DNA of 64,000 nt from assembly GCF_038008685.1 (NCBI RefSeq), contig NZ_JBBOZQ010000001.1:3658001-3722000 (forward strand), in the 5' to 3' direction. Numbering within the stretch: position 1 is the stretch's first letter; every line of letters begins with the position of its first letter. The translations under genes were made by a program, and so were the position numbers. The DNA is from Lysinibacillus sp. FSL W8-0992. GTDB taxonomy: Bacteria; Bacillota; Bacilli; Bacillales_A; Planococcaceae. This document shows positions 1-64,000 of this stretch, piece after piece. The notes under the pieces were generated by a model. That model made no database searches and was not told the DNA's origin. It was given only the letters and a program-made list of their open reading frames with translations.

Positions 1-86
1 TGCAAGACGCTTTTGAAGGTTGCCCAACAGATTCTATCAAAGTGGCTGAAGAACCTTTTGATGGCGACTCTTTAAAATTCGAATAG
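1..86 (+). CDS. fer: 4Fe-4S ferredoxin, C-terminal end only
   Basis: The first 86 bases, read from base 3, encode 28 residues and a TAG stop. The string EGCPTDSIKVAEEPFDGDSL is typical of the C-terminus of the small Bacillus-type ferredoxin, where Cys-Pro belongs to the last part of the iron-sulfur ligand set. The rest of the gene, including the main CxxCxxC cluster motif, lies outside the window. A Rho-independent terminator follows 20 bases after the stop. Function by family: soluble low-potential electron carrier. The assignment rests on a short tail but the sequence is distinctive. Confidence 0.75.
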   Translation, partial: QDAFEGCPTDSIKVAEEPFDGDSLKFE

Positions 87-105
87 GTAAACATCATTAC
101 TAAAT

Positions 106-133
106 AAAGGCATCCTTCAATGGATGCCTTTTT
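106..133 (+). terminator. Rho-independent terminator after ferredoxin gene
   Basis: AAAGGCATCC (106-115) pairs with GGATGCCTTT (122-131) across a six-base loop and runs into a T tract. It ends the ferredoxin transcript before the fabI promoter. Confidence 0.85.
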
Positions 134-215
134 GTTTGAGTTGGGTTTGTATTTTGACATTAAGATAAAGAGTGAGTATATGTCATTTCAAATGAAGTTG
201 TAAGCTCTTTTCATC

Positions 216-250
216 TTGTTATTGCAACGATAAATTATGTATGATAAGAT
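216..250 (+). promoter_or_regulatory. Putative sigma-A promoter of fabI
   Basis: Two overlapping readings are possible: TTGTTA (216-221) with TATGAT (240-245), spacer 18, or TTGCAA (223-228) with TAAGAT (245-250), spacer 16. Either places the start of transcription at or next to the inverted repeat at 252-268. Confidence 0.5.
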
Positions 251-251
251 T

Positions 252-268
252 TTAGTAGTTGGTACTAA
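252..268 (+). promoter_or_regulatory. FapR-type operator
   Basis: TTAGTA-N5-TACTAA is a perfect 6+6 inverted repeat of 17 bp directly downstream of the fabI -10 box. It matches the known FapR operator layout in Bacillales, in which FapR represses fatty-acid genes and is released by malonyl-CoA/malonyl-ACP. The position at the transcription start fits repression. The fapR gene itself is not in the window. Confidence 0.75.
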
Positions 269-302
269 TAACAGATATTATTTCGTAAAGGGGTTCTTAT
301 AA

Positions 303-1085
303 ATGATGGACAATTTATTACAATTAAAAGATAAAAACATTGTCGTAATGGGTGTTGCAAACGACCGCAGTATTGCTTGGGGTATTGCAAAACGTTTATT
401 TGACGTAGGTGCAAATGTTATTTTCACGTATCGCCAAGAACGTTCATTAAAAAAATTACAAAAGCAACTTGAAAACTACGGCCAAGCAAATGCATTTGTC
501 GTACAATGTGATGTTAATAGTGATGAAAGCACAAAAGCAGCATTCGATACAATCGGTGCAAAAGTTGGCGTTATCCACGGTATTGTTCACTCTGTAGCAT
601 TTGCCAATGCAGAAGACTTACACAATCGCTTTTTAGAAACAACACGCGATGGCTATGCATTCGCTCAAGATACAAGTGCGTATTCTCTTATTTCAACTGC
701 TAAAGCAGCACACCCGTACATGACAGAAGGTGGCTCTATTGTAACGATGAGTTATTTAGGCGCTGAACGCGTACTTGATGGCTATAACGTAATGGGTGTT
801 GCCAAAGCTGCATTAGAAGCGTCAATGCGCTACTTAGCTGCTGATATTGGGCAAGACAATATCCGTGTAAATGCAATTTCTGCTGGTGCTATTCGTACAC
901 TTGCGGCAAAAGGTGTTCCTTCATTCAATACGATTTTACACAAAATCGAAGAAACAGCGCCGTTAAAACGCAATGTTCAACAAGATGAAGTAGCTGATAT
1001 GACAATTGTAATGCTATCTCACCTATCACGTGGGGTAACTGGCGAAACAATCTACATCGACGCTGGCTACAATATTATGGGTTAA
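303..1085 (+). CDS. fabI: Enoyl-[acyl-carrier-protein] reductase (NADH), FabI
   Basis: This 260-aa short-chain dehydrogenase catalyses the last reduction step of each fatty-acid elongation round in the cytoplasm. The N-terminus shows the FabI form of the nucleotide loop (VMGVANDRSIAWGIA, residues 15-29). The catalytic pair is Y161 and K168 in YNVMGVAK, with a second conserved Tyr at 151 (SYLG). The segment ISAGAIRTLAAKGV is the mobile substrate-binding loop, which is also the triclosan site in this family. Length is normal (258 aa in B. subtilis). ATG at 303 and ATG at 306 both lie behind AAAGGGG; the start is ambiguous by one codon. It is monocistronic, with a FapR-like operator upstream and a strong terminator downstream. 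Confidence 0.95.
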   Translation: MMDNLLQLKDKNIVVMGVANDRSIAWGIAKRLFDVGANVIFTYRQERSLKKLQKQLENYGQANAFVVQCDVNSDESTKAAFDTIGAKVGVIHGIVHSVAFANAEDLHNRFLETTRDGYAFAQDTSAYSLISTAKAAHPYMTEGGSIVTMSYLGAERVLDGYNVMGVAKAALEASMRYLAADIGQDNIRVNAISAGAIRTLAAKGVPSFNTILHKIEETAPLKRNVQQDEVADMTIVMLSHLSRGVTGETIYIDAGYNIMG

Positions 1086-1096
1086 TAAAAGACAAA

Positions 1097-1134
1097 AAGT
1101 GTTAGATTGACTACAATCAATCTAACACTTTTTT
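1097..1134 (+). terminator. Terminator of fabI, shared repeat sequence
   Basis: AAGTGTTAGATTGA (1097-1110) pairs perfectly with TCAATCTAACACTT (1117-1130), followed by T6. The same stem recurs at 8706-8739 behind floT, and half of it at about 1354-1366, each time joined to the GC-rich repeat. Confidence 0.9.
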
Positions 1135-1137
1135 GTT

Positions 1138-1272
1138 GCGTCGTTGATGTTCGTTACGGCGAGTGCTTTCCGCGGATACATCGCAAGCCGCAACCGACGC
1201 TTACGCGCCGCCTGTTGCGTCTTACGTTTTGTGCGTTCCTGCAGGAGTCACTCGCCTCCGCTACCATCAACT
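1138..1272 (+). repeat. GC-rich interspersed repeat, copy A
   Basis: About 135 bases, markedly GC-richer than the surroundings, containing TGCTTTCCGCGG, CGCAAGCCGCAACC, GCGTCTTACGTTTTGTGCG, CAGGAGTCACTCGCCTCCGC and ending TACCATCAACT. Related copies lie at 1354-1495, at 8565-8696 on the other strand, and truncated at 58452-58530. Copies A and C directly follow the same terminator stem. It resembles the GC-rich extragenic repeats of Bacillaceae. An open frame running through it (1163-1360) has no RBS and no family features, so I do not call a gene. Confidence 0.8.
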
Positions 1273-1353
1273 AGTATTCTCTTTCTATTTTTATTCACTG
1301 CATAAGAGAACAGCTATGGTTTCATTTATTTTACATAGCAGAAAAATACAATT

Positions 1354-1495
1354 AATCTAACACTTTATTGATGCAATGTTGATGTCCACTACAGGGATGC
1401 TTTCCGCGGGCATACCGCAAGCTTCAACCCTGCTATGGCACTGTTTGTTACGTCTTACGTTTTGTGCATGAGTCGCCTCATCCGCTACCATCAAC
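1354..1495 (+). repeat. GC-rich interspersed repeat, copy B with half terminator
   Basis: Starts with AATCTAACACTTT, the 3' arm of the repeat-associated terminator, then has TGCTTTCCGCGGGCATACCG, TTACGTCTTACGTTTTGTGC and CCGCTACCATCAACG. It is in the same orientation as copy A, about 100 bases of AT-rich DNA apart. The interval 1086-1549 contains only these two copies and the fabI terminator; I see no gene in it. Confidence 0.75.
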
Positions 1496-1549
1496 GAATG
1501 CTTTACTTCTATTCATTTTCCTTGATGGGAGACTCACCTTCTTTAGAAA

Positions 1550-2308
1550 TTATATTCCGTTTTTTCGCATTTCCGCCATAATCTTTTCCATTTTGTCTTC
1601 AATATTTATGTCCGTAAATCGGCTAAATTGTATTTCATCGACTATTTTTCCGTCACGCATAAACAGTATACGATCAGTCCTTGCGGCAATCTTTGGATCA
1701 TGTGTTACAAGCAGCACCGCTGTCCCTTCTGCATTAATTTCTGTAATAATGTCCATGATTTCCTGTGCTGATTTTGAATTAAGTGCACCAGTCGGCTCGT
1801 CACCAAAAATAATTTTAGGATTGCTTATTAGTGCGCGGCAAATGCCTGCACGTTGTAGCTGCCCTCCCGAAACTTGTGTAATATCACGTTTTTCAAGATC
1901 GCTTATACCTACCTTTTTCATAAGCGCTCTTGCCCTTTTTGTAATCTTATCAACACTTTTTCTGTTATCTCGCATTGAAGGAAGTATGATATTATCCATA
2001 ATATTTAAGTTTTTAAGTAAAGTTGGCTGCTGAAAAACAAACCCCATTTTTGTTCTCCGTAAATCGGCAAGCTCCTGTTCACTAAGCATTGACAAATCCA
2101 TTCCATCAAAAGACACCTTTCCAGTGTCAATGCTATCCATTCCACTTACTGCATACATAAGTGTAGATTTCCCTGAGCCTGATGGACCCATAATCGCAAC
2201 GAATTCCCCCTCGTTTATTTCAACGGACACACCATTGAGAACATTGTGCTTTTTTTCTCCTGCACCGAAAGATTTTACAATATTGTCACCGATAATCATT
2301 TTCTTCAT
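1550..2308 (-). CDS. ABC transporter ATP-binding protein, MacB/LolD type
   Basis: A 252-aa cytoplasmic ATPase that powers the FtsX-type permease encoded just upstream. Walker A is GPSGSGKST (residues 41-49), the signature is VSGGQLQRAG, Walker B leads into DEPTGALN, and the H-loop is VTHD. The Q-loop stretch FVFQQPTLL is typical of the LolD/MacB/BceA-like group. AAAGGAG precedes the ATG, and the RBS overlaps the stop of the permease gene (3-base gap), so the two are translated together. It ends the tetR-permease-ATPase operon. Substrates of such pairs range from peptide antibiotics to lipoproteins; nothing here fixes the substrate. Confidence 0.93.
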   Translation of the reverse strand: MKKMIIGDNIVKSFGAGEKKHNVLNGVSVEINEGEFVAIMGPSGSGKSTLMYAVSGMDSIDTGKVSFDGMDLSMLSEQELADLRRTKMGFVFQQPTLLKNLNIMDNIILPSMRDNRKSVDKITKRARALMKKVGISDLEKRDITQVSGGQLQRAGICRALISNPKIIFGDEPTGALNSKSAQEIMDIITEINAEGTAVLLVTHDPKIAARTDRILFMRDGKIVDEIQFSRFTDINIEDKMEKIMAEMRKNGI

Positions 2309-2311
2309 AAA

Positions 2312-4630
2312 CTACTCCTTTATATTTTCGGATATTTTTATTTTCCCAGCCCCAGAAGTACTAATAATTGTTGCAATTAGTACCGAGCATGCCATCAGTA
2401 GCGGACAAAGTAAGTACGCCGCTAACGGATTGACCGAAAATGTAAACGACGAAGCACCAAAAGAAGAGATAACCGCGCCTGCTAGTAATCCTCCGAGCGT
2501 GTTAGCAAGAAGTGTACCAACAACAATTCCAATCATTAGTACGAATAAGGAACGGGCAGCATACTGTGACATAATATCGGAATTTGTAAAACCTAACGCT
2601 TTCATTACAGCAATAGAGTATCTATCCTTTGCGATAAGCATTTTCATAAACAATAACGTAACTAATACAGTAATAAAGAGCGCCACGGCAATTGCGACAC
2701 GAGAAGCCTTTCCAACTGCCTCAATTGTTGAGCCGAAAGTTTGTAAGACGTAATCATTAATGTCTGAAACTTTTGCATAGGTAAATAGATTCGTATACTC
2801 AGTCATTCTATTATCCAGCACAGCTTTATCGGAAAATTCCACGCTAATAACACTCCACATCATGTCTGTAGAATTGTCATTAAAAATAGCCTTTGCGGTT
2901 TTTCCACCGTTTGTAATATCGGAATAAATGCCGCTTATCATGAAATTTTGCTCCTTTCCTGCAATGATAAGGGTTATACTATCGCCTATTTTTTTACTAA
3001 GCTCATCGGCGTTTAACTTTGAAAGTGCAATTTCATTTTGTGAAACGGGTGCCCTCCCAGTCGAATATTTTATTGGGAAGATTGAATGGTCACCAAGTTC
3101 GATTTTTATATTTCGCTCTGTTCCATCTTCCATTTTTACTTTAAATGTTTTTGTCGAAAGAACAGTATGCTTTGAAATGGTACTGTCATTGTTTATAGTA
3201 TATAAAATTTGTTCCGTTTTTTTAGAAATATGATCAGTCTGCTGGATGTCAATACGCATATCGTAGTTGCCAATACCCATATACTTGATGAAGTTATTTG
3301 AGGAAATCGTGTTGTAAAGGTTTAGTGGAACAATCATGATAAATGCCGATATTACAAGCACTGTTAGCATTGTGGCGTAAAGTCTTTTTCTTGACAGTAC
3401 ATCTTTAATGCCAAGAAATATATTTATGTTAAAGAGACGGTTGCTGTTCAAGCAAAACTTCCTTGTAGCACTGTTTTTTTCTTGGGAAGTGCCATGGCGT
3501 ATTGCTTCAGCAGCGGAAATTTTACGAAAGCGTTTCAACACTCCATTTACATAAGCAATAATTGCAAAAAATACAATAACTATACCAATTATTCCGAAAA
3601 GCGATGCAAGAGAAGAATTGTCGCTTTCCCCCATATAAAGCCTAATATTTTCAAGAAGCATGTTTTTGAACAAGAATGAACATACATAGCCGATAACACT
3701 ACCTGCCAACGCAATGGCTGCATATTTTGCAAGATATATCTTCTTTATGTCTGAGACTGGTAATCCGATTGCCTTCATAACACCAATTTCGCGGTAGTCT
3801 ACTTCAATTTTTGCGAGGAGAGTGAAACGAATGCACATAAATGCAATGGCAACGACTAGTACACTTATAAGTAGTATGATTGCTATCATCATCCCATCTG
3901 AAAGTGCATTAATTGTTTTAAACAGTGGATATGTTATCGTCGGTCCATTCGCTTCAAGTCCTGCGGTTGCATAGGCATTTTCAAATTCGCCGAGCGATGA
4001 TAAATCCTTTAATCTGAACTCAATTAAATATTCCGTACGCCCAAAACCTTTTATGTCTGCGTAATCATTTTTACTAATAAGAAATCTCTTCGAAGAGGAG
4101 AGCATGGAATTCATCTGTGAATCTCTTAGAAATCCTGCAACAGTGAATGATTTCCCACTTATCGCTGCAATGTCCCCGACCTTTACGTTGTTTTCCTTCA
4201 TATAACGTAATGGAACATAAAGCTCACCATCAGATGCGTTAATAATATTACCATCAAGATCCAACAGGTAATCGAATTTCTCACTTTGAATGCTAAAACC
4301 ATTATCCTGAACATTATTTGCAAACGAACTATTGCCTAAAATAATTTGCGAGCCGTCAATATTAAGAAACTCAAGCACTTGAAAATCTTGGACGTTACTA
4401 TGCTGTTCAGCAAAGCCTTTAAGTCGCACTGTATTAATATCACCTACATGCATTTGCATAAAATGAGGGGTTTTCGCCTGCTTCATAAGTGTATCTAACG
4501 CCCCCGAAAGATTTACAACAAGTATTGCTGATAGCGCAACAAGCATAGCCGCGACCGCAACAAATATCATTGTTGTTAGCGAAATTAGTTTGCTATTTGA
4601 AATATCATTGCGAATTATTCTGTAATACAT
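2312..4630 (-). CDS. FtsX-like ABC transporter permease
   Basis: A 772-aa inner-membrane protein with one N-terminal membrane segment (about 15-42), a large extracytoplasmic region, a three-helix FtsX block around residues 245-370, a second membrane entry near 415-440, another external domain, and a final FtsX block at about 650-760. The repeated motif IGVMKAIGLPVSDIKKIYL / IAVMKALGFTNSDIMSQYA marks the two FtsX halves. This duplicated layout is the usual one for MacB-like or BceB-like large permeases. AGAGGTG stands before the ATG. It lies between tetR and the ATPase gene. Probable role: efflux or mechanotransmission-type handling of an amphiphilic or peptide compound. Confidence 0.9.
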   Translation of the reverse strand: MYYRIIRNDISNSKLISLTTMIFVAVAAMLVALSAILVVNLSGALDTLMKQAKTPHFMQMHVGDINTVRLKGFAEQHSNVQDFQVLEFLNIDGSQIILGNSSFANNVQDNGFSIQSEKFDYLLDLDGNIINASDGELYVPLRYMKENNVKVGDIAAISGKSFTVAGFLRDSQMNSMLSSSKRFLISKNDYADIKGFGRTEYLIEFRLKDLSSLGEFENAYATAGLEANGPTITYPLFKTINALSDGMMIAIILLISVLVVAIAFMCIRFTLLAKIEVDYREIGVMKAIGLPVSDIKKIYLAKYAAIALAGSVIGYVCSFLFKNMLLENIRLYMGESDNSSLASLFGIIGIVIVFFAIIAYVNGVLKRFRKISAAEAIRHGTSQEKNSATRKFCLNSNRLFNINIFLGIKDVLSRKRLYATMLTVLVISAFIMIVPLNLYNTISSNNFIKYMGIGNYDMRIDIQQTDHISKKTEQILYTINNDSTISKHTVLSTKTFKVKMEDGTERNIKIELGDHSIFPIKYSTGRAPVSQNEIALSKLNADELSKKIGDSITLIIAGKEQNFMISGIYSDITNGGKTAKAIFNDNSTDMMWSVISVEFSDKAVLDNRMTEYTNLFTYAKVSDINDYVLQTFGSTIEAVGKASRVAIAVALFITVLVTLLFMKMLIAKDRYSIAVMKALGFTNSDIMSQYAARSLFVLMIGIVVGTLLANTLGGLLAGAVISSFGASSFTFSVNPLAAYLLCPLLMACSVLIATIISTSGAGKIKISENIKE

Positions 4631-4752
4631 ACGTCACCTCTGTTCGAGATTTTTAACAGATTGAAAAACATACCCCCACCAACTAGCCTTCCTGACCTAA
4701 GAAAAAAAGGATTTCCTAAAAAATAGCCGAATTAATCAGTATTTTTCTCAAC

Positions 4753-5388
4753 TCAGCTTCCTTCTTTTCCATTGTCAAACATCCTCATCATGTGCATAAG
4801 ACTTCCACTTTCAACTCCTAAAAGTCGTTCGACGTTAAAAATTAATGCTTGTACTCGACCCGCGAACTCATCATTCGTCAAATTGACCATTGCATCATCA
4901 AAAACAGTATTGGTATATGCCACAATCATTTCCATACATTCATACGGATATGGCGTATGAAATAGTCCTTGCTCAATGCCTTCACGAATAACCCCCGTTA
5001 ATACTGGCGGAACTTCGTTAACTATAACTTTTTGTATTTTCTGATGCATAAGAGCATTTTGTGGCTTATGCATATGCTCTATTACTTCTTTGCCGTTACC
5101 GTCACTAATATTCAATGCCATGACAACGCCGATAATACGCTCATAGACGGATACATTCTTATCAGCAGCAATTTTCTTGGCAGATTCTAAAATTTGCACC
5201 GTATAGCGTTCAATCAACGCATCCATAATATCCTCTTTCGACTTAAAGTGATAATACAGCGTACCCCGTGCAATACCTACTTTTTCTAGAATTTCGTTTG
5301 TACTTGTGCCATCAAAACCTTTTTGACCGAAAAGCTTATCAGCTACATCCAGTATTTCGTTTCGACGCTCTTCAGCTTCTTTTCGCAT
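4753..5388 (-). CDS. TetR/AcrR-family transcriptional regulator
   Basis: A 211-aa repressor with the TetR DNA-binding domain at residues 1-50 (EILDVADKLFGQKGFDGTST, then GTLYYHFKSKEDIMDAL). The C-terminal part is the ligand-binding and dimerisation region, not recognisable to subfamily. The start has a GGGGG ribosome site five bases upstream. It is the first gene of the operon with the permease and ATPase, and a near-perfect inverted repeat sits directly upstream, so autorepression and repression of the transporter are likely. Confidence 0.92.
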   Translation of the reverse strand: MRKEAEERRNEILDVADKLFGQKGFDGTSTNEILEKVGIARGTLYYHFKSKEDIMDALIERYTVQILESAKKIAADKNVSVYERIIGVVMALNISDGNGKEVIEHMHKPQNALMHQKIQKVIVNEVPPVLTGVIREGIEQGLFHTPYPYECMEMIVAYTNTVFDDAMVNLTNDEFAGRVQALIFNVERLLGVESGSLMHMMRMFDNGKEGS

Positions 5389-5403
5389 TTCTTCCCCCTT
5401 ACT

Positions 5404-5418
5404 GACCGACTGTCTGTC
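5404..5418 (-). promoter_or_regulatory. Likely operator of the TetR-family regulator
   Basis: GACCGAC-T-GTCTGTC is an inverted repeat with one mismatch centred 23 bases upstream of the tetR start codon and downstream of the putative -10. This is the usual form and place for a TetR-type autoregulatory site. Inferred from symmetry and position only. Confidence 0.6.
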
Positions 5419-5425
5419 TATACCA

Positions 5426-5454
5426 TTTTATGGTACAACTTTCCATTTTGTCAA
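5426..5454 (-). promoter_or_regulatory. Putative promoter of the tetR-permease-ATPase operon
   Basis: On the minus strand TTGACA (5449-5454) is followed after 17 bases by ATAAAA (5426-5431). The -35 is perfect, the -10 is weak. The operator at 5404-5418 would lie across the transcription start. Confidence 0.5.
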
Positions 5455-5484
5455 TAATATATGCTAACTATTGTTTTCAAGTGG

Positions 5485-5530
5485 ATAAAAAATCACCCCC
5501 TCTCTACGAACAGTTAGAGCTGAGGTGATT
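5485..5530 (-). terminator. Terminator downstream of the MFS gene
   Basis: Read on the minus strand, AATCACC (from 5530) pairs with GGTGATT (to 5491), with a smaller inner CTCT/AGAG helix, and runs into T6. It separates the MFS gene from the tetR operon. Confidence 0.75.
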
Positions 5531-5582
5531 GTTCAATTTTCCGTCATGTGAAAAATAAAAGGAGTTCTATCAACTTAATACT

Positions 5583-6794
5583 TCACTTTACTAAGCCGGT
5601 AAATAACCGTTGTTTCGCAATGACGCTTTTTAATACAAATGTTAGCATACAAGCAATGACTAAAAATACTGTTATCATTGCAATTACGCCTACCCAGCCG
5701 AAGTGCATCCAAAACACACCCCCTGCGGTTCCACCAACACTCGAGCCAAAATAATAGAAAAATAAATACAGTGATGATGCTTGTGCCTTATCATGAGTTG
5801 CACGTTTGCTTACCCAGCCACTCGCTATTGAATGGGCTGCAAAAAATCCAAATGTGAAAACTGTAATACCTAATATTTTTAACAAAAGAAGACTTTGTAA
5901 TGTAATAATTGCACCTGCAAGCATAATAGCAATTGCTAACAATAACATTTTTTGACGCCCAAACCGATCGGCCAAACTGCCGAACCATGCCGAGCTAAAT
6001 GTCCCTACTAAATAAATAACGAATATCCACCCGACAATTGTGGCACTTAAATTATATGGTGGTGCCATTAATTTAAAACCAATATAGTTGTAAAGCGTCA
6101 CAAAGCTTCCCATTAACACAAAGCTAATACCAAATAAACAAAGCATAGATGGATCCTTTAAATGCTGAATAAGTGATTTTGTTAGCGCCTTTATTTGTAA
6201 CGGCCGTGCCGTAAAATTTTTGGAATTCGGTAGCATCCATATAAATAACACACTAATCATCAAACTAATTACGCCAAGCACAATCATGCCAACTTGCCAG
6301 TTATACAAGTCTGTCAATGTACCGATAATGACACGACCACTTAGCCCCCCTACAGAATTGCCGCTTATGTAGAGCCCCATCGCAACGCCTAAACTAGTCG
6401 GAGCAATTTCCTCGCCTAAATAAGCCATAGCAATAGCTGGTAGCCCAGCAAACACAACTCCTTGAATAACACGCAATACTAATATAGTTTCAAAGTTTGG
6501 TGAAAAAGCTAGTGCTAACGTTAAAGCCGATGCTGCAAATATAGATATTGTCATTAACGACTTTCTTCCCCAAGCTTCAGATAACGAGCCGACAATTATC
6601 ATACTAATCGATAGTGCCAATGTAGTTACCGATAATGACAAACTTGCAACTGCTGGTGAGACATGAAACTCTTCGGCAAACGTCGGTAGTAACGGTTGCG
6701 AAACATATAAGTTCGCGAAGGTAATAAACCCTGCTAAAAATAAAGCCCAATTTGCTCTGTTAAATGCTTTTGTTCCCTTCTCTATATAGTCCAT
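5583..6794 (-). CDS. MFS transporter, YnfM-like drug/metabolite exporter
   Basis: A 403-aa integral membrane protein with twelve hydrophobic segments. The A-motif-like GSLSEAWGRKSLMT follows the second helix, the copy GSLADRFGRQKMLL lies in the second half, and ANLYVSQPLLPTFAEEF near the N-terminus is typical of the YnfM/YgaY group of arabinose-efflux-like permeases. Substrate unknown. AAGGAGAT precedes the ATG at a good distance. It is monocistronic, with its own terminator. A perfect 10-base inverted repeat brackets its leader, one arm overlapping the ribosome-binding site. Confidence 0.88.
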   Translation of the reverse strand: MDYIEKGTKAFNRANWALFLAGFITFANLYVSQPLLPTFAEEFHVSPAVASLSLSVTTLALSISMIIVGSLSEAWGRKSLMTISIFAASALTLALAFSPNFETILVLRVIQGVVFAGLPAIAMAYLGEEIAPTSLGVAMGLYISGNSVGGLSGRVIIGTLTDLYNWQVGMIVLGVISLMISVLFIWMLPNSKNFTARPLQIKALTKSLIQHLKDPSMLCLFGISFVLMGSFVTLYNYIGFKLMAPPYNLSATIVGWIFVIYLVGTFSSAWFGSLADRFGRQKMLLLAIAIMLAGAIITLQSLLLLKILGITVFTFGFFAAHSIASGWVSKRATHDKAQASSLYLFFYYFGSSVGGTAGGVFWMHFGWVGVIAMITVFLVIACMLTFVLKSVIAKQRLFTGLVK

Positions 6795-6802
6795 CTCTAT
6801 CT

Positions 6803-6868
6803 CCTTCCAGTGACGCGTTCTATCTATCTATTATTCTAATACAACATTCTGTAAAAAACACTGGAAGG
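6803..6868 (-). promoter_or_regulatory. Inverted repeat spanning the MFS gene leader
   Basis: CCTTCCAGTG (6803-6812) and CACTGGAAGG (6859-6868) are perfect 10-base complements 46 bases apart. In the transcript sense the gene-proximal arm contains the GGAAGG of the Shine-Dalgarno region. If both arms are transcribed, the RBS could be sequestered; if transcription starts between them, the repeats are more likely a protein-binding site. The rest of the 311-base interval 6795-7105 shows no gene. Confidence 0.45.
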
Positions 6869-7105
6869 TTGTCAAAATTTAGACAAACTATATGCACTTT
6901 TCTTTTTGTTTCCACTATTTTTATTTGACAATTTCACAGAAAGTATAATTCTGCGTCATTAATTTTTCGAATAATACACATGCCCTAGAAAAATATCTTT
7001 TTTCTGTTAAATGAATGTTTTTACTATTTTGAATTAGCAATTAGTGTGCTACAGTGAAGGAATAATCTAGAAATCAATGTTTTTATAAAGACTCGGAGGT
7101 ATCCC

Positions 7106-7930
7106 ATGAAAATGATTGAAGCTTTAGCTCTATCAGCGCACTATATCCATCTTGCATTAAAAGAGGAAGCGATTGTAGCTGTCATTGAGAAGGAAAGTGA
7201 AACAGTTGTAAAATATTTAGCAGGCAAACGTGTAGACACAGGTTATGTGGATGGCCAAAAAGTAAATGCGAATGATCAAAATGTGTTCATCGCCTTTGCT
7301 GGAAAAAATGCAGATGTCATCATTCCCGAGGACGTATACGGTATTGCCATCAATGCTTTTGCATTTCCGATTCGAGAAAATGGTAAAGTTATTGGGGCAC
7401 TAGCCTTTGGATTACCAATTGATAATGAGCTCAAACTCGAACAGTATATGAATACAATGGATAATATCGTGAATAATCTTCAAGATAAAGTACATACCAT
7501 CGCCTCCCATTCAGAGGAGTTAGCAGCAACTAGTGAGGAAATTAACAAACAGGCGCAACACGCGCTTGAGGATTCCGAAAAAACAAATGATGTTACAGAT
7601 TTAATAAAAAGTATTTCTCGTCAAACGAATTTACTTGGCTTAAATGCGTCGATTGAAGCGGCTCGCGCAGGTCAGCATGGAGCAGGTTTTAATATCGTTG
7701 CACAGGAAGTCAGAAAACTTTCATTTGAAACTTCTAGTGCAACGGAAAATATTGAAGCTTCTCTTCGCAATATTAATAGAAATCTTGATAATCTAAAACA
7801 AAATATGGGACAAATCAATGATGCAACAAATGAACAGGCCCAACTTGTGCAAGATTTTAGTGAAATTATTGAAGAACTAACAACGCTAAGTCAAGAAATG
7901 AAGGGCTTTATGCATAATGCTTTGAAATAA
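7106..7930 (+). CDS. Soluble chemoreceptor-like protein (MCP signalling domain)
   Basis: A 274-aa cytoplasmic protein without membrane segments. Residues 1-115 form a small alpha/beta sensory region ([13 protein letters not shown] resembles the end of a PAS/GAF-like or heme-type sensor, unproven). Residues 130-274 are a coiled coil with the receptor hairpin tip [19 protein letters not shown], the contact site for CheA/CheW. Compared with B. subtilis it recalls the short soluble receptor YfmS (286 aa). The signalling helices are much shorter than in classic receptors. CGGAGGT precedes the start. A GNAT gene follows after 25 bases and may be cotranscribed. Confidence 0.82.
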
Positions 7931-7955
7931 AATATAGAATTGAGGCGGCAATAGT

Positions 7956-8492
7956 ATGGAAATTATTATCAATCATGAATTATCGTTACGAACAATCACT
8001 TTAGATGATGCAGAGGCTGTTTTCGCGCTAACAGATAATTCGAGAGAATATTTACGTGAATGGTTACCGTGGTTGGATTTCACAAAAGAGCTTTCGGATA
8101 CAAAAAGCTATATCGAAGGCTGTATTGCTGGCTATGAAGCAAAAAGTAGCATGTCGCTAGCTATTATTTTCCGCGATAAAATTGTAGGAATCGCGGGCTT
8201 TAATACTATTAATTATAGTAATAAAATTGCAGCAATCGGCTATTGGCTCGGTAAAGACGCTCAAGGCCATGGCATAATGACCAAAACAGTACAAGCATTA
8301 TTACAATATGCGTTTGACGGACTACAACTAAATAAAGTTGAAATCCGTGCTGCTGTGGGCAACACAAAGAGCAGGGCTATCCCTGAACGACTTAATTTCA
8401 CAACAGAAGGAACAATTCGTGCTGCAGAGTGGCTATACGACCACTACGTCGACCACGTCGTTTACGGCATGCTTGCGAGCGAGTGGAAATAA
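7956..8492 (+). CDS. GNAT N-acetyltransferase, RimJ/RimL type
   Basis: A 178-aa acetyltransferase. The fold signs are LRTITLDDAEAVFALTDNSR at the N-terminus, the acetyl-CoA loop region GYWLGKDAQGHGIMT (residues about 95-110), and NTKSRAIPERLNFTTEGTIR, the RimL-type motif B ending. Such enzymes acetylate N-termini of ribosomal proteins or small amines; the substrate cannot be read from sequence. GAGGCGG lies before the ATG. It converges on floT, with a shared bidirectional terminator and a GC-rich repeat between them. Confidence 0.88.
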   Translation: MEIIINHELSLRTITLDDAEAVFALTDNSREYLREWLPWLDFTKELSDTKSYIEGCIAGYEAKSSMSLAIIFRDKIVGIAGFNTINYSNKIAAIGYWLGKDAQGHGIMTKTVQALLQYAFDGLQLNKVEIRAAVGNTKSRAIPERLNFTTEGTIRAAEWLYDHYVDHVVYGMLASEWK

Positions 8493-8564
8493 ATGGCAAT
8501 ACCTACAATGTAATAAGATAGATTACTGATAGAGTGTTGGCAAAGATGTTAGTAAATTTCCGAT

Positions 8565-8696
8565 AGTTGATGGCAGCGGAAGCGTTGACTCCTATGGGAA
8601 CGCACGCCACGTAAGACACAACAAACCGCGCGTTAGCAAGGGTTGTGCCTTACTGTGTGCCCGTGGAAACAAAGCGCCGTAGCGAACATTAACGAC
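8565..8696 (-). repeat. GC-rich interspersed repeat, copy C
   Basis: On the minus strand it reads TTAATGTTCGCTACGGCG, then CACAACCCTTGCTAACGCGC, TGTCTTACGTGGCGTGCG, TAGGAGTCAACGCTTCCGC and ends CCATCAACT. It matches copy A in order and spacing, again directly downstream of the GTGTTAGATTGA terminator when read in its own orientation. Confidence 0.8.
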
Positions 8697-8702
8697 AAAA
8701 CA

Positions 8703-8742
8703 AAAAAGTGTTAGATTGACCGCAGTCAATCTAACACTTTTT
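8703..8742 (-). terminator. Bidirectional terminator between GNAT and floT, repeat-linked
   Basis: AAGTGTTAGATTGAC (8706-8720) pairs perfectly with GTCAATCTAACACTT (8725-8739). A-run on one side and T-run on the other let it work for both converging genes. The stem is nearly identical to the one after fabI. Confidence 0.9.
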
Positions 8743-8749
8743 CTAATGT

Positions 8750-10303
8750 TTATTGTTCAACTGTTTCTTTTTGTTTTTCTGTAGCAACAGGTTCTGGCTG
8801 TTTCACTAGCTCTGTCGCAATACGCTCAAGCTCTGGTCTCAATGTGTGCTTACCAGCGTAGCTTTCGATTAATTCCTTCACATCAATGCCTGACGTTTCT
8901 TTTAATGTTTCCTGTAGTGTTGACATTAAGTTCGTTGCATAAGAAGTCACCTTATTGGCACCACTTCCGCCTTCTCCGCCACCAGTATCAACAACTGTAA
9001 TTTTATCGATATTGCCTAGTGGACTTGCAAGCTCTTTCGCATACTCTGGCATCATGCGTACAACCATATCAAGGACAGCTGCTTGACCGTAGTACTCGAA
9101 GGCTTCTGCAATTTTACGTTTCGCTTCAGCTTCTGCAAGACCTCGTAGGCGAATAATATCTGCTTCTGTTTCACCTTGCGCACGTTCGGCATCCGCTTTC
9201 GCGATACCATCTAAACGAATCTTCTCCGCTTCTGCCTTTGCTAACGACTCAATACGATATTTCTCAGCATCTGCTTGCGCAAGCTCACGCATTTTTTCAG
9301 CTTCTGCATTTTGCTCAACTGCATAACGATCAGCATCTGCTTTTTTCTTCACTTCTGAATCGTATTGCTTTTCACGACGTAAAATCTCTTTTTCTTCTAA
9401 TTCAATTTGCTTTTGACGTTCAATAATGCGAATTTGCATTTCTTGTTCAGTTACTTCCTGTTTGGCACGTGCAGTTTCTAATTCATAAGCTTGGTCTGCA
9501 CGAGCTTTCGCAATATCTTGCTCACGACGGAATTCCGCCACTTTTAATTGATTTTCTTTTTCAGCTTCCGCAATTTCTGTTGCACGTTCTATTTCAGCCT
9601 TTTGTGCTTCTTTTGATGCTTCTGCACGCTTAATACGTGTTTCTTTTTCTGCAACTGCAGTCGCAATATCTGCATCTCGTTTAACTTGTGCAATTCTCGG
9701 CTTACCAAGTGAATCAAGATAACCATTTTTATCGCGCACATCTTTAATTGTAAAGGAAACAATAACAAGACCCATCTTCGCTAAATCTTGAGAAGCAACA
9801 CGTTGTACCTCTTGCGAGAATTTATCTCGGTTTTTATAAATTTCCTCAACCGTCATCGACCCTAAAATTGAACGTAAGTGTCCTTCCAATACTTCACGTG
9901 CTTCACCTTCACGTTCTGCCTTTTGCTTTCCTAAAAACTGCTCAGCAGCTGTAGCGATTTCTGAAATAGAACCACCAATTTTAATAATTGCTGTACCATC
10001 TGCCATTACTGGAACACCCTGTTCCGTATAAACTTCAGGTGTTGTAACTTCTAATTTACTTGATAGTAAGCTTAATGGTTGAGCTTGCTGGAAAATCGGG
10101 AAGACGAATGTACCGCCCCCACGAATAATTTTAATTCGATTTCCTGACTCATCTTTATGTACATTTTTTGAGCCAAGATAGCTACCTGTTACAATCAGTG
10201 CTTCATCAGGACCCGCTGTACGATACTTTGTTACATATAGTGCTACAAGAGCGATTAAAATAAATGCTACAATTCCTAGAACAATCAAAATATCCATCGA
10301 CAT
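8750..10303 (-). CDS. floT: Flotillin-like protein FloT
   Basis: A 517-aa scaffold of functional membrane microdomains. Residues 5-25 form the membrane anchor; residues about 28-215 are the SPFH/band-7 domain (GGGTFVFPIFQQAQPLSLLS); residues about 220-400 are a long charged coiled coil with EAEK/AEAE repeats; the C-terminal part ends in a variable tail. Length equals B. subtilis FloT (509 aa). AAAGGAGAG precedes the ATG. It is the second gene of an operon with an NfeD-like partner, as in B. subtilis yuaF-floT, and a sigma-W-type promoter precedes the operon. The third gene of the B. subtilis operon (yuaI) is not found here; the terminator follows floT directly. Confidence 0.95.
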   Translation of the reverse strand: MSMDILIVLGIVAFILIALVALYVTKYRTAGPDEALIVTGSYLGSKNVHKDESGNRIKIIRGGGTFVFPIFQQAQPLSLLSSKLEVTTPEVYTEQGVPVMADGTAIIKIGGSISEIATAAEQFLGKQKAEREGEAREVLEGHLRSILGSMTVEEIYKNRDKFSQEVQRVASQDLAKMGLVIVSFTIKDVRDKNGYLDSLGKPRIAQVKRDADIATAVAEKETRIKRAEASKEAQKAEIERATEIAEAEKENQLKVAEFRREQDIAKARADQAYELETARAKQEVTEQEMQIRIIERQKQIELEEKEILRREKQYDSEVKKKADADRYAVEQNAEAEKMRELAQADAEKYRIESLAKAEAEKIRLDGIAKADAERAQGETEADIIRLRGLAEAEAKRKIAEAFEYYGQAAVLDMVVRMMPEYAKELASPLGNIDKITVVDTGGGEGGSGANKVTSYATNLMSTLQETLKETSGIDVKELIESYAGKHTLRPELERIATELVKQPEPVATEKQKETVEQ

Positions 10304-10318
10304 AATAGTATCTCTCCT

Positions 10319-10849
10319 TTAAATAAATTTTTTTTCATAGGCTCTCACAAAAAGAGTGCCTGCCCTCACTTCAACTACAAGGACTGTCGTATCATAATCA
10401 ATTACCTCATTGTCAAAGCCTGTTGCACGCTTTGCAATCATACCGCTTGTAGTCTCAATGACAACTTCACCAAAGCCATCAGACGGTATCGGTACAATTA
10501 CCTTACCTAACTGACCTTCAAGTGATTCTTCTGTATAGGCTAATGAGACATCAGCAGATTTTAGTGGAACGAGAATAAATAAATAAAATAGGGCACTTAA
10601 AATAACTCCAATTACAGCAGCTACACCTATATTCCAAACGCTAGGGAAAAAGGCTAACTTTTCTAAAATAAATCCAGCTGCTGACATTAACGTAATGAAA
10701 GAAAGAATGACACTTGGATTAAAAATCGGTAGACCCTCTCCTATGCCCTCGACAGCATCACCGAAAAACATAAACAAAACCGTTGCCAGTCCCGCGAAAA
10801 TTAATACCACTAAATAAATTTGCTCCAATGTATAGCCAAATAGCGTCAA
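10319..10849 (-). CDS. NfeD-like membrane protein (YuaF family)
   Basis: About 176 aa with hydrophobic helices at roughly 10-35, 45-65 and 70-95, then a soluble C-terminal OB-fold domain (residues about 105-170; GQLGKVIVPIPSDGFGEVVI and VLVVEVRAGTLFVRAY). NfeD proteins pair with flotillins, and this one sits 15 bases before floT. The frame opens at a GTG (10858), but AAGGGGTGAT is spaced correctly for the TTG at 10849, which I prefer. Confidence 0.9.
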   Translation of the reverse strand: MTLFGYTLEQIYLVVLIFAGLATVLFMFFGDAVEGIGEGLPIFNPSVILSFITLMSAAGFILEKLAFFPSVWNIGVAAVIGVILSALFYLFILVPLKSADVSLAYTEESLEGQLGKVIVPIPSDGFGEVVIETTSGMIAKRATGFDNEVIDYDTTVLVVEVRAGTLFVRAYEKKFI

Positions 10850-10880
10850 ATAGATCACCCCTTTTCAACGTATTACCTAC

Positions 10881-10909
10881 TATACGGATGCACTGAGAAA
10901 AAAGTTTCA
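10881..10909 (-). promoter_or_regulatory. Sigma-W-type ECF promoter of nfeD-floT
   Basis: On the minus strand TGAAAC (10904-10909) is followed after 17 bases by CGTATA (10881-10886). This fits the sigma-W consensus (TGAAAC, about 16 bases, CGTA), and the B. subtilis yuaF-floT operon is a known sigma-W target. The spacer is one base longer than usual. Expected inducers are cell-envelope stresses. Confidence 0.75.
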
Positions 10910-11005
10910 AAATTTTTTAACAAATAAAAAAGATTTCTATGTAATGATCTTGATTTACGACAACTTGCTTGAATTAAAGACTATGTATCACCTTCTGAAT
11001 TAGCT

Positions 11006-11689
11006 TTAAGGATAATGAATAATACGTACTTGCACATTATGTCTGCCGTATTTTGTTGCTACTTCTTCAGATTCTACTAGAATATCTAACTTATAACCTT
11101 TGATGGCTCCTCCTTTATCTGCTGAAATAGCTCTAAATGATTCATATGGTGTCTTTATTTCTACAATAGTTCCTAATGGAAGTACTGATGGATCCACCGC
11201 TACAATCCTGAACCCATTATAATAATTAGTTTCACGAACATTAATGCCCGTTACTGTAATACCACTACAACCTTTGCAATCGGGACCATAATATGATGCA
11301 TTAAATTTCATCCACTTTTTAGTGTTTTGTTTTTGTTTCTCTTGGTTGCTGATTGTTTGAACTTTCTCTTTAGAAGACGGATTCTTACTTTGTTCAACTA
11401 GCAAGATTTTTTCTTTTCTAATCATAGCATCATGTTTCAACCTCTGCTTTTCCTTTTCTATTTGTAATTTTTCTTGCCTTAAAGTTATTGCTTTACTACG
11501 AATCATTTTCATAGAGGTTTCTAACTTGATCTTTGGGGAATTTTGTAATAGTTCTTCACCATTATGACTGCTTTTATGTAGTTTTTTATCTTCCAAGGTA
11601 AAATTCATTAAAATAAAAAGTAGTAATAATATAAACGTTATTTTATATACATTCATTAAAATACCTAGATGCTTCAACAGAAAAACCAC
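11006..11689 (-). CDS. Membrane-anchored 3D-domain protein (cell-wall active)
   Basis: A 227-aa protein with an uncleaved-looking N-terminal helix (residues about 13-30), a charged Gln/Lys-rich coiled coil (50-125), and a C-terminal 3D domain (about 130-227). The three aspartates are visible in VDPSVLPLG, ADKGGAIKG and KLDIL. In B. subtilis (YocH, YuiC) and in MltA, this double-psi beta-barrel acts on peptidoglycan. The frame opens at GTG 11689; ATG 11656 (MNVYKITF) is an alternative and both have weak RBSs. It is last in the leftward operon with the LexA box, so it may be made on SOS induction and help lysis or release; that role is inferred. Confidence 0.75.
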   Translation of the reverse strand: MVFLLKHLGILMNVYKITFILLLLFILMNFTLEDKKLHKSSHNGEELLQNSPKIKLETSMKMIRSKAITLRQEKLQIEKEKQRLKHDAMIRKEKILLVEQSKNPSSKEKVQTISNQEKQKQNTKKWMKFNASYYGPDCKGCSGITVTGINVRETNYYNGFRIVAVDPSVLPLGTIVEIKTPYESFRAISADKGGAIKGYKLDILVESEEVATKYGRHNVQVRIIHYP

Positions 11690-11779
11690 CGTATAATCCC
11701 AACCTTTTCAATTAATTCATCTAATATGGTAGTTTTATTTCGGTTCTTATTATGTATTATATTTATTAAGTCTTATGTA

Positions 11780-11968
11780 TTAACTATTTTTGATTAAAAT
11801 ATTAATAGTCTTTAAAAATGCTTCTACAGTTTTAAGTGTTTCTATTTCTAAATGTTCCATTTCCGCTGAAATCATTAAATTTAATTTGCCCATTTCCTGG
11901 TATGCTAAAGCCATTGCATAACGATCAACTTTATTTCTATTTAAATTTCTATTGTTGGCAGCCTTCAT
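11780..11968 (-). CDS. Hypothetical small protein, SOS operon
   Basis: A 62-aa protein of unknown function, rich in Asn, Met and Leu, predicted mostly helical. The frame opens six codons earlier at a GTG, but AAGGAG is spaced for the ATG at 11968 (MKAANNRN). It lies between the 95-codon gene and the 3D-domain gene in the operon read from the LexA-box promoter. No recognisable domain. Size and composition would suit a regulator of the adjacent repressor, but nothing shows that directly. Confidence 0.6.
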   Translation of the reverse strand: MKAANNRNLNRNKVDRYAMALAYQEMGKLNLMISAEMEHLEIETLKTVEAFLKTINILIKNS

Positions 11969-12003
11969 TTTGCTCCTTCCCTTCACCTTAGCAGTAATTC
12001 AAA

Positions 12004-12282
12004 TCATTCCACATATACCTGTTTTTCTATAAAATCAATTAGCTTATTCAGCCTTTCCAATGTTTTTTCTTTTTCTGACTGAATTTGTAATTGTTCTATG
12101 TGCTTTGTAATATCTACCAACTTTATTTGAAATGCTTGACTCTTATGCAAAAAGTCTTTCATATTATTGTCACTTTCAAACACTCTTCCTTGATTAATAG
12201 CACCAAAAATATAACCAAAATCTAACGTCAATTCTTTTAATAACTTATTTATCGTATCCATATAAACCCCAACCTTTGTCAT
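12004..12282 (-). CDS. Hypothetical coiled-coil protein, SOS operon
   Basis: About 92 aa, unknown function. The second half (IKLVDITKHIEQLQIQSEKE onward) is a heptad-rich helix. The start is unclear: GTG 12291, ATG 12282 with an AAGAAGTGAT-like site, or ATG 12261 with a GGGG site. Second gene of the leftward operon downstream of the LexA box. Confidence 0.6.
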   Translation of the reverse strand: MTKVGVYMDTINKLLKELTLDFGYIFGAINQGRVFESDNNMKDFLHKSQAFQIKLVDITKHIEQLQIQSEKEKTLERLNKLIDFIEKQVYVE

Positions 12283-12358
12283 TAGTATCACTTCTTTAAT
12301 TTTAAATTATTTCATTTAAATAATTCCGTTATTTCAATAGATTCTATATTAAGCGTTA

Positions 12359-12823
12359 TTAATTTATCTTCTCTAGTATAATATGTCCTGGATAGTAGCT
12401 ATTTAAATATTCCTTTAGACTATTTAAACATGTAATACTATCATCAATAATCGACTTTCTTAAAAAGCCATTATATAAATAAATTATATTTTTAAGCTCC
12501 ACGACACAAAATAAATTTTCTTGATTATCATCCAATTGAACTAAACTATCATATTGAATATCTATACTTTGTGATTGTTGATAGATAAATTTTGTATCAT
12601 CAACATCTTTAATTAATTCTAGTTCATCCTCATTCCATGTATCCATTAGTATTAAACTCGATACAGAACTATCCATACATTTACATTCTAAAATATTTCC
12701 CCCCTCATCGCTCAAAATAACATTTGTAATTCCACCGTTAAAGTCTTTCAATAACTCGTTTGAAATATTACTTTCATTAAAAAGAACTAACTCTAAAATA
12801 GCTGTTGTTTGTAAATCATTCAT
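12359..12823 (-). CDS. Hypothetical acidic protein, first gene of LexA-box operon
   Basis: A 154-aa strongly acidic protein with mixed alpha/beta character; I recognise no family. The ribosome site AGGAGG is strong. It is the first gene after the promoter holding the perfect LexA box, so it should be among the first products after DNA damage. In prophages this position is often held by an antirepressor; with the MrpR-like repressor encoded next door, an antirepressor role is a reasonable but untested guess. Confidence 0.65.
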   Translation of the reverse strand: MNDLQTTAILELVLFNESNISNELLKDFNGGITNVILSDEGGNILECKCMDSSVSSLILMDTWNEDELELIKDVDDTKFIYQQSQSIDIQYDSLVQLDDNQENLFCVVELKNIIYLYNGFLRKSIIDDSITCLNSLKEYLNSYYPGHIILEKIN

Positions 12824-12887
12824 AATAAAACCTCCTAGTATTACACTAAACTAACATATTTTTCTCAACCATATTAGATTTGTCCTT

Positions 12888-12917
12888 ATCTTATCACGAA
12901 CAGATGTTCGTTTACAA
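12888..12917 (-). promoter_or_regulatory. LexA-controlled promoter of the leftward operon
   Basis: On the minus strand TTGTAA (12912-12917) and TAAGAT (12888-12893) are 18 bases apart, and the spacer holds the 14-bp palindrome CGAACAGATGTTCG (12897-12910). It equals the DinR/LexA consensus of Bacillus (CGAAC-N4-GTTCG) without mismatch. LexA bound there would block polymerase; RecA-stimulated LexA cleavage would release the operon. The rest of 12824-13113 has no gene. Confidence 0.85.
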
Positions 12918-13088
12918 GTTTATTTTAGAGAATTTTTACATTTTATCTAATGTTCAATTTAAAAATTGCGCCTAAAAACAACAGCACGCTGTTTTTGACT
13001 AGAGCATTAGTATTTATTGAGCTACCAATCGTTTAACCTAGTAAGCACAATCCAACCCACTAATAATTGTTTACTTAAAAATCTGCAA

Positions 13089-13113
13089 TAAAAAAAACTG
13101 GTATTCACCAGTT
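13089..13113 (-). terminator. Terminator of the MrpR-like operon
   Basis: On the minus strand AACTGGT and ACCAGTT form a seven-pair hairpin with a four-base loop directly after the stop codon, followed by T8. It isolates the repressor operon from the LexA-box promoter downstream. Confidence 0.85.
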
Positions 13114-14097
13114 CTATAGCTCAATATTAAAGTGTCCATAGTTTTTTCTCATAAAATCAAAATCTAATTTATGTTTAAGAACAGAATAACTTACATACTT
13201 GTTATCTTTGTTCGCAAAACCAGTATCATATTTAATTGCGACTTTATCAAGTAGTTCTTTATTTACTATTTTTATTTCATTATCTTTTATCATGTCCCAT
13301 ATATACCACATCATTCCTGAGATCTGTATTGTACTGGCAATTAAATTATTATTATCAAAAACTGTTTTTGCTAATTCCAATGCTCTATTCCCGAAGGAAG
13401 CTCTCAGTTGAATATCGTTACTATTTACATTTGCTTTTTTAAAGATATAGGTATTGTCAGAGAAGTATTTTTGGCCTTGTTTAGGGATTAAACTAGTAGA
13501 CGATACTTTGTCCAGTTTTTCAAGCTTCCAATAAAGATCTTCTGTAATATTTATTTTTCTTCTACAGCCTTTACTCGTCAACTTAGCAAAATAATTTCCG
13601 TTTTCACTACTTAAATCCTCCATTTTTAAATTTAATATTTCGCTATACCCTTCTCCTTTTATTCCCTCAAATAAACATAATAAAAATACCGCATGTCTTT
13701 GGTCGTCAAATAAACGCATATAAGTTAGTAATTGTTCTCTTGTGTATCTGACAATCGACGCTTTAAAAACAAATCTACTACAGTATTCCATATCAATGAT
13801 GCTCGGTAACCTTTGTGAACGATTTTTTGTATGTCCGTTCATTATTGCCCAATCTATATATCTAGAAATAAAACCTATGGACGCACTTAACGGTTGTGGG
13901 CTAGGAGATTTCAAACTATAAAATAACTCTTCTAACTCTACTTTATTCATATCAAAAATATCTTTATTTTTTTGATTTTCAATTTGAGTTGCTTTATTGA
14001 AGAGTGAGAAATACGTAGTTAAACTATTATCCTTTATATCTAAAGATGTTAAATACCATTCCTTAATATCCTTATTAAATACATTATCTTTCAGCAT
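13114..14097 (-). CDS. MrpR/YopR-like phage repressor, inactive tyrosine-recombinase fold
   Basis: A 327-aa protein with an N-terminal SAM-like/core-binding region (residues 1-110, with SASIGFISRYIDWAIMNGHT) and a C-terminal recombinase-like domain. The stretch CLFEGIKGEGYSEILNLKME (about 141-160) corresponds to box I of tyrosine recombinases, but the catalytic Arg is missing. Where a HxLRH box is expected there is GMMWYIWDM, so strand exchange is unlikely. This pattern fits the SP-beta master repressor MrpR (YopR), which has an integrase fold but works as a repressor. GAGGTG precedes the ATG. It is cotranscribed behind the DGQHR gene (15-base gap). Best guess: repressor of the tail operon. 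A degenerate integrase is the alternative. Confidence 0.75.
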   Translation of the reverse strand: MLKDNVFNKDIKEWYLTSLDIKDNSLTTYFSLFNKATQIENQKNKDIFDMNKVELEELFYSLKSPSPQPLSASIGFISRYIDWAIMNGHTKNRSQRLPSIIDMEYCSRFVFKASIVRYTREQLLTYMRLFDDQRHAVFLLCLFEGIKGEGYSEILNLKMEDLSSENGNYFAKLTSKGCRRKINITEDLYWKLEKLDKVSSTSLIPKQGQKYFSDNTYIFKKANVNSNDIQLRASFGNRALELAKTVFDNNNLIASTIQISGMMWYIWDMIKDNEIKIVNKELLDKVAIKYDTGFANKDNKYVSYSVLKHKLDFDFMRKNYGHFNIEL

Positions 14098-14112
14098 CAG
14101 TTATACACCTCA

Positions 14113-15426
14113 TTATTGAATTAAATTCTCAAATACTTTCTGAAGTTTTTTTCTATTTTGAACGCTTAGTCCCCCATATTGGAGAATGCCAAGCTCTTCC
14201 CATAACGGATTATGTATAGAGAAGTCTAGCTGATTTAAATAATTAGCCAAACTTTCAAATGCGATATTTTTGGCATGCATTTGTGCAGCTAATTCAATAT
14301 GTCCATTAAACATTCGATTTTTAAACATTAAAGAGCTTTTATCATTTAAATGCTCTTTATAATAAGCAAAAAGATACATCATATATTCATTAATTACTTT
14401 CGCTATCTTTACTACCTCTATACGACTTTCTAATTCAAAGCTATTATTGATTGCATTTGATAGCTCTGAAAAAGTAACTACCTCACCATATGAATATTTA
14501 ATATTTGAATTAGAAGTGATTCTTCCCTTCAATTCCCCTTCCACCTTTAATTCAATCACAACTTCATCAGATAACTTATCCTTAGCCAATTCTTGCAATC
14601 TTGGTTTTGGAATCGGATTAGCTTTTGCCATATCTACTTGAACTCTTTTACATTGTGCTTCTGTCATATTTGAAATGATGACAATCATATTACCTTCTAG
14701 CTCGGTCTTTTTCATGTAGGCATTATAGATAGAGAAAGTTCGATGTGCACCATCTAAAACATCCAATATAGTTCCTTCTAACAATGTCAGTGTTTTTTCT
14801 TTTTCATCGTAAAATAATTCTAGTCCTTCATTTCCAGTACCAACTTTTGCATTATATCTCAAAGTAGAAGTAATCAAATCTCCATTTAATGTTTGTTTTT
14901 CAATCTCACGTAATGATTTCGGATTTAGATTCATCACTTCTATAATTTCGTTTTTTAACTTTTTCTTTTTTGCTTGCCGCTGGATATTGGGGTTATACAT
15001 CGTAATGCCACTCATCCATAGCTTACCGATAATTGCATTTGGAATAACTACAGTAAATTCGTTATGTCCTGTTTTTATTACATTTTCAAATGAATAGGGT
15101 AACGTAATAATATCTTCATATGGAGATTCTCTTATATACAATCTTAATTCTTTGATTTCAGAAGGATTTAGCCATTCTTCAAGCCAATTACAATTATATT
15201 CTTCAAGTTTTAAATTAAATTGTTCACCTAATAATAATAACTCAAATAAATTTGCTTCACTTAGCACATCTACATCGTTAATCATTTCTAAAATATTTCC
15301 TATATTAATGTTATGTCTATTAAGTTGAATGGAAATCTCATCTAAAAATACATCATTTTGAACGATTAATGGAATTTTCGCTTTAATTTCTTCAACTAAT
15401 AATTCGCGGGTTTTACCAATTTTCAA
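14113..15426 (-). CDS. DGQHR/DndB-like domain protein
   Basis: A 437-aa protein with DGAHRTFSIY at residues 225-234, the variant of the DGQHR motif found in DndB-like and ParB-like proteins. It is followed by IISNMTEAQCKRVQVDMAKA, matching the usual helix after that motif. The C-terminal half is helical. DndB is a regulator of DNA phosphorothioation, but no other dnd genes are present, so a regulatory or DNA-binding role in the element is more likely. In SP-beta the gene next to yopR is yopQ, of similar size; whether they are homologous needs an alignment. TTG start with GGGAGTG. First gene of the repressor operon. Confidence 0.7.
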   Translation of the reverse strand: MKIGKTRELLVEEIKAKIPLIVQNDVFLDEISIQLNRHNINIGNILEMINDVDVLSEANLFELLLLGEQFNLKLEEYNCNWLEEWLNPSEIKELRLYIRESPYEDIITLPYSFENVIKTGHNEFTVVIPNAIIGKLWMSGITMYNPNIQRQAKKKKLKNEIIEVMNLNPKSLREIEKQTLNGDLITSTLRYNAKVGTGNEGLELFYDEKEKTLTLLEGTILDVLDGAHRTFSIYNAYMKKTELEGNMIVIISNMTEAQCKRVQVDMAKANPIPKPRLQELAKDKLSDEVVIELKVEGELKGRITSNSNIKYSYGEVVTFSELSNAINNSFELESRIEVVKIAKVINEYMMYLFAYYKEHLNDKSSLMFKNRMFNGHIELAAQMHAKNIAFESLANYLNQLDFSIHNPLWEELGILQYGGLSVQNRKKLQKVFENLIQ

Positions 15427-15504
15427 ACTTTACACTCCCTTGTTTTTCCATTAATTATCTAATTATTTCAATAGTACCATATGCGATATTAAAATGTAAC
15501 TACA

Positions 15505-15518
15505 ATAAATGAATTAAT
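15505..15518. repeat. 14-bp motif shared by two control regions, copy 1
   Basis: ATAAATGAATTAAT occurs here in the divergent region between the repressor operon and the late regulator, and again at 16773-16786 upstream of the tail operon. On the minus strand this copy lies immediately downstream of TTGCAA (15525-15530), a possible -35 of the repressor operon. In AT-rich DNA a chance match is possible, but both copies are in control regions of the same element. Candidate operator. Confidence 0.35.
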
Positions 15519-15638
15519 TAAATTTGCAAACTTTTATTACCCTTAATAATTATTATTTTTATATCTCTATTATATAGGAAGAAACAATATAAAATTATAT
15601 ATTATAGGATTCTAATAAATTAATTAATTAAAAAAAAG

Positions 15639-15666
15639 TTGAATTATTATTTACTGCTATTATAAT
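15639..15666 (+). promoter_or_regulatory. Sigma-A promoter of the HTH/zinc-ribbon regulator gene
   Basis: TTGAAT (15639-15644), 16-base spacer, TATAAT (15661-15666), 46 bases upstream of the start codon at 15712. The remainder of the 285-base divergent interval is extremely AT-rich with TAATTAATTAA runs; no further gene is seen. Confidence 0.65.
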
Positions 15667-15711
15667 ATGAATAAGTGATATCTAATTTATTACATTAAAG
15701 GAGATGAAGGT

Positions 15712-16221
15712 ATGGCCCACCAAACAGCTAAAGATACAAAATACAATCAGTTAGTATTATCAGATGAAACAGTAATTAAGGAATTATTGACGTTTAGGGG
15801 TTCGATAGATGATACGATGTTTAATGGAAATCAAGTAGGATGTACTTCGAGCACTTTAAAAATGAATACAGATGTTATCAGTTTATTCGCCGATTTAGAT
15901 AAATTAATAAAAAAAAGTTTGGACGAAGAACAGATTGAATTACTTAAATACATAGCTAAAGACTTCTCTTATCATAAAATAGGACAGCTTTTAGAAATTC
16001 CTATTAAAACAGTTGGCCGAAGATTGAATACAATTTGTTCACGAATAAAACAAGAAAACGATCGACAATGGAGAAAAGTCGTATATACGCAAAAATTAAA
16101 CTTAAAATCAAAACGATGTAGCAAATGCAAAGAAGTTCTTCCTGCTACGGATGAATTTTATAGTATAAACAACAGTAGCAAAGATTTATATCATTCACAG
16201 TGTAAAAAATGCAAAAAGTAA
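15712..16221 (+). CDS. Sigma-like HTH plus zinc-ribbon regulator
   Basis: A 169-aa protein. Residues 70-113 (LDEEQIELLKYIAKDFSYHK then IPIKTVGRRLNTICSRI) look like a sigma-70 region-4/LuxR-type helix-turn-helix. The C-terminus holds two CxxC pairs, C136-C139 and C164-C167, a probable zinc ribbon. AAGGAG precedes the ATG. It is transcribed divergently from the repressor operon and stands in front of the tail genes, the usual place of a late-gene activator. Function is inferred from position and domains. Confidence 0.7.
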   Translation: MAHQTAKDTKYNQLVLSDETVIKELLTFRGSIDDTMFNGNQVGCTSSTLKMNTDVISLFADLDKLIKKSLDEEQIELLKYIAKDFSYHKIGQLLEIPIKTVGRRLNTICSRIKQENDRQWRKVVYTQKLNLKSKRCSKCKEVLPATDEFYSINNSSKDLYHSQCKKCKK

Positions 16222-16296
16222 TGCGAAATATATTTGGGCGAAAATAGTAGTTTTTAAGATACACTAGTCAACTTAATAAGTAGAAGGAGCAATCAT

Positions 16297-16767
16297 ATGA
16301 AACTACAATTACCTCACGCTACCGTAGAACTGAATTTAAATCTCCCGATAGAAGAAAGAGTTCAGTATGTAAGTTGTTTGTTAGAAAATGAAAAATTGAT
16401 TTATAAAGGGGAAGAAATCTCTTTAGAGTTATATTTTAGCCTCACAGCAAATACATACAATACGTTAATTCTGTTAGACATGATAGGCTATTATATAACT
16501 AAAGGATATTTTACGAAAGAGGAATTATTATTAGAAGAAGAAAATTTAATATTTATTAAAGAGACGAAAAAGCGCAATAAAAGGCGTAGAGAAATTGCCA
16601 AGTTATTTAAAGGTCAAATAGCGCAGCATCGTTTGCAAGATAATTACGTATTGTCTCATTATAAACAAAAAGAAATTAAAAAAGGATCAATTCGACATAA
16701 TACATTTTCTAATACTTCTTATTTAGAAGCAATCACATTTGGAATCGAAGAAGCAGAGGAAGATTAA
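16297..16767 (+). CDS. Hypothetical protein
   Basis: A 156-aa protein of unknown function. N-terminal half is mixed with a hydrophobic helix (SLTANTYNTLILLDMIGYYI); the middle is strongly basic (KETKKRNKRRREIAKLF). AGAAGGAG precedes the ATG. It lies between the HTH/zinc-ribbon gene and the tail operon and may be a second regulator or an assembly factor. The basic patch suggests nucleic-acid contact, no more. Confidence 0.6.
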   Translation: MKLQLPHATVELNLNLPIEERVQYVSCLLENEKLIYKGEEISLELYFSLTANTYNTLILLDMIGYYITKGYFTKEELLLEEENLIFIKETKKRNKRRREIAKLFKGQIAQHRLQDNYVLSHYKQKEIKKGSIRHNTFSNTSYLEAITFGIEEAEED

Positions 16768-16772
16768 ATCCG

Positions 16773-16786
16773 ATAAATGAATTAAT
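16773..16786. repeat. 14-bp motif shared by two control regions, copy 2
   Basis: Second exact copy of ATAAATGAATTAAT, six bases after the stop codon of the preceding gene and about 210 bases before the first tail gene. See copy 1 at 15505. Confidence 0.35.
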
Positions 16787-16811
16787 ACAAAATACATAAT
16801 GAAATTTTCAA

Positions 16812-16961
16812 ATGTATCTATGCACTTGCATGGATACATCATGAAGGTTTCATATTAAAAAAGTTTATCACATTAGTACATATCGAAAAATTAGAAATTA
16901 ACAATATATAGTAGGCGGTGTTAATTAAATGAAATAATATAAAATACAAATTGAAACCTTC
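16812..16961. promoter_or_regulatory. Structured control region ahead of the tail operon
   Basis: Two inverted repeats. ATGTATCTATGCA (16812-16824) faces TGCATGGATACAT (16827-16839) with one mismatch, nearly continuous dyad symmetry over 28 bases. GAAGGTTTCA (16843-16852) and TGAAACCTTC (16952-16961) are perfect complements 99 bases apart. No gene fits in 16768-16998. This is the natural place for the late promoter and its operators; I cannot name a clear -35/-10 pair. Confidence 0.45.
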
Positions 16962-16998
16962 GAAATAAACCCTCTTTAGGAAGTGAGGACAAAGGAGA

Positions 16999-17538
16999 AT
17001 GAAAATTGTAAATAATTTATCTAAGTTTTATCAACAATTGAAAAATGATGAAAAATTACTTCGTTTACTGTATTACTTGCCAAAAGATTCATTAGACGAC
17101 CCGCTTGATGAGTCAAAATTGGAAATCTCTCAATTACCTAATAAAGATTTAATTATAAACAACATATTAGTTATTGGGGATAAAACAAGCGATTTAATAA
17201 TAGATTCTGCGTTTTGTCGTATTTGTTTATTTACTGGTCCACGAACACCTCAAAAACATTATCTCAAAACAACAAATCTTTTTACTGAAAACCCCTATTC
17301 TAGCACGCAGCAATATATTTTTGATATTTATACACCGAATACTATTAATAATGTAGATTTTCGACTTGATTGGCTCGGCGAATCCTTGAATGAAGCACTC
17401 TTTCAGGAGAATCTCATAGAGTTTAAAGAGTTAAGATTCTACAGCGGGATGCCGCTTTTAAATATGCCTGACGGTTTTGTAGGATATCGTTGGATTTTTA
17501 CTATCCCTTCCAGCCAAAAAACACGAGGTTTAAAATGA
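16999..17538 (+). CDS. Tail-operon protein, possible tail terminator/completion factor
   Basis: A 179-aa protein, first gene of the tail operon. No family is recognised. The central part (DFRLDWLGESLNEALFQENL) alternates beta strands and helix, as in tail-terminator-like proteins, and the position before the tube gene fits, but the assignment rests on context. GAGG lies about 12 bases upstream of the ATG, and another GGAG is one base from it. The stop overlaps the next start (ATGA). Confidence 0.55.
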   Translation: MKIVNNLSKFYQQLKNDEKLLRLLYYLPKDSLDDPLDESKLEISQLPNKDLIINNILVIGDKTSDLIIDSAFCRICLFTGPRTPQKHYLKTTNLFTENPYSSTQQYIFDIYTPNTINNVDFRLDWLGESLNEALFQENLIEFKELRFYSGMPLLNMPDGFVGYRWIFTIPSSQKTRGLK

Positions 17539-18308
17539 TGAGCATTTCAACAATAAAAGCATTTGGCAAGCCAACCCCCTATAAGGGACTCCATCTTCAT
17601 CCTATTCGAATGGTAGATGCTGATGAATTTTATGATTGCGTGCAATGTTTACTCTTGCCTAAAAGCGACTTTCAAGAACCCGAAGTAATTAGAATGTCTT
17701 ATTTCATGTTTCTCCTCGCCCTCTCCCAAAATAATGATGGTAAGGATTTAGTATCCAAGCTAATTGCTCTATATCGCTTAATCTTTAAAACAGAAAACAT
17801 ACAGTTAACCGTCAATGAAAAAGGCATGGCATTTATTATTGTCGACGGTATATCATTACACGAACGTGATTTTGATAAAATCAAGACCATTATTAGCGAG
17901 CAAAACCTTATCGATTTAGATGATGAATTTATCGATCCAGGTACTAAAAAAGCGATTCAAGAGGCTCGAGCATTCATGGCAAAAAGGAAAACAAGACAAG
18001 CAGATATAGAACAGCAAATAGTAGCCTACCATTGTAAATCTGGGCTCCCCTACCACGAAATAAAAAACTTAACACTTTATCAATTTCATAAAGGGTTAAT
18101 AAGAATGGATTATATGGTTAGTAGCGAAGCAATTTTAAATGCTCGTTATACAGGTATGGTTGAATTTAAAAATGAGCAAGACCTTCCTCATTGGTTAGGA
18201 CATATAGAAGAACCGAAGAAAAATGAAGATGTCATTATGACAAAGACTGCATTCGATAAACAAATGAAACAGCTAGGACTTGATCCTAGTATAAATAAAA
18301 AACAATAA
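17535..18308 (+). CDS. Tail-operon protein of unknown function
   Basis: About 257 aa from the ATG at 17535, which overlaps the stop of the previous gene (ATGA). The frame stays open upstream to 17490 but inside the previous gene. Residues about 160-230 (YHCKSGLPYHEIKNLTLYQF) are helical and recall tail-assembly proteins in which a short chaperone-like helix bundle binds the tape measure. I do not recognise a named family. It directly precedes the tube protein. Confidence 0.6.
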   Translation: MMSISTIKAFGKPTPYKGLHLHPIRMVDADEFYDCVQCLLLPKSDFQEPEVIRMSYFMFLLALSQNNDGKDLVSKLIALYRLIFKTENIQLTVNEKGMAFIIVDGISLHERDFDKIKTIISEQNLIDLDDEFIDPGTKKAIQEARAFMAKRKTRQADIEQQIVAYHCKSGLPYHEIKNLTLYQFHKGLIRMDYMVSSEAILNARYTGMVEFKNEQDLPHWLGHIEEPKKNEDVIMTKTAFDKQMKQLGLDPSINKKQ

Positions 18309-18330
18309 TCTAAAAGGATGGTAATTTATT

Positions 18331-19329
18331 ATGACACAACAAAATCAATTTTTAACTTCAGTAGCAAATGTACGTTTATTTGATCGTTTAACGGATGAAT
18401 TAATTCTTAATGGGAAAACATTGTTAAATTCATCTATGACGCAAGCAATTCAAACACAAGCAATTCATGCAGGTAAAGGCTCTAAAAAAGTTTATGAGCT
18501 TAATTACCAAAAAGAATTAACATTCTCTATTGAAGACGCTGCATTCGATACTGCTTATATTGCTTTACAAAACGGGACAGAAATTAATCATCAATTAGCT
18601 GAATTCTATACTGATGAAATTATTCTACTTGATGAAAGTGGTAAAGGAACACTAGCTGACAAGCCTATTGGCAAAGTCCATGTGGAACAATTGAATGGGA
18701 CATTCACACAATACGCTCCTACGGGTAAAGATATTTCTGTTCCAGCTTTAGCTGGCAAAGAAGTGCAAGTTGTCTATGCAGTACAGGAAATGATGGATAC
18801 GATTGAAATCTCTGCTGATTCATTCCCGAAAGCTGTGCGTATGGAGTTAAATGTTGATATTCGTTCGAATAATGGGAAAACAGGTGAAGTCATTATTGAA
18901 GTGCCGAACTTTAAACCAAATGGTGCAGTTGAAATTTCAATGACGCATGAAGGGGTAGCTTCTTCTTCCCTAGCAGGTAGCTCACTGGCTGATAAAAAAG
19001 GAAACTACGCATACATTAAACTTCGCAATTTAACGGACGAAAAAGTACAAGTAACAGCACTAGCTTCAAATCCTTCACGTCTAGTTCTTGATTCAACCGT
19101 TCCAGGAGATTCACAACAAATCACTGTACTAGGTATTCGTGGTCCTGGTTACAGTAACGTGCTGTTACAAAACAGTGATTTAACTTGGACTTCAAAAAAT
19201 TCAACAATTGCAAGTGTTGATACAAATGGCATCGTAACTTTAGGCGCAAGTGCGGCAACGAATGATCAAACAATTATTGAAGTAACAGATGGTACATATC
19301 TTGAAGCAATTACTGTTGATGTAATTTAA
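18331..19329 (+). CDS. Major tail tube protein with C-terminal Ig-like domain
   Basis: A 332-aa structural protein. Residues 1-235 are beta-rich, as expected of the siphovirus tube fold. The last 80 residues (ITVLGIRGPG, then WTSKNSTIASVDTNGIVTLG) are a bacterial Ig-like domain of the Big_2 type, a frequent surface decoration of tail tubes. Base composition is closer to the host than in neighbouring genes, in line with high expression. AAAGGATGG before the ATG. An intrinsic terminator follows directly, suggesting part of the transcription stops here. No second tube or sheath gene is present, so the tail is non-contractile. Confidence 0.82.
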   Translation: MTQQNQFLTSVANVRLFDRLTDELILNGKTLLNSSMTQAIQTQAIHAGKGSKKVYELNYQKELTFSIEDAAFDTAYIALQNGTEINHQLAEFYTDEIILLDESGKGTLADKPIGKVHVEQLNGTFTQYAPTGKDISVPALAGKEVQVVYAVQEMMDTIEISADSFPKAVRMELNVDIRSNNGKTGEVIIEVPNFKPNGAVEISMTHEGVASSSLAGSSLADKKGNYAYIKLRNLTDEKVQVTALASNPSRLVLDSTVPGDSQQITVLGIRGPGYSNVLLQNSDLTWTSKNSTIASVDTNGIVTLGASAATNDQTIIEVTDGTYLEAITVDVI

Positions 19330-19342
19330 GTGAATTAATAAA

Positions 19343-19373
19343 AAAAGGGTAGAGCATAGTTCTCTACCCTTTT
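19343..19373 (+). terminator. Intra-operon terminator after the tube gene
   Basis: GGGTAGAG (19347-19354) pairs with CTCTACCC (19362-19369), extended by A/T pairs, and is followed by TTTTATTT. It lies between the tube gene and the next tail gene, with no new promoter evident. It probably lowers expression of downstream genes. Confidence 0.8.
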
Positions 19374-19396
19374 ATTTCAATGAAGGAGTCGAAAAA

Positions 19397-19888
19397 ATGG
19401 CTAAACGTGAAACGAAACTAACACTAGCAGATATTCAAAAGAATGCTGATGAATTAAATAAAAAACAAAAGTTTTACATTGATAAAAATCTTGGGAAATT
19501 TATTTATTACTACCCAAAGTTCAGTAAACGTAAAAAAACAATGTTAATTAATGATTTAGCAAGTACATTTGAATATGTTCAACAAAAAAACTTAGATTTC
19601 TTTAAAAATGACCATGAGCTTCAACACTATATCCTCTTTTTAATTATCAAACATTTTACTGAACTAAAAGCTGAACTGAAAGATAAATCAATTGAAACTC
19701 ATTTTGCTACTATGCATAATCTAGTAGAAATTGGCTGGTATGACGTATTCCTATTGGATATGTTCTCAGTACAAGAAATCTCAAATGTTCTCGAAGAAAT
19801 TAATAAGCAATTAAATATCAGTATTCAGTTTTTGGAACTTGAAAAACAATTGATGAGTAAATTAGAACCCAATGACAAAATTCAATGA
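19397..19888 (+). CDS. Tail assembly chaperone-like protein
   Basis: A 163-aa helical, charged protein between the tube and tape-measure genes, the standard place of the tail assembly chaperone (lambda gpG). GAAGGAG precedes the ATG. In many siphophages a -1 frameshift adds a second domain (gpGT); here both alternative frames close within a few codons after the stop, so I see no such extension. The spacer 19889-20051 contains a weak CCCCTACCT/AGGTGGG hairpin. Named by position. Confidence 0.62.
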   Translation: MAKRETKLTLADIQKNADELNKKQKFYIDKNLGKFIYYYPKFSKRKKTMLINDLASTFEYVQQKNLDFFKNDHELQHYILFLIIKHFTELKAELKDKSIETHFATMHNLVEIGWYDVFLLDMFSVQEISNVLEEINKQLNISIQFLELEKQLMSKLEPNDKIQ

Positions 19889-20051
19889 ATTTAAATAGTT
19901 AAAATTTTGAACTACTCCCCTACCTTTTTAGGTGGGTATTTGAACATTTTAGGATATTTATATATTCATAGAAAATTTGATAAAGGAAGAATGCAGCAAC
20001 TTTTATAGGCGCTGTATTTTTTGTTTATCTCATAATAGGAGGGAAAAACAA

Positions 20052-23000
20052 TTGAGTACTAACGGTACACAATCAAATAAACCAATGGATTTATTAGTCG
20101 CACTAGGAGTCAATGATGAGGTTTCAAGAAAGAATATTAATACATACATAAAGAGATTAAAAAACATAAATACGCTTACGATAAACTTTGACGTAAAAGG
20201 TTTTAATACGACTTTATTTATGGAATATGAACAGCAAATTAATGCCCTTCAACAACATTTAGATACGTTAAACGTACAACTGCAAAATGTTGGAGCTGGA
20301 TCATCCCCTACCCTTTCACAATTCAATGAATTCAAACAACAAATAACCACAACAGTAAAATCGATAGACAAGTTAAATGAAGCTATTGATGATAGCAATG
20401 TAATTGTGAAATCATTTTATAAACGTTTAGCAAATATTCCTACTGGTGACCTACAATCATTAGAACAACTACTAAAGCAACTTAAAAGAGAAGTAGAAAA
20501 GGTTAATTCCAACCAAATTCAATTAAACGGCTTACAAGAAACACAACAAAGTCTGCAAAATCTCGAAACAACGTTATCTAATTTTTATGCATTATATAAT
20601 GCCTATGCAAACAACACTGACTTCGAACAATTAGCTTCCCAAATCTCAGATTTAAATACACAGATCAATGACATACAATTCGGTGAAGGTTTCAATATCG
20701 CCGGCATTTCAGAAATCTCAAGCCAATTAGAAAACATTAATCAAGGTATTATGGAGTTTAGCAAAAATACGAAAGAGGCCTCACAAAGTTCTACTTCTCT
20801 TGGTGACACATTCTTAAAAGCAATAGATATAACTAGCACTTTGGAGGATACTTTCGAGCATACTGGATCAGGTGTAGCCGCATTTGGAAAAACACTTTTA
20901 TCAGCAACAGGTATCGGTTTAGGCTTTATGGCGGTAGATTTTGTTATAGGGAAAATCAGTGAGAGTATTGCAAAAGCAAAGCAAAAGGCAGAAGACTTAA
21001 AGGTAGCTCAAGAGGAAATTTTGAATTCCTATACTGAACATTCCACTGAAATAGATGGTCTGGTATCAAGATACGATCAGTTAGAGGATGCTATGGCATT
21101 GGGAAATACAGATGTATCCGTACTTGCCGAATATCGAGATATTTCTAATCAACTTGCAGAGTTTTTACCTAATTTAGTTAATGGTGAGGATGAATTTGGC
21201 AATAAAATTGTTGGGTCCTCAGAAGCCTTAAAAGTAAAAATTGGTCTTCTTAAAGAACAACAAGTAATTGCCGCACAGCTAGCTGAACAAGCCGCTAATG
21301 ATGATCGTGATGACAATATTAAAACGCGAAACAAAACCATTACTAAACTTGAGTCAAAACAAAAAAATTTAGCGGAAGATGTTACTTCTAAGCTATCTAA
21401 TTACGCAGATATAAACCCTAATATATATGAACAAGTGAACTTTAGAGATAGTAAAGGAAAATCTACTCTTAAAACCTCTGATGATTTTGATAAAAAAATT
21501 AAAGAATTAACTAAGCTTCAATCAAATGCTGAGAAAAATGGTGATGGTAATCTAGCCGATTACTATCAGAATTTAAACAATCAAGTGAAGCACTATAAAG
21601 AAGAAATTGTAAAAAATGAGAGAGAACTTAATCAGGAAGTTTTAGCACAAAAATCGGATTACATCGCTACTATTGCCCAAACCATAAGTGAAAACGATAA
21701 ATTAACGGAAAGTGTTAAAAGTAATGCAGAAGGTTTTGCAGCTCAACTAATCGCTGCCACAGATACAAGTAATTTAAATACTTTACAAGAATCTTTAACA
21801 ACCTTATTTTCAAATCCAAATGCCGATTCATTCATAACCGATATAACAACCGCCTTCCAAAACATGGAGAATGCGACTACTGAAACTTTTGATGCTATGG
21901 CTAATGAAACTAAAGATAAGATATCTGCTATTAAAGGTGAATTGTCTAATTTAGGGTTAAGTGAAGAAGAAATTGGTAGTATTATGGATTCTTTAAATCA
22001 GCAATTCAAAGAAACTACTAAAACTCAAAAAGAACTATCAATTGAAATGAAGTTGAATAACTTAACATTTGGGCAGGCTAAAGAAAAAGTATTAGGCTAT
22101 AAGGACGAAGTAGATAACCTTATTAGTACTTCTGAGCAACTAGTGGGTGTATCACAAAATAAAGTAAATAATACTTCGGATTTATTATTCCAATATAAAA
22201 TGTTAACTAATCAATTGAAGGAACATACTGAAGAAGAACTAAGAAATCTTAGTCAAAAGAGTAATTTAACAGCTGAAGAACAACAACTTGTAAATACATT
22301 AAACTCAAGAGATATGATTATGAATAGCTTGAACAAACTTTATCCTACTCTTCTTGATCAAGATGGTAAAGCAATAATCTTAAACCAAGAAAAAATTAAA
22401 GCTATTCAGGAAGAAAATCATGCAAACGACACACTATTAAAAGCTTACAAACTAGCACGAGATGGAAAATTAACCATTGAACAACAAACGACATTAGATT
22501 CTGCAAATGCTATTAAAAAGCGAATAGAACTAAAACAAACTGAAATACAGTCACTCATGACATTAAACCTGGCTTTACAAAGTGTAATCGATAATCAAAA
22601 CAAGGGAACTGAGATGAAAAATGGTGAAGCACTTGGAGCTATGAGAGCTTCAATGATTCAAGCAGCCAATAATGAAAAAATAGTTAATGGTAATAGTGAG
22701 CTAAATAATTTTAATAAACAATTGAAAAACAATATAGCAACAATCGATAGTTTTATTACATCAAATAATTCCTCAATAAAATCATCAAATGCTGTAAATA
22801 ATAAAGCAAAAGAATCCACCTATATTACAGATACATATAAACAGTCACTAGAAAATTTAAATCTTGAAATTGAAAAGCAAGTAAAACTTCAATCTACCCT
22901 ACCGAAGCATTCTGAAGAATATCGAAAATCATTAGAACAGCAATTAAAACTAGAAAAAGATAAATTATCGATTATAGAAAAACAAGCTAACTCTATTCAA

Positions 23001-26000
23001 TCCCAAGTCTCTTCATCAAAAATCAATAAAACCGGGATGATTACAAGCAATGAATCGGCATCAAGTACTGCCAAAAAAATAAGTGGATGGTCGGGTAAAA
23101 TTACAAGTTCCTATGGAGGACGTCTAGATCCTATTACTGGTCAACCAGATAAACATTTAGGAATAGACATTTCAGCTAAAAAAGGGACACGATTAGAGGC
23201 AAACGTATCTGGTACAGTCGTAAAAGCAGGTAATGCAGTAAAAAATAAAGAACATGAATCCTATGGAAATATTGTAGTCATTAGAGACGATTCGGGTATT
23301 GAACACCTTTATGCTCATTTAGATAAAACGGTAGCAAAGGTTGGAGAATACATTCAAGCAGGAACTTATATTGGTGACACTGGAAAAGAAGGGAGGACAA
23401 CAGGTCCCCACCTTCATTATGAAGCGCGTAAAAACGGTCAACAAATTGATCCAACAGCTTATTATAATAATGCAAACTCAGGCACTATGCCTGATTCTTC
23501 TAACGTTGTTGCAACTGGACAACAAGCTATAGATCAAGCAAAATCTGAACTAATCAATTTGCAAATGGATATTTTAAATCAAAAAGAAGCCATTGCCAAA
23601 TTAGAAAAGGAAATTATTGATGCGTACTTACTTCCGTTTGAATATAAGAAATCAAATTATGATAAATTTCTAGAAAATAGCGCTAATCGCTTAAAGAAAT
23701 ATAAAGAATCATCAAAGGAATACCGCAATGAATTAGATAAGCAAGCACAAGCATTAATTGAAAAAAAGAAAATTAATGTTGCTGAAATTGAGCAATTAAA
23801 ACAATTTATTAATAGTGGCCAACTATCAACTGCTGTCGTTGCAGAGTATACTGAAAAACTACATGAATTAGGTAAAATTAATAGCGAAATTGATTTTGCA
23901 ATTGTTGATGTTGATACCTCGAAATTAGAATCGTATGTAAGTCTTGTTAATGATTTAATCAATTCCTTTGAAGATAAACGTAAAACGAAAGATTCCGCCC
24001 TTGATTACGAATATTTGGTTCTAAATGAACTCGATACTGCATCCCTCAAATATCAACAATCACTTGAAAAAATTAATACAACCATGCGTGAAAAACAAAA
24101 TATTAATCGTCAAGAATTAAGTGATATTCAAAATCTAATGAATACGGGACAATTATTTGGCGAGGCATTAACGACAGCTAATGACAGAGGGACCGAATTA
24201 AAAAAGGATATTAAACAACTCCAGCTTGATATTCAAGATAATAATTATGAAATCATTGTCAATATTAAAACCCAATCTGATGTAGCTATTGCAGATATGC
24301 AATTTGAGAAAGACAGAGCAGAAGGAATTCGCAAAATGTATGAAGAAGGTTCTGCTGACTATGCCAAATATACTGATATCATGCTTAAGCAGCAAGAAAA
24401 GATTGCAGAGAAACATTTAGAAACAAGCAATAAGTTAGCTGAAGAATTGAAACAGAAAGATATAACCATTGAAAAATCCAAACAAATTGAAGACTTATTA
24501 AAAGCGGAAACTTTAGCTTATATTAATGCCACACTTGCTGTAAAAGATTATACAAAACAGCTTGAAGAAGCGAATAAATCCAAGTTAGAAAAAATTGCAA
24601 ATGATTTAATTTCTGCATATAAAGATTATGTTCAAGAACGTAGAGATGAACATATGAAATTAATTGAAGATGAAATCAATCAAGAAAATAATAAACATGA
24701 GAAAATCATGAATAATCTTCAAGATGAAATGGATTTATTTCGAAAGAATGTAGAGGATAAATTAAAACTTCTAGATAGACAAGAATCTGAACGTGATTAT
24801 GAAATGGAAATTGGCGATATGGAAAAAGAAAGAAATAATGTCCAAAGTCAATATAATCTATTACTACTTGATAACTCACATGAAGCAAAATCTAAGCGAA
24901 AAAAACTGCAAGAGCAATTAGATGAACTTGATAAACAAATTGCCGAACGTAGACACGATCGAGAAATTGAATTACGTAAAGAGTCTTTAAATGATGCGCT
25001 TGAAACAAAAGAAGAAGAAATAGACGAAAAAACCAAGCTTCAAGAGAAAGAACATGAAAATGTCATCAATAATATTAACCGTGAAAAAGAATATTGGGAA
25101 AAACATTATAATGATTTACTTAATGATGAACGAAAGTTTGCACAATTAAGAGAAGACATTATGGATAAAAACTTTGATAAAATTACTGCGGATTTTCAAG
25201 GATATATTAATGAAATGAAATTAACGATGCCAGGATTAGCAGATACATTGAATGACACGATGAAAACAGTAGGTTTATCTATTCGTCAAAATGTTATAGA
25301 CAAGCTACAAGAAGCATTAAATTTAATTGCTAAATTTAATGCTTCCCAAATTGAATCAAATGTTCCACCAGAAGGCTATAATCCGGAGATTGATAAAAAT
25401 TATGGAAATGGTTCATCATCAAAAGGTAATTTATCTGAAGCAAACCTCAAAGTTTTACTAGGGAAATTTTTAACTGATAATGTTGCGAATATGTTGACAG
25501 GTGCTGCAAAGGAACAAGCTCATTATAAAGGTAATATTTATGGAGAAGCAGGTCACAACCAAGGTGCTACTATTTCTAAAAATACTAGTTTTGACTCAGC
25601 AATATCAGGACTAACTAATGCGGAGATGGAAACTTTAAAAGCATATTTTAAAGAACAATCTAATATAAGCGGCGGCGCATACACTGAATACTTTAATCAG
25701 TTTGTAAATGGTGGAGCTATAGGTGGAAATTCTGAAAATGCCTATAACAATGCTTCTAAATATGGTATTGGTACTTCACTTAGCGTAGGCGATTCTAGAG
25801 TGTTAACTGCTAAATACTTTAAAGATGTGTTAGTCAACCAAATTAGTGATCCTACACAGCAACAAATATTACGCAATACAGCTGATAATATGGCTAAAGC
25901 AGGTAGAGATCAAGGCTCAAAAATACAGACGAATGCAGGTTACAAAGAGATAACGAATACTTTAAATTCAATGCAGATATCTCAATTAAAAAATATGATG

Positions 26001-26411
26001 CAAAATTACGTGGAATTTATTCAAAACCCTAAATTACAAGATTATTTTCGAAGTCATATAGCATCATTAGATTCTGGTGGCTATATGAATTGGTCTGGTA
26101 GTGGTATTGATGGTAAAGGTGGCAAGGCAATCATCGCACATCCGAATGAAATTATGTTAGATTCTGCAGATACTAAAGGGTTGTTTAATTCAATCAACAT
26201 CATGGATAAAATTTTGAGTAACCTCTCCCCTTCTTCATTGCTTCAGCCTGCAACATCCATGCTAAAATCTTTTCATTCTGAAGGGACTACATACGGCAAC
26301 ATCAACATCGAATTTAACATTGATAAAATGAATGGGGATATGAATGATCTCAATAAGTTTAGCAAAATGATTAACGACAACTTACTACGTAAGAAAGGAA
26401 TGAGACCTTAG
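20052..26411 (+). CDS. Tape measure protein with M23 peptidase domain
   Basis: A 2119-aa protein from TTG 20052, chosen for AGGAGGG eight bases before; the frame opens at 19977 without RBS. Long coiled coils dominate. A hydrophobic segment near residues 280-310 (LLSATGIGLGFMAVDFVIGK) is the usual membrane-active part. Residues about 1013-1140 are an M23/LytM domain with zinc motifs intact: HLGIDI and GPHLHYE. The later coiled coil (about 1500-1720) is very charged. The C-terminus ends with GGYMNWSG and NINIEF stretches typical of tape measures. By the rule of about 0.15 nm per residue the tail would be around 0.3 micrometre. Similar size and domain plan to SP-beta YomI. Confidence 0.88.
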   Translation: MSTNGTQSNKPMDLLVALGVNDEVSRKNINTYIKRLKNINTLTINFDVKGFNTTLFMEYEQQINALQQHLDTLNVQLQNVGAGSSPTLSQFNEFKQQITTTVKSIDKLNEAIDDSNVIVKSFYKRLANIPTGDLQSLEQLLKQLKREVEKVNSNQIQLNGLQETQQSLQNLETTLSNFYALYNAYANNTDFEQLASQISDLNTQINDIQFGEGFNIAGISEISSQLENINQGIMEFSKNTKEASQSSTSLGDTFLKAIDITSTLEDTFEHTGSGVAAFGKTLLSATGIGLGFMAVDFVIGKISESIAKAKQKAEDLKVAQEEILNSYTEHSTEIDGLVSRYDQLEDAMALGNTDVSVLAEYRDISNQLAEFLPNLVNGEDEFGNKIVGSSEALKVKIGLLKEQQVIAAQLAEQAANDDRDDNIKTRNKTITKLESKQKNLAEDVTSKLSNYADINPNIYEQVNFRDSKGKSTLKTSDDFDKKIKELTKLQSNAEKNGDGNLADYYQNLNNQVKHYKEEIVKNERELNQEVLAQKSDYIATIAQTISENDKLTESVKSNAEGFAAQLIAATDTSNLNTLQESLTTLFSNPNADSFITDITTAFQNMENATTETFDAMANETKDKISAIKGELSNLGLSEEEIGSIMDSLNQQFKETTKTQKELSIEMKLNNLTFGQAKEKVLGYKDEVDNLISTSEQLVGVSQNKVNNTSDLLFQYKMLTNQLKEHTEEELRNLSQKSNLTAEEQQLVNTLNSRDMIMNSLNKLYPTLLDQDGKAIILNQEKIKAIQEENHANDTLLKAYKLARDGKLTIEQQTTLDSANAIKKRIELKQTEIQSLMTLNLALQSVIDNQNKGTEMKNGEALGAMRASMIQAANNEKIVNGNSELNNFNKQLKNNIATIDSFITSNNSSIKSSNAVNNKAKESTYITDTYKQSLENLNLEIEKQVKLQSTLPKHSEEYRKSLEQQLKLEKDKLSIIEKQANSIQSQVSSSKINKTGMITSNESASSTAKKISGWSGKITSSYGGRLDPITGQPDKHLGIDISAKKGTRLEANVSGTVVKAGNAVKNKEHESYGNIVVIRDDSGIEHLYAHLDKTVAKVGEYIQAGTYIGDTGKEGRTTGPHLHYEARKNGQQIDPTAYYNNANSGTMPDSSNVVATGQQAIDQAKSELINLQMDILNQKEAIAKLEKEIIDAYLLPFEYKKSNYDKFLENSANRLKKYKESSKEYRNELDKQAQALIEKKKINVAEIEQLKQFINSGQLSTAVVAEYTEKLHELGKINSEIDFAIVDVDTSKLESYVSLVNDLINSFEDKRKTKDSALDYEYLVLNELDTASLKYQQSLEKINTTMREKQNINRQELSDIQNLMNTGQLFGEALTTANDRGTELKKDIKQLQLDIQDNNYEIIVNIKTQSDVAIADMQFEKDRAEGIRKMYEEGSADYAKYTDIMLKQQEKIAEKHLETSNKLAEELKQKDITIEKSKQIEDLLKAETLAYINATLAVKDYTKQLEEANKSKLEKIANDLISAYKDYVQERRDEHMKLIEDEINQENNKHEKIMNNLQDEMDLFRKNVEDKLKLLDRQESERDYEMEIGDMEKERNNVQSQYNLLLLDNSHEAKSKRKKLQEQLDELDKQIAERRHDREIELRKESLNDALETKEEEIDEKTKLQEKEHENVINNINREKEYWEKHYNDLLNDERKFAQLREDIMDKNFDKITADFQGYINEMKLTMPGLADTLNDTMKTVGLSIRQNVIDKLQEALNLIAKFNASQIESNVPPEGYNPEIDKNYGNGSSSKGNLSEANLKVLLGKFLTDNVANMLTGAAKEQAHYKGNIYGEAGHNQGATISKNTSFDSAISGLTNAEMETLKAYFKEQSNISGGAYTEYFNQFVNGGAIGGNSENAYNNASKYGIGTSLSVGDSRVLTAKYFKDVLVNQISDPTQQQILRNTADNMAKAGRDQGSKIQTNAGYKEITNTLNSMQISQLKNMMQNYVEFIQNPKLQDYFRSHIASLDSGGYMNWSGSGIDGKGGKAIIAHPNEIMLDSADTKGLFNSINIMDKILSNLSPSSLLQPATSMLKSFHSEGTTYGNINIEFNIDKMNGDMNDLNKFSKMINDNLLRKKGMRP

Positions 26412-27007
26412 TGTTAGAATCAGTTCATTTTATGTATGATAATATTTCATCAAAAGATATGGGCGTTTATATTGGATGGTCTTCAGGTAATTTATTCGAA
26501 GAGAATTTTTTACCACAACGGCGTATTATCGAAAAGAAAATCGCTAATAATGAAACACCTTACTTTCAGAGAGTGGAACATGATCCACTCTCTTTTAAAT
26601 TGTCTTTTTATCTTGATGATTGGGTAAATGAGCATGACTTAAGAAAAATTGCTCGTTGGCTCTTTCAGCCCTATTATAAACCACTAGTGTTTGATCATAA
26701 TCCTAATCGAGTCATGTATGCACTTGTAGAAGGAGATTCTAGACTAATCCATAATGGCCTCAAACAAGGTTATGTCGAGTTAACAATCCGGTGCGACTCA
26801 CCTTACAGCTATTCGCATGAACAAATACTAGATAAAATCGAGTTCAGAAAATCGAATAAGGGCTATTTACTTCAGGATGACATTACTACATTTGCGGAAG
26901 GACAGTGTCATAATATGAAAATTACTTCAAACGGATTAACTATTGATGAACTAACGAATACATGGGGCATCTTGTATGCCAATACTTTAAAATGGAGTGA
27001 CATTTAA
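26411..27007 (+). CDS. Distal tail (Dit-like) protein
   Basis: A 198-aa protein with the N-terminal features of siphophage tail proteins: SKDMGVYIGWSSGN, the LPQRRIIEKKI belt-like segment, and ARWLFQPYYKPLVFDHNPNR (residues about 85-105), a hallmark of Dit N-domains. It forms the hub ring that links tube and baseplate. GTG start overlaps the TAG of the tape measure gene by one base, implying translational coupling. No C-terminal carbohydrate module. Confidence 0.75.
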   Translation: MLESVHFMYDNISSKDMGVYIGWSSGNLFEENFLPQRRIIEKKIANNETPYFQRVEHDPLSFKLSFYLDDWVNEHDLRKIARWLFQPYYKPLVFDHNPNRVMYALVEGDSRLIHNGLKQGYVELTIRCDSPYSYSHEQILDKIEFRKSNKGYLLQDDITTFAEGQCHNMKITSNGLTIDELTNTWGILYANTLKWSDI

Positions 27008-27008
27008 C

Positions 27009-27665
27009 TTGGAAACTACAACTAAATTAGACTTAAAAATTGTAACTGAGACTACCTTTGAACAGGATGATATTAAAGAGACCATTATTAACTATGGTGG
27101 AAATTTTACAAAGCTTGAACAATACTTAAAATCATCTACACAATCTATTGAGGATTTAAATGAAAATATTTTCTATTCAATCGGTCATGTAATATGGAAT
27201 AAAACACCTGCAATCGGTAGCCATATTGGGTGGGTTGCAACAAGAGAAGGCATCCATGCAAAATCGAGGAAAACGAACAAGGATTATATTGTTGGCGAGT
27301 TAATAAAAGCTGTACCTGACAATGGTGGTTTATATGAATGTGTAGTGGATGGCAGAAGTTCAACTAACTCCCCTACTTTTCTTACTGGATTAAATCAAGA
27401 GTTCTATGATACAAACGGCAACAATTGGCGCAGGGAGTTTAACTATGAAGTGGGCGATATTGTTTACCCTACCAATGGTAGCAAACAATACTACTACATT
27501 TGCGAAACAGCAGGATTATCTTCAACAGTTGAACCTGAATGGGCTTCAATTCAAAATGGGGTCACTTCCATTGATGGCTCTGTCGTTTGGCGTAAAGCAA
27601 AAACAATTAAATGGAAACGGATCGGCAGCAGTTGTGAATTTAGACCGTTTGGCAAAATAGAATAG
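27009..27665 (+). CDS. Baseplate protein with tail-fibre-like repeat modules
   Basis: About 218 aa. Two C-terminal modules share a theme seen in tail fibres: GELIKAVPDNGGLYECVVDG and YYYICETAGLSSTVEPEWAS followed by DGSVVWRKA. The same theme recurs in the protein at 33784 (GTTGATQPSWP...DGTVEY). The frame opens at GTG 26997 inside the previous gene, but TTG 27009 sits behind GGAGTGA and is preferred; the choice is uncertain. Likely structural, at the tail tip. Confidence 0.6.
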   Translation: METTTKLDLKIVTETTFEQDDIKETIINYGGNFTKLEQYLKSSTQSIEDLNENIFYSIGHVIWNKTPAIGSHIGWVATREGIHAKSRKTNKDYIVGELIKAVPDNGGLYECVVDGRSSTNSPTFLTGLNQEFYDTNGNNWRREFNYEVGDIVYPTNGSKQYYYICETAGLSSTVEPEWASIQNGVTSIDGSVVWRKAKTIKWKRIGSSCEFRPFGKIE

Positions 27666-27675
27666 AGGTGCTTAC

Positions 27676-28317
27676 ATGAAAAAATGGAGTTCAATTTTAA
27701 ACGTAAAGGGCTCTTATATCTCTAAAATTCATTCAATTACAAATAACGCCCAAAAATATTTTACTACGATTGCCACAACTATTTTAAATGTCCATGCACA
27801 ACAAGTCGAATTTTATTATTCAGTTTCATACGATGCAGTCAATTGGACAAAATGGCAGCCATTAAATTTATATAGTACAGATTTAGTAGATCAATACGGA
27901 CTTCAAGGTTTGGCATTTCGCTATAAAATTGTTATGAGTGCTACGCAAGAATATCAAAAGCCATATATTCAGGCATTTTCTATTAATTTTGACCCATGTG
28001 CCGTTGTAGAAAACTTAGGTGATTTTAATATTAAGCCTAAGCTTTGGATTACAAAAACAAACGGCAATGGATCAATCGAAATCATAAATACGAAGACAAA
28101 TCAAAAAATGCAATTAGAAAATCTAATCGATAATGAAGAAGTTTATATTCATTGTCAGAAAGAAGAAATCGTGTCAGATAGACAAAATTCAGGTGTCTAT
28201 CGCTATGATGATCATAATGATGAATTTTTAGAATTACTAGTCGGAAACAACTACATTAAAGCAAACGGTGATTTTGATATGCGTATTAGATATCAGCATC
28301 AATTTATTCAACAATAA
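27676..28317 (+). CDS. Baseplate/tail tip beta-sandwich protein
   Basis: A 213-aa protein with the motif VNWTKWQPLN followed by QYGLQGLAFRYKIVM, a short beta-sandwich found in phage baseplate proteins. A related copy is in the N-terminal part of the protein at 35588 (NWSDWLPLA, KQYIQVRIDL). AGAGGTG before ATG. It sits between the Dit-like and Tal-like genes. Structural role assumed. Confidence 0.58.
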   Translation: MKKWSSILNVKGSYISKIHSITNNAQKYFTTIATTILNVHAQQVEFYYSVSYDAVNWTKWQPLNLYSTDLVDQYGLQGLAFRYKIVMSATQEYQKPYIQAFSINFDPCAVVENLGDFNIKPKLWITKTNGNGSIEIINTKTNQKMQLENLIDNEEVYIHCQKEEIVSDRQNSGVYRYDDHNDEFLELLVGNNYIKANGDFDMRIRYQHQFIQQ

Positions 28318-28340
28318 TTTCAGTGAAAGGAGGTGATAAA

Positions 28341-31300
28341 GTGAATATAGGTGACATTAATTATGATTTAAAAACAGTTAAACCTAGAGTTTTCCTATGC
28401 CGCCCTGATAAAAAGACAATCGCACCACTAAGTGAAGCCTATGATATTAGCTATAGTACAAAACTATCTGTATTAAATGAACTATCATTTAAGATTCCAA
28501 CTGTTATTTTTCAAGACGGTGTGCCAATGGACAATAAAAATATACAAGCGATTAAAAACCGTTATTTATTTAAACTGAAATTTGGTCCTATTACTGAATA
28601 CTTTCTATTAAATGAATCGAACAAATCGTATAGTGATGATGAATATATACAGTATTCTGCCCTATCGTTAGGTGTACAATTAAGTGACAAAAATATTAGA
28701 GACTTCGAGGTAGTTAGTAAAACACTTGCACAAATAGCTACAGAAATATTGTCTTCTACTAATACGAAATGGAAGATTGGTTATGTCGATAGCTTTTTCG
28801 AAACGTATCGAAGCTACGAAGTATCCTCTAATAATATATTAGAAATAATTTATGATTTAGCAAACCTATGGAATGCACTTATTGTGTGGGATACGATTAA
28901 ATGTGAAATACACTTCTATAGACCTGATAATATTGGTAACAATAAAGGATTTTACATTCGGGATGGCAAATATTTAGAAAGCTTTAATCTGTCTACCAAT
29001 ACGATTGATACAATCACTCGATTAAAGGTATATGGTCAAGAAGGTCTAACTATTCATCGCTTAAATCCAACAGGCCAGTCTTATTTAGAAGATTTTAGAT
29101 TCTACCTTTATCCTTTTAAACAAGAAAATGGAGTCGTCGTTAGCCATTCAGAATATTTGAGTGATGATCTTTGCATAGCATTAGAAGATTACCATACATT
29201 AGTTGATTCATTAGCAGAAAAGTTTACGTATTTAACTACAGTAATCACAACACAAACAGGGATTATTCAAACAGAAAATCAACGACTCAGCACTTTAATT
29301 ACACAAAAAGTCATTATAGAGGATGAATTAGATTTATCTAACGCCAATTTTCAATCCAACTCCCCCGCACACTTGGATATTATTAGTCGATTAGAAGTAA
29401 AAAGAAATGAGATTTCCAATCAAGAAGCATTTATTCGAGAATTAAATTATCAACTAAAAAACTACGAAGATGAGTTGGATCAATTAAGAAATCAATTACA
29501 AAGAGAAAATAATTTCTCTAATGAACAGCTAGCTGAGTTATCTAATTTTGAAATCGAAAAAGAATATACGAATGACTCAATTGTCGATGATCAAGATTTA
29601 TTAGAAGAAGCGCAAGAAATTTTTAGGCAATACTTAGAGCCTAAAATTAAATTAGATATGAATATCATTGATTTTTTAACAGTCGTAGAATGTCAAAATG
29701 ATTGGGATAAGCTCAATTTAGGTGATATCGTTTCTGTCCGTTACGATCGATTACAAGTAGATATTAAAGCTAAAATAATGGAAATTACATATGACTTTGA
29801 ACGAGAAAGCATTTCGGTTATTATCACCAACGAAATTGATGAAAAAAATACTTGGTTAGAGCAGCTTAGCAAAGCTGGTAATACCTCTACCCTCGTCCAA
29901 ATGGAAAAATGGAAATGGAATCTTTCCGAAAAAAACAACGGGGCTATCAATGACATCATTAATAATAAATGGGATTCATTAAAAAATGCAGTGATGGCAG
30001 GCTATAATCAGCAAATTGAAATCAATGAACGTGGTATTACTGTAAAAGATTTAACGGATCCTTTAAGCTGGCTAGTCATCCAAAATGGATTTTTAGCAAT
30101 TACAAATGATAACGGCAACTCATGGAAACATGCTATTTCGAAAGATGGTATATTTGGCGAGCGAATTTTCGGTAAGATTATTTCTGGTGTGAATTTAATC
30201 ATCGAGGATGAATCAGGTATTTGGCTGACACAAGGTTCACGTACAACAATTTATAATCGGAACGGTGATGAAGTAATGCGTTTGGGGCTAGTGACAGATG
30301 AGCCAGACCCAGAATGCTTTGGATTAACTTCATGGAATGATATTACGAAGGTTGCTATTACAACTTGTGAAGGATTTTCAGTTAGTCAAAAAGACGGTGA
30401 TGCATGGAAGAAAATTTTATGGGCGAATACAGACGGAACATTATATTCTCGAAACATGGTAGCTGAAAATATTAAAATCGTAAATAACCTTGACCAATTA
30501 ATTTTAGATGCTGAAAATAATTATTTTGATATTGGTTTATTTGACAAAATTGTTGCAGATGGAAAATTAACGACGCTTGAAAAATTGGAGCTTATTAAAG
30601 AATTATATAAAATTCACTCCGACTACCAGCTACTACTTCAACAAGCACAAAAGTATATACGAAGTGAACGAGATAATGAGACAGATGTAAATGGCCCGTT
30701 TGATACAACTACCCAAACCTTCCCTACTGTCTATTCGATAACAGATCGATACTCAACAAGCAAAGTTAAAGAAGTATATTTGACATTAATGAACTACATA
30801 GCTAGCTACATCAAAATCTTAAAGAACGGTTATCTTGAGTCTCAAAACTTAGAAATTGATATGACAGACCCCCTTACTGAATCCACGAGCCCTATTGATG
30901 ATCGTGGCTTTTTTGTGCAAAAGTTTAAAGACTATTACGATGAGGCAACACGTTTACGACAAGCAATCGAAGACTCCCTGTTTTATTCAGGCATTCATAT
31001 GGGTTCTTATAATAATAATTTAATCATGAATGAATTTGGGTTTATCGCTGTTCGAAATGATGGCAAATACCGTGCTTTCCTCAATGCGACAAATGGTCTT
31101 GCCCTGCAAAAGTGGGAAAATAATCAATGGGTAAGTAAATTATTTGCTACACTCGGCGACAAAAATTGGGAAGACGGTACCCTTTACGCAGAAGGATTGG
31201 TCACAAAAAATCTTCGTATTGTAGATGGTAATTTAGGCGATGCCATCATACTTGATTGGGATGAAGGTATTACGATTTTCGGAAAAAACGATGAAATTAT

Positions 31301-32105
31301 TCGACTAAATGCCAATGAAGCCATTTCTATTTATGTGAAGGATGATAAAAAATTTTACGTTGGTACTGATGGCAGACTTTATGCAAAAGATATAACCACG
31401 CATAATCTTAAAATTGTTGACGGGTCTTTAGGAGAGAAAATCATTTTCAACCAAACTGAAGGCATTACAATCAAAGGGAATAACGGAGAACAAATACGGT
31501 TAAATGCTAATGAAGGAATCGCCATTGATGTCAAAGGTGACAAGCGTATTTGGATTGGTAAAGATGGGCTTATTTACGCGAAAAAGCTTCTAATTATGGG
31601 AAGTGATAGCGATGAAATTATTAAAGATGTGGATGGCAGCTATATTTCAGATTTAACCGTCAATAAATTAAAAACTCTTAATTCCAATCAACCACAAGAC
31701 TTTATTCATATTAAGGACAATTTCTTTAAAATTAAAACTAATTATGGCGGTGCCGAAAAAGATAAGCTTACGATTACAGTAAAAGAAACAGGAGATGCCG
31801 CTTACCCACATATGACTTGGGGTGCTGGCGGTGATACAGGCTCAGGGAATAATGTTGCCTACCAGTACAAAAAAAGTGATGGTTTTTATTTTGATTATGT
31901 AGGCACTGATGGCCAAAAACGAGAATTTGCACTTAAAAATGGCGATGAATCTATTTTAATGAAAACACCTCATTCTATGAACTTTGATGGAAAAAACATC
32001 AATTTCAAAGCTTCCACTGCAATTACTTTAGCCGTAGGAGAAAACAAAATCATCATAAATGGTGAGGGTGTTAAAGTGAATGGTACTCGAATCAACTTAA
32101 ACTAA
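28341..32105 (+). CDS. Tail-associated (Tal/gp27-like) protein fused to fibre repeats
   Basis: About 1254 aa from GTG 28341 (AAAGGAGGTGAT just before; the frame opens at 28323). Residues 1-270 and about 440-500 resemble the siphophage Tal/endopeptidase-tail hub (PRVFLCRPDKKTIAPLSEAY, GDIVSVRYDRLQVDIKAKIM). A coiled coil interrupts at about 280-430. Residues about 830-1110 hold repeated fibre units: GTLYAEGLVTKNLRIVDGNL, DGRLYAKDITTHNLKIVDGS, each followed by IRLNANE. The C-terminus is beta-rich. It should form the central trimeric tip that first touches the cell. Analogous in size and place to SP-beta YomG (875 aa), homology not tested. Confidence 0.78.
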   Translation: MNIGDINYDLKTVKPRVFLCRPDKKTIAPLSEAYDISYSTKLSVLNELSFKIPTVIFQDGVPMDNKNIQAIKNRYLFKLKFGPITEYFLLNESNKSYSDDEYIQYSALSLGVQLSDKNIRDFEVVSKTLAQIATEILSSTNTKWKIGYVDSFFETYRSYEVSSNNILEIIYDLANLWNALIVWDTIKCEIHFYRPDNIGNNKGFYIRDGKYLESFNLSTNTIDTITRLKVYGQEGLTIHRLNPTGQSYLEDFRFYLYPFKQENGVVVSHSEYLSDDLCIALEDYHTLVDSLAEKFTYLTTVITTQTGIIQTENQRLSTLITQKVIIEDELDLSNANFQSNSPAHLDIISRLEVKRNEISNQEAFIRELNYQLKNYEDELDQLRNQLQRENNFSNEQLAELSNFEIEKEYTNDSIVDDQDLLEEAQEIFRQYLEPKIKLDMNIIDFLTVVECQNDWDKLNLGDIVSVRYDRLQVDIKAKIMEITYDFERESISVIITNEIDEKNTWLEQLSKAGNTSTLVQMEKWKWNLSEKNNGAINDIINNKWDSLKNAVMAGYNQQIEINERGITVKDLTDPLSWLVIQNGFLAITNDNGNSWKHAISKDGIFGERIFGKIISGVNLIIEDESGIWLTQGSRTTIYNRNGDEVMRLGLVTDEPDPECFGLTSWNDITKVAITTCEGFSVSQKDGDAWKKILWANTDGTLYSRNMVAENIKIVNNLDQLILDAENNYFDIGLFDKIVADGKLTTLEKLELIKELYKIHSDYQLLLQQAQKYIRSERDNETDVNGPFDTTTQTFPTVYSITDRYSTSKVKEVYLTLMNYIASYIKILKNGYLESQNLEIDMTDPLTESTSPIDDRGFFVQKFKDYYDEATRLRQAIEDSLFYSGIHMGSYNNNLIMNEFGFIAVRNDGKYRAFLNATNGLALQKWENNQWVSKLFATLGDKNWEDGTLYAEGLVTKNLRIVDGNLGDAIILDWDEGITIFGKNDEIIRLNANEAISIYVKDDKKFYVGTDGRLYAKDITTHNLKIVDGSLGEKIIFNQTEGITIKGNNGEQIRLNANEGIAIDVKGDKRIWIGKDGLIYAKKLLIMGSDSDEIIKDVDGSYISDLTVNKLKTLNSNQPQDFIHIKDNFFKIKTNYGGAEKDKLTITVKETGDAAYPHMTWGAGGDTGSGNNVAYQYKKSDGFYFDYVGTDGQKREFALKNGDESILMKTPHSMNFDGKNINFKASTAITLAVGENKIIINGEGVKVNGTRINLN

Positions 32106-32117
32106 GGAGGCGATAAC

Positions 32118-32531
32118 ATGCCTGAAGTAGCAATAAAAGGCGCAAAAATACAAAATAGTATTGCTCCAAATCATATCCGAATAAAGAAACTGAATCCTGA
32201 TACTATTCCCCCTTACTCCTCCTATTATTATGATTACATTAACGCAACCATTGAAGGAGAAATTAGTGAAGGCAGTACCAATGTATTTGTCAATGGAAAA
32301 GAAGTGGCGTTCTCAGGCGCCAAAACAACCGAAAGAGATGATTATCAGCTTCCTGGTGGTTGGTCTTATGATAGCGGTGCTCATACAAGTACGAATGGTT
32401 CAGTTAAAAATGGCAGCCCTACTGTTTTTATTAATGGGAAACCATTAGCGAGAAAAAGTGATTCGATTGAAACGCACGCAGGCTCAAGCGCAATCATTAC
32501 TGACGGTTCTAGTAACGTCTTTGCTAATTAA
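32118..32531 (+). CDS. PAAR-like tip protein
   Basis: A 137-aa protein with the repeated theme EGSTNVFVNGKEVAFSG and NGSPTVFINGKPLARKSDSI, then ETHAGSSAIITDGSSNVFAN. These are PAAR-type repeats, which fold into a small zinc-binding cone at the tip of contractile tails and type VI systems. The insert between the repeats (GWSYDSGAHTSTNG) is short. AAGGAGG before ATG; 12 bases after the Tal-like gene. A cone capping the Tal trimer in a sheathless tail is the simplest reading. Confidence 0.72.
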   Translation: MPEVAIKGAKIQNSIAPNHIRIKKLNPDTIPPYSSYYYDYINATIEGEISEGSTNVFVNGKEVAFSGAKTTERDDYQLPGGWSYDSGAHTSTNGSVKNGSPTVFINGKPLARKSDSIETHAGSSAIITDGSSNVFAN

Positions 32532-32557
32532 AAAAAAGCAAGAAAGAAGGTGATACA

Positions 32558-33721
32558 TTGTCATTACCTATTAACTATTTAGAATTTAATAACCCTATCC
32601 ATATCGTTTGGAGAAAAGGTTCACCTAGCGACCCTTTTATCGATAGACTGGATATTGCCCGTGTAGTAAATCAACGTGTGTGCTTATTAGAAATTCCTGA
32701 TGAAATGTTTAAGGTGCGTATTGCAGATATGCTTGAAATAAACTACGAAGCATTTATTAAACATAACCTTAGTCATAATGAGTTTTATGTTGACTATACG
32801 AATGGCTTTGTTTATTTCCATCAATCAAAAGAAGCTGAGACACTTTCAATTATTTATAAAGGAAGAGGCCTTATCCTCTACCCTTCCACACGTATCATTC
32901 ATTATGATGGTACAACTGCGACTGAATCATTGCATGACATTATTGAAAAAAGTAAATCACAAGTACAGGAATTAATTGATCGTACAGATACTTATGAAAA
33001 TTATTTAAAGCGTCTTGTGATTGCCATTAACGATGCTAATAGTGCAACAGACCAGGCATTAATCGCAACACAAAAAGCGCAGGATGCCACAGAATTAGTC
33101 AAAGATGCGTATGAAACGACTGTTTTAATTTATCAGCCTTATGTTAATACATATAACGATATTGCAAAAAAATATCCATACCCTGAAGTTGGCTGGACAA
33201 CACAAGTTTTTGATACAGGTATACGTTATCGTTGGAACGGAAAAGATTGGATCCCCATTGACGCATTAGGGGGAAATATTCCTTTAGCCAGTGAACTATT
33301 AAACGGCTTAATGAGTAAAGAACATTATATTAAATTAAAAAGTATTACGGAATTTGTTAACGATAAAACGATGGTATTTGTTATCCCGAAAGATATTTTA
33401 GAAGGTGTGCAAGACCCTCATATTGTTTTTGATTATGCTGGCGAAATTGTCGAAATCAAAGCTTCCGTTTCATCAATAGGCTTAGAACCAACCCCTATTC
33501 GTGTACAAAAATCAGCTAACTTCACAGATTGGTTCGATGTAACCGATAACCCAATAATGATTAGAGAAAATAATAATCTTGATGATCAATCTCATACTTT
33601 AACAGCAAATACCGTGGAAAAAGGTGATATTTTTAGATTATATATCCCCTCCTTCTCTGTTGATGCCCAAAATTTATCAGTCAATGTCAAAATCATGTTA
33701 AACGACTCTTTAAACTCTTAG
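32558..33721 (+). CDS. Baseplate upper protein-like structural protein
   Basis: A 387-aa protein. The N-terminal part (about 1-125, ending ILYPSTRIIHYDG) looks like a baseplate attachment domain. A helical segment of about 80 residues (ELIDRTDTYENYLKRLVIAI...) follows, then a beta-rich C-terminal region with GWTTQVFDTGIRYRWNGKDW. TTG start behind AAGAAGGTGAT. Homologous genes often connect hub and receptor-binding proteins. The last base of its stop codon is the first base of an upstream extension of the next frame. Confidence 0.6.
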   Translation: MSLPINYLEFNNPIHIVWRKGSPSDPFIDRLDIARVVNQRVCLLEIPDEMFKVRIADMLEINYEAFIKHNLSHNEFYVDYTNGFVYFHQSKEAETLSIIYKGRGLILYPSTRIIHYDGTTATESLHDIIEKSKSQVQELIDRTDTYENYLKRLVIAINDANSATDQALIATQKAQDATELVKDAYETTVLIYQPYVNTYNDIAKKYPYPEVGWTTQVFDTGIRYRWNGKDWIPIDALGGNIPLASELLNGLMSKEHYIKLKSITEFVNDKTMVFVIPKDILEGVQDPHIVFDYAGEIVEIKASVSSIGLEPTPIRVQKSANFTDWFDVTDNPIMIRENNNLDDQSHTLTANTVEKGDIFRLYIPSFSVDAQNLSVNVKIMLNDSLNS

Positions 33722-33783
33722 TGAGGCTTAAAGAGTTTTTATTATATAAAAAACAAAATGAACTAGAAAGAAGGAATTTATTT

Positions 33784-34530
33784 ATGTCTAACCAACCCAT
33801 CGTATCATGGTATGAAGGTACAAACGAAAAATCAAAAGAAGTCAACTACACAGTAGACTACAAAACTGTTGATGCTGCTTCCCAATCAGATACAAAGATA
33901 TTCTATATTTGGAACAACCGAGGGGGAACAACCGATGCACCTAAAATGGAAGAAGTAACATTTACAACACGTGACCGAAGTGGTGGAACAGGCGATTTAG
34001 AAGGAAAGATTGTAGAAGCTGTAAAAGACAATTGGTTCCATGTCCGTGTTGATAGCCTATCAGAGTCCCGTTTCTTACCTGTTGGTAAAGGTGGAAATCC
34101 TCTTAATCCCTCTGGTACTAAGGATTTAGGCACAAACGGTACTACAACAAATATACACGCTGCAACTGCACAAGTTTGGTCTGCAGGAACAGAAATGACA
34201 CTAGATGCTTATGTTCAACCAACGTCAAATAATAATTATATTTATAAAGTATCGAAAGCAGGAACGACAGGCGCAACACAGCCCTCATGGCCAACTGTAG
34301 AAGGCAACGCTATTATGGATGGAACAGTAGAATATTTGGCAATTAAAATTGATAAAACACCAAAAGCTAAAGAAATTTTAGGTTTAGCCAATGTTACCAA
34401 TGATGCAGGAACAAACGCTGACCTAGCAGGTGGTAACTTCGTTAAGATTTCTGTTTATGCTGATGTTCCGATGAATGCGTCTGCAGGTAAAAACCAATTA
34501 ATGCAACGTGTATCTTATCGTTACGTATAA
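33784..34530 (+). CDS. Tail protein with fibre-like C-terminal module
   Basis: A 248-aa protein from ATG 33784, preceded by AAGGAA; the frame opens at 33721 without RBS. Residues 1-110 are a beta-sandwich (EVTFTTRDRSGGTGDLEGKI). Residues about 140-190 contain the module YIYKVSKAGTTGATQPSWPT with DGTVEY, related to the protein at 27009. The C-terminal YADVPMNASAGKNQLMQRVS recalls appendage proteins. A strong terminator follows, as after the tube gene, suggesting an abundant component. Confidence 0.58.
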   Translation: MSNQPIVSWYEGTNEKSKEVNYTVDYKTVDAASQSDTKIFYIWNNRGGTTDAPKMEEVTFTTRDRSGGTGDLEGKIVEAVKDNWFHVRVDSLSESRFLPVGKGGNPLNPSGTKDLGTNGTTTNIHAATAQVWSAGTEMTLDAYVQPTSNNNYIYKVSKAGTTGATQPSWPTVEGNAIMDGTVEYLAIKIDKTPKAKEILGLANVTNDAGTNADLAGGNFVKISVYADVPMNASAGKNQLMQRVSYRYV

Positions 34531-34549
34531 AAAATAGAATAGTTTAACA

Positions 34550-34578
34550 GGGTAAGGGCCAGTCCCCTACCCTTTTTT
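34550..34578 (+). terminator. Intra-operon terminator after the 33784 gene
   Basis: GGGTAAGGG (34550-34558) pairs with CCCCTACCC (34564-34572) with one internal mismatch and is followed by T6. Second of three terminators inside the tail operon. Confidence 0.8.
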
Positions 34579-34624
34579 CATACAATAAAAAACACTTCAA
34601 TGCAATGAAGGAGATAGATAAAAC

Positions 34625-35221
34625 ATGTTATTCACAACTGCCGAAAACTATCAAGCCATTAATCTTCCCTTTAATTGGAACGCTGATTACGCCAATGGTA
34701 AAAACTTCGCTGAGTATGATTTACTTACGCATAAAAAAAATGATTTTTATTTAATTCAGAAAAACCAGGTCATTCGTTTTGGTTTGTTTGGGCAAAGGAT
34801 GAAATTTTATTTTGAAATGTCAGATGGCTCCTTCAACATAAACGGTAGAAAAATTGAAGTTGCTTACGTAAAGGAAGATGGCAAAACTTATCCTTTAACA
34901 ACTAACTTCGAACAAAAAGACCTTATCACATATAAAGAAGCCTTTACTGATTTTAGTAGTCAACAAGGTGTTCAACGTTCGAATATCAAATCGATACATT
35001 TTGGCTATAAAACAAATTATAAAAAAGATGATATACAACTGTTTTTCCAGCCTACTGTAGCTTTGCCCTTTAACGAGCGTGCTTTCATTGAAGTAAAACT
35101 CACTTCGAATAAACCAATGAACGGTTATTTGCTATTCCAATCAAACGGAACAGAAGTGGGACGCTTTTACGCTCCATTGGCAGCTAATAGAGTTGGGCAA
35201 ATTAACTGGATCATTAAATAA
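34625..35221 (+). CDS. Hypothetical tail/baseplate protein
   Basis: A 198-aa beta-rich protein of unknown family. GAAGGAG precedes the ATG. It opens the segment that leads to the discoidin-domain proteins. A structural adaptor for receptor-binding proteins is likely from position only. Confidence 0.55.
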   Translation: MLFTTAENYQAINLPFNWNADYANGKNFAEYDLLTHKKNDFYLIQKNQVIRFGLFGQRMKFYFEMSDGSFNINGRKIEVAYVKEDGKTYPLTTNFEQKDLITYKEAFTDFSSQQGVQRSNIKSIHFGYKTNYKKDDIQLFFQPTVALPFNERAFIEVKLTSNKPMNGYLLFQSNGTEVGRFYAPLAANRVGQINWIIK

Positions 35222-35241
35222 TTCACGAAAGGAAGAATGTA

Positions 35242-35571
35242 ATGAAACGATTTTGGCTGCAACTACCTGAAAAAAGCGATGTTTTGGAGATTACGGCATC
35301 TAACAATAAGTTTTCATTATTTGAATCATCCACTGAACGTAGCTACACAATAGCCGTAGGAAAATACACATTAGAAAAGCTAATCGAAATGTTTACACGT
35401 GAAGGCTTAGTTGCCAGAATTGGGCAGATAAATGCAGAGAAAAAAGCTAAATTTCTTGTATTGTTTTTAAATCCATCATTTACGAACGTTAATGGAAACT
35501 TTATTTCGTTCATTGGTGGAATAGAATCAATTGATGCAGGAGATAGACAAGAAGAAAGTATTATTCATTAA
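35242..35571 (+). CDS. Hypothetical small tail protein
   Basis: A 109-aa protein of unknown family, mostly beta with one helix (YTLEKLIEMFTREGLVARIG). AAAGGAAG before ATG. Next to the receptor-binding cassette, 16 bases before the first discoidin gene. Confidence 0.52.
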   Translation: MKRFWLQLPEKSDVLEITASNNKFSLFESSTERSYTIAVGKYTLEKLIEMFTREGLVARIGQINAEKKAKFLVLFLNPSFTNVNGNFISFIGGIESIDAGDRQEESIIH

Positions 35572-35587
35572 GAAAGGAGGATGCTCT

Positions 35588-36655
35588 ATGTCGTTAATAG
35601 GCGGTAATCTGGAGAAAAAAGAAATAGGTCTAGCTCTCGGTGTATCTGGAACTTATAAAAATACTGAAATAGACAAGACAACTGGACATTTGCGATTAAC
35701 ACAAATCGATGTGGATAGTACAGAAAACCCAATCTATGCAGCAGAAGGCAGCTGGACTTCAGATGTAATCAATCTCGGTGATATATTCAACAGCTACGAA
35801 AAAGTATTTACAACAAATACTACGATTGGCTCAAGCTCTTTTGCAGTATTAACTAGAGTTTCAGATAACGGTGCGAATTGGTCAGATTGGTTACCACTTG
35901 CAATGGACGGAACAATTCAGTCTGATATGAAACAGTACATTCAAGTAAGAATCGATTTATTTGCAGGGTTTGTGTCAGATGAATTTGTTATTGTTAAGGG
36001 GGATTTTGAGGATAATGAGTTTGTTGAAAAAAAGATAGATAAATCAGGGGGATTTATTGTTCCCAAATTAACATCAAATACATCATCCTCGGAAGGTTTT
36101 GCTTTTGCTTCTAGCATTTTTAGTACTAGCTATAGCTCTTGGCATGCTTTTGATAAAACCCCATCAACTTACTTTTCTACTGTTTTAGGTAACACAACAG
36201 GATTTTTAGGATTTTATTTTAATAGCAATAAAAAAATAACTAAATATAAAATCACAAGCCCGAGTGGTAGCGCTCAATTAAAATATATGCCCAAAAGTTG
36301 GATTCTCCAAGCAAGTAATGATACTTCAGATGGAATTAATGGAACTTGGTGGGACTTAAATACACAATCTAATCAAACATGGAACATAGTGAACACTGAC
36401 AAAGAATTTGAATTTACAAATCAAAAAAAATATCATGCATATAGAATTAATTGGACTGAAAACAATGGTGATTTATCTTATTCGGGTATAGGTGAACTTG
36501 ATTTTTTTGAAGAAGATACAATATCTCTTAGTTTAAAACGGAAATACGCATTTAAAAAAATATTAGATTCAACATACTCAGATTTTGGAAGCTTACATAG
36601 TGTAAAAATATATCGAGATAAATGGTTAAGAATTGATAGATTAGAGGTGAAATAA
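35588..36655 (+). CDS. Discoidin-domain receptor-binding protein 1
   Basis: A 355-aa protein from ATG 35588 with AAAGGAGG at ideal distance; an upstream extension to 35531 overlaps the previous gene and is rejected. N-terminal beta-sandwich module (NWSDWLPLA...MKQYIQVRIDL) is related to the protein at 27676. Residues about 165-315 are a discoidin/F5-8-type-C domain: SSWHAFDKTPSTYFSTVLGN, LGFYFNSNKKITKYKI, SWILQASNDTSDG, AYRINWTENNGD. Such domains bind surface carbohydrates. First of four consecutive discoidin proteins. Confidence 0.72.
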   Translation: MSLIGGNLEKKEIGLALGVSGTYKNTEIDKTTGHLRLTQIDVDSTENPIYAAEGSWTSDVINLGDIFNSYEKVFTTNTTIGSSSFAVLTRVSDNGANWSDWLPLAMDGTIQSDMKQYIQVRIDLFAGFVSDEFVIVKGDFEDNEFVEKKIDKSGGFIVPKLTSNTSSSEGFAFASSIFSTSYSSWHAFDKTPSTYFSTVLGNTTGFLGFYFNSNKKITKYKITSPSGSAQLKYMPKSWILQASNDTSDGINGTWWDLNTQSNQTWNIVNTDKEFEFTNQKKYHAYRINWTENNGDLSYSGIGELDFFEEDTISLSLKRKYAFKKILDSTYSDFGSLHSVKIYRDKWLRIDRLEVK

Positions 36656-37801
36656 GTGGATATTATAACAAGTTATGATAATTGGGGAGGAAAAGGTAAT
36701 AGAACAAAAATACTTAGTGGGGCAACAGAGATGTTGGATGGAAATGAAAATACTTATTTAACCTACACTAATGGAGGCCAAATTAAAATAGATATTATTT
36801 TTAGTGGGCTAGAAGGGAAACTATTTATAGATTGTATTAAAGTAATAAGAACAAGTTATGGTTTTGTTGATAAACAAATATTATTAAATAATAAACTAAT
36901 AGGTACTTTTGAAGATAATATAGATTCACCCCTACCCATGTTAACGATTAGAAAAAACGATAAGATAACGATAATGGGAAGGAACAACCAATCAGGTGGA
37001 GGTACATACGCAACTTACATAAAAGAAATAGAGTTCAAAACTTTCTTTGTACCTGACAAATCTTTTATTTTACATAATTCCGAGTATAAAAAATTTAACG
37101 ATAAAATACCTGAACGTCCCACTACAGATAATCTTGTCCCAATTATGACAAGTAACATTACGCCGAAAGGTAAAGTTACAGCTGGATATGAATCCGACCC
37201 TGCTTGGGGAGCATTTGATGATGGTTCAAAATCTAGGTCTTTTTGGTATGCTAATAGTAGTGCGAGTACTAATTGGCTTCAGTATGAATTTGAGGAAAAA
37301 ACTAAAGTAATCAGACTTTCTTTAACCTCAACAGCCGTCAGTGGAAGTAATTATGGTATTAAAAACTTTACTATCTTAGCATCAAACGATGGTTTAATTT
37401 ATGACACACTATACACAGGTACACACCCAAATAATGGTAGTGAAATATTCTATGACTTAACAAATAATAAAGAATACAAATCGTATAAAATACAAGGAAA
37501 TAGCTACAATAGTATAAATCAAATGCTAATAACTTCATTTAAAATGTTTGGTGAATATATTCCTCATATCCCAGCGCATTGGTCTACAGTATCTAATATT
37601 CTCCCAAAGCATAATCATTTCCAAGAGGAAGGCATGTATCTATCTCCCCTACTTGATAGGAAAGTGACAATTTTAGAACCTACTGAAATGACTCAAAGAA
37701 ATGATATTTTAGATTTAGGAGAGATTGGGAAAGTGTTTAGTAAAACTGTAGATTTAAAAAAATATATTGATATTAGAAATATTACAAGTGAGGTGAAATA
37801 A
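36656..37801 (+). CDS. Discoidin-domain receptor-binding protein 2
   Basis: A 381-aa protein with GTG start right after the previous TAA, GAGGTG upstream. Residues 1-130 are a beta-rich domain of unknown type. Residues about 165-305 form a discoidin domain (DPAWGAFDDGSKSRSFWYAN, WLQYEFEEKTKVIRLSL, NFTILASNDGLIYDTLYTGT, YKSYKIQGNSY). The C-terminal 70 residues are a linker or attachment part. Strongly AT-rich. Probably a carbohydrate-binding tail fibre. Confidence 0.72.
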   Translation: MDIITSYDNWGGKGNRTKILSGATEMLDGNENTYLTYTNGGQIKIDIIFSGLEGKLFIDCIKVIRTSYGFVDKQILLNNKLIGTFEDNIDSPLPMLTIRKNDKITIMGRNNQSGGGTYATYIKEIEFKTFFVPDKSFILHNSEYKKFNDKIPERPTTDNLVPIMTSNITPKGKVTAGYESDPAWGAFDDGSKSRSFWYANSSASTNWLQYEFEEKTKVIRLSLTSTAVSGSNYGIKNFTILASNDGLIYDTLYTGTHPNNGSEIFYDLTNNKEYKSYKIQGNSYNSINQMLITSFKMFGEYIPHIPAHWSTVSNILPKHNHFQEEGMYLSPLLDRKVTILEPTEMTQRNDILDLGEIGKVFSKTVDLKKYIDIRNITSEVK

Positions 37802-39250
37802 TTGCCAACTCTTAATAACAAGCAAATAGAATTAATGTTTGACAAAATTTACTATGTTGATTCTATAAATGGGGCAGATTCAAACAATGGTTCTAAAACC
37901 TCTCCTTTTCAATCAGTTAATTATGCTGTTACAAAATGCGGTAATAAAGGGGATGCAATTTTTGCATTGGCAGGAACACATGATGTCACAAGAATTGCGG
38001 GAGCATATGATTCAGGTGGATTGTGGGATGATAACAAAGAAATAGCTTTTTTTGGTGAAAATGATAAGACTATCTTTTTGTGTGATGGTAGGAAGCATAG
38101 TGGTAGAGACACACATTGTATTATGTTTCAAAACGCAGGAACAAAGGCCTACAATATCACTTTTGACTTTAAAGTTGGTAGTGGCAGAACCAATAACTAT
38201 CAAACTTCAATTTGTGGTATTGGTGGTAATGCTACCAAAGGAGAAGTAATAAATTGCCTATTTAAAATAGATGGCACTTTCCCTAATTTCACCTATTCTA
38301 ATAATGCAACATCTGTTACTAAGTTTATCAATTGTGTCTTTGATGTAAAAGTTAATTTTATGCAAAGCTACTCAGGATCGGGCTTTACTATTGAAAACTG
38401 TGTTTCAAACTTCGCTTTTTATGGGGAAGGAACAAGAAAGAACATATTTAAAGCTACTTTTGATACCAATTACCATATTACCAACTATAATGAAACAGAA
38501 CTAAATATAGGTGTATATACCGGGATTTCTTCTTGGTACTCCAAATGGGTTTTAAATTCAATTCTAATTAAAGCTAATAATAAAGCTTATGCACCTATTA
38601 CTATTGAAAAAAGTAGTACGGAAAATCTATCTAAATATATAAAAAATGTTACAGCTAGTGGTGGTACATCGCCTGAAAAAACAATAGATGGATATACAGG
38701 AAACGTTTCATCCTATGGTTGGTACTTTGGAAATAATGCACCTAGTGCTTGGATAAAGTATGAATTTATTAGTCCAATATCCATTGATAAAATAGGCATT
38801 TTTTCATACTATCATGCGGGATATGAAGCAATTAAAGAATTCACAATTGAAGCTTCACGTACTGGTTCTTTCTCTGGAGAACAAAAAATTTTGTATGAAG
38901 GTGTTCATCCTAATGAATCTTCAGTATTTTTTATAGATTATGGTTTCAAAAACAACTTTAAATATAAATTTTATAGATTAGTTATAAAAAACATCTATCC
39001 TGGCAACGGAGGAAACAACTTGTCGATAAATGAAGTGCAGTTTTGGAAAAATCACAGTTCTATAAATCTTCTACAACTTGATTCGCTATCAGAAAAAAAC
39101 TTTATTAATTATGGTAGTCCTTCTAACTTTCCTTTAGATGGAACAATAGAAAGCAGTCTTTATTTACTAAAAGGTGATCTATCTGAAAACTCGACTAATT
39201 TAATATTATTGCAACTAGAAAAGAAACCACTTTCAATAAAGTTAAGATAA
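37802..39250 (+). CDS. Beta-helix plus discoidin protein 3
   Basis: A 482-aa protein, TTG start directly after the previous stop, GAGGTG upstream. Residues about 15-60 read YYVDSINGADSNNGSKTSPF, the start of a right-handed beta-helix (DUF1565-like) seen in depolymerases and fibres; it runs to about 240. Residues about 275-420 are a discoidin domain (ASGGTSPEKTIDGYTGN, AWIKYEFISPISIDKIGI, EFTIEASRTGSF, YRLVIKNIY). No catalytic motif is recognised. It could bind or cleave a surface glycan. Confidence 0.68.
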   Translation: MPTLNNKQIELMFDKIYYVDSINGADSNNGSKTSPFQSVNYAVTKCGNKGDAIFALAGTHDVTRIAGAYDSGGLWDDNKEIAFFGENDKTIFLCDGRKHSGRDTHCIMFQNAGTKAYNITFDFKVGSGRTNNYQTSICGIGGNATKGEVINCLFKIDGTFPNFTYSNNATSVTKFINCVFDVKVNFMQSYSGSGFTIENCVSNFAFYGEGTRKNIFKATFDTNYHITNYNETELNIGVYTGISSWYSKWVLNSILIKANNKAYAPITIEKSSTENLSKYIKNVTASGGTSPEKTIDGYTGNVSSYGWYFGNNAPSAWIKYEFISPISIDKIGIFSYYHAGYEAIKEFTIEASRTGSFSGEQKILYEGVHPNESSVFFIDYGFKNNFKYKFYRLVIKNIYPGNGGNNLSINEVQFWKNHSSINLLQLDSLSEKNFINYGSPSNFPLDGTIESSLYLLKGDLSENSTNLILLQLEKKPLSIKLR

Positions 39251-39322
39251 GTAGAATTATCCAGCATTTTTATGGAGCTAAGTTTATTCTCTTAATACAC
39301 ATAAGAAAGGAACCAATTATTA

Positions 39323-40516
39323 ATGGCAAATTTCGGAGATACAATGAATTTACCTGAAAAAGGATGGAAGAGGATAGAAGAAACTGATCCTTGTTTCACT
39401 TATGAAGGTGTATGGGGTTCAAGGTCAAACTCTTCCTATAGCGGTGGGAGTCAAAAAACTCAGTCTAATAATATTCTTGGAAACAAAATTAAGTTTAAAT
39501 TTTTTGGTTCTAAAATACGAATAATCACATCTATCTATCCTACATACACACCAAAAGTAAAAATTACTATAGATGGAGTTGAAGAATATTATTCTCTCCA
39601 AGGTACTCAAGTGAACATAAGCCTTGTCTATGAAAAATTGAACTTACCTTTAAATTTACACTATGTTGAAGTTGAAAAAGTAACTAATGGTGGTTATGAT
39701 CCCGATTTTATATGGGATGCAATTGATATAGATGCTGATGGATTTGTTGCTGATATTAACTATAAGCCTAAAAGACTTATTCTCAAAAATTCAATCATTG
39801 ATGAACACTTCTCTCTATCTGATAAAACTATCATCCATTTACCTAACGCAGAAAAAAAAACTATAGCTCAATTGGGAATTTGGGAAGAAAATGAAATCAT
39901 TTTAGATGCTCCCTTTGACAAACACTATTATATTAATAATTCACCTATTAATAATGTGAATTGCAAGATATTTACACAAAATATTAGCAAAATAAATAAC
40001 TTGAGAGTTAAAGAAAACAATGAAAACAAAAATTTTGAGCCTGTTTATTATTGGTATGATTTTATCATGACATCCAATAGTTCACCAGAACCATTGATAG
40101 CTAGTGGAAGTAGTCTATATAGCTCCAACTATGATTATTATAAAGTTTTTAATGGTACAAATGTTAATTGGTCAGACTCATGGACAAGTAGTAGTCCTCA
40201 AGCCTACATTCAACTAGATTTCAATGAAATTAAGAAAATTAATATGTTTAGCATTACCACATGGAATGAACCTAATAGTACTTCTTCCCCTAAGAGATTT
40301 TCTATTACGGCTTCAAATAATGGTGTAGACTTTGTTTCCATTTTTAATGAAATAACCTTTACAGAAGAATGGCCCTATAATACAGAAAAAATTTTCATAT
40401 TAGATGAAGTTAAAAACTTTAGATTTTTTCGCATAAATATAGAAGAATCGTTCGGAGCCCCCTATGTGTCTATAGGGAAAATTAAGGTTGGCTATAAAAA
40501 AGAGGTGAACAACTAA
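39323..40516 (+). CDS. Discoidin-domain receptor-binding protein 4
   Basis: A 397-aa protein. Residues 1-140 form a lectin-like beta-sandwich of a kind common in phage fibres (FTYEGVWGSRSNSSYSGGSQ, KFFGSKIRIITSIYPTY, KITIDGVEEY). The C-terminal part (about 255-395) is a discoidin domain (SSNYDYYKVFNGTNVNWSDS, YIQLDFNEIKKINMFSITTW, FSITASNNGVDFVSI). AAAGGAA before ATG. Together with its three neighbours it makes a set of paralogous adhesins. Confidence 0.7.
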   Translation: MANFGDTMNLPEKGWKRIEETDPCFTYEGVWGSRSNSSYSGGSQKTQSNNILGNKIKFKFFGSKIRIITSIYPTYTPKVKITIDGVEEYYSLQGTQVNISLVYEKLNLPLNLHYVEVEKVTNGGYDPDFIWDAIDIDADGFVADINYKPKRLILKNSIIDEHFSLSDKTIIHLPNAEKKTIAQLGIWEENEIILDAPFDKHYYINNSPINNVNCKIFTQNISKINNLRVKENNENKNFEPVYYWYDFIMTSNSSPEPLIASGSSLYSSNYDYYKVFNGTNVNWSDSWTSSSPQAYIQLDFNEIKKINMFSITTWNEPNSTSSPKRFSITASNNGVDFVSIFNEITFTEEWPYNTEKIFILDEVKNFRFFRINIEESFGAPYVSIGKIKVGYKKEVNN

Positions 40517-42829
40517 ATGACAACAATAGAAAAAACAATGATACAACATGGTGTTGCATGGTTTGGATTTGATGAGATAAGCAACAATACTTTGGATTTA
40601 CTAGGTATAGGTAATTTAGGAATAATTACGAACGCAACAAGAGTTGACGGGTGGAATGGTAAAGGATATGCAATTAAATCAAGTGCCATCAATCAGAGGG
40701 TTTTATTTAATGGTGCAATCATTCCAACTAGAGACTTTTCCATTAGATTTAAAATAAAATGTTTGCCAAACACTCTTGATAGCTATTTCCTTTCTACTGC
40801 AGGAAGTTTTGGAAGCTCAGATAAAGGAGTTAGCTTATATATTGATACAGCAGGCTATCTATATGTAACATTTTTTAATGGAAGTTCACATGAAAACGTT
40901 ATTAAATCAACAATTAACATTGCTCAGAACATATGGACTGATATATTAGTGTCTAAGTCAGAATTAGAAACTATAATCTATATTAATGGCGAGCTTAACG
41001 TAAGATTACAAAACAGTGTATCGACATACATCCATACCAAACCTTTGTCTTTACTTAATTGTGATGCTTTTTTAGCAACTGCAGGAAGATGGTTAAATGG
41101 GCAAATTGATGATTTACAAATCTATAATAAGGCACTTTCCCCTTTCGATTTCACTCAAAAACGCTTAGCATTCAAAACAGCTGCTAACAAGAATCTCGTT
41201 TTTCTAGATGATAGAATCAAGGAAATTCCCAACTTAAATGAAAACACCCTGTTAAATCACGGTGGAATTCTAAAGGAAATTGACTTTGCTACCGATAAAC
41301 TACCTCTTGACCTAACTAGAACATATGTGAATTATGAGACTATTAGCGCAAGCGGCACTAGCATAGTAAACACCATCCCCCCAACAATTGCAAAAGACTT
41401 GTTAGGAGTAACGCCTCAAGTTGTCTATTACACAGATTCTGATGCCTCACAAATAGTTGTTGAAACAGAAGTTGAACCATTTTCTGTTTATGACTATCTC
41501 TCAGAAAAACCTGAAATTTTAGTCTACACAGAATCCACCGACGATATCATCGTATCCACAACTACCGAACCATTCGACATTTACGATGAATTCGGTGATA
41601 GTGTCGAGGTGCTTTACTACACAGACGATACAGAGGTCACAAATGCTGACTTAATTTTAGAAGCAAACTACTCCCCTCTCGATGAATTAGAAGGCGATTT
41701 CGAAGTTGTGACGTGGACTGATGAAGCACCTGAGACTGCACAGAGAGTGCTTGAAATGCAAGCTATACCTAAACCTCAGTTCATTAAGCTGGTCAACCCG
41801 AAGCGGATTTATGGTGCTTTGGATGATGTTATAGTTAATGATATCTCTCAATCCTATCGGGATGAAGCTCGTTATTTTGTTTCTGGTACAGACACTACAA
41901 AGTGGTATGTATGGGATAAGGTGTTTAAAAAATTTGTCATTACGGATGCTTCTAGTGAAGAAGCTATTATTGCAAATGGCATGAAACATACAGACTTAAA
42001 TAACATTTCTGACACAGAATGGCGGACTTGGGATGAGCAGCACTTAAATATCGGGATTTTCTTAAAAGACAATCCTCGTGATACGATCGTTTCTGTTGTT
42101 GAAAATATTTCATATGAAGATTACCTTCCTCGCCATACAACAGCAATTCAAGACACAAGTTTATATATTTTAAATACAACAGCAAAAATAGATATTGCTT
42201 TCAACGGAAATGTTCTTAAAGGTGTGTTAAGTGATGATGATTTAACACGTGTTCAATATCGGGTATTGCTGAACAACCGCCACTTCTACCCTTCTGATGG
42301 TAGCTTTACAAAGCTAGGTGAATCTCCTCAAAACATTGAATTAGTAATCCGAAGTAAGGACATTAAAATTGATGATTGGAATACTTTAAAAGTGGAGTTT
42401 AAAGACTACTTTGGTACTACAGATTATTGGTCAACAAACTTTATGGGTACCTACTCTGGACTTATGTTTAAAGATGTCCATGGAGAATACTTTTCTAATG
42501 AAATAGGAGACGTATTAAAGTATCTTGATTTTGGTGTCATTATCGCAGGACAAACGACAATCGAGCATGAGGTAATCCTAAAAAATCAATACGGCTATGA
42601 TGTTAAAAACGTGCATTTGTTTGCAAATACAGCTAATTTCCCAACCGAAATGACAGTTGAATTCAGTCAAAGTCAGTCACCTTTTATACCTCATCCAGAT
42701 TTAAAGCTGAGTGGTGTGCTTGCAAATAATGCTGAAATGCCCTTCTTTATTCGGTTAAAAACAAAATTAGGTTCAACGCCTGACGCAAATGGATCGTTTG
42801 ACATTATCGTGAGAGCAGATAAAGCCTAA
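40517..42829 (+). CDS. LamG-type adhesin with acidic repeats
   Basis: A 770-aa protein, ATG start, GAGGTG upstream overlapping the end of the previous gene. Residues about 20-215 are a concanavalin-A/LamG-like domain (FSIRFKIKCLPNTLDSYFLS, GQIDDLQIYNKALSPFD). Residues about 290-415 hold three to four imperfect units of about 38 residues beginning VVYYTDSD, ILVYTEST, VLYYTDDT, VVTWTDEA. The C-terminal half contains TTKWYVWDKVFKKFV and a long beta-rich tail. Base composition shifts towards the host average near 41.3 kb, suggesting a recombination joint inside the gene. Confidence 0.68.
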   Translation: MTTIEKTMIQHGVAWFGFDEISNNTLDLLGIGNLGIITNATRVDGWNGKGYAIKSSAINQRVLFNGAIIPTRDFSIRFKIKCLPNTLDSYFLSTAGSFGSSDKGVSLYIDTAGYLYVTFFNGSSHENVIKSTINIAQNIWTDILVSKSELETIIYINGELNVRLQNSVSTYIHTKPLSLLNCDAFLATAGRWLNGQIDDLQIYNKALSPFDFTQKRLAFKTAANKNLVFLDDRIKEIPNLNENTLLNHGGILKEIDFATDKLPLDLTRTYVNYETISASGTSIVNTIPPTIAKDLLGVTPQVVYYTDSDASQIVVETEVEPFSVYDYLSEKPEILVYTESTDDIIVSTTTEPFDIYDEFGDSVEVLYYTDDTEVTNADLILEANYSPLDELEGDFEVVTWTDEAPETAQRVLEMQAIPKPQFIKLVNPKRIYGALDDVIVNDISQSYRDEARYFVSGTDTTKWYVWDKVFKKFVITDASSEEAIIANGMKHTDLNNISDTEWRTWDEQHLNIGIFLKDNPRDTIVSVVENISYEDYLPRHTTAIQDTSLYILNTTAKIDIAFNGNVLKGVLSDDDLTRVQYRVLLNNRHFYPSDGSFTKLGESPQNIELVIRSKDIKIDDWNTLKVEFKDYFGTTDYWSTNFMGTYSGLMFKDVHGEYFSNEIGDVLKYLDFGVIIAGQTTIEHEVILKNQYGYDVKNVHLFANTANFPTEMTVEFSQSQSPFIPHPDLKLSGVLANNAEMPFFIRLKTKLGSTPDANGSFDIIVRADKA

Positions 42830-42860
42830 TCACAATACAATGTGATAAGGAAGTGAAAAT

Positions 42861-44783
42861 ATGAATGAGGACAGTAATAATGAAATAGTTAAGGATCTTC
42901 CACTACATCCAAAAACCGATGAAATCGTTAACGGAAGCTTGCATGATCATTTGCTAGGAACTGAACCTGCTCCTAACCTTAGCAATAGTTTTAAGGCAAA
43001 GTATAGTTTAATTGCGGTTGACAACGCTGATATTCATACAGAAATTATTTCAAGACCTGAAAAAAATGCAGATGTTGATACGGAAATTATCCCTCGTGCC
43101 TATAATGAAACTTCGAAAGAAATACACATCAACATTATGTACCGGGGTAATGCTGAAGTGCTAACTGAGATTCAACCAATTGGATATAACAACCTTTTAG
43201 CTGAAATTGAAGTTCCACCACATAATAGAATGTCTGCCATCTATGAAGTTCAACAACCACCAATTATTACAGATAGTTTCACCCCGACTCAAGACGCTTT
43301 TACACGTGAAAAAACAGAATATCAAACCATTAACTATGGTGAGTATAAATCTATGTTGGCAGGTCAAAGTCGTGATGACATTTGGCGATCATTTATACAA
43401 TTTGATGTGACTTCAATCAATCCATCGTATGTTTTAACAAGTGCATATGTAAGGCTGTACTACAGTGGTAGTATTCCAAAAGGAATTACGCTTGAACTTT
43501 TAAACGCTGGTAGTAAATGGTCTGAATATAGTATTACGCACTTAAATCGCCCTACGCCTATTCAGTTAATTACAAAAGAATTCACTATTAATGAACAAGC
43601 AGGCTACTTAGAATTCAATGTTTTCGATATTGTAAAAAGCTGGGTTGCGCTTCATCAAGTGAATAATGGTTTTATCATTCGTGTCTCGAATGAAATTACC
43701 GATGGATATGTGACCTTCCTTACAAGAGAATCACAGTTACCTCCTGAACTAGTAGTAGAGTATTTTGACTCTACAATATTTAGTTTTGGCAGAAGTCAGC
43801 ACATTACTGAAATCTTTATTTATAAGTCCCTGCCCTCGGATAAAGACACAGAAATCACCGTTGGTTCAACATTTGATAATTCTGAGTACCCAACATATCT
43901 TTACGTTCATCGCGTTGAAGTGCCTCTCGATGAAGATATTTTCGTAGAAATCAAAGTTAATAAACCAAATATTCCTGCTGAGCTAGTGGTAGCAATTCCA
44001 GATGAAAGTAATATTTTGACTGAGATTAGCGTTATAGTATCAAAAGATCGTACCATTTGGTCGGATATAACTATTAATAAGCCAAGCATCCCTATCGAAA
44101 TAATAGCCTCCCGAATAAAAGATGACGAGCATGAAACAGAATTAGTTATTAATAAACCTTTTATAGAAGCTGAAATCACTATTCCTACACATAGGGATAG
44201 CGATATTATAACTGAAATTGATATTAATACTATTTTTTCGAGTAATGTACATACAGAAATTCTTCTAAGTAAAGATACAATTCCTACAAAAATTTCTTCA
44301 CGAGCTCTTGAAGATCATAATTTATATACAAAAATTGCTGTTTCAAAACCAAAGATTGAAGCGGAAATCGTGGTAAAACATCGAGACGATATTTGGGTTG
44401 AAATTGAACCCAATATTATTAGTGATCTTACAACTGAGATTGTTGTATCTAAGCCTGAAGTTGAAGGTTGTATTGCTATTAGAGTACAAAAAGATTTTGA
44501 TTCAAATGCAGAAATTTTTGTCTCTTACGTAAATGATATTAATACTGAGATTATAGCTCGCAAAATCAGCCAATTACCTACAGATATTGATATTAAAGCT
44601 GTTAGTCAAACTGACACAAAAATATCTGTATCAAAGCCATATATCCCTACTCAAATTACAATTCCAACTTGGGATGAATCAGATATTTTAACGACAATTA
44701 AACCGAGAATATTAACTGTATACAATATTTATACTGTCATTAGGGTAAATGGCGGCGTTTCAGGCTATGCATTTATTATGTAA
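42861..44783 (+). CDS. DNRLRE-domain protein with many short TEI/KP beta repeats
   Basis: A 640-aa protein. Residues about 135-305 are a DNRLRE-like beta-sandwich (SFTPTQDAFTREKTEYQTIN, WRSFIQFDVTSIN, VVEYFD). The rest, before and after it, is built from short repeats of the type (D/H)I.TEI.V(S)KP.I..EI, for example DIFVEIKVNKPNIPAELVVA, IVVSKPEVEGCIAI, KISVSKPYIPTQITIP, at least a dozen units. Regular alternation of beta strands suggests an extended fibre or solenoid. GGAAGTG before ATG. Probable long appendage; function unproven. Confidence 0.68.
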   Translation: MNEDSNNEIVKDLPLHPKTDEIVNGSLHDHLLGTEPAPNLSNSFKAKYSLIAVDNADIHTEIISRPEKNADVDTEIIPRAYNETSKEIHINIMYRGNAEVLTEIQPIGYNNLLAEIEVPPHNRMSAIYEVQQPPIITDSFTPTQDAFTREKTEYQTINYGEYKSMLAGQSRDDIWRSFIQFDVTSINPSYVLTSAYVRLYYSGSIPKGITLELLNAGSKWSEYSITHLNRPTPIQLITKEFTINEQAGYLEFNVFDIVKSWVALHQVNNGFIIRVSNEITDGYVTFLTRESQLPPELVVEYFDSTIFSFGRSQHITEIFIYKSLPSDKDTEITVGSTFDNSEYPTYLYVHRVEVPLDEDIFVEIKVNKPNIPAELVVAIPDESNILTEISVIVSKDRTIWSDITINKPSIPIEIIASRIKDDEHETELVINKPFIEAEITIPTHRDSDIITEIDINTIFSSNVHTEILLSKDTIPTKISSRALEDHNLYTKIAVSKPKIEAEIVVKHRDDIWVEIEPNIISDLTTEIVVSKPEVEGCIAIRVQKDFDSNAEIFVSYVNDINTEIIARKISQLPTDIDIKAVSQTDTKISVSKPYIPTQITIPTWDESDILTTIKPRILTVYNIYTVIRVNGGVSGYAFIM

Positions 44784-44809
44784 ACAATGGAGAAAAAGGA
44801 GAAAGAACT

Positions 44810-45256
44810 ATGATTATTAAAAATTACGAAATTAGTGAATTATATGCTTTTCTATTTAACCTCATTTTAAAAGGGAAAGAGTCACGAATGCGCACGCGCT
44901 TTCTCAAACTATTAGAAGATCAGCTAAATCTTGTAAATCAAGAAAGACAGCAATTAGTTGCTGATTATGCCGAAAAAGATGAAAATGAGGAAATTTTATA
45001 TACCAAGGAATTTGTAGATGAAAAAGAAATTGAAGTCCCTATTTTTAGTCCAGAGGCTGAAAAAGAAGTGCAAAGCCAAATTTTAACGTTACTTCAGGAA
45101 GATTTTATTATTGACGAGACTGCAGATAAAATTGAAATGCTACAGGTTTTACAAGAAATACTGCTGAATTTAGATTTAGAGTTCACTGGTAAAAAAGCAA
45201 CTTTATATAATAGGTTTTGTGAAATTTTCGAGGACATACAATTACTTGAAAATTAA
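44810..45256 (+). CDS. DUF1617-like phage protein
   Basis: A 148-aa helical protein. The opening (IKNYEISELYAFLFNLILKG then KESRMRTRFLKLLEDQLNLV) matches the pattern of DUF1617 proteins, which sit near the end of tail modules of Bacillota phages; function unknown. AGGAGAAAG before the ATG. The third intra-operon terminator follows. Confidence 0.6.
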   Translation: MIIKNYEISELYAFLFNLILKGKESRMRTRFLKLLEDQLNLVNQERQQLVADYAEKDENEEILYTKEFVDEKEIEVPIFSPEAEKEVQSQILTLLQEDFIIDETADKIEMLQVLQEILLNLDLEFTGKKATLYNRFCEIFEDIQLLEN

Positions 45257-45271
45257 TTGAAGCATTCTTTT

Positions 45272-45308
45272 AGGATAGTTGTGGACATACAATCCACTCT
45301 ATCCTTTT
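45272..45308 (+). terminator. Terminator between tail and lysis modules
   Basis: GGATAG (45273-45278) with CTATCC (45299-45304) and GTGGA (45281-45285) with TCCAC (45293-45297) form an interrupted stem, then TTTTATAATTTTTT. The frame crossing it from TTG 45257 is therefore not the real start of the next gene. Confidence 0.8.
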
Positions 45309-45328
45309 ATAATTTTTTAAAGTTGGTG

Positions 45329-45745
45329 ATGAATGTGCAAAGCGAAAAACATGGGGAACGATTGGCTTCTGTAGAAGTAGAAATGAAGAATCATGAAAAA
45401 CGAATTTCAAAATTAGAAGGTAATCATGAATTATTACAGCGTTTAACAGTCGTTTCAGAACAACAACAAGAAATGAATAAATACCAACAAATTCAATTAA
45501 ATCGAATGGATAAAACCTTCAATAACATCAACATTAATCTTACTAAACTAAATATGTCACAAGTAGAGCTGCAAGATGATGTAAAAGGTATTGGTAAACG
45601 AGTAGATAGCATTGAAGAAGACTTAAAATATGAATCTGCAAAGGATAACCTTTCAATTAGTGACACAATCAAACAATATCTACATTGGTGGATACTTATC
45701 CCACTTACAATTATAGGTGCAGAAATTATTAAGTGGCTAGGTTAA
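45329..45745 (+). CDS. XhlA-like membrane-anchored coiled-coil protein
   Basis: A 138-aa protein from ATG 45329 (GGTG just before; upstream extension crosses a terminator). Residues 10-105 are a coiled coil (VKGIGKRVDSIEEDLKYESA); a single C-terminal membrane helix (HWWILIPLTIIGAEIIKWLG) ends the protein. This is the layout of XhlA/BhlA-type proteins that sit before holin and amidase in PBSX and SP-beta. Helps lysis. Confidence 0.75.
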   Translation: MNVQSEKHGERLASVEVEMKNHEKRISKLEGNHELLQRLTVVSEQQQEMNKYQQIQLNRMDKTFNNININLTKLNMSQVELQDDVKGIGKRVDSIEEDLKYESAKDNLSISDTIKQYLHWWILIPLTIIGAEIIKWLG

Positions 45746-45766
45746 TAAAGAAAGGAATGGTATATC

Positions 45767-46063
45767 ATGAAAATCAATTGGAAAGTCCGTATTTGTAACC
45801 CTCAATTTTGGATTACATTCGGATTATCAATTATTACCCCTTTATTCGCCTATTATGGCATCACTGGAGCTGATTTGACTACTTGGGGAAGTGTATGGAC
45901 ATTAATGGTCAACGCGCTTTCTAATCCCTACGTACTTGCTTTAATGGGCGTTAGTATCTATAACGCCGTTTTAGATCCTACAACGGCCAATCTCAGTGAC
46001 TCTCAAAGAGCATTGGCATATGTAAAGCCGAAAAGAGATGATTTTAATGACAATAAATATTAA
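45767..46063 (+). CDS. Holin, phi LC3 type
   Basis: A 98-aa protein with two membrane helices (FWITFGLSIITPLFAYYGIT and about 48-65) and the family ending YNAVLDPTTANLSDSQRALA (residues about 64-85) typical of phi LC3 holins. It would form lesions in the cytoplasmic membrane to release the amidase. AAAGGAATGG before ATG. The next gene starts inside its last codons. Confidence 0.88.
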   Translation: MKINWKVRICNPQFWITFGLSIITPLFAYYGITGADLTTWGSVWTLMVNALSNPYVLALMGVSIYNAVLDPTTANLSDSQRALAYVKPKRDDFNDNKY

Positions 46064-46784
46064 ACAACTTTTAGTAACACCCTCAAAATATAATCTTAAA
46101 TGTCCATATACCATGGATGCTCAATATTTAACGATACATAATACAGCGAATGATGCATCAGCAGCAAATGAAATCAATTATATGATTAGTAATAACCATC
46201 AAGTATCCTACCATTTTGCGGTAGACGATCAGGAGGTAATTCAGGGATTGCCTTTAAACCGGAATGGGTGGCATTGTGGAGATGGTAAAGGTCATGGAAA
46301 CATGCAATCAATTGGTATTGAAATTTGTTATTCTAAATCAGGTGGTGAACGTTATGCAAATGCTGAAAAAATAGCTATTCAATTCATAGCACAGCTTTTA
46401 CAAGAACGTGGTTGGAAAATTGACAGAGTAAGAAAGCATCAAGATTGGAGTGGTAAATATTGTCCGCATCGCATTCTTGATGAAGGAAGATGGGCATCAT
46501 TCTTAAATAGAGTTCAAAAAGAACTTGATAAATTGACTAGCGATAAAGGAGGCTTCACCATGTCACAATATGAAGAATTAAAAGCTGACTGTCAAATAAT
46601 ATTTCAACAATTAGTATTCATTAATACTATGTTAGGGCTAGTGGAACGACCTGTTGACAAATCGCATGAAGCAGGATGGACATGGTGTCAAGAACAAGGT
46701 TTATTAAATGGGCAAAACCCACAAAAGCCACTTACAAGAGAGCAATTTTCAACAGTTCTTTATAGATTAAATAATAAAAAATAG
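46047..46784 (+). CDS. N-acetylmuramoyl-L-alanine amidase (endolysin)
   Basis: About 245 aa. Residues 1-155 are an Amidase_2 domain: zinc ligands H31 (TIHNTAN), H131 and C139 (HQDWSGKYCPHRI), 8 apart as in T7 lysozyme. The C-terminal 90 residues (TMSQYEELKA... then WTWCQEQGLLNGQNPQKPLT) resemble an SLH-like or cell-wall-binding tail of prophage amidases. ATG 46047 has GAGATG at a good distance; ATG 46038 is too close to its RBS. It cleaves the amide bond between MurNAc and L-Ala and ends the element. Confidence 0.9.
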   Translation: MTINIKQLLVTPSKYNLKCPYTMDAQYLTIHNTANDASAANEINYMISNNHQVSYHFAVDDQEVIQGLPLNRNGWHCGDGKGHGNMQSIGIEICYSKSGGERYANAEKIAIQFIAQLLQERGWKIDRVRKHQDWSGKYCPHRILDEGRWASFLNRVQKELDKLTSDKGGFTMSQYEELKADCQIIFQQLVFINTMLGLVERPVDKSHEAGWTWCQEQGLLNGQNPQKPLTREQFSTVLYRLNNKK

Positions 46785-46835
46785 TTCTATTTTATTTCCT
46801 CTAACTGCTCGAAATAGAATAATTAGAGTTTTTTT
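46785..46835 (+). terminator. Terminator at the end of the tail locus
   Basis: CTCTAA (46799-46804) pairs with TTAGAG (46823-46828), followed by T7. A second complementary pair, TTCTATTT (46785-46792) and AAATAGAA (46812-46819), interleaves with it, so the two helices together would form a pseudoknot rather than nest. Weak stem but a long T tract. Confidence 0.6.
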
Positions 46836-46925
46836 CACTTCCATAGCTGAACCATGAATAAACCACTGTGCAAACTCAAACCATGTTACAATAGAAAAGA
46901 ATAAAGGCATCGAAGGAGATATTGC

Positions 46926-47306
46926 ATGAAGCTATCCACCGTTTTAAATGTTTGTATTTTCTTATTTTTCACTTTACTATTTGTCAATGATTTTTTCCCT
47001 GCCACGACGCTAGCAGAGCTATTGTCGAAGAAAATTATCCTTGTCATATTAATCGTTCTTGTATGTATACAAATGGTAACTTCAAAAGGTACATATAAAA
47101 AGATATCCAAAAAGGCGTATGCTGGATTAACGCTCTATACAATTGGCCTTTGGATTGTGCTCACATTATTAGGCGGCGAATCAGAAATCGGTTTATCTTA
47201 TAATAGCCCTATTTTCTATCTTATTGTGATAGTACTTGGCTTTGATTTACTCCGTGTTTATCGTCAATGGAAACGTGAAGAAGCAGAAAAAAATAACGTA
47301 AAATAA
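46926..47306 (+). CDS. Small integral membrane protein
   Basis: A 126-aa protein with four hydrophobic helices (about 5-22, 35-52, 63-82, 90-108) and a short basic C-terminus. AAGGAGAT precedes the ATG. The charged loop TSKGTYKKISKK between helices 2 and 3 is distinctive, but I cannot name the family with confidence. First host gene right of the tail locus; convergent with the next gene. Confidence 0.7.
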   Translation: MKLSTVLNVCIFLFFTLLFVNDFFPATTLAELLSKKIILVILIVLVCIQMVTSKGTYKKISKKAYAGLTLYTIGLWIVLTLLGGESEIGLSYNSPIFYLIVIVLGFDLLRVYRQWKREEAEKNNVK

Positions 47307-47354
47307 AAGCATGTCAGCCGATTGGATTTAAAAACCAATTGGCGACATGCTTTT
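47305..47354. terminator. Bidirectional terminator
   Basis: AAAAGCATGTC (47305-47315) pairs with GACATGCTTTT (47344-47354), with further inner pairing GCC/GGC and ATTGG/CCAAT. Serves both converging genes. Confidence 0.9.
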
Positions 47355-47363
47355 ATCTTTCAA

Positions 47364-48098
47364 TTAGGATTCTAATACATTTAATATTGCATCTAGCTCC
47401 TGAACAGCGTGATCTAAGCGTTCCTTCGCCTCGATATTTTGTTGCTTCAACTGACTATACTCTAATAAATTTTTTTCATGCTTTAATTTAATAGAAGATA
47501 AGCGTTCAATACGTGCCTCGACCTTGTCAATTGCTTGCTCACAAACAGCAGTCCATAATTTTTCCGATTGCTGCATTTCTGTCGTGGACGGATTATGTTG
47601 GCGCAAAATGCGTGCGTATACCATTTCGATTTGTTCAATTATCTCTGAATAAAAATGACGCTCTACACGCGTAGTTTGGAACGTTGAATTCTCTACATCT
47701 TTAGCATATGGCGTAATTTGACGTAGTATCTTCCCCGCATTTTCTCCAAAACTATGCGATAAATTCAATACATTCATTAATTGCAATAGTAGGCGAATTT
47801 CTTCAAGATTAATAAGCTGCGAATCGATATTTTCTTTTACCTTTAATGATTCCACATATCGTCGACCGAAATGCTCAATTTCACCATTATGTTGTTCCAC
47901 TAAATGTAAACTCGCATTTTCTTTTAAACTTTTAATATAACGAATCGCATGACTTCGTAGCTCCTCCATCGAAAGCATGTTGTCATTCCCTTGTTGTGGC
48001 TTACCTCGTTGAACATATGCAAATGCATCCACTTTACGTGGCCATGTTGCTTCTTGGTTTTTTTCTGAGACATTGTAGCGTATATAAATTCCGTGCAT
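47364..48098 (-). CDS. Hypothetical coiled-coil protein
   Basis: A 244-aa protein of unknown function. The start ATG 48098 (MHGIYIRYN) is chosen because GGAGG lies eight bases upstream; the frame opens at 48125. Residues 1-60 are a small mixed domain; from about 165 to the end is a coiled coil (KHEKNLLEYSQLKQQNIEAK). No membrane segment or signal peptide. Likely host gene. Confidence 0.65.
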   Translation of the reverse strand: MHGIYIRYNVSEKNQEATWPRKVDAFAYVQRGKPQQGNDNMLSMEELRSHAIRYIKSLKENASLHLVEQHNGEIEHFGRRYVESLKVKENIDSQLINLEEIRLLLQLMNVLNLSHSFGENAGKILRQITPYAKDVENSTFQTTRVERHFYSEIIEQIEMVYARILRQHNPSTTEMQQSEKLWTAVCEQAIDKVEARIERLSSIKLKHEKNLLEYSQLKQQNIEAKERLDHAVQELDAILNVLES

Positions 48099-48207
48099 TT
48101 CATATCCTCCAAGTCCATTAAACAAGTATCTCTAAAGACAATAAATCGAATACCACTTTTTTTCAAGTAATATACTTTTAAGATTCTAAAGTTTTTTTAA
48201 CAAACGT

Positions 48208-48999
48208 TTATTTTGCTGACCTTATTTCTTGAATACTTTTTCCTTCAGTAAATGCATGGATAGATGTTATTTTACCTAATGAATGGAAATTCGCTTTTGT
48301 ATAGACATTAGCGACTTGCTCACTAATAGGCAAAATCCATAAATAATTTAGCCTGTTTATAACAGATTCTTTTTGAATATGTTGTAACAAATAACCAATC
48401 AAACCTTTTCCACGATAGTTTTCTAAAGTAGCTACACTTTCTATTCTTCCTTGTTTACCAGAAACAAATATATTTGCCGTGCAGCAAGCTACCCCGTCCA
48501 TCCTTAATAAATAATAGGTAAAATGCTGTGAACGATAAGTTTTATCGAACGCCTCTTTTATTATAGCAGGTTCACCAAATGTGGATATGCTCATTTCAAC
48601 TGCTAGTGCTTCCTGTACATTATCATTTGTTACACGTTCAATTTGAATTGCTGGATTAACCGGTAATTGAACAGTTACTCCATTCCAGCATTGTACCTCA
48701 TCTGTAAAAGATTCATATTGAAAGCCATGTGCTTGTAATGCCTCGATACAATGATGATTTTCCTCTAAATTGTATAAATACATTCTCGGTATAAGTCCTT
48801 TTGACGTATAAAAACGTTTTAAGTCTGTTAAAAACTTCTCCTCTTGCTCAATCTTTTTCCAAATATGCGCATGATTAGCGTCAAAGTACGTTGGCATTTC
48901 CTTATTGTAAAAGAATACACCTTGTGCACAACGTTCCATCTCACTAAAACTATTGATATAGTCAATGTCTAGTTTTATTATGTGCTCTAGCTTAAGCAT
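48208..48999 (-). CDS. GNAT-family N-acetyltransferase
   Basis: About 263 aa from ATG 48999, with AAGGGGG in front; it overlaps the end of the ABC-F gene by eight bases, so translation is coupled. The catalytic GNAT core is at the C-terminal half: QGRIESVATLENYRGKGLIG is strand 4 and the acetyl-CoA pyrophosphate loop, and YTKANFHSLGKITSIHAF is the final motif. The N-terminal half is a degenerate second GNAT lobe. Coupling to an ABC-F gene suggests a joint resistance or ribosome-related role, but the substrate is unknown. Confidence 0.8.
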   Translation of the reverse strand: MLKLEHIIKLDIDYINSFSEMERCAQGVFFYNKEMPTYFDANHAHIWKKIEQEEKFLTDLKRFYTSKGLIPRMYLYNLEENHHCIEALQAHGFQYESFTDEVQCWNGVTVQLPVNPAIQIERVTNDNVQEALAVEMSISTFGEPAIIKEAFDKTYRSQHFTYYLLRMDGVACCTANIFVSGKQGRIESVATLENYRGKGLIGYLLQHIQKESVINRLNYLWILPISEQVANVYTKANFHSLGKITSIHAFTEGKSIQEIRSAK

Positions 49000-50791
49000 A
49001 GTCCGAACCCCCTTCCAGCCATTTATCATATAGTGCTTCTAGTTGTTGCTCTAGTTTTTGACGTTGTTCCTTAACAAGTGTTGGTTCAGATAATTTAAAC
49101 TCTAGCTTTTCAATTTGTTCATCAATTGGGAGCTCTTTATTACTTTGTACAATTGTCTTTGTAATTTTTTCTACTGCCAGTACTTGGTCTATCGGTAGGT
49201 GCTTTGTCCTCGCCCATTCATAGTCGCCTTCATATACATGAATTGTTTGATGGTCAATCCATGCAATCTTTGTAAAGATCTTTTGTAAAAAGTAACGGTC
49301 ATGCGATACACCGATGATTGTACCTTCAAAAGATTCAAGCGTGTCCTCTAATACTTCTCTTGCCTCAATATCTAAATGATTAGTCGGCTCATCTAAAATG
49401 AGTAAATTAATCTCTTCATGCATCAGCTGTGCTAGACGCAGACGCATCTTTTCACCACCACTTAAGTCCTTCACTTTCTTGAATACGTCATATCCATAAA
49501 ATAAAAATTGTGCAAGCATATGACGCGCCTCTGCCTCTGATACGGATACACTCTCTCGAAAAGCATCAATTAAACGAATGGTCGGATTTTCATGTTCAAA
49601 TTGTTGAGACAAATAGCCAATCGTTACACTATTCCCTACTTTACATGTCCCTTGATTCGGTACAATTTCTCCTAACATCATTTTTAATAATGTAGATTTC
49701 CCACTACCGTTATTGCCCACAATCGCCAACCGTTCTCCGAAATAGATCGATAAATGACTATCCTGCAATAATGGCTTATCAAAAGCATGACTTACCGCTT
49801 TCATTTGTACGACTTCCTTGCCACTTCGTTCCGCCATCGTTAATGCTAAATTCATTTTCTTTTTCGTGATAGGCTTTTTGACACGCGCTATCCGGTTTAA
49901 TGCCTTTTCCATACTTTTAGCACGGCGATACAATGCAGCATTCGGTGGATTCGCTTCATTTGCCCACTGTCTTAAACGCTTAATTGCTTCTTGCATTTTT
50001 TTTATTTTCTTTTGTTGTTCTTCATATTCAGCAAACTGCTGTTCAACTTTCGCTTCTTTTTGCGCAATAAAATCGTCATAATTCCCCTTGTACGTAAACG
50101 CCTCTCCATCCTCAATTTCGATGATTTTTTGTGCCATTTGATTCATAAATTGACGATCGTGCGATACGGCAATGACAATGCCAGAAAAATTACGAGTATA
50201 GTTTTCGAGCCATTCAATTGCTTGCATATCTAAATGATTTGTTGGTTCATCTAATAGTAAAATAGACGGGTTACTTAGCAAAATTTGACCAAGCATGACC
50301 TTTGTTTTTTCACCGCCACTTATACTGGCAAATGGCAATGGGAGTAATGACGTAATACCAAGTCCATTTGCAATGGTCGCTAGTTGAGCATCAATTTCAT
50401 AGCCCCCTTGCAACATAAATTGTTCTTGGACATGACCATATTGTTGTAATACTTTGTCTGAAACGTTCGCTTGCATTTCCTGTTCCAGCGTAGTCATTTT
50501 TGCTTTTAGCGCATAGATTTCAGCAAATGCTTGCTCCAGCACTTCTTTTACTGTAAGCAAAGGGTAGCTAGGAATTTGATGTAGATAGCCAATTGTTGTT
50601 CCTTTACTTTTAATAATACGACCACTATCAGGTACATCTATACCTGCTAGTAATTGTAGTAAAGTCGTTTTACCACTGCCATTTACACCTACAATAGCTA
50701 CATGTTCCCCTTTATTGACTTCCAGTTGAAGCCCTTCAAATAATATATTTCCACCTATTACCTTTTGAATTTGTTCAGCCTTAATTTGCAT
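48992..50791 (-). CDS. ABC-F family ATPase, probable ribosomal protection protein
   Basis: A 599-aa soluble protein with two ABC domains and no membrane segments. Walker A: GVNGSGKTT and GNNGSGKST. Signatures: ISGGEKTKVML and LSGGEKMRLRL, each followed by LDEPTNHLD. The linker between the domains (about residues 240-310, YEEQQKKIKKMQEAIKRLRQ) is the arm that reaches into the ribosomal E/P site. ATG 50791 is chosen for GGAGG at ideal distance. A leader ORF and a terminator precede it, as with antibiotic-responsive ABC-F genes (vmlR, lmo0919 type). A housekeeping ABC-F is the alternative. Confidence 0.88.
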   Translation of the reverse strand: MQIKAEQIQKVIGGNILFEGLQLEVNKGEHVAIVGVNGSGKTTLLQLLAGIDVPDSGRIIKSKGTTIGYLHQIPSYPLLTVKEVLEQAFAEIYALKAKMTTLEQEMQANVSDKVLQQYGHVQEQFMLQGGYEIDAQLATIANGLGITSLLPLPFASISGGEKTKVMLGQILLSNPSILLLDEPTNHLDMQAIEWLENYTRNFSGIVIAVSHDRQFMNQMAQKIIEIEDGEAFTYKGNYDDFIAQKEAKVEQQFAEYEEQQKKIKKMQEAIKRLRQWANEANPPNAALYRRAKSMEKALNRIARVKKPITKKKMNLALTMAERSGKEVVQMKAVSHAFDKPLLQDSHLSIYFGERLAIVGNNGSGKSTLLKMMLGEIVPNQGTCKVGNSVTIGYLSQQFEHENPTIRLIDAFRESVSVSEAEARHMLAQFLFYGYDVFKKVKDLSGGEKMRLRLAQLMHEEINLLILDEPTNHLDIEAREVLEDTLESFEGTIIGVSHDRYFLQKIFTKIAWIDHQTIHVYEGDYEWARTKHLPIDQVLAVEKITKTIVQSNKELPIDEQIEKLEFKLSEPTLVKEQRQKLEQQLEALYDKWLEGGSDYA

Positions 50792-50830
50792 TGTTTTTCC
50801 TCCATAAAACGTGCGAAAAAACATCTTTAG

Positions 50831-50868
50831 ACAACAAAAAAGACTGCTCGATTAACAAGCAGTCTTTT
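50831..50868 (-). terminator. Attenuator-type terminator in the ABC-F leader
   Basis: On the minus strand AAAAGACTGCT pairs with AGCAGTCTTTT (11 pairs; 50858-50868 with 50838-50848) and is followed by T5. It lies between the leader ORF stop (50895) and the ABC-F start (50791), so it must be read through for ABC-F to be made. Confidence 0.85.
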
Positions 50869-50894
50869 CCTTTTTTATTTGTGAAAAAGAATGG

Positions 50895-51035
50895 CTAATC
50901 CGCTACGTGTAGTATTTGATTTTGCTTAAAAATAGACAGACCTATCCCGTTGTTAGCAAAATCGAAAGTTAGAACACGTGCAAAATACATAGCGGTATCC
51001 ACTTTTACACTTGTTCTCGTAGCGTTTTGATTCAT
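50895..51035 (-). CDS. ABC-F leader peptide ORF
   Basis: A 46-codon ORF too short for usual gene calling, with a near-perfect RBS (GGAGGTG, eight bases before ATG 51035). The peptide begins MNQNATRTSVKVDTAMYFAR and contains RVLTFDF and GLSIFKQNQ. It ends 27 bases before the attenuator stem. Translation stalling by a ribosome-targeting drug would be the trigger in such leaders. I do not match it to a known leader peptide. Confidence 0.65.
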   Translation of the reverse strand: MNQNATRTSVKVDTAMYFARVLTFDFANNGIGLSIFKQNQILHVAD

Positions 51036-51067
51036 CCTTTTTCACCTCCGTTCTTATAATTAGTGTT

Positions 51068-51096
51068 ATCATACCATATTACATAGAAATTGGGAA
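51068..51096 (-). promoter_or_regulatory. Putative promoter of leader-ABC-F-GNAT operon
   Basis: On the minus strand TTCCCA (51091-51096), 17-base spacer, TATGAT (51068-51073), 32 bases upstream of the leader ATG. The -10 is good, the -35 matches four of six positions. Confidence 0.5.
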
Positions 51097-51118
51097 TGTA
51101 TATTTTATATGGATTACT

Positions 51119-51366
51119 CGAAGTAGTAAGGCGATACTTCGAAAGGATTTCTTGCAATTCATTCAAATAGGAAAATAGAATGCAAAAAATGTCTTTCACA
51201 TCAACCCTTTTAGTACAATATTCTCAAAAAACACAGCCTAAAATTCACTAATTATATTTAATTTAGAAATATACAAAAAGCTTAAGTAATTATATACTAG
51301 TAAAAATAGAAATGTTTTCCTTAAACGAATGCAAAAACAGCAAGTATTTTAGCAATAACTTGCTGT
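51119..51366. other. Intergenic hairpins between leader ORF and chemoreceptor gene
   Basis: CGAAGTA (51119-51125) faces TACTTCG (51135-51141), and ACAGCAAGT (51337-51345) faces ACTTGCTGT (51358-51366). Neither has a T tract. The second lies in the leader of the chemoreceptor gene and could be an operator or a 5' UTR stem. Nothing else is seen between 51097 and 51398. Confidence 0.4.
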
Positions 51367-51398
51367 CTATTTATGTGGATTAAAATGTGGAGGGATCT

Positions 51399-53093
51399 AT
51401 GAAAAACTTAAGTATGCAAACGAAAATGAGCTTGCTAATTGTGACGATTATTTTATTTGTTTTAATTGCTGTTGGACTTGTAAATATTAGTGAAATGAAA
51501 ACGACCCTTGAATCAGAAAATAATACACGCCTTAGCCAAATCTATGATCTAAGTGTCTATAATTTGGAGCAAACATTGCCAGGTGAATGGCATTTGGAAA
51601 ATGGTGAACTTTACAAAGGAGACGCAAAAATAGCGAACGAAACTGCATTAATTGATAAATTAGGAGAGTTATCCGAAGCAGCTATTACAATTTTTGCTAA
51701 TGATACACGCGTTAATACAAATGTTATGGTAGATGGACAGCGTGCAATTGGCACAACTGCCGATCCGAAAGTAACAGAAGCCGTTATTACTCAAGGAAAC
51801 ATATATAGTGGAACAGCTAATGTAGTTGGTAAACCTTACTTCACTCAATATGGACCGATAAAAAATGCTAATGGAGAAACAATTGGTATGATTTTTGCCG
51901 GTGTTCCCTCCTCTGAAATTAGTTCGGTAGCACAAAAAATGATGCTCAAAATGGGGGTAGTAGCCTTCATAGCTGCAATTATTGCTGTAATTGCAGGTAC
52001 ATTACTTGTGCGTAATATTGTAAAACCTTTAAAACGTTTAAATACCCAGCTTGAAACAATTTCTGCTGGAGAAGGCGATTTAACACAACAACTCGTTGTC
52101 AACACAAAAGATGAAATTGGAGATCTTGCCAAATCGTTCAATGCCATGCTCGAAACACTTCGTAAAATGATGCATCAAGTAGATGAAACAGCCAATCAAG
52201 TATCTGCTTCATCCGCTGAGCTATCTGCAACGGCAGGCTCCACAACGAGAACAACTGAACAATTAACAGCGAATATGCAAGAATTAGCAAGTGGTGCAAG
52301 TACGCAAAAACAAAGTGCTAATGAAAACGCCGAAGCCATGTATGATATTGCTGGCGGTATTCAACATGTAACGGAAACAAATATGGAAGTATCATCACAT
52401 GCTACAGAAGCTTTTGATACGGCGAAACATGGTGAGAAAACAGCACAGGCCATGCAAGCGCAGATGCAGGCTATGACAGAAGCAGTTTTAGAAAGTGCCA
52501 AGTCAATCGTTGCACTTGATGCTCATGCTAATACAATCGGAAATATTGTCGAGGTCATTCATGCAATAGCTGACCAAACAAACTTACTTGCTTTAAATGC
52601 ATCCATTGAGGCAGCACGTGCAGGAGAACATGGTAAGGGCTTTGCAGTCGTTGCAGAGGAAGTTCGTAAATTAGCTGAACAATCTAAAACATCTGCTGCT
52701 CAAATTACCGAGACCATTCATACGATGCAGCAGCTTGCACAAGAAGCGAGTGCGCATATGGAACAAAGTGAAAAAGAAGCCGCTTCAAGTGTAGAAATTG
52801 TTCGTACAACAAATCTTGCATTTGAAAACATTACAACAAAAGTGGCTGTTGTCACAAATAAAATTCAAGAAGTTTCAGGGATTGCTGAAGAGTTATATGC
52901 TCGTATTGAACAGGCCAATGCATCTACTCAAATTATGGCTGAAATAGCCGTCGATGCACGAGAGCAGTCAAAAGTCGTTTCACAGATTGCTGAAACAAAC
53001 CTCTATTCGATGGAGGATATTAACGATGCAGCAACTACCCTTACAAAAAACGCAGAAACCCTGCAAAATTTAATTCATCAGTTTAAATATTAA
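51399..53093 (+). CDS. Methyl-accepting chemotaxis protein with single Cache domain
   Basis: A 564-aa receptor from ATG 51399 (GGAGGG upstream; a GTG at 51387 is part of the RBS region). Membrane helix at about 10-30, an extracellular sCache domain at about 32-180 ([40 protein letters not shown]), second helix about 183-205, HAMP about 206-258 ([20 protein letters not shown]), then a signalling coiled coil with tip [20 protein letters not shown]. The Cache type suggests a small organic ligand. Stand-alone gene. Confidence 0.93.
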
Positions 53094-53099
53094 TAACTC

Positions 53100-53138
53100 A
53101 AGATTGCTCATCGATAAACCTTATGAGCAATCTTTTTT
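53100..53138 (+). terminator. Terminator after the chemoreceptor gene
   Basis: AAGATTGCTCAT (53100-53111) pairs perfectly with ATGAGCAATCTT (53123-53134), followed by T6. It lies between converging genes and may also serve the minus strand. Confidence 0.9.
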
Positions 53139-54165
53139 ACGTGTTCGCTTTTTTCACAAATACTTTCACTAACGGTACAAGGAATATGGACACAATCAAC
53201 ACACGGAATAGCTGAAATGCAGTCACAATGGTCACATTTGCATGAACAGATGCAGCGATAATCCCCATTTGGTCTAGCCCACCCGGTACGATACTCAAAA
53301 AACCTGTGCGAAAATCAAGCCCGTACAAGTTTTTCATAACAAATGATAAAGCATATGCAGAACCTATAAAAAGACCCGCTGAAATAAATGCGTAAAAAAC
53401 ATGCTTCTTTGATAAATGTAAATCCTCTTTTCTCAGTAGCAGGCCGATATAAATACCAATAACGAGCTGTGCAATATGAAGAAACGATAATGGCATTTTG
53501 GGCACTTCAAGACCAGCTATATTCAAGCCCATTAATAAAAATACTGGACCTAACATATAGCCTGTTGGAATTCTCACCTTTTGGGCAAGCCACCCTGCCA
53601 TTCCACAAATAAGGAGTAAAATGAATAATCGCAATGAAAGACTTCCATCAACAGTGACGATATTTTCGCCTATGCCTGTCACCATTAATGGTACAAAGCC
53701 AACAATTAATAGTACTCGCAACACCTGATAAAACGTAATCACAGCCATATTCATATTCCCTTGCTCCTCAGCAAAGGCAACAATTTGTGTCATTCCTCCA
53801 GGGACGCAACATGTTAGCGCGGTCGGAAAATCTAACTCAGTACGTTTTGCTACTATAAAACTAATAACAAAAAATAACAGGATAAAAATCAAGTTCAGTA
53901 CAATGATACTGCCTAAAAACTGTTGAATATCTTGTACCGCTTCTTTAGTAAAGGCAAAGCCAATGGAATATCCCGCTACGATTAAACCAATATTTCGAAA
54001 ATATTTATGCCATTGTAATTGTACTTTTGTAAATAACTGTACACAAAGTACAGCGGCTATTGCCCCAAGCAACCACGGCATCGGAATATGTAAAAATTGA
54101 AATAACAGCGCTCCTAACAACCCAATACATAATGTTAAGAACATCTGTTTATAAAATGTATACAT
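53137..54165 (-). CDS. AbrB-family membrane protein (PF05145 type)
   Basis: About 342 aa, ten or so membrane helices in two similar halves: LLGALLFQFLHIPMPWLLGA and PTGYMLGPVFLLMGLNIAGL, with FPTALTCCVPGGMTQIVAFA and FLSIVPGGLDQMGIIAASVH as the two matching PGG motifs. The family is often misnamed ammonia monooxygenase or AbrB regulator; it is a putative transporter of unknown substrate. ATG 54165 is preferred over the TTG at 54174, as GGGG is spaced for it. Confidence 0.85.
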   Translation of the reverse strand: MYTFYKQMFLTLCIGLLGALLFQFLHIPMPWLLGAIAAVLCVQLFTKVQLQWHKYFRNIGLIVAGYSIGFAFTKEAVQDIQQFLGSIIVLNLIFILLFFVISFIVAKRTELDFPTALTCCVPGGMTQIVAFAEEQGNMNMAVITFYQVLRVLLIVGFVPLMVTGIGENIVTVDGSLSLRLFILLLICGMAGWLAQKVRIPTGYMLGPVFLLMGLNIAGLEVPKMPLSFLHIAQLVIGIYIGLLLRKEDLHLSKKHVFYAFISAGLFIGSAYALSFVMKNLYGLDFRTGFLSIVPGGLDQMGIIAASVHANVTIVTAFQLFRVLIVSIFLVPLVKVFVKKANT

Positions 54166-54245
54166 TGCTAGCAACCCCTCAAGAATGATAGTTCTATTAT
54201 GACCGCAACCTAGTCAATTTGCTACTCCTCCAAACTTCTTAAAGA

Positions 54246-54258
54246 AAGTGCCTGCCAC
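54246..54258 (-). repeat. Copy of the GTGACTGGCACTT-type short repeat
   Basis: On the minus strand GTGGCAGGCACTT, preceded by AATTGTTTTA. It resembles the three GTGACTGGCACTT copies at 58.4-58.6 kb, which have AATTGTTT upstream as well. Otherwise the 324-base interval 54166-54489 holds only the palindrome at 54460 and, presumably, the promoter of the LytTR operon. Confidence 0.5.
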
Positions 54259-54459
54259 TAAAACAATTATGAATTTTCAGATATTTACAGTCCTGCGTCT
54301 ACACGCAGTGGACATTAACAGCAGTTATTGAATAAAACCTACCTGTTAATCATTAATTTTTACCACTTATTAAACAATTTATCTTATCTAAAAATTTCTA
54401 TGCTACATTAATATTAACCTGATTCAGTAAATAAATGCCTTTCCTTTTATAGGAGATGA

Positions 54460-54475
54460 GGTAATACGTATTACC
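54460..54475. promoter_or_regulatory. Perfect 16-bp palindrome upstream of the LytTR gene
   Basis: GGTAATACGTATTACC is fully self-complementary and ends 14 bases before the ATG, next to the RBS (GAGGAGG). Candidate operator for the operon. LytTR proteins usually bind direct repeats, so another regulator is possible. Confidence 0.5.
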
Positions 54476-54489
54476 AGAGGAGGCCTCCA

Positions 54490-54939
54490 ATGAAAATTCA
54501 TTTAATGATTAATAGCGCGCTAGAAGAAACCGAGATCCACATACATGCAAAGGAGTATAACGAGCACATCGAAAAATTGATGAAGCAATTGCAAGCAGCC
54601 CAAACGACCATGCTCGATGGTTATTTGCAGCAAGAAATTCATTTAATAAAAATTACAGATATTTATTCAATTTATGCTGAAGGCGCTAAAGTCTTTTTAC
54701 AGACAGAGGAGCAAGAATTTGAATCAAAACGCAAATTATATGAGCTCGAAGCGCAATTAGCGAAAGATTTTGCACGAGTGAGTAAATCCACCCTCGTTAA
54801 CATTAATAAAATTGCTTCTATTCAGATGGGCAAAATTGGCGCAACAGAATTATTGCTAGATAATGATGTGTCCATTCATGTCAGCCGGAAGTATTTAAAA
54901 GAATTAAAACGCCAATTAGGTATTGGGAGGGATTCATAA
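54490..54939 (+). CDS. LytTR DNA-binding domain regulator
   Basis: A 149-aa protein without receiver domain. Residues about 1-45 form a helical N-terminus; about 48-147 are the LytTR domain (IHLIKITDIYSIYAEGAKVF, FARVSKSTLVNINKI, SIHVSRKYLKELKRQLG). Stand-alone LytTR proteins paired with a membrane inhibitor are known from Bacillota; the next gene encodes such a DUF3021 partner. It probably controls its own operon, which includes an ABC-2 exporter. Confidence 0.9.
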   Translation: MKIHLMINSALEETEIHIHAKEYNEHIEKLMKQLQAAQTTMLDGYLQQEIHLIKITDIYSIYAEGAKVFLQTEEQEFESKRKLYELEAQLAKDFARVSKSTLVNINKIASIQMGKIGATELLLDNDVSIHVSRKYLKELKRQLGIGRDS

Positions 54940-54940
54940 T

Positions 54941-55345
54941 ATGAGAGTATTACGCATGATGATTATTGGTCTACTCATCTCACTTAGCTCATCCTACACT
55001 TTAGTGACCTTAAGTCTCATTTCTAATCATGGATTGGCATCAGGACCGGAATTACTCGAACAAATAATCATTGCAGCCATACTCGGAGCAGCAATAGGTC
55101 CTCTGTCCATCATTTTTGACATAGAACGTTTACTATTTTCCACTCAGCTTATTCTGCATTTTATTGCAGTGACGTTGTTCGTAATGGTAGCAGGCTATTT
55201 TGGCCGTTGGTTCGAACATTCAGGAGTTTTGTATGTGCTCATTGCGGAAATCATTATTTATTTCATTGTATGGTGCATTTTATATGTACTTCAAAAGAAC
55301 GATATTGAGGAAATCAATAATGAAATCAAAAAAAGAAAGGAATAG
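54941..55345 (+). CDS. DUF3021 membrane protein
   Basis: A 134-aa protein with four membrane helices. ATG 54941 has GGAGGG upstream; a TTG at 54923 is inside the previous gene and rejected. The helices LMLIGLLIS-like at the start, then EQIIIAAILGAAIGPLSIIF, and a basic tail KKNDIEEINNEIKKRKE-like fit DUF3021. In related pairs this protein holds the LytTR regulator inactive at the membrane. Confidence 0.83.
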   Translation: MRVLRMMIIGLLISLSSSYTLVTLSLISNHGLASGPELLEQIIIAAILGAAIGPLSIIFDIERLLFSTQLILHFIAVTLFVMVAGYFGRWFEHSGVLYVLIAEIIIYFIVWCILYVLQKNDIEEINNEIKKRKE

Positions 55346-55351
55346 ACAAAT

Positions 55352-56272
55352 ATGACGTTTGCGATTCAAGTCGAGCATTTACAAAAGCAATATGGCGAAC
55401 AATTAGCAGTAAAAGGAATTTCCTTTAAAGTAGAACAAGGCTCTCTCTTCGCCTTTTTAGGTGCTAATGGTGCTGGGAAATCGACGACCATTGAAATATT
55501 ATGCACATTATTACAAAAATCAAGTGGTACTGTAACGATTAACGGTTATACGCTCGATGAGAGGTCTCATAATGCAGAAATTCGAAAATCAATCGGCGTT
55601 GTATTCCAGCAAAGCCTACTCGATGAACGATTAACGGTTCGTGAAAATATTGTACACCGCGGTAAAACATATGGTTTATCGAGAACACAGCTTGCTGAAA
55701 ACTATCAATTTGTCTCTACCTATTTACATTTAGATGATATTGAACAGCAAAAATATGGCACATTGTCTGGTGGTCAAAAAAGACGCGCAGATATAGCACG
55801 TGCACTCATTCATCGACCACAAATATTATTTTTAGATGAACCAACAACTGGACTCGATCCACAAACACGCCAATTCGTTTGGCAAACGATTAAACAACTC
55901 CAGGAAGAAACAAATATGACGGTATTTTTAACAACGCACTATATGGAAGAAGCTGCAGTTGCAGATCAGGTCATTGTGTTAAATCAAGGTCGCATTGTCG
56001 CTGAAGGAACACCTGATTTCTTAAAAACAAAATATGCATACGACCAAATGGCACTTGTATTTCATGATCGTTCTTCAGGGTTAGAATGGCTGCAAGACAC
56101 CACATTACATTTCACCGAAAAGCAAGGCGTTTTCTCAGTTCGAGTGGACTCTACTATGCATGCACTTACACTTTTAAAAAGTGCAGAACCCTTTTTAGCC
56201 TCGTTTGAAGTTATTAAAGGAACAATGGACGATGTCTTTATTCATATTATGGCACAAGGAGATGCTACGTAA
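55352..56272 (+). CDS. ABC-2 transporter ATP-binding protein
   Basis: A 306-aa ATPase of the DrrA/CcmA-like group. Walker A GANGAGKST (about residues 38-46), Q-loop VVFQQSLLDERLTV, signature LSGGQKRRADIAR, Walker B FLDEPTTGLDP, H-loop TTHYMEEA. The C-terminal 80 residues are the DUF4162-like extension. AAAGGAA before ATG. Its stop overlaps the permease start (TAATG). Works with the permease to export an unknown, probably hydrophobic, compound. Confidence 0.93.
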   Translation: MTFAIQVEHLQKQYGEQLAVKGISFKVEQGSLFAFLGANGAGKSTTIEILCTLLQKSSGTVTINGYTLDERSHNAEIRKSIGVVFQQSLLDERLTVRENIVHRGKTYGLSRTQLAENYQFVSTYLHLDDIEQQKYGTLSGGQKRRADIARALIHRPQILFLDEPTTGLDPQTRQFVWQTIKQLQEETNMTVFLTTHYMEEAAVADQVIVLNQGRIVAEGTPDFLKTKYAYDQMALVFHDRSSGLEWLQDTTLHFTEKQGVFSVRVDSTMHALTLLKSAEPFLASFEVIKGTMDDVFIHIMAQGDAT

Positions 56273-57147
56273 TGGAAGCAATGTTTAGCTTAATTCAACG
56301 TAATAACAAGGTTTTCAGGAGAGATAAAACCCAAGTCTTTTTCTCCCTCCTTTCCGTTATAATTGTCATCGTTCTATACGCGGTATTTCTTCAAAAAATG
56401 CAAGTCGATGCAATCGAGCAAATGACAGAGGCTACACCAGAATTGATTGCAATGGTCAATGAATGGTTAGTGGCCGGCTTATTATCAATGATTGCTGTTA
56501 CAACAACATTAGCAGCATTTGCTATTGTCGTTCGTGATATTGAATCAAAGGCGACAGCAGATTTCCTAACTGCCCCTATTTCCCGTGCAACAATTCAGAT
56601 GAGCTATGTCATGAATGCCTTTATTATCGGCTGTATCTTTTCCCTCATTGCCCTAGTAGGCTGTGAAATTTTCTTAGTGGCCACTGGCGGTCATTTACTT
56701 AGCTTTGGTGCCCTAATTAAAGTAATTGGTATACTATTATTATCCGTATTACTCGCGAGCGTATTTAATGTTTTTCTCGTACTATTTGTTAGCACACAAA
56801 ATGCTTTTTCAACACTGAGTACAATCGTTGGCACAGTACTAGGCTTTTTGTGTGGTGTCTACGTCCCTGTTGGCGTTCTACCAAACTTTGCCCAACAGCT
56901 TATTATGTATTTTCCAATCAGTCATACTACATTACTTTTGCGCAATGCTTTTATGGAAAGTTCAATAACGAAGGTTTTTGACGGTGTTCCTGTTGCACAA
57001 GTGGAAAGCTATAAGCTAAACTATGGTATTGTTTATGAGCTAAATGGGCATTCACTTAGCACCTCAACAAGCTATATTGTTATTCTTGTAACCTTCATTG
57101 TGCTTGCTATTTTATCAGTCTTTATTTTTAAAAAGAAAAATCACTAA
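56272..57147 (+). CDS. ABC-2 type permease
   Basis: A 291-aa membrane protein with six helices and the ABC-2 plan: first helix VFFSLLSVIIVIVLYAVFLQ, then a loop, core helices about 65-250 and LCGVYVPVGVLPNFAQQLI, the typical conserved stretch near helix 5. Coupled by one-base overlap to the ATPase. Terminator follows. Last gene of the LytTR operon. Confidence 0.9.
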   Translation: MEAMFSLIQRNNKVFRRDKTQVFFSLLSVIIVIVLYAVFLQKMQVDAIEQMTEATPELIAMVNEWLVAGLLSMIAVTTTLAAFAIVVRDIESKATADFLTAPISRATIQMSYVMNAFIIGCIFSLIALVGCEIFLVATGGHLLSFGALIKVIGILLLSVLLASVFNVFLVLFVSTQNAFSTLSTIVGTVLGFLCGVYVPVGVLPNFAQQLIMYFPISHTTLLLRNAFMESSITKVFDGVPVAQVESYKLNYGIVYELNGHSLSTSTSYIVILVTFIVLAILSVFIFKKKNH

Positions 57148-57157
57148 TAGTCAATAT

Positions 57158-57191
57158 GGGCACATCGCTTTCAAACGCGATGTGTCTTTTC
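57158..57191 (+). terminator. Terminator of the LytTR/ABC operon
   Basis: CACATCGC (57161-57168) pairs with GCGATGTG (57177-57184), then TCTTTTCA. The T tract is short. Confidence 0.7.
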
Positions 57192-57275
57192 ATTGATTTT
57201 TCACAAACATTTTGTTATTTTAAATATAAATAAATAAACAAAATAAATAATCGTTTGTTTTTAGGGGGTTTCACA

Positions 57276-58031
57276 ATGGATGTAAATCAATTATTTTGGC
57301 AGGCTTCGATTGAGGACATTACGCATGGCTATACAAATGAAGCCACACACTACACTTGCCTTCTTTGTGGGGGGAAAATTGAAAAAGGTATTATTTATCC
57401 ACATGAAGATGTACTATATGAGGCTGAAAAATTTATGCAACACCATATTACTGCTACACACCAATCAGTTTTTCATTACTTAAATGGTTTAAATAAAAAA
57501 ATGACAGGTTTAACAGAACATCAAAGTCATATTTTGCGCCTTTTTTATGAAGGCAAAACCGATCAGGAAATTAAAGAAGAGCTAGAAATTGGGAGCGCAA
57601 CAACTATTCGACATCATCGTTTTGCTTTAAAGGAAAAAGAACGTCAAGCTAAAACATTCCTTGCCATGATGGAACTATTAAAACAACAAGATCAGAAGGA
57701 AGATTCTTTTGTGCCAATTCACAAAACGGCTACGATGGTCGACGATCGCTATAATATCACCCTTACTGAAGAACAACAGTTGCTTGAGAAATATTTTCCT
57801 AATGGCATCGGTCAAGAGCTCGTCCGCTTCCCAAAACGAGAAAAGCATAAAATCGTTGTGCTACGTGCTATTACAAAGCTTTTTGATGAGTCAAAAGAGT
57901 ATACAGAAAAAGAGCTCAATGCAATAATTCAGCCAATATATGAGGACTATGTACAAATTCGTCGCTATTTAATTCAATACGGTTTTATGGATCGTCAAGA
58001 TGATGGCAGTGCTTATTGGGTAAAAAAATAA
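57276..58031 (+). CDS. DUF2087-domain transcriptional regulator
   Basis: A 251-aa protein from ATG 57276 (AGGGGG upstream). N-terminal part has a CxxC (CLLCGG) and a His pair (MQHHITATHQ), a possible metal site. Residues about 80-125 are a LuxR-type HTH (LTEHQSHILRLFYEGKTDQE, ATTIRHHRFAL). The C-terminal 75 residues (LEKYFPNG...ELVRFPKREKHKIVVLRAIT...YVQIRRYLIQYGFMDRQDDG) are DUF2087. Target genes unknown; the GIY-YIG-like gene follows after 16 bases. Confidence 0.85.
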   Translation: MDVNQLFWQASIEDITHGYTNEATHYTCLLCGGKIEKGIIYPHEDVLYEAEKFMQHHITATHQSVFHYLNGLNKKMTGLTEHQSHILRLFYEGKTDQEIKEELEIGSATTIRHHRFALKEKERQAKTFLAMMELLKQQDQKEDSFVPIHKTATMVDDRYNITLTEEQQLLEKYFPNGIGQELVRFPKREKHKIVVLRAITKLFDESKEYTEKELNAIIQPIYEDYVQIRRYLIQYGFMDRQDDGSAYWVKK

Positions 58032-58047
58032 GAAAGTAGGGTTAACA

Positions 58048-58392
58048 ATGGATCATAAAAAAGAATTAAAAGAAATGTATAAAGAAATGAAAATTGAAGC
58101 AGGCGTTTTTACAATGACGAACAAACATAATGGTAAAGTGTTTGTTGGAAGCTTCAATAACTTAAAACGATTAAACGGATTTCAGTTTATGTTAAAAACA
58201 AATACTTATACGAATAAAGCTTTACAAGCTGACTACAATACATTTGGCAAAGATGCTTTTCAGCTCGAGGTAGTGGAGTATTTGAAGGAAAAAGAAGAAG
58301 GCTATTTTGATGCAAAAAAGGAACTTGAAAAGCTTGAAGAACAGTGGCTTGAAAAGCTTCAGCCTTATGGTGAGCTGGGCTATAATTCTTAA
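58048..58392 (+). CDS. GIY-YIG nuclease-like protein
   Basis: A 114-aa protein. VFTMTNKHNGKVFVGSFNNL matches the GIY-YIG core, but the first half reads VFT in place of GIY and VFVGS in place of YIG, and the expected catalytic Arg region is NLKRLNGF. ALQADYNTFGKDAFQLEVVE fits the family C-terminal part. Small bacterial proteins of this group occur next to DUF2087 regulators. Enzymatic activity is doubtful given the altered motif. Confidence 0.72.
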   Translation: MDHKKELKEMYKEMKIEAGVFTMTNKHNGKVFVGSFNNLKRLNGFQFMLKTNTYTNKALQADYNTFGKDAFQLEVVEYLKEKEEGYFDAKKELEKLEEQWLEKLQPYGELGYNS

Positions 58393-58405
58393 TTTAGTTG
58401 TTTGA

Positions 58406-58564
58406 GTGACTGGCACTTCGGAATTCAGAATTGTTTCGGTGACTGGCACTTCCGGCACGACGTAAGCCGCAACCCTCGCTATCGCGTGGTCTGTTGCGAC
58501 TTACATTGCGTGCGTTCCCGCAACCAACTATAAAAATTCTGAATTGTTTGAGTGACTGGCACTT
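58406..58564 (+). repeat. Nested short repeats plus truncated GC-rich repeat (copy D)
   Basis: GTGACTGGCACTT occurs at 58406-58418, 58439-58451 and 58552-58564; the first two are 33 bases apart and share the GGAATTCAGAATTGTTT-like linker. Between the second and third lies a truncated GC-rich repeat (58452-58530: GACGTAAGCCGCAACCCTCG, GTGCGTTCCCGCAACCAACT). The third copy overlaps the coding end of the next gene on the minus strand. Confidence 0.75.
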
Positions 58565-58905
58565 AATTGGGCTTTTTTTGTTAACTTTGCGAACACGAGG
58601 TCATAAGAGTGCTGGATTAAATTTTCAAGTAAGTCTTCTGAAATATTCGCATCCATATAAATCGAATTCCAATGAGTTTTGTTCATATAGTACCCTGGAA
58701 TGATTCCTTCGTAGGTTTCTCTTAATTCTTCTGCTCGACTAGGTTCACATTTTAAAGTAATAATAGGCTTTCTTGTAGCATCTCCGCCCATCATCGCAAA
58801 CATTTTCCCCCCTATATGATAGCGGTCTGCCTGCCATTCTTCTTTGTAATCATGAGTCGTTCCGCGTAGCTTTAAACAAAATGCATGGATCGTATCTTTT
58901 TGCAT
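58528..58905 (-). CDS. MmcQ/YjbR-family protein with repeat-encoded C-terminus
   Basis: A 125-aa protein. WQADRYHIGGKMFAMMGGDA, ITLKCEPSRAEELRE, GYYMNKTHWNSIYMD and YDLVFAKLTKK mark the MmcQ/YjbR fold, a small double-wing-like DNA-binding-type fold of uncertain function. The natural C-terminus should be near KLTKK; the final residues LSASHSNNSEFL and the stop come from the GTGACTGGCACTT repeat read in antisense. GGGG before ATG. Confidence 0.85.
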   Translation of the reverse strand: MQKDTIHAFCLKLRGTTHDYKEEWQADRYHIGGKMFAMMGGDATRKPIITLKCEPSRAEELRETYEGIIPGYYMNKTHWNSIYMDANISEDLLENLIQHSYDLVFAKLTKKAQLSASHSNNSEFL

Positions 58906-58931
58906 CGTTACCCCATCCTTCTATCCTAGAA

Positions 58932-58980
58932 AATAAAAACACACGTTCGATTATCATTATAATCAATAACGCGTGCTTTT
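58932..58980 (-). terminator. Terminator of the YitT-family gene
   Basis: On the minus strand AAGCACG...GATTAT pairs with ATAATC...CGTGT in an interrupted stem and continues into TTTTTA. It lies 60-100 bases after the stop of the gene at 59039. Confidence 0.65.
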
Positions 58981-59038
58981 AAAATACATTTTTTTCAAAA
59001 GTAACTATATTTAAGTTAATCATCAATGCATGTTTTTA

Positions 59039-59854
59039 TTATTTAGAACCACGATCAAACACCCCGATTACTTCGGTCGTTTGCAAAATATTTACAAATG
59101 CTTTCGCATCTACTTCTTTTATTAAACTTTTCACTTCCGCCAGCTGGTAGCGTGTTATAACGGTAATTAGCACTTTTCGTCCTTCACCTGAATATCCGCC
59201 TTTAGCATCCATCATCGTAATGCCCCGATGCAGTCTAGTTAACAGTTGTTGTTTCACATCCTCACCATTGCTCGTAATAATCATAAGCGTTAGCTTAATA
59301 TTACTCGTATGGATTGTATCGACAACCTTCCCTGTGGCATAAATTGAAACGAGCGTCAGCAATGCCGCATCCCAACTAAAAACAAAACCTGAAATCGCCA
59401 CTACTATCCCATTCATTGCTGAAATAAGTGCACCAAGAGGAAAATCTCTTTTGCGACTTAAAAGCATAGCAATAATATCAAAGCCACCTGAGGAACCAGA
59501 TGCACGGAAAATTAGACCGACACTCAGGCCAACAATAACCCCACCAAATAATGATGCCAATATCGGTTCCTCTGTTGCCTTATAAATCGGAATGATTAAC
59601 AATGATAGGGACATTACCCCAACTGACAATATTGTATACGCAATAAAGCGTTTCCCTAGCTTCATCACACCTAAAATTAACAACGGTAAATTTAATAAAA
59701 GATTCAATACACCTGTATTTAGAGGTGTAACAATACCAAGCATAATGGCAATCCCGCTTAATCCGCCACTCAAAATCTCATGCGGTATTAATAAAAAATT
59801 ATATGCAAAGGCCATTAATATTGAAGCAAGCGTAATAATAATAATGTTGCGCAT
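59039..59854 (-). CDS. YitT-family membrane protein (DUF161/DUF2179)
   Basis: About 271 aa with five or six membrane helices (residues about 3-180; NFLLIPHEILSGGLSGIAIM and ASGSSGGFDIIAMLLSRK are family marks) and a cytoplasmic C-terminal DUF2179 domain (RGITMMDAKGGYSGEGRKVL). Several paralogues are usual in Bacillales. ATG 59854 follows AGGGG; an ATG 15 bases upstream is possible. Function unknown, suggested transporter. Confidence 0.88.
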   Translation of the reverse strand: MRNIIIITLASILMAFAYNFLLIPHEILSGGLSGIAIMLGIVTPLNTGVLNLLLNLPLLILGVMKLGKRFIAYTILSVGVMSLSLLIIPIYKATEEPILASLFGGVIVGLSVGLIFRASGSSGGFDIIAMLLSRKRDFPLGALISAMNGIVVAISGFVFSWDAALLTLVSIYATGKVVDTIHTSNIKLTLMIITSNGEDVKQQLLTRLHRGITMMDAKGGYSGEGRKVLITVITRYQLAEVKSLIKEVDAKAFVNILQTTEVIGVFDRGSK

Positions 59855-59968
59855 GAAATCCCCTACCATTCTACAACGAACAATTTTGATAATCTTCTCT
59901 TTAGAATACCCAACTTATTCGCCCAAAAAACCTAGACCTTCGTGTATTGTTGTGACTTTCAAGCAAGT

Positions 59969-61258
59969 CTATTTGCTTTTTTTCTGCTCTTCCTTTAGCG
60001 GCTTTTCATTTTTAGGTTCTTCCGTTTCCGCCACTTTCATAATTCGATCAAGCATTGTCGGATGTGTATAGCGGAACCATTTAACAAGAAGTGGTGGGTT
60101 GACTTCACTTAACCCTGATATCGTAAGCTTTTGGAATGCCGTTACCGCTGCCGTGCGATCACCCATCAATGATATGGCATAATTATCCGCTCTCGTTTCC
60201 TGATATCGTGATACATAGTTAGATAACGGACTCGAAGCAAATAATAAAAAAGATGTAATGAGTAAAAATAGTGGCAAAGAATTGATGTCACCCATTTTCG
60301 TAATTTTCAATGCATGTCCGTACCGAGCAATCGCCCACCTCATACTTTTCGCTGTTATCCATAGCCCTATTAAGGTCAATATTAAATAACCCGCAATACC
60401 AAAATAAATATGCTTCTCAACATAATGTCCCATCTCGTGTGCCATGATAAATAAAATTTCATTATCTGTTAAGCGATTTAATGTCGTATCCCAAAGTACA
60501 ATTCTTGAATTACTACCGATACCCGTAACATAGGCATTTAGGGCATTTGTCTTTTGTGCCATATTGACTTCATAGACATGCTCTGCCGGAATATTAGCTT
60601 GATCAGCTATTGCTAAAATTTTCGTTTCTAGTTCTTTGTTTTTTAACGGATAAAAATCATTGTACAACGGATCAATGACAACGGGCTGAAGAAACATGAC
60701 AAAAATCGTAAAGGGAATCGTTAATAGCCATGCATATAGCCACCATCTCTTCACGCTCTTTTTAATCAGCCAATATATTACTGATACGACAATAAAGGTC
60801 ATTCCAAAGTTGATCCAAAAATCAATAATCCCATCTCGCATCCATGAGGCAAAGGCCTGTGTACTTATTCCATAGCTTTTACTTAAATGATAGCGATAGT
60901 ATTCAATTGGGAAAAGCACTACATAAAGCAAAAATGATAACAAAAATAAATAGGCAGCATTTTGTAGCAGTTTCCATTTTGTTTGGGAAGTCGCAACTTT
61001 TTCAAAATAACGAGACACACCCATTAACAAAATGACCATATAAACGAGCCATTCAAACGGTGTTACTACAAAGAATAGGAAATTTCGTATTTTTGAATAT
61101 TCACCACTTAAGTTTAATTCTTTTTCAGACATAAACATGACTGGGTCCGCAGCGGTTCCTTGAAACGCCCGCGGTATTGTGCCACCGCCACTATGAAATA
61201 TATACCAGTACATGCAAAGAACATAAGCACCAAATAATAGTAGCGCAACAATTCCCAT
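59969..61258 (-). CDS. M48 family metallopeptidase (Ste24-like)
   Basis: A 429-aa membrane zinc protease. HEMGH at residues 274-278 and the third ligand region ETRADNYA in the C-terminal part are intact; seven or so membrane helices. GIGSNSRIVLWDTTL precedes the motif as in Ste24-type CAAX peptidases. The ATG at 61258 is 19 bases from AAGGGGG, too far. An in-frame ATA at 61268-61270 sits seven bases after the GGGGG and would give (I/M)AKKMGIV, a common N-terminus. The start may thus be AUA 61270. Confidence 0.9.
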   Translation of the reverse strand: MGIVALLLFGAYVLCMYWYIFHSGGGTIPRAFQGTAADPVMFMSEKELNLSGEYSKIRNFLFFVVTPFEWLVYMVILLMGVSRYFEKVATSQTKWKLLQNAAYLFLLSFLLYVVLFPIEYYRYHLSKSYGISTQAFASWMRDGIIDFWINFGMTFIVVSVIYWLIKKSVKRWWLYAWLLTIPFTIFVMFLQPVVIDPLYNDFYPLKNKELETKILAIADQANIPAEHVYEVNMAQKTNALNAYVTGIGSNSRIVLWDTTLNRLTDNEILFIMAHEMGHYVEKHIYFGIAGYLILTLIGLWITAKSMRWAIARYGHALKITKMGDINSLPLFLLITSFLLFASSPLSNYVSRYQETRADNYAISLMGDRTAAVTAFQKLTISGLSEVNPPLLVKWFRYTHPTMLDRIMKVAETEEPKNEKPLKEEQKKSK

Positions 61259-61496
61259 TTTTTTCGCTATGTTATTTCCCCCTTACTCCACACAAAGTTC
61301 GTCCTATAGTAAGTGTAAGCTAATTTGAAAAAGTTAGAACAAACTTTATGTGTTTTTATTTCATCTCAAAAGAGATTGTCCATTTTTCACCAATAGAACA
61401 AACAGATGTATGTCTACTATCTTTTACCGTAACACCATATTAATTACCTACTATGCTGTACAAATATTTTACTGACTAAAGGCTAGAAAATGATAA

Positions 61497-61565
61497 ATAA
61501 AAAAATTTCGTATGCTTCTACCGGTTGCTTTGTCGCTATCCGTAGAAGTATCACGAAATTTTTTA
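61497..61565 (-). terminator. Terminator downstream of the exported CYTH-like gene
   Basis: AAATTTCGT pairs with ACGAAATTT and CTTCTAC with GTAGAAG in an interrupted 16-pair stem; on the minus strand it runs into T7. The rest of 61271-61594 (324 bases) shows no gene; it should hold the promoter of the M48 gene. Confidence 0.85.
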
Positions 61566-61594
61566 TGAAATCTTATTGAATCTTAATTGAAATA

Positions 61595-62404
61595 TTACTT
61601 TTCCATTACAAACGCCGTTTTCCCACGCTGATCCGCACTTAGAAAACCTGCTGCTTCTAGATGTTCACGCCATACTTTTTCAATCGATGCAGCTTTTGCA
61701 GCATTGCTTTCTTTTGTCGATAGCTCTATCATAATTTCACCTTGATAATGCCAAACTTCAATATCTGCCTCATATCCTGCATAGCTTCCTTTATATGTTG
61801 TTGCCTTGGCAGGTCCATACACGACCGCCTGTGATAACGTGTTATTAAACCAAGTAGCAGAGTCCCAATTTAAAATTTTCTTTGGCACATTGTCTAAAAT
61901 TATTTTTTTTGCAGCACTTGAATCCACAGCATCGTAGTTAACTTTAGCAGTTTCCTTCAAGGACTCTTTTCGACTAATTGTAAACGTACGATTACCGCCC
62001 TTAATATCCATTTCAAATTTATAGTTGGACTCGTCACCTGTAAAGCCGTGACTTTCAGTTATCGCAAGTGCTTCTTCAAGTGGTGTATTGAGAAATCTCT
62101 TTTTATACGTAATGTCAATTTTATTGCTATCTTTATAAACACGCAAACGATTGTTATAGTCCGCACTTAGAAAATCTTTACTTTGTGTATCGAAGTAATA
62201 AATTTTCACTTCATCTTTTTTAGTAGCTGTAAAAAATTTCAAAATGTCCGACTCATTGAACAGCTCTGATTTTAAATTATATTTAATCTCATGCTCGGGC
62301 TCAATGGCCGCTTTTGCCTGTATAGTATTCAACATGCCAATAGTACATAATACCAATCCCATTACGCCTAGTTTCATTGCAAGCTTTTTCAAATAATTTC
62401 TCAT
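61595..62404 (-). CDS. Exported CYTH/triphosphate-tunnel-like protein
   Basis: A 269-aa protein with a signal peptide (residues 1-32, helix LGVMGLVLCTIGML, cut near AKA-A). The mature part starts with EHEIK (37-41), the ExExK signature of CYTH enzymes. KIYYFDTQSKDF, NNRLRVYKDSNKIDITYKKR and a late IEVWHYQGEIMIEL follow in the order of the tunnel strands. CYTH proteins hydrolyse or bind triphosphates and polyphosphate in the cytoplasm; an exported one is unusual. The start overlaps the stop of the MBL gene (ATGA). I infer fold from motifs; activity is unknown. Confidence 0.65.
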   Translation of the reverse strand: MRNYLKKLAMKLGVMGLVLCTIGMLNTIQAKAAIEPEHEIKYNLKSELFNESDILKFFTATKKDEVKIYYFDTQSKDFLSADYNNRLRVYKDSNKIDITYKKRFLNTPLEEALAITESHGFTGDESNYKFEMDIKGGNRTFTISRKESLKETAKVNYDAVDSSAAKKIILDNVPKKILNWDSATWFNNTLSQAVVYGPAKATTYKGSYAGYEADIEVWHYQGEIMIELSTKESNAAKAASIEKVWREHLEAAGFLSADQRGKTAFVMEK

Positions 62405-63492
62405 ATATTTTCATCCTCATTTCCGATTATTTTTAAAAGTGTCGTTTCTATATTTGTTAACTGACTGTGAAAATAGATGGTTTTATGAGCATTTATGTGC
62501 TTTGACAGCACGATAGTATCCTGATAATCAGGATGTGTTTTGTAGAAAAAATGTTTTATTTGATTTGGTGCTAATTGTTGCATGTAATTGCCTTTATTAA
62601 AGTACCCTGTAAAGATTACAATTGCTGATGGTAAATTAGTTAGTAGCTTCGTAATTGTTCCTTCATCTCGCTCAGGAACAAAATAAATAGCGTTATCTTC
62701 CATTATCATCTTTTGTAAACAGTGACTTCTGAATGACGGCAATAGCTTAGTAGATACAACATTTTCGGGCGCATCGTAATACTCTTCAAAAAAAGGAAAA
62801 AAATCATTATCGATAGACACCTTTCTTGTAGTATGCTCAAAAAGGTAAAACGCAATATCAGCAGTTTTGCCAGAATAGGAAGAAGGAAAAATAATTGGTC
62901 TACTATCGTTGGCATCGATAAAATCCGCTAATTGATGCAATATTTCTTTGTTGTTAATGTGCTTTTCAAAATGGCCGCTATCTATGAACGCAACGTTATA
63001 ATCATTCTTTCCCATCATCGGAAGATTCGCCTTTAATAGATAGGAATCCATCACGTAATCTCCTGAAAAAAATATCACCTCCTCTAAAAATCGAATGCTG
63101 TACCAAACGCTCCCTATTAAATGTCCGCTATAGCCCCATTGAAAAGAAAGATTATCGTTAATATTTATCCAACTGCCAATCGACTTTGGTTCAAACGTTT
63201 GAATATTTTTAAAAGATTGCTTTAATTGTTTCGCTGTTATTTCACTCATAATGAGTTGACCATCGTAGCCCAACTGTACAAGTAAAGGAAGCGCACCTAC
63301 ATGATCAATATGGGAATGAGAAATAAACACTGCATCTAGTTTTGCCACATGAGCTGGTGATAAATTTGGCTTTGTTTTTTCACTATTGTTCATAACACCA
63401 CAATCTAGTAAAATAGCACGCCCATCTTTTTCGAGATAAAAGCAGTTACGACCATACTCCCCAACTCCTCCTAAAATTTCTATATTAAGCAC
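62401..63492 (-). CDS. MBL-fold metallo-hydrolase, beta-CASP-like
   Basis: A 363-aa cytoplasmic protein. Metal site SHSHIDHVGALPLL (HxHxDH) at about 57-70, WGYSGHLIGS and FFSGDYVMDS as further motifs, and FPSSYSGKTADIAF fitting the beta-CASP insertion. C-terminal His motifs (KHINAHKTIYFHS) complete the set. The family includes RNase J-like nucleases and other phosphodiesterases. GTG start overlaps the end of the permease gene by eight bases; GGGGAGG upstream. Operon with permease and CYTH-like gene. Confidence 0.82.
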   Translation of the reverse strand: MLNIEILGGVGEYGRNCFYLEKDGRAILLDCGVMNNSEKTKPNLSPAHVAKLDAVFISHSHIDHVGALPLLVQLGYDGQLIMSEITAKQLKQSFKNIQTFEPKSIGSWININDNLSFQWGYSGHLIGSVWYSIRFLEEVIFFSGDYVMDSYLLKANLPMMGKNDYNVAFIDSGHFEKHINNKEILHQLADFIDANDSRPIIFPSSYSGKTADIAFYLFEHTTRKVSIDNDFFPFFEEYYDAPENVVSTKLLPSFRSHCLQKMIMEDNAIYFVPERDEGTITKLLTNLPSAIVIFTGYFNKGNYMQQLAPNQIKHFFYKTHPDYQDTIVLSKHINAHKTIYFHSQLTNIETTLLKIIGNEDENI

Positions 63493-64000
63493 CTACGTGT
63501 CCTCCCCGTTTTTGAAGCCAATCTAATAGGAACATAAAAACAACGGTCATAGCGACTGTAATAACCGCAACAGCCATTCCTAGCCCAACATTGCCTTGTT
63601 CAAATTGGCTGTAGATAAACGTTGCTCCTGTCTCAACTGACGGTGGCAAAATAAGGAGACCTGCGACTAGCTCACGCATTGAAATAATAAATGTCATCAT
63701 CATGCCAGCAAGTATTCCCTGCATTAACAGTGGGATGAAAATATATCGATACATGTCCCAACTATTTCGTCCAAAAATAGCAGCTGATTGGAAAATAGAT
63801 TGATCTAACTGTGAAAATGTAGATTTTGTATATTGCACAGAGTATGGTAGGAAAAGCACACAATACGTCACAACTACCATTGTCTTTGTATTGTAAATCG
63901 TCGCTGGTAGCCAAGGTGCATTCCAAAACATAATTAAACCGACGACAAAAACAATTCCAGGAATAATATTTGGCATTAAGCTAAAGAAATCTAACATTTG
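63485..64000 (-). CDS. ABC transporter permease, C-terminal part (cut by window end)
   Basis: At least 170 aa; the start lies beyond base 64000. Four to five membrane helices. QSAAIFGRNSWDMYRYIFIP is the EAA cytoplasmic loop of importers of the iron(III)/thiamine/2-aminoethylphosphonate group, followed by the terminal helices to VTVAMTVVFMFLLDWLQKRG. Substrate unknown; coupling to MBL and CYTH-like genes hints at a phosphorus compound. Confidence 0.82.
   Translation of the reverse strand, partial: QMLDFFSLMPNIIPGIVFVVGLIMFWNAPWLPATIYNTKTMVVVTYCVLFLPYSVQYTKSTFSQLDQSIFQSAAIFGRNSWDMYRYIFIPLLMQGILAGMMMTFIISMRELVAGLLILPPSVETGATFIYSQFEQGNVGLGMAVAVITVAMTVVFMFLLDWLQKRGGHVGA

Follow-up and report, generated by a model that had tools for sequence, protein, structure and literature searches.

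Headless flexible phage tails serve as bacteriocins in the F-pyocins and, reportedly, in rhizoviticin; both belong to Gram-negative bacteria and have other phage ancestors. In PMC6872733, the Listeria monocin is described as a headless tail locus of a Gram-positive bacterium that, like the locus presented here, occupies a conserved site, is divided into regulatory, tail and lysis modules and is linked to SOS; it comprises 17 genes, and its CI-like repressor is inactivated by the metalloprotease MpaR. For SPbeta and its relatives, the SOS elimination of the YopR/MrpR repressor 'remains to be determined' (PMC8612738). The Lysinibacillus locus isolates this question of SOS versus YopR/MrpR in a handful of genes, and would extend the F-type tailocins by a lineage from a genus employed in insect control. 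Among the matches listed from open-licence PMC full text, none described an F-type tailocin of Lysinibacillus or an SPbeta-derived tailocin.

The first-pass annotation of the DNA analysed here (64,000 nucleotides of Lysinibacillus sp. FSL W8-0992, 'the window') had noticed an intact headless tail and lysis locus, which we recover at positions 10919-46876. A blastn comparison identified G024 as a genome with the uninserted site, about 75 bp there, whose flanks match window positions 10246-10919 and 46876-47360. Direct repeats of at least 8 bp common to both locus ends (att-like) were not found, nor were RNA families or tRNAs in the window. Headless loci sharing one chassis occupy this site in nine of 32 genus genomes, the nine being species-level, and four of the nine carry another baseplate. 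Carrier strains include L. sphaericus OT4b.31 and L. macroides DSM 54. The site holds no tail-locus gene in 18 of the 32 and only remnants in three, so the locus is dispensable. We consider it likely that the locus is an F-type tailocin, a complete and selectively maintained headless, non-contractile tail set of SPbeta-family descent. The first pass had read it in the same way, and the headless state, the fixed site and the SPbeta-family ancestry favour that reading, with killing activity presumed. The features are as follows, with counts referring to the nine loci.

10919-46876, no strand: entire insertion as compared with the empty site of G024 (blastn of that site)
11006-11689, minus: accessory protein with a 3D domain, cell-wall enzyme-like (PF06725, 1.9e-13; 7/9)
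11780-11986, minus: small accessory gene, 68 aa (9/9)
12004-12291, minus: small accessory gene, 95 aa (6/9)
12359-12823, minus: 154-aa gene preceded by a LexA box, proposed to encode an antirepressor acting on the MrpR-like repressor (9/9)
12897-12910, no strand: exact LexA (SOS) box CGAACAGATGTTCG of the 154-aa gene (same place in 9/9)
13114-14097, minus: MrpR/YopR-family repressor, recombinase fold, catalytic residues missing (PF22822, phrog_5830)
14113-15426, minus: YopQ homologue, repressor-operon partner (28% to SPbeta YopQ, 458 alignment columns)
15505-15630, no strand: pair of ATRAATTAAT repeats, candidate operators, upstream of the 169-aa gene (motif search)
15712-16221, plus: predicted positive regulator, 169 aa, sigma-factor-like region (phrog_5767, 1.6e-15)
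16297-16767, plus: conserved 156-aa protein of the switch region (9/9)
16999-17538, plus: tail terminator, caps the tail (YomW/Perkons ORF200 homologue; fold matches lambda gpU)
17490-18308, plus: YomV/Perkons ORF199-like tail protein (272 aa as listed; orthologues 251-267 aa)
18331-19329, plus: tail tube protein (PDB 8k98 tail tube, 1.2e-11)
19397-19888, plus: YomO/Perkons ORF197-like protein (homology to Perkons)
19977-26411, plus: tape measure, 2144 aa, with M23 peptidase (phrog_4211, 5.5e-115; PF01551)
26411-27007, plus: Dit-like distal tail protein (profile match; 58% to Perkons ORF190)
26997-27665, plus: baseplate protein (Perkons ORF189 homologue)
27676-28317, plus: protein with Dit-type C-terminal domain (PF20753, PF22768; Perkons ORF188 homologue)
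28323-32105, plus: Tal, tail endopeptidase and minor tail protein, YomG family (PF06605, PF24049, phrog_6211)
32118-32531, plus: PAAR tip protein (PF05488, 1.7e-14)
32558-35571, plus: four baseplate proteins (first three, 387, 269 and 198 aa, match Perkons ORF183, 182 and 181)
35531-40516, plus: hypervariable adhesin cassette, four genes (PF00754)
40517-44783, plus: large fibres; Laminin_G_3 and CBM96 carbohydrate-binding domains (homologous to Perkons ORF174 and ORF173)
44810-45256, plus: phrog_1401 protein (Sundance gp34 homologue)
45257-45745, plus: coiled-coil XhlA-like lysis accessory (PF10779, 2.4e-5, weak, below cut-off)
45767-46063, plus: holin (PF04531, 2.2e-20)
46038-46784, plus: amidase endolysin (PF01510, 7.6e-22)

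The regulatory region reads as a stripped-down SPbeta switch, built from a dead-recombinase repressor, a YopQ homologue and the LexA-boxed 154-aa gene. The repressor is 26% identical to SPbeta YopR and is predicted to share the core-binding domain, the recombinase fold and the lost catalytic residues of the MrpR/YopR family, these residues having been read by eye on an alignment against the table in PMC10516654. Retention of the late catalytic Tyr was considered and rejected, since Lys stands in the column of YopR Tyr304. Across 261 genomes of the order, relatives of the repressor that are at least 76% identical occur only in the nine carriers, and the eight other matches at E 1e-20 or better share 27-33% identity. 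The predicted 169-aa regulator is 72-82% identical in the eight other loci, and its Cys pairs, read by eye, suggest a zinc ribbon. At least one copy of ATRAATTAAT, a motif chosen post hoc after looking at the sequences, lies within 216 bp of this gene in all nine loci; its count was reached by 20 of 200 shuffles in G042 and 18 of 200 in G009, and is not beyond chance there. Repressors of the MrpR/YopR family bind a repeated promoter element, SPBRE. We do not apply that name to the AT-rich repeat enriched at the loci's expected promoters, because it differs from the 15-mer common to three SPbeta promoters that was derived as SPBRE.

The 154-aa protein is found in every locus at 63-75% identity. 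A LexA-type box at its predicted promoter, flanked by -35- and -10-like sequences read by eye, would place the gene in the SOS regulon. An exact box also precedes the gene in 21 of 21 further contigs that hold it, some of which may share a source strain, and the lexA-bearing loci show matching imperfect boxes in all nine carriers. A search with the protein returned 23 proteins, of which every named one is from Lysinibacillus; no Pfam match was obtained. We hold with moderate confidence, for this step alone, that the protein is an SOS-induced antirepressor. Somewhat less probable is that the tailocin reading holds while the protein serves some other SOS function and the SOS signal gets to the repressor along a different path, an alternative that overlaps with the tailocin explanation and concerns a single step. 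It draws on the poor predicted structure of the protein (pLDDT 51, no usable fold) and on SPbeta itself, where YopT, the product of the SOS-boxed neighbour of yopR, was tried as a homologue and rejected for want of detectable homology. Against it, the gene stands beside the repressor behind a LexA-type box in the loci, a homologue preceded by an imperfect box occupies the equivalent position in the SPbeta-like phages of both G015 and G018, and within 3.5 kb of the switch its box is the only exact one in each of the nine loci.

With the 154-aa protein as antirepressor, the circuit might run as follows. In the undamaged cell, the MrpR-like repressor and its YopQ partner would hold off the 169-aa sigma-like activator and the tail operon, possibly through the repeated ATRAATTAAT candidate operators, and LexA would silence the 154-aa gene. 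Upon DNA damage, LexA would be cleaved and the 154-aa protein made, which would likely disable the repressor; the activator, once freed, would turn on the tail and lysis genes. Lysis of the producer by holin and endolysin would release tails of roughly 0.3 micrometre, each tape-measure residue accounting for about 0.15 nm of tail length. Digestion of the target wall would fall to the M23 domain of the tape measure and to the Tal endopeptidase, allowing the tail to depolarise the membrane. The targets would be related Gram-positive cells, recognised by the predicted adhesins.

The particle genes have the composition of an F-type tailocin: a complete non-contractile tail set (terminator, tube, tape measure, Dit and Tal) with its own lysis cassette (holin and amidase, an M23-type endolysin taking the amidase position in G001). 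No tail sheath was matched among the tail-region ORFs scanned, and one ORF lies between tube and tape measure. The tube carries a C-terminal Ig-like domain just below the cut-off (Big_2, 3.2e-4). Its PHROG 'head' label was rejected on the PDB tail tube match, and the same label on 26997-27665 and 33721-34530 was rejected in view of their matches to tail-region ORFs of Perkons. The 5' boundary of the tail set is exactly the tail terminator; the head module appears to have been cut away at the head/tail joint, with the terminator-to-lysin set in phage order. The SPbeta-like ancestor proposed in the first pass is borne out by homology for tail and switch alike.

A decaying SPbeta-like prophage, stripped of head, replication and integration genes and now functionless, would account for the SPbeta-family genes, for the YopQ homologue split across two frames in G005 and for visible erosion in places (in G008 the chassis is gone and fibres and lysis genes are left; G012 and G043 hold scraps). 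We regard this as improbable on several grounds. First, of the 153 orthologue cells that pass the identity and coverage filter, 152 have at least 80% of the median length. Second, dN/dS is at most 0.51 wherever computed (five genome pairs), and 0.01-0.21 for repressor, terminator and tube. Third, the exact LexA box is kept in all nine loci and all 21 contigs. Fourth, every one of the nine loci starts with the tail terminator. The locus is under purifying selection, and it combines this with a fixed site and conservation across species, as a tailocin would.

Profile scans and comparison with Perkons recognised no head, packaging, integration or replication genes in the locus, in keeping with the first-pass statement that terminase, portal, capsid and replication genes are missing; the capsid, portal and terminase genes that mark an SPbeta-like prophage are not among its contents. 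SPbeta-type queries for these three matched two of the 32 genus genomes (G015 and G018, whose phages lie elsewhere), and no phage carrying head genes was observed at this site in any of the 32. Among IMG/VR contigs, a portal accompanies none of 23 with tube identity of at least 86% and three of four with 52-62%, the one without being 6.4 kb long. Slightly less probable again than decay is that heads of another prophage in the same cell join these tails, which would make the locus part of a split or helper-dependent phage, or of a transfer agent. The terminator is a natural docking face for a head, several carriers have unrelated prophage head genes elsewhere, and the window's own genome (G000) has terminase- and portal-family matches of this kind, some intact, that could by chance supply heads. 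Weighing against it, none of the nine carrier genomes has an SPbeta-type capsid, portal or terminase match, which also speaks to the split prophage that the first pass had named as its refuter, and the locus contains no homologue of the Perkons connector genes ORF201-204. Furthermore, G009 matches neither general family (PHROG 2 and PHROG 12, which we take to be terminase and portal), and G047 has only terminase stretches with stops; the general portal family misses the SPbeta-type portal of G018, so the silence in G009 is weak evidence. Very improbable is a tail-derived delivery device whose targets are eukaryotes, for instance insect larvae, and not bacteria: PMC11245835 mentions the use of L. 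sphaericus as a biopesticide against insects, and a weak Tox-PAAR-like match, below cut-off, was obtained for the PAAR protein, but the tail is non-contractile, its M23 and Tal peptidases and carbohydrate-binding adhesins are shared with bacteriophages, and no toxin cargo family exceeded the cut-off among the locus proteins scanned.

Returning to the tailocin, the comparison of loci shows that baseplates have been replaced on near-identical chassis. The switch tree agrees with the flank tree, except for the weakly supported G047, and the Tal tree disagrees. Contigs with 98% identical repressors have Tal fragments that are only 35-41% identical, and of 22 contig pairs whose repressors are at least 93% identical, nine show 32-41% identity between their Tal fragments. 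The baseplate proteins at 32558-35571 occur in the five type-A loci, with just one weak partial match elsewhere, in G009. Three of the four adhesin-cassette genes have F5/8 type C (discoidin) matches, one below cut-off, and for the cassette gene at 36656-37801 a comparison of G000 with G006, G016 and G042 gives 32-37% identity across two thirds of the length. Tube and tape-measure trees differ in detail from the flank tree, so recombination is not confined to the baseplate. We read the locus as a new tailocin lineage with apparently exchangeable baseplates, in which evolution has replaced the baseplate and kept particle and switch. The fuller proposal, which we find plausible without leaning strongly to it, is that the 154-aa protein is the missing MrpR-family antirepressor, inherited from SPbeta-like phages and retained in a minimal switch, and that the genus-wide tailocin under this switch swaps its entire baseplate, probably with phages, while the chassis stays.

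Set beside described systems, the locus shares MrpR and YopQ homologues with the SPbeta-like phages (SPBc2, Perkons and those of G015 and G018), the order of its tail genes with Perkons, and the boxed gene behind mrpR with the G015 and G018 phages, but differs from all of these in having no recognised head, packaging, integration or replication genes. Among bacteriocins that Bacillales relatives have derived from defective phages, PBSX and the tail-like bacteriocin of Brevibacillus are comparable in kind; according to PMC9406221, both are contractile, unlike the locus, and PBSX has a capsid protein. The CI-like repressor and MpaR antirepressor of the Listeria monocin are not those of the Lysinibacillus locus, which spans about 36 kb and carries an MrpR-type repressor with a YopQ homologue, a LexA-boxed 154-aa gene and an SPbeta-type tail with PAAR and a tape measure of 2000-2153 aa across the nine loci. 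Relative to the F-pyocins and rhizoviticin, what distinguishes the Lysinibacillus locus is that baseplate exchange on one chassis is shown for it.

The tail locus lies within an insert of ~36 kb in the 4.69-Mb genome of Lysinibacillus sp. FSL W8-0992 (G000, where the window is C1:3658001-3722000), whose relatives are Lysinibacillus. Two chromosomal features bound it:

8750-10858, minus strand: flotillin/NfeD-like pair, left flank
46926-47306: chromosomal 126-aa gene, right flank

The same junction holds just ~75 bp in G024, the nearest genome by its flanks. The minus-strand arm of the insert encodes accessory genes, the 154-aa gene, an MrpR/YopR-type repressor and a YopQ homologue; the plus-strand arm encodes a 169-aa sigma-like regulator, a 156-aa protein, tail genes, adhesins, holin and amidase.

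The first-pass annotation had held that recurrence of the locus at this site, without head genes, across Lysinibacillus would support a tailocin. Inspection of the site in 32 genomes of the genus shows such recurrence, with a complete headless locus in nine. Five carriers share baseplate type A (G000, G006, G016, G042 and G044), and four have another baseplate (G001, G005, G009 and G047; Tal 36-39% identical). A genome-contig scan named L. parviboronicapiens BAM-582, L. sphaericus OT4b.31, L. xylanilyticus DSM 23493, L. sp. ZYM-1, L. cavernae and L. macroides DSM 54 as carriers. At the same site, G008 retains fibres, lysis and two left-arm genes, G012 and G043 only a lysin scrap, and in 18 further genomes no tail-locus genes were found between the flanks. 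Unrelated islands of ~17 kb in G018 (C31, L073) and G045 (C21, L070) sit within the flotillin to 253-aa gene interval, which therefore looks like an insertion hotspot. In a tree built from three flanking genes, carriers are intermixed with non-carriers; loss of the locus, or its turnover at strain level, is therefore common. Among 261 genomes of the order, repressors at least 76% identical are confined to the nine carriers, and relatives of 27-33% identity occur in eight others.

The annotation's claim that head genes are lacking also stands. Capsid, terminase and portal queries from the SPbeta-like phage Perkons had no match in any of the nine carriers; each matched two of the 32 genomes, G015 and G018, at most ~40 kb from a Tal gene and away from this site. 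In IMG/VR, a portal was found in none of 23 contigs with a tube 86-95% identical (12.5-39.7 kb, some of them fragments) and in three of four with a tube 52-62% identical, the fourth being a 6.4-kb fragment. Because these 23 headless loci (L135-L155, L160 and L161) are stored as viral contigs, prophage callers may count such loci as viruses. The general families phrog_2 and phrog_12, which we take to be terminase and portal families, match elsewhere in several carrier genomes, and these matches are of another lineage than the tail. G000 has one terminase-family match with three stops (C1:1780271-1781599), a weak intact one adjoining an intact portal-family match, and three more portal-family matches, one with stops (C1:1233517-1234659); those with internal stops lie in unrelated prophages. 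G047 has terminase stretches, all with stops, and no portal-family match. G009 matches neither family, which is weak evidence of absence because the SPbeta-type portal of G018 escapes phrog_12, and phrog_2 detects no terminase in G044.

The genes of the locus are maintained: 152 of 153 orthologue cells reach at least 80% of median length (genes between 12300 and 46800 in at least four loci, identity >55%, coverage >50%, weaker or shorter matches having been removed beforehand). The sole short cell is the YopQ homologue of G005 (L059), split over two frames and open in the other eight loci. The tape measure is 2000-2153 aa long in all nine loci, though just 36-55% identical to the window's. Across five genome pairs no computed dN/dS exceeds 0.51, with 0.04-0.10 for the repressor, 0.01-0.08 for the tube and 0.14-0.21 for the terminator. 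Many of the dS values are rough, being above 1, and some cells were not computable.

Switch and baseplate have different histories. Trees of the switch and of the flanks (the latter with eight genomes, since the G016 contig stops short of two of six flank genes) concur in pairing G042 with G009, G001 with G005, and G000 with G006, and disagree on G047, whose flank placement has support of 0.32. In the Tal tree, G042 falls instead beside G044 and the G000 group; G009 joins G047, G001 and G005. Tube and tape-measure trees also depart in detail: they place G044 with G009, and in the tape measure G001 and G005 further join G006 and G016. Exchange is therefore not limited to the baseplate. Repressor and Tal were compared in the 19 of 23 IMG/VR contigs having both, with Tal as fragments of 318-700 aa. 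Among 22 contig pairs with repressors at least 93% identical, Tal is 32-41% identical in nine and at least 96.6% in 13; examples are L143/L144 (repressor 98.5%, Tal 40.5%) and L151/L161 (98.8%, 35.2%). Phages are plausible baseplate donors, since the Tal of the G015 phage is 73% identical to the window's and its tube just 47%. Turnover inside type A is fastest in the discoidin adhesins: between G006 and G016, dN is 0.008 for Tal and 0.76 for the adhesin at 36656-37801. The endolysin also varies, with amidase orthologues in G000, G006 and G016 and an M23-type enzyme in G001. In Perkons (L020), a reverse transcriptase (4066-5142) adjoins fibre genes and is possibly part of a diversity-generating element.

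The repressor has an MrpR core-binding domain and shares 26% identity with SPbeta YopR across 281 aligned positions. At the MrpR residue positions listed in PMC10516654, alignment A1 gives it no Arg, His or second Arg; Lys occupies the column of YopR Tyr304, in a weakly aligned stretch. The adjoining gene is a YopQ homologue (28% identity). In another genus of the family (G149:C22, L123, ~9839), yopP, yopQ and mrpR relatives stand beside an exact SOS box.

In all nine loci an exact LexA box precedes the 154-aa gene, which lies downstream of the repressor; by eye, the box is flanked by TTGAAA-like and TAAGAT-like sequences. The box lies 52-90 bp upstream in 21 of 21 further contigs holding the gene, some of which may share strains with the nine loci; two more contigs lack the gene. 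This perfect 14-base form, CGAACNNNNGTTCG, occurs once in the whole G000 genome, in the tail locus (window 12897-12910), and the reversed control pattern seven times. Host lexA boxes are imperfect, the lexA loci of all nine carriers having two each of the form CGAACNNNNGTTT. Relatives of the 154-aa protein are encoded at the same place in the phages of G015 (25.9%, E 2e-6, small-set search) and G018 (22%, E 1e-4, pairwise), 54% identical to each other. Each of their genes is preceded by a box with one mismatch, at 93 and 107 bp from the start codon respectively, adjoining a TTGACA promoter; the 19.9-kb stretches read contain four and three such one-mismatch sites. YopT was ruled out as a homologue, the sequences being unrelated. 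An ATRAATTAAT repeat, a candidate for the repressor's operator, precedes the 169-aa gene in all nine loci (at 80-97 bp in eight), the terminator gene in seven and accessory-arm genes in seven. Its count was reached by none of 200 approximate dinucleotide shuffles in seven loci, by 20 in G042 and by 18 in G009; the motif was picked after inspection, and an extra copy within the 169-aa gene may reflect coding. In SPbeta an SOS box lies beside yopR, in the interval between yopS and yopT, according to PMC8270828, and our sequence reading also found it. How SOS eliminates the YopR/MrpR repressor is stated as open in PMC8612738; PMC10769878 mentions parallel work on the repressor operon, which may be relevant to the question.

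In the proposed mechanism, LexA cleavage would release the 154-aa protein, which would disable the MrpR-like repressor and let the 169-aa regulator activate the tail operon. Holin and endolysin would free the tails; adhesins would select the target, which would then be opened by wall enzymes and depolarised by the tail, killing being predicted from the tailocin class. The tube (18331-19329) has a homologue of solved structure, the tube 8k98. Because the 8k98 family triggers the defence protein DSR2, producers could be sensitive to their own tube.

Neither a Lysinibacillus F-type tailocin nor an SPbeta-derived one appeared among the matches listed in searches of the open-access literature. The locus would work like an F-type tailocin, and the sequence-level features tested agree with that class. 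It differs from the Listeria monocin, as described in PMC6872733, in its regulator, and for that reason is not a monocin.
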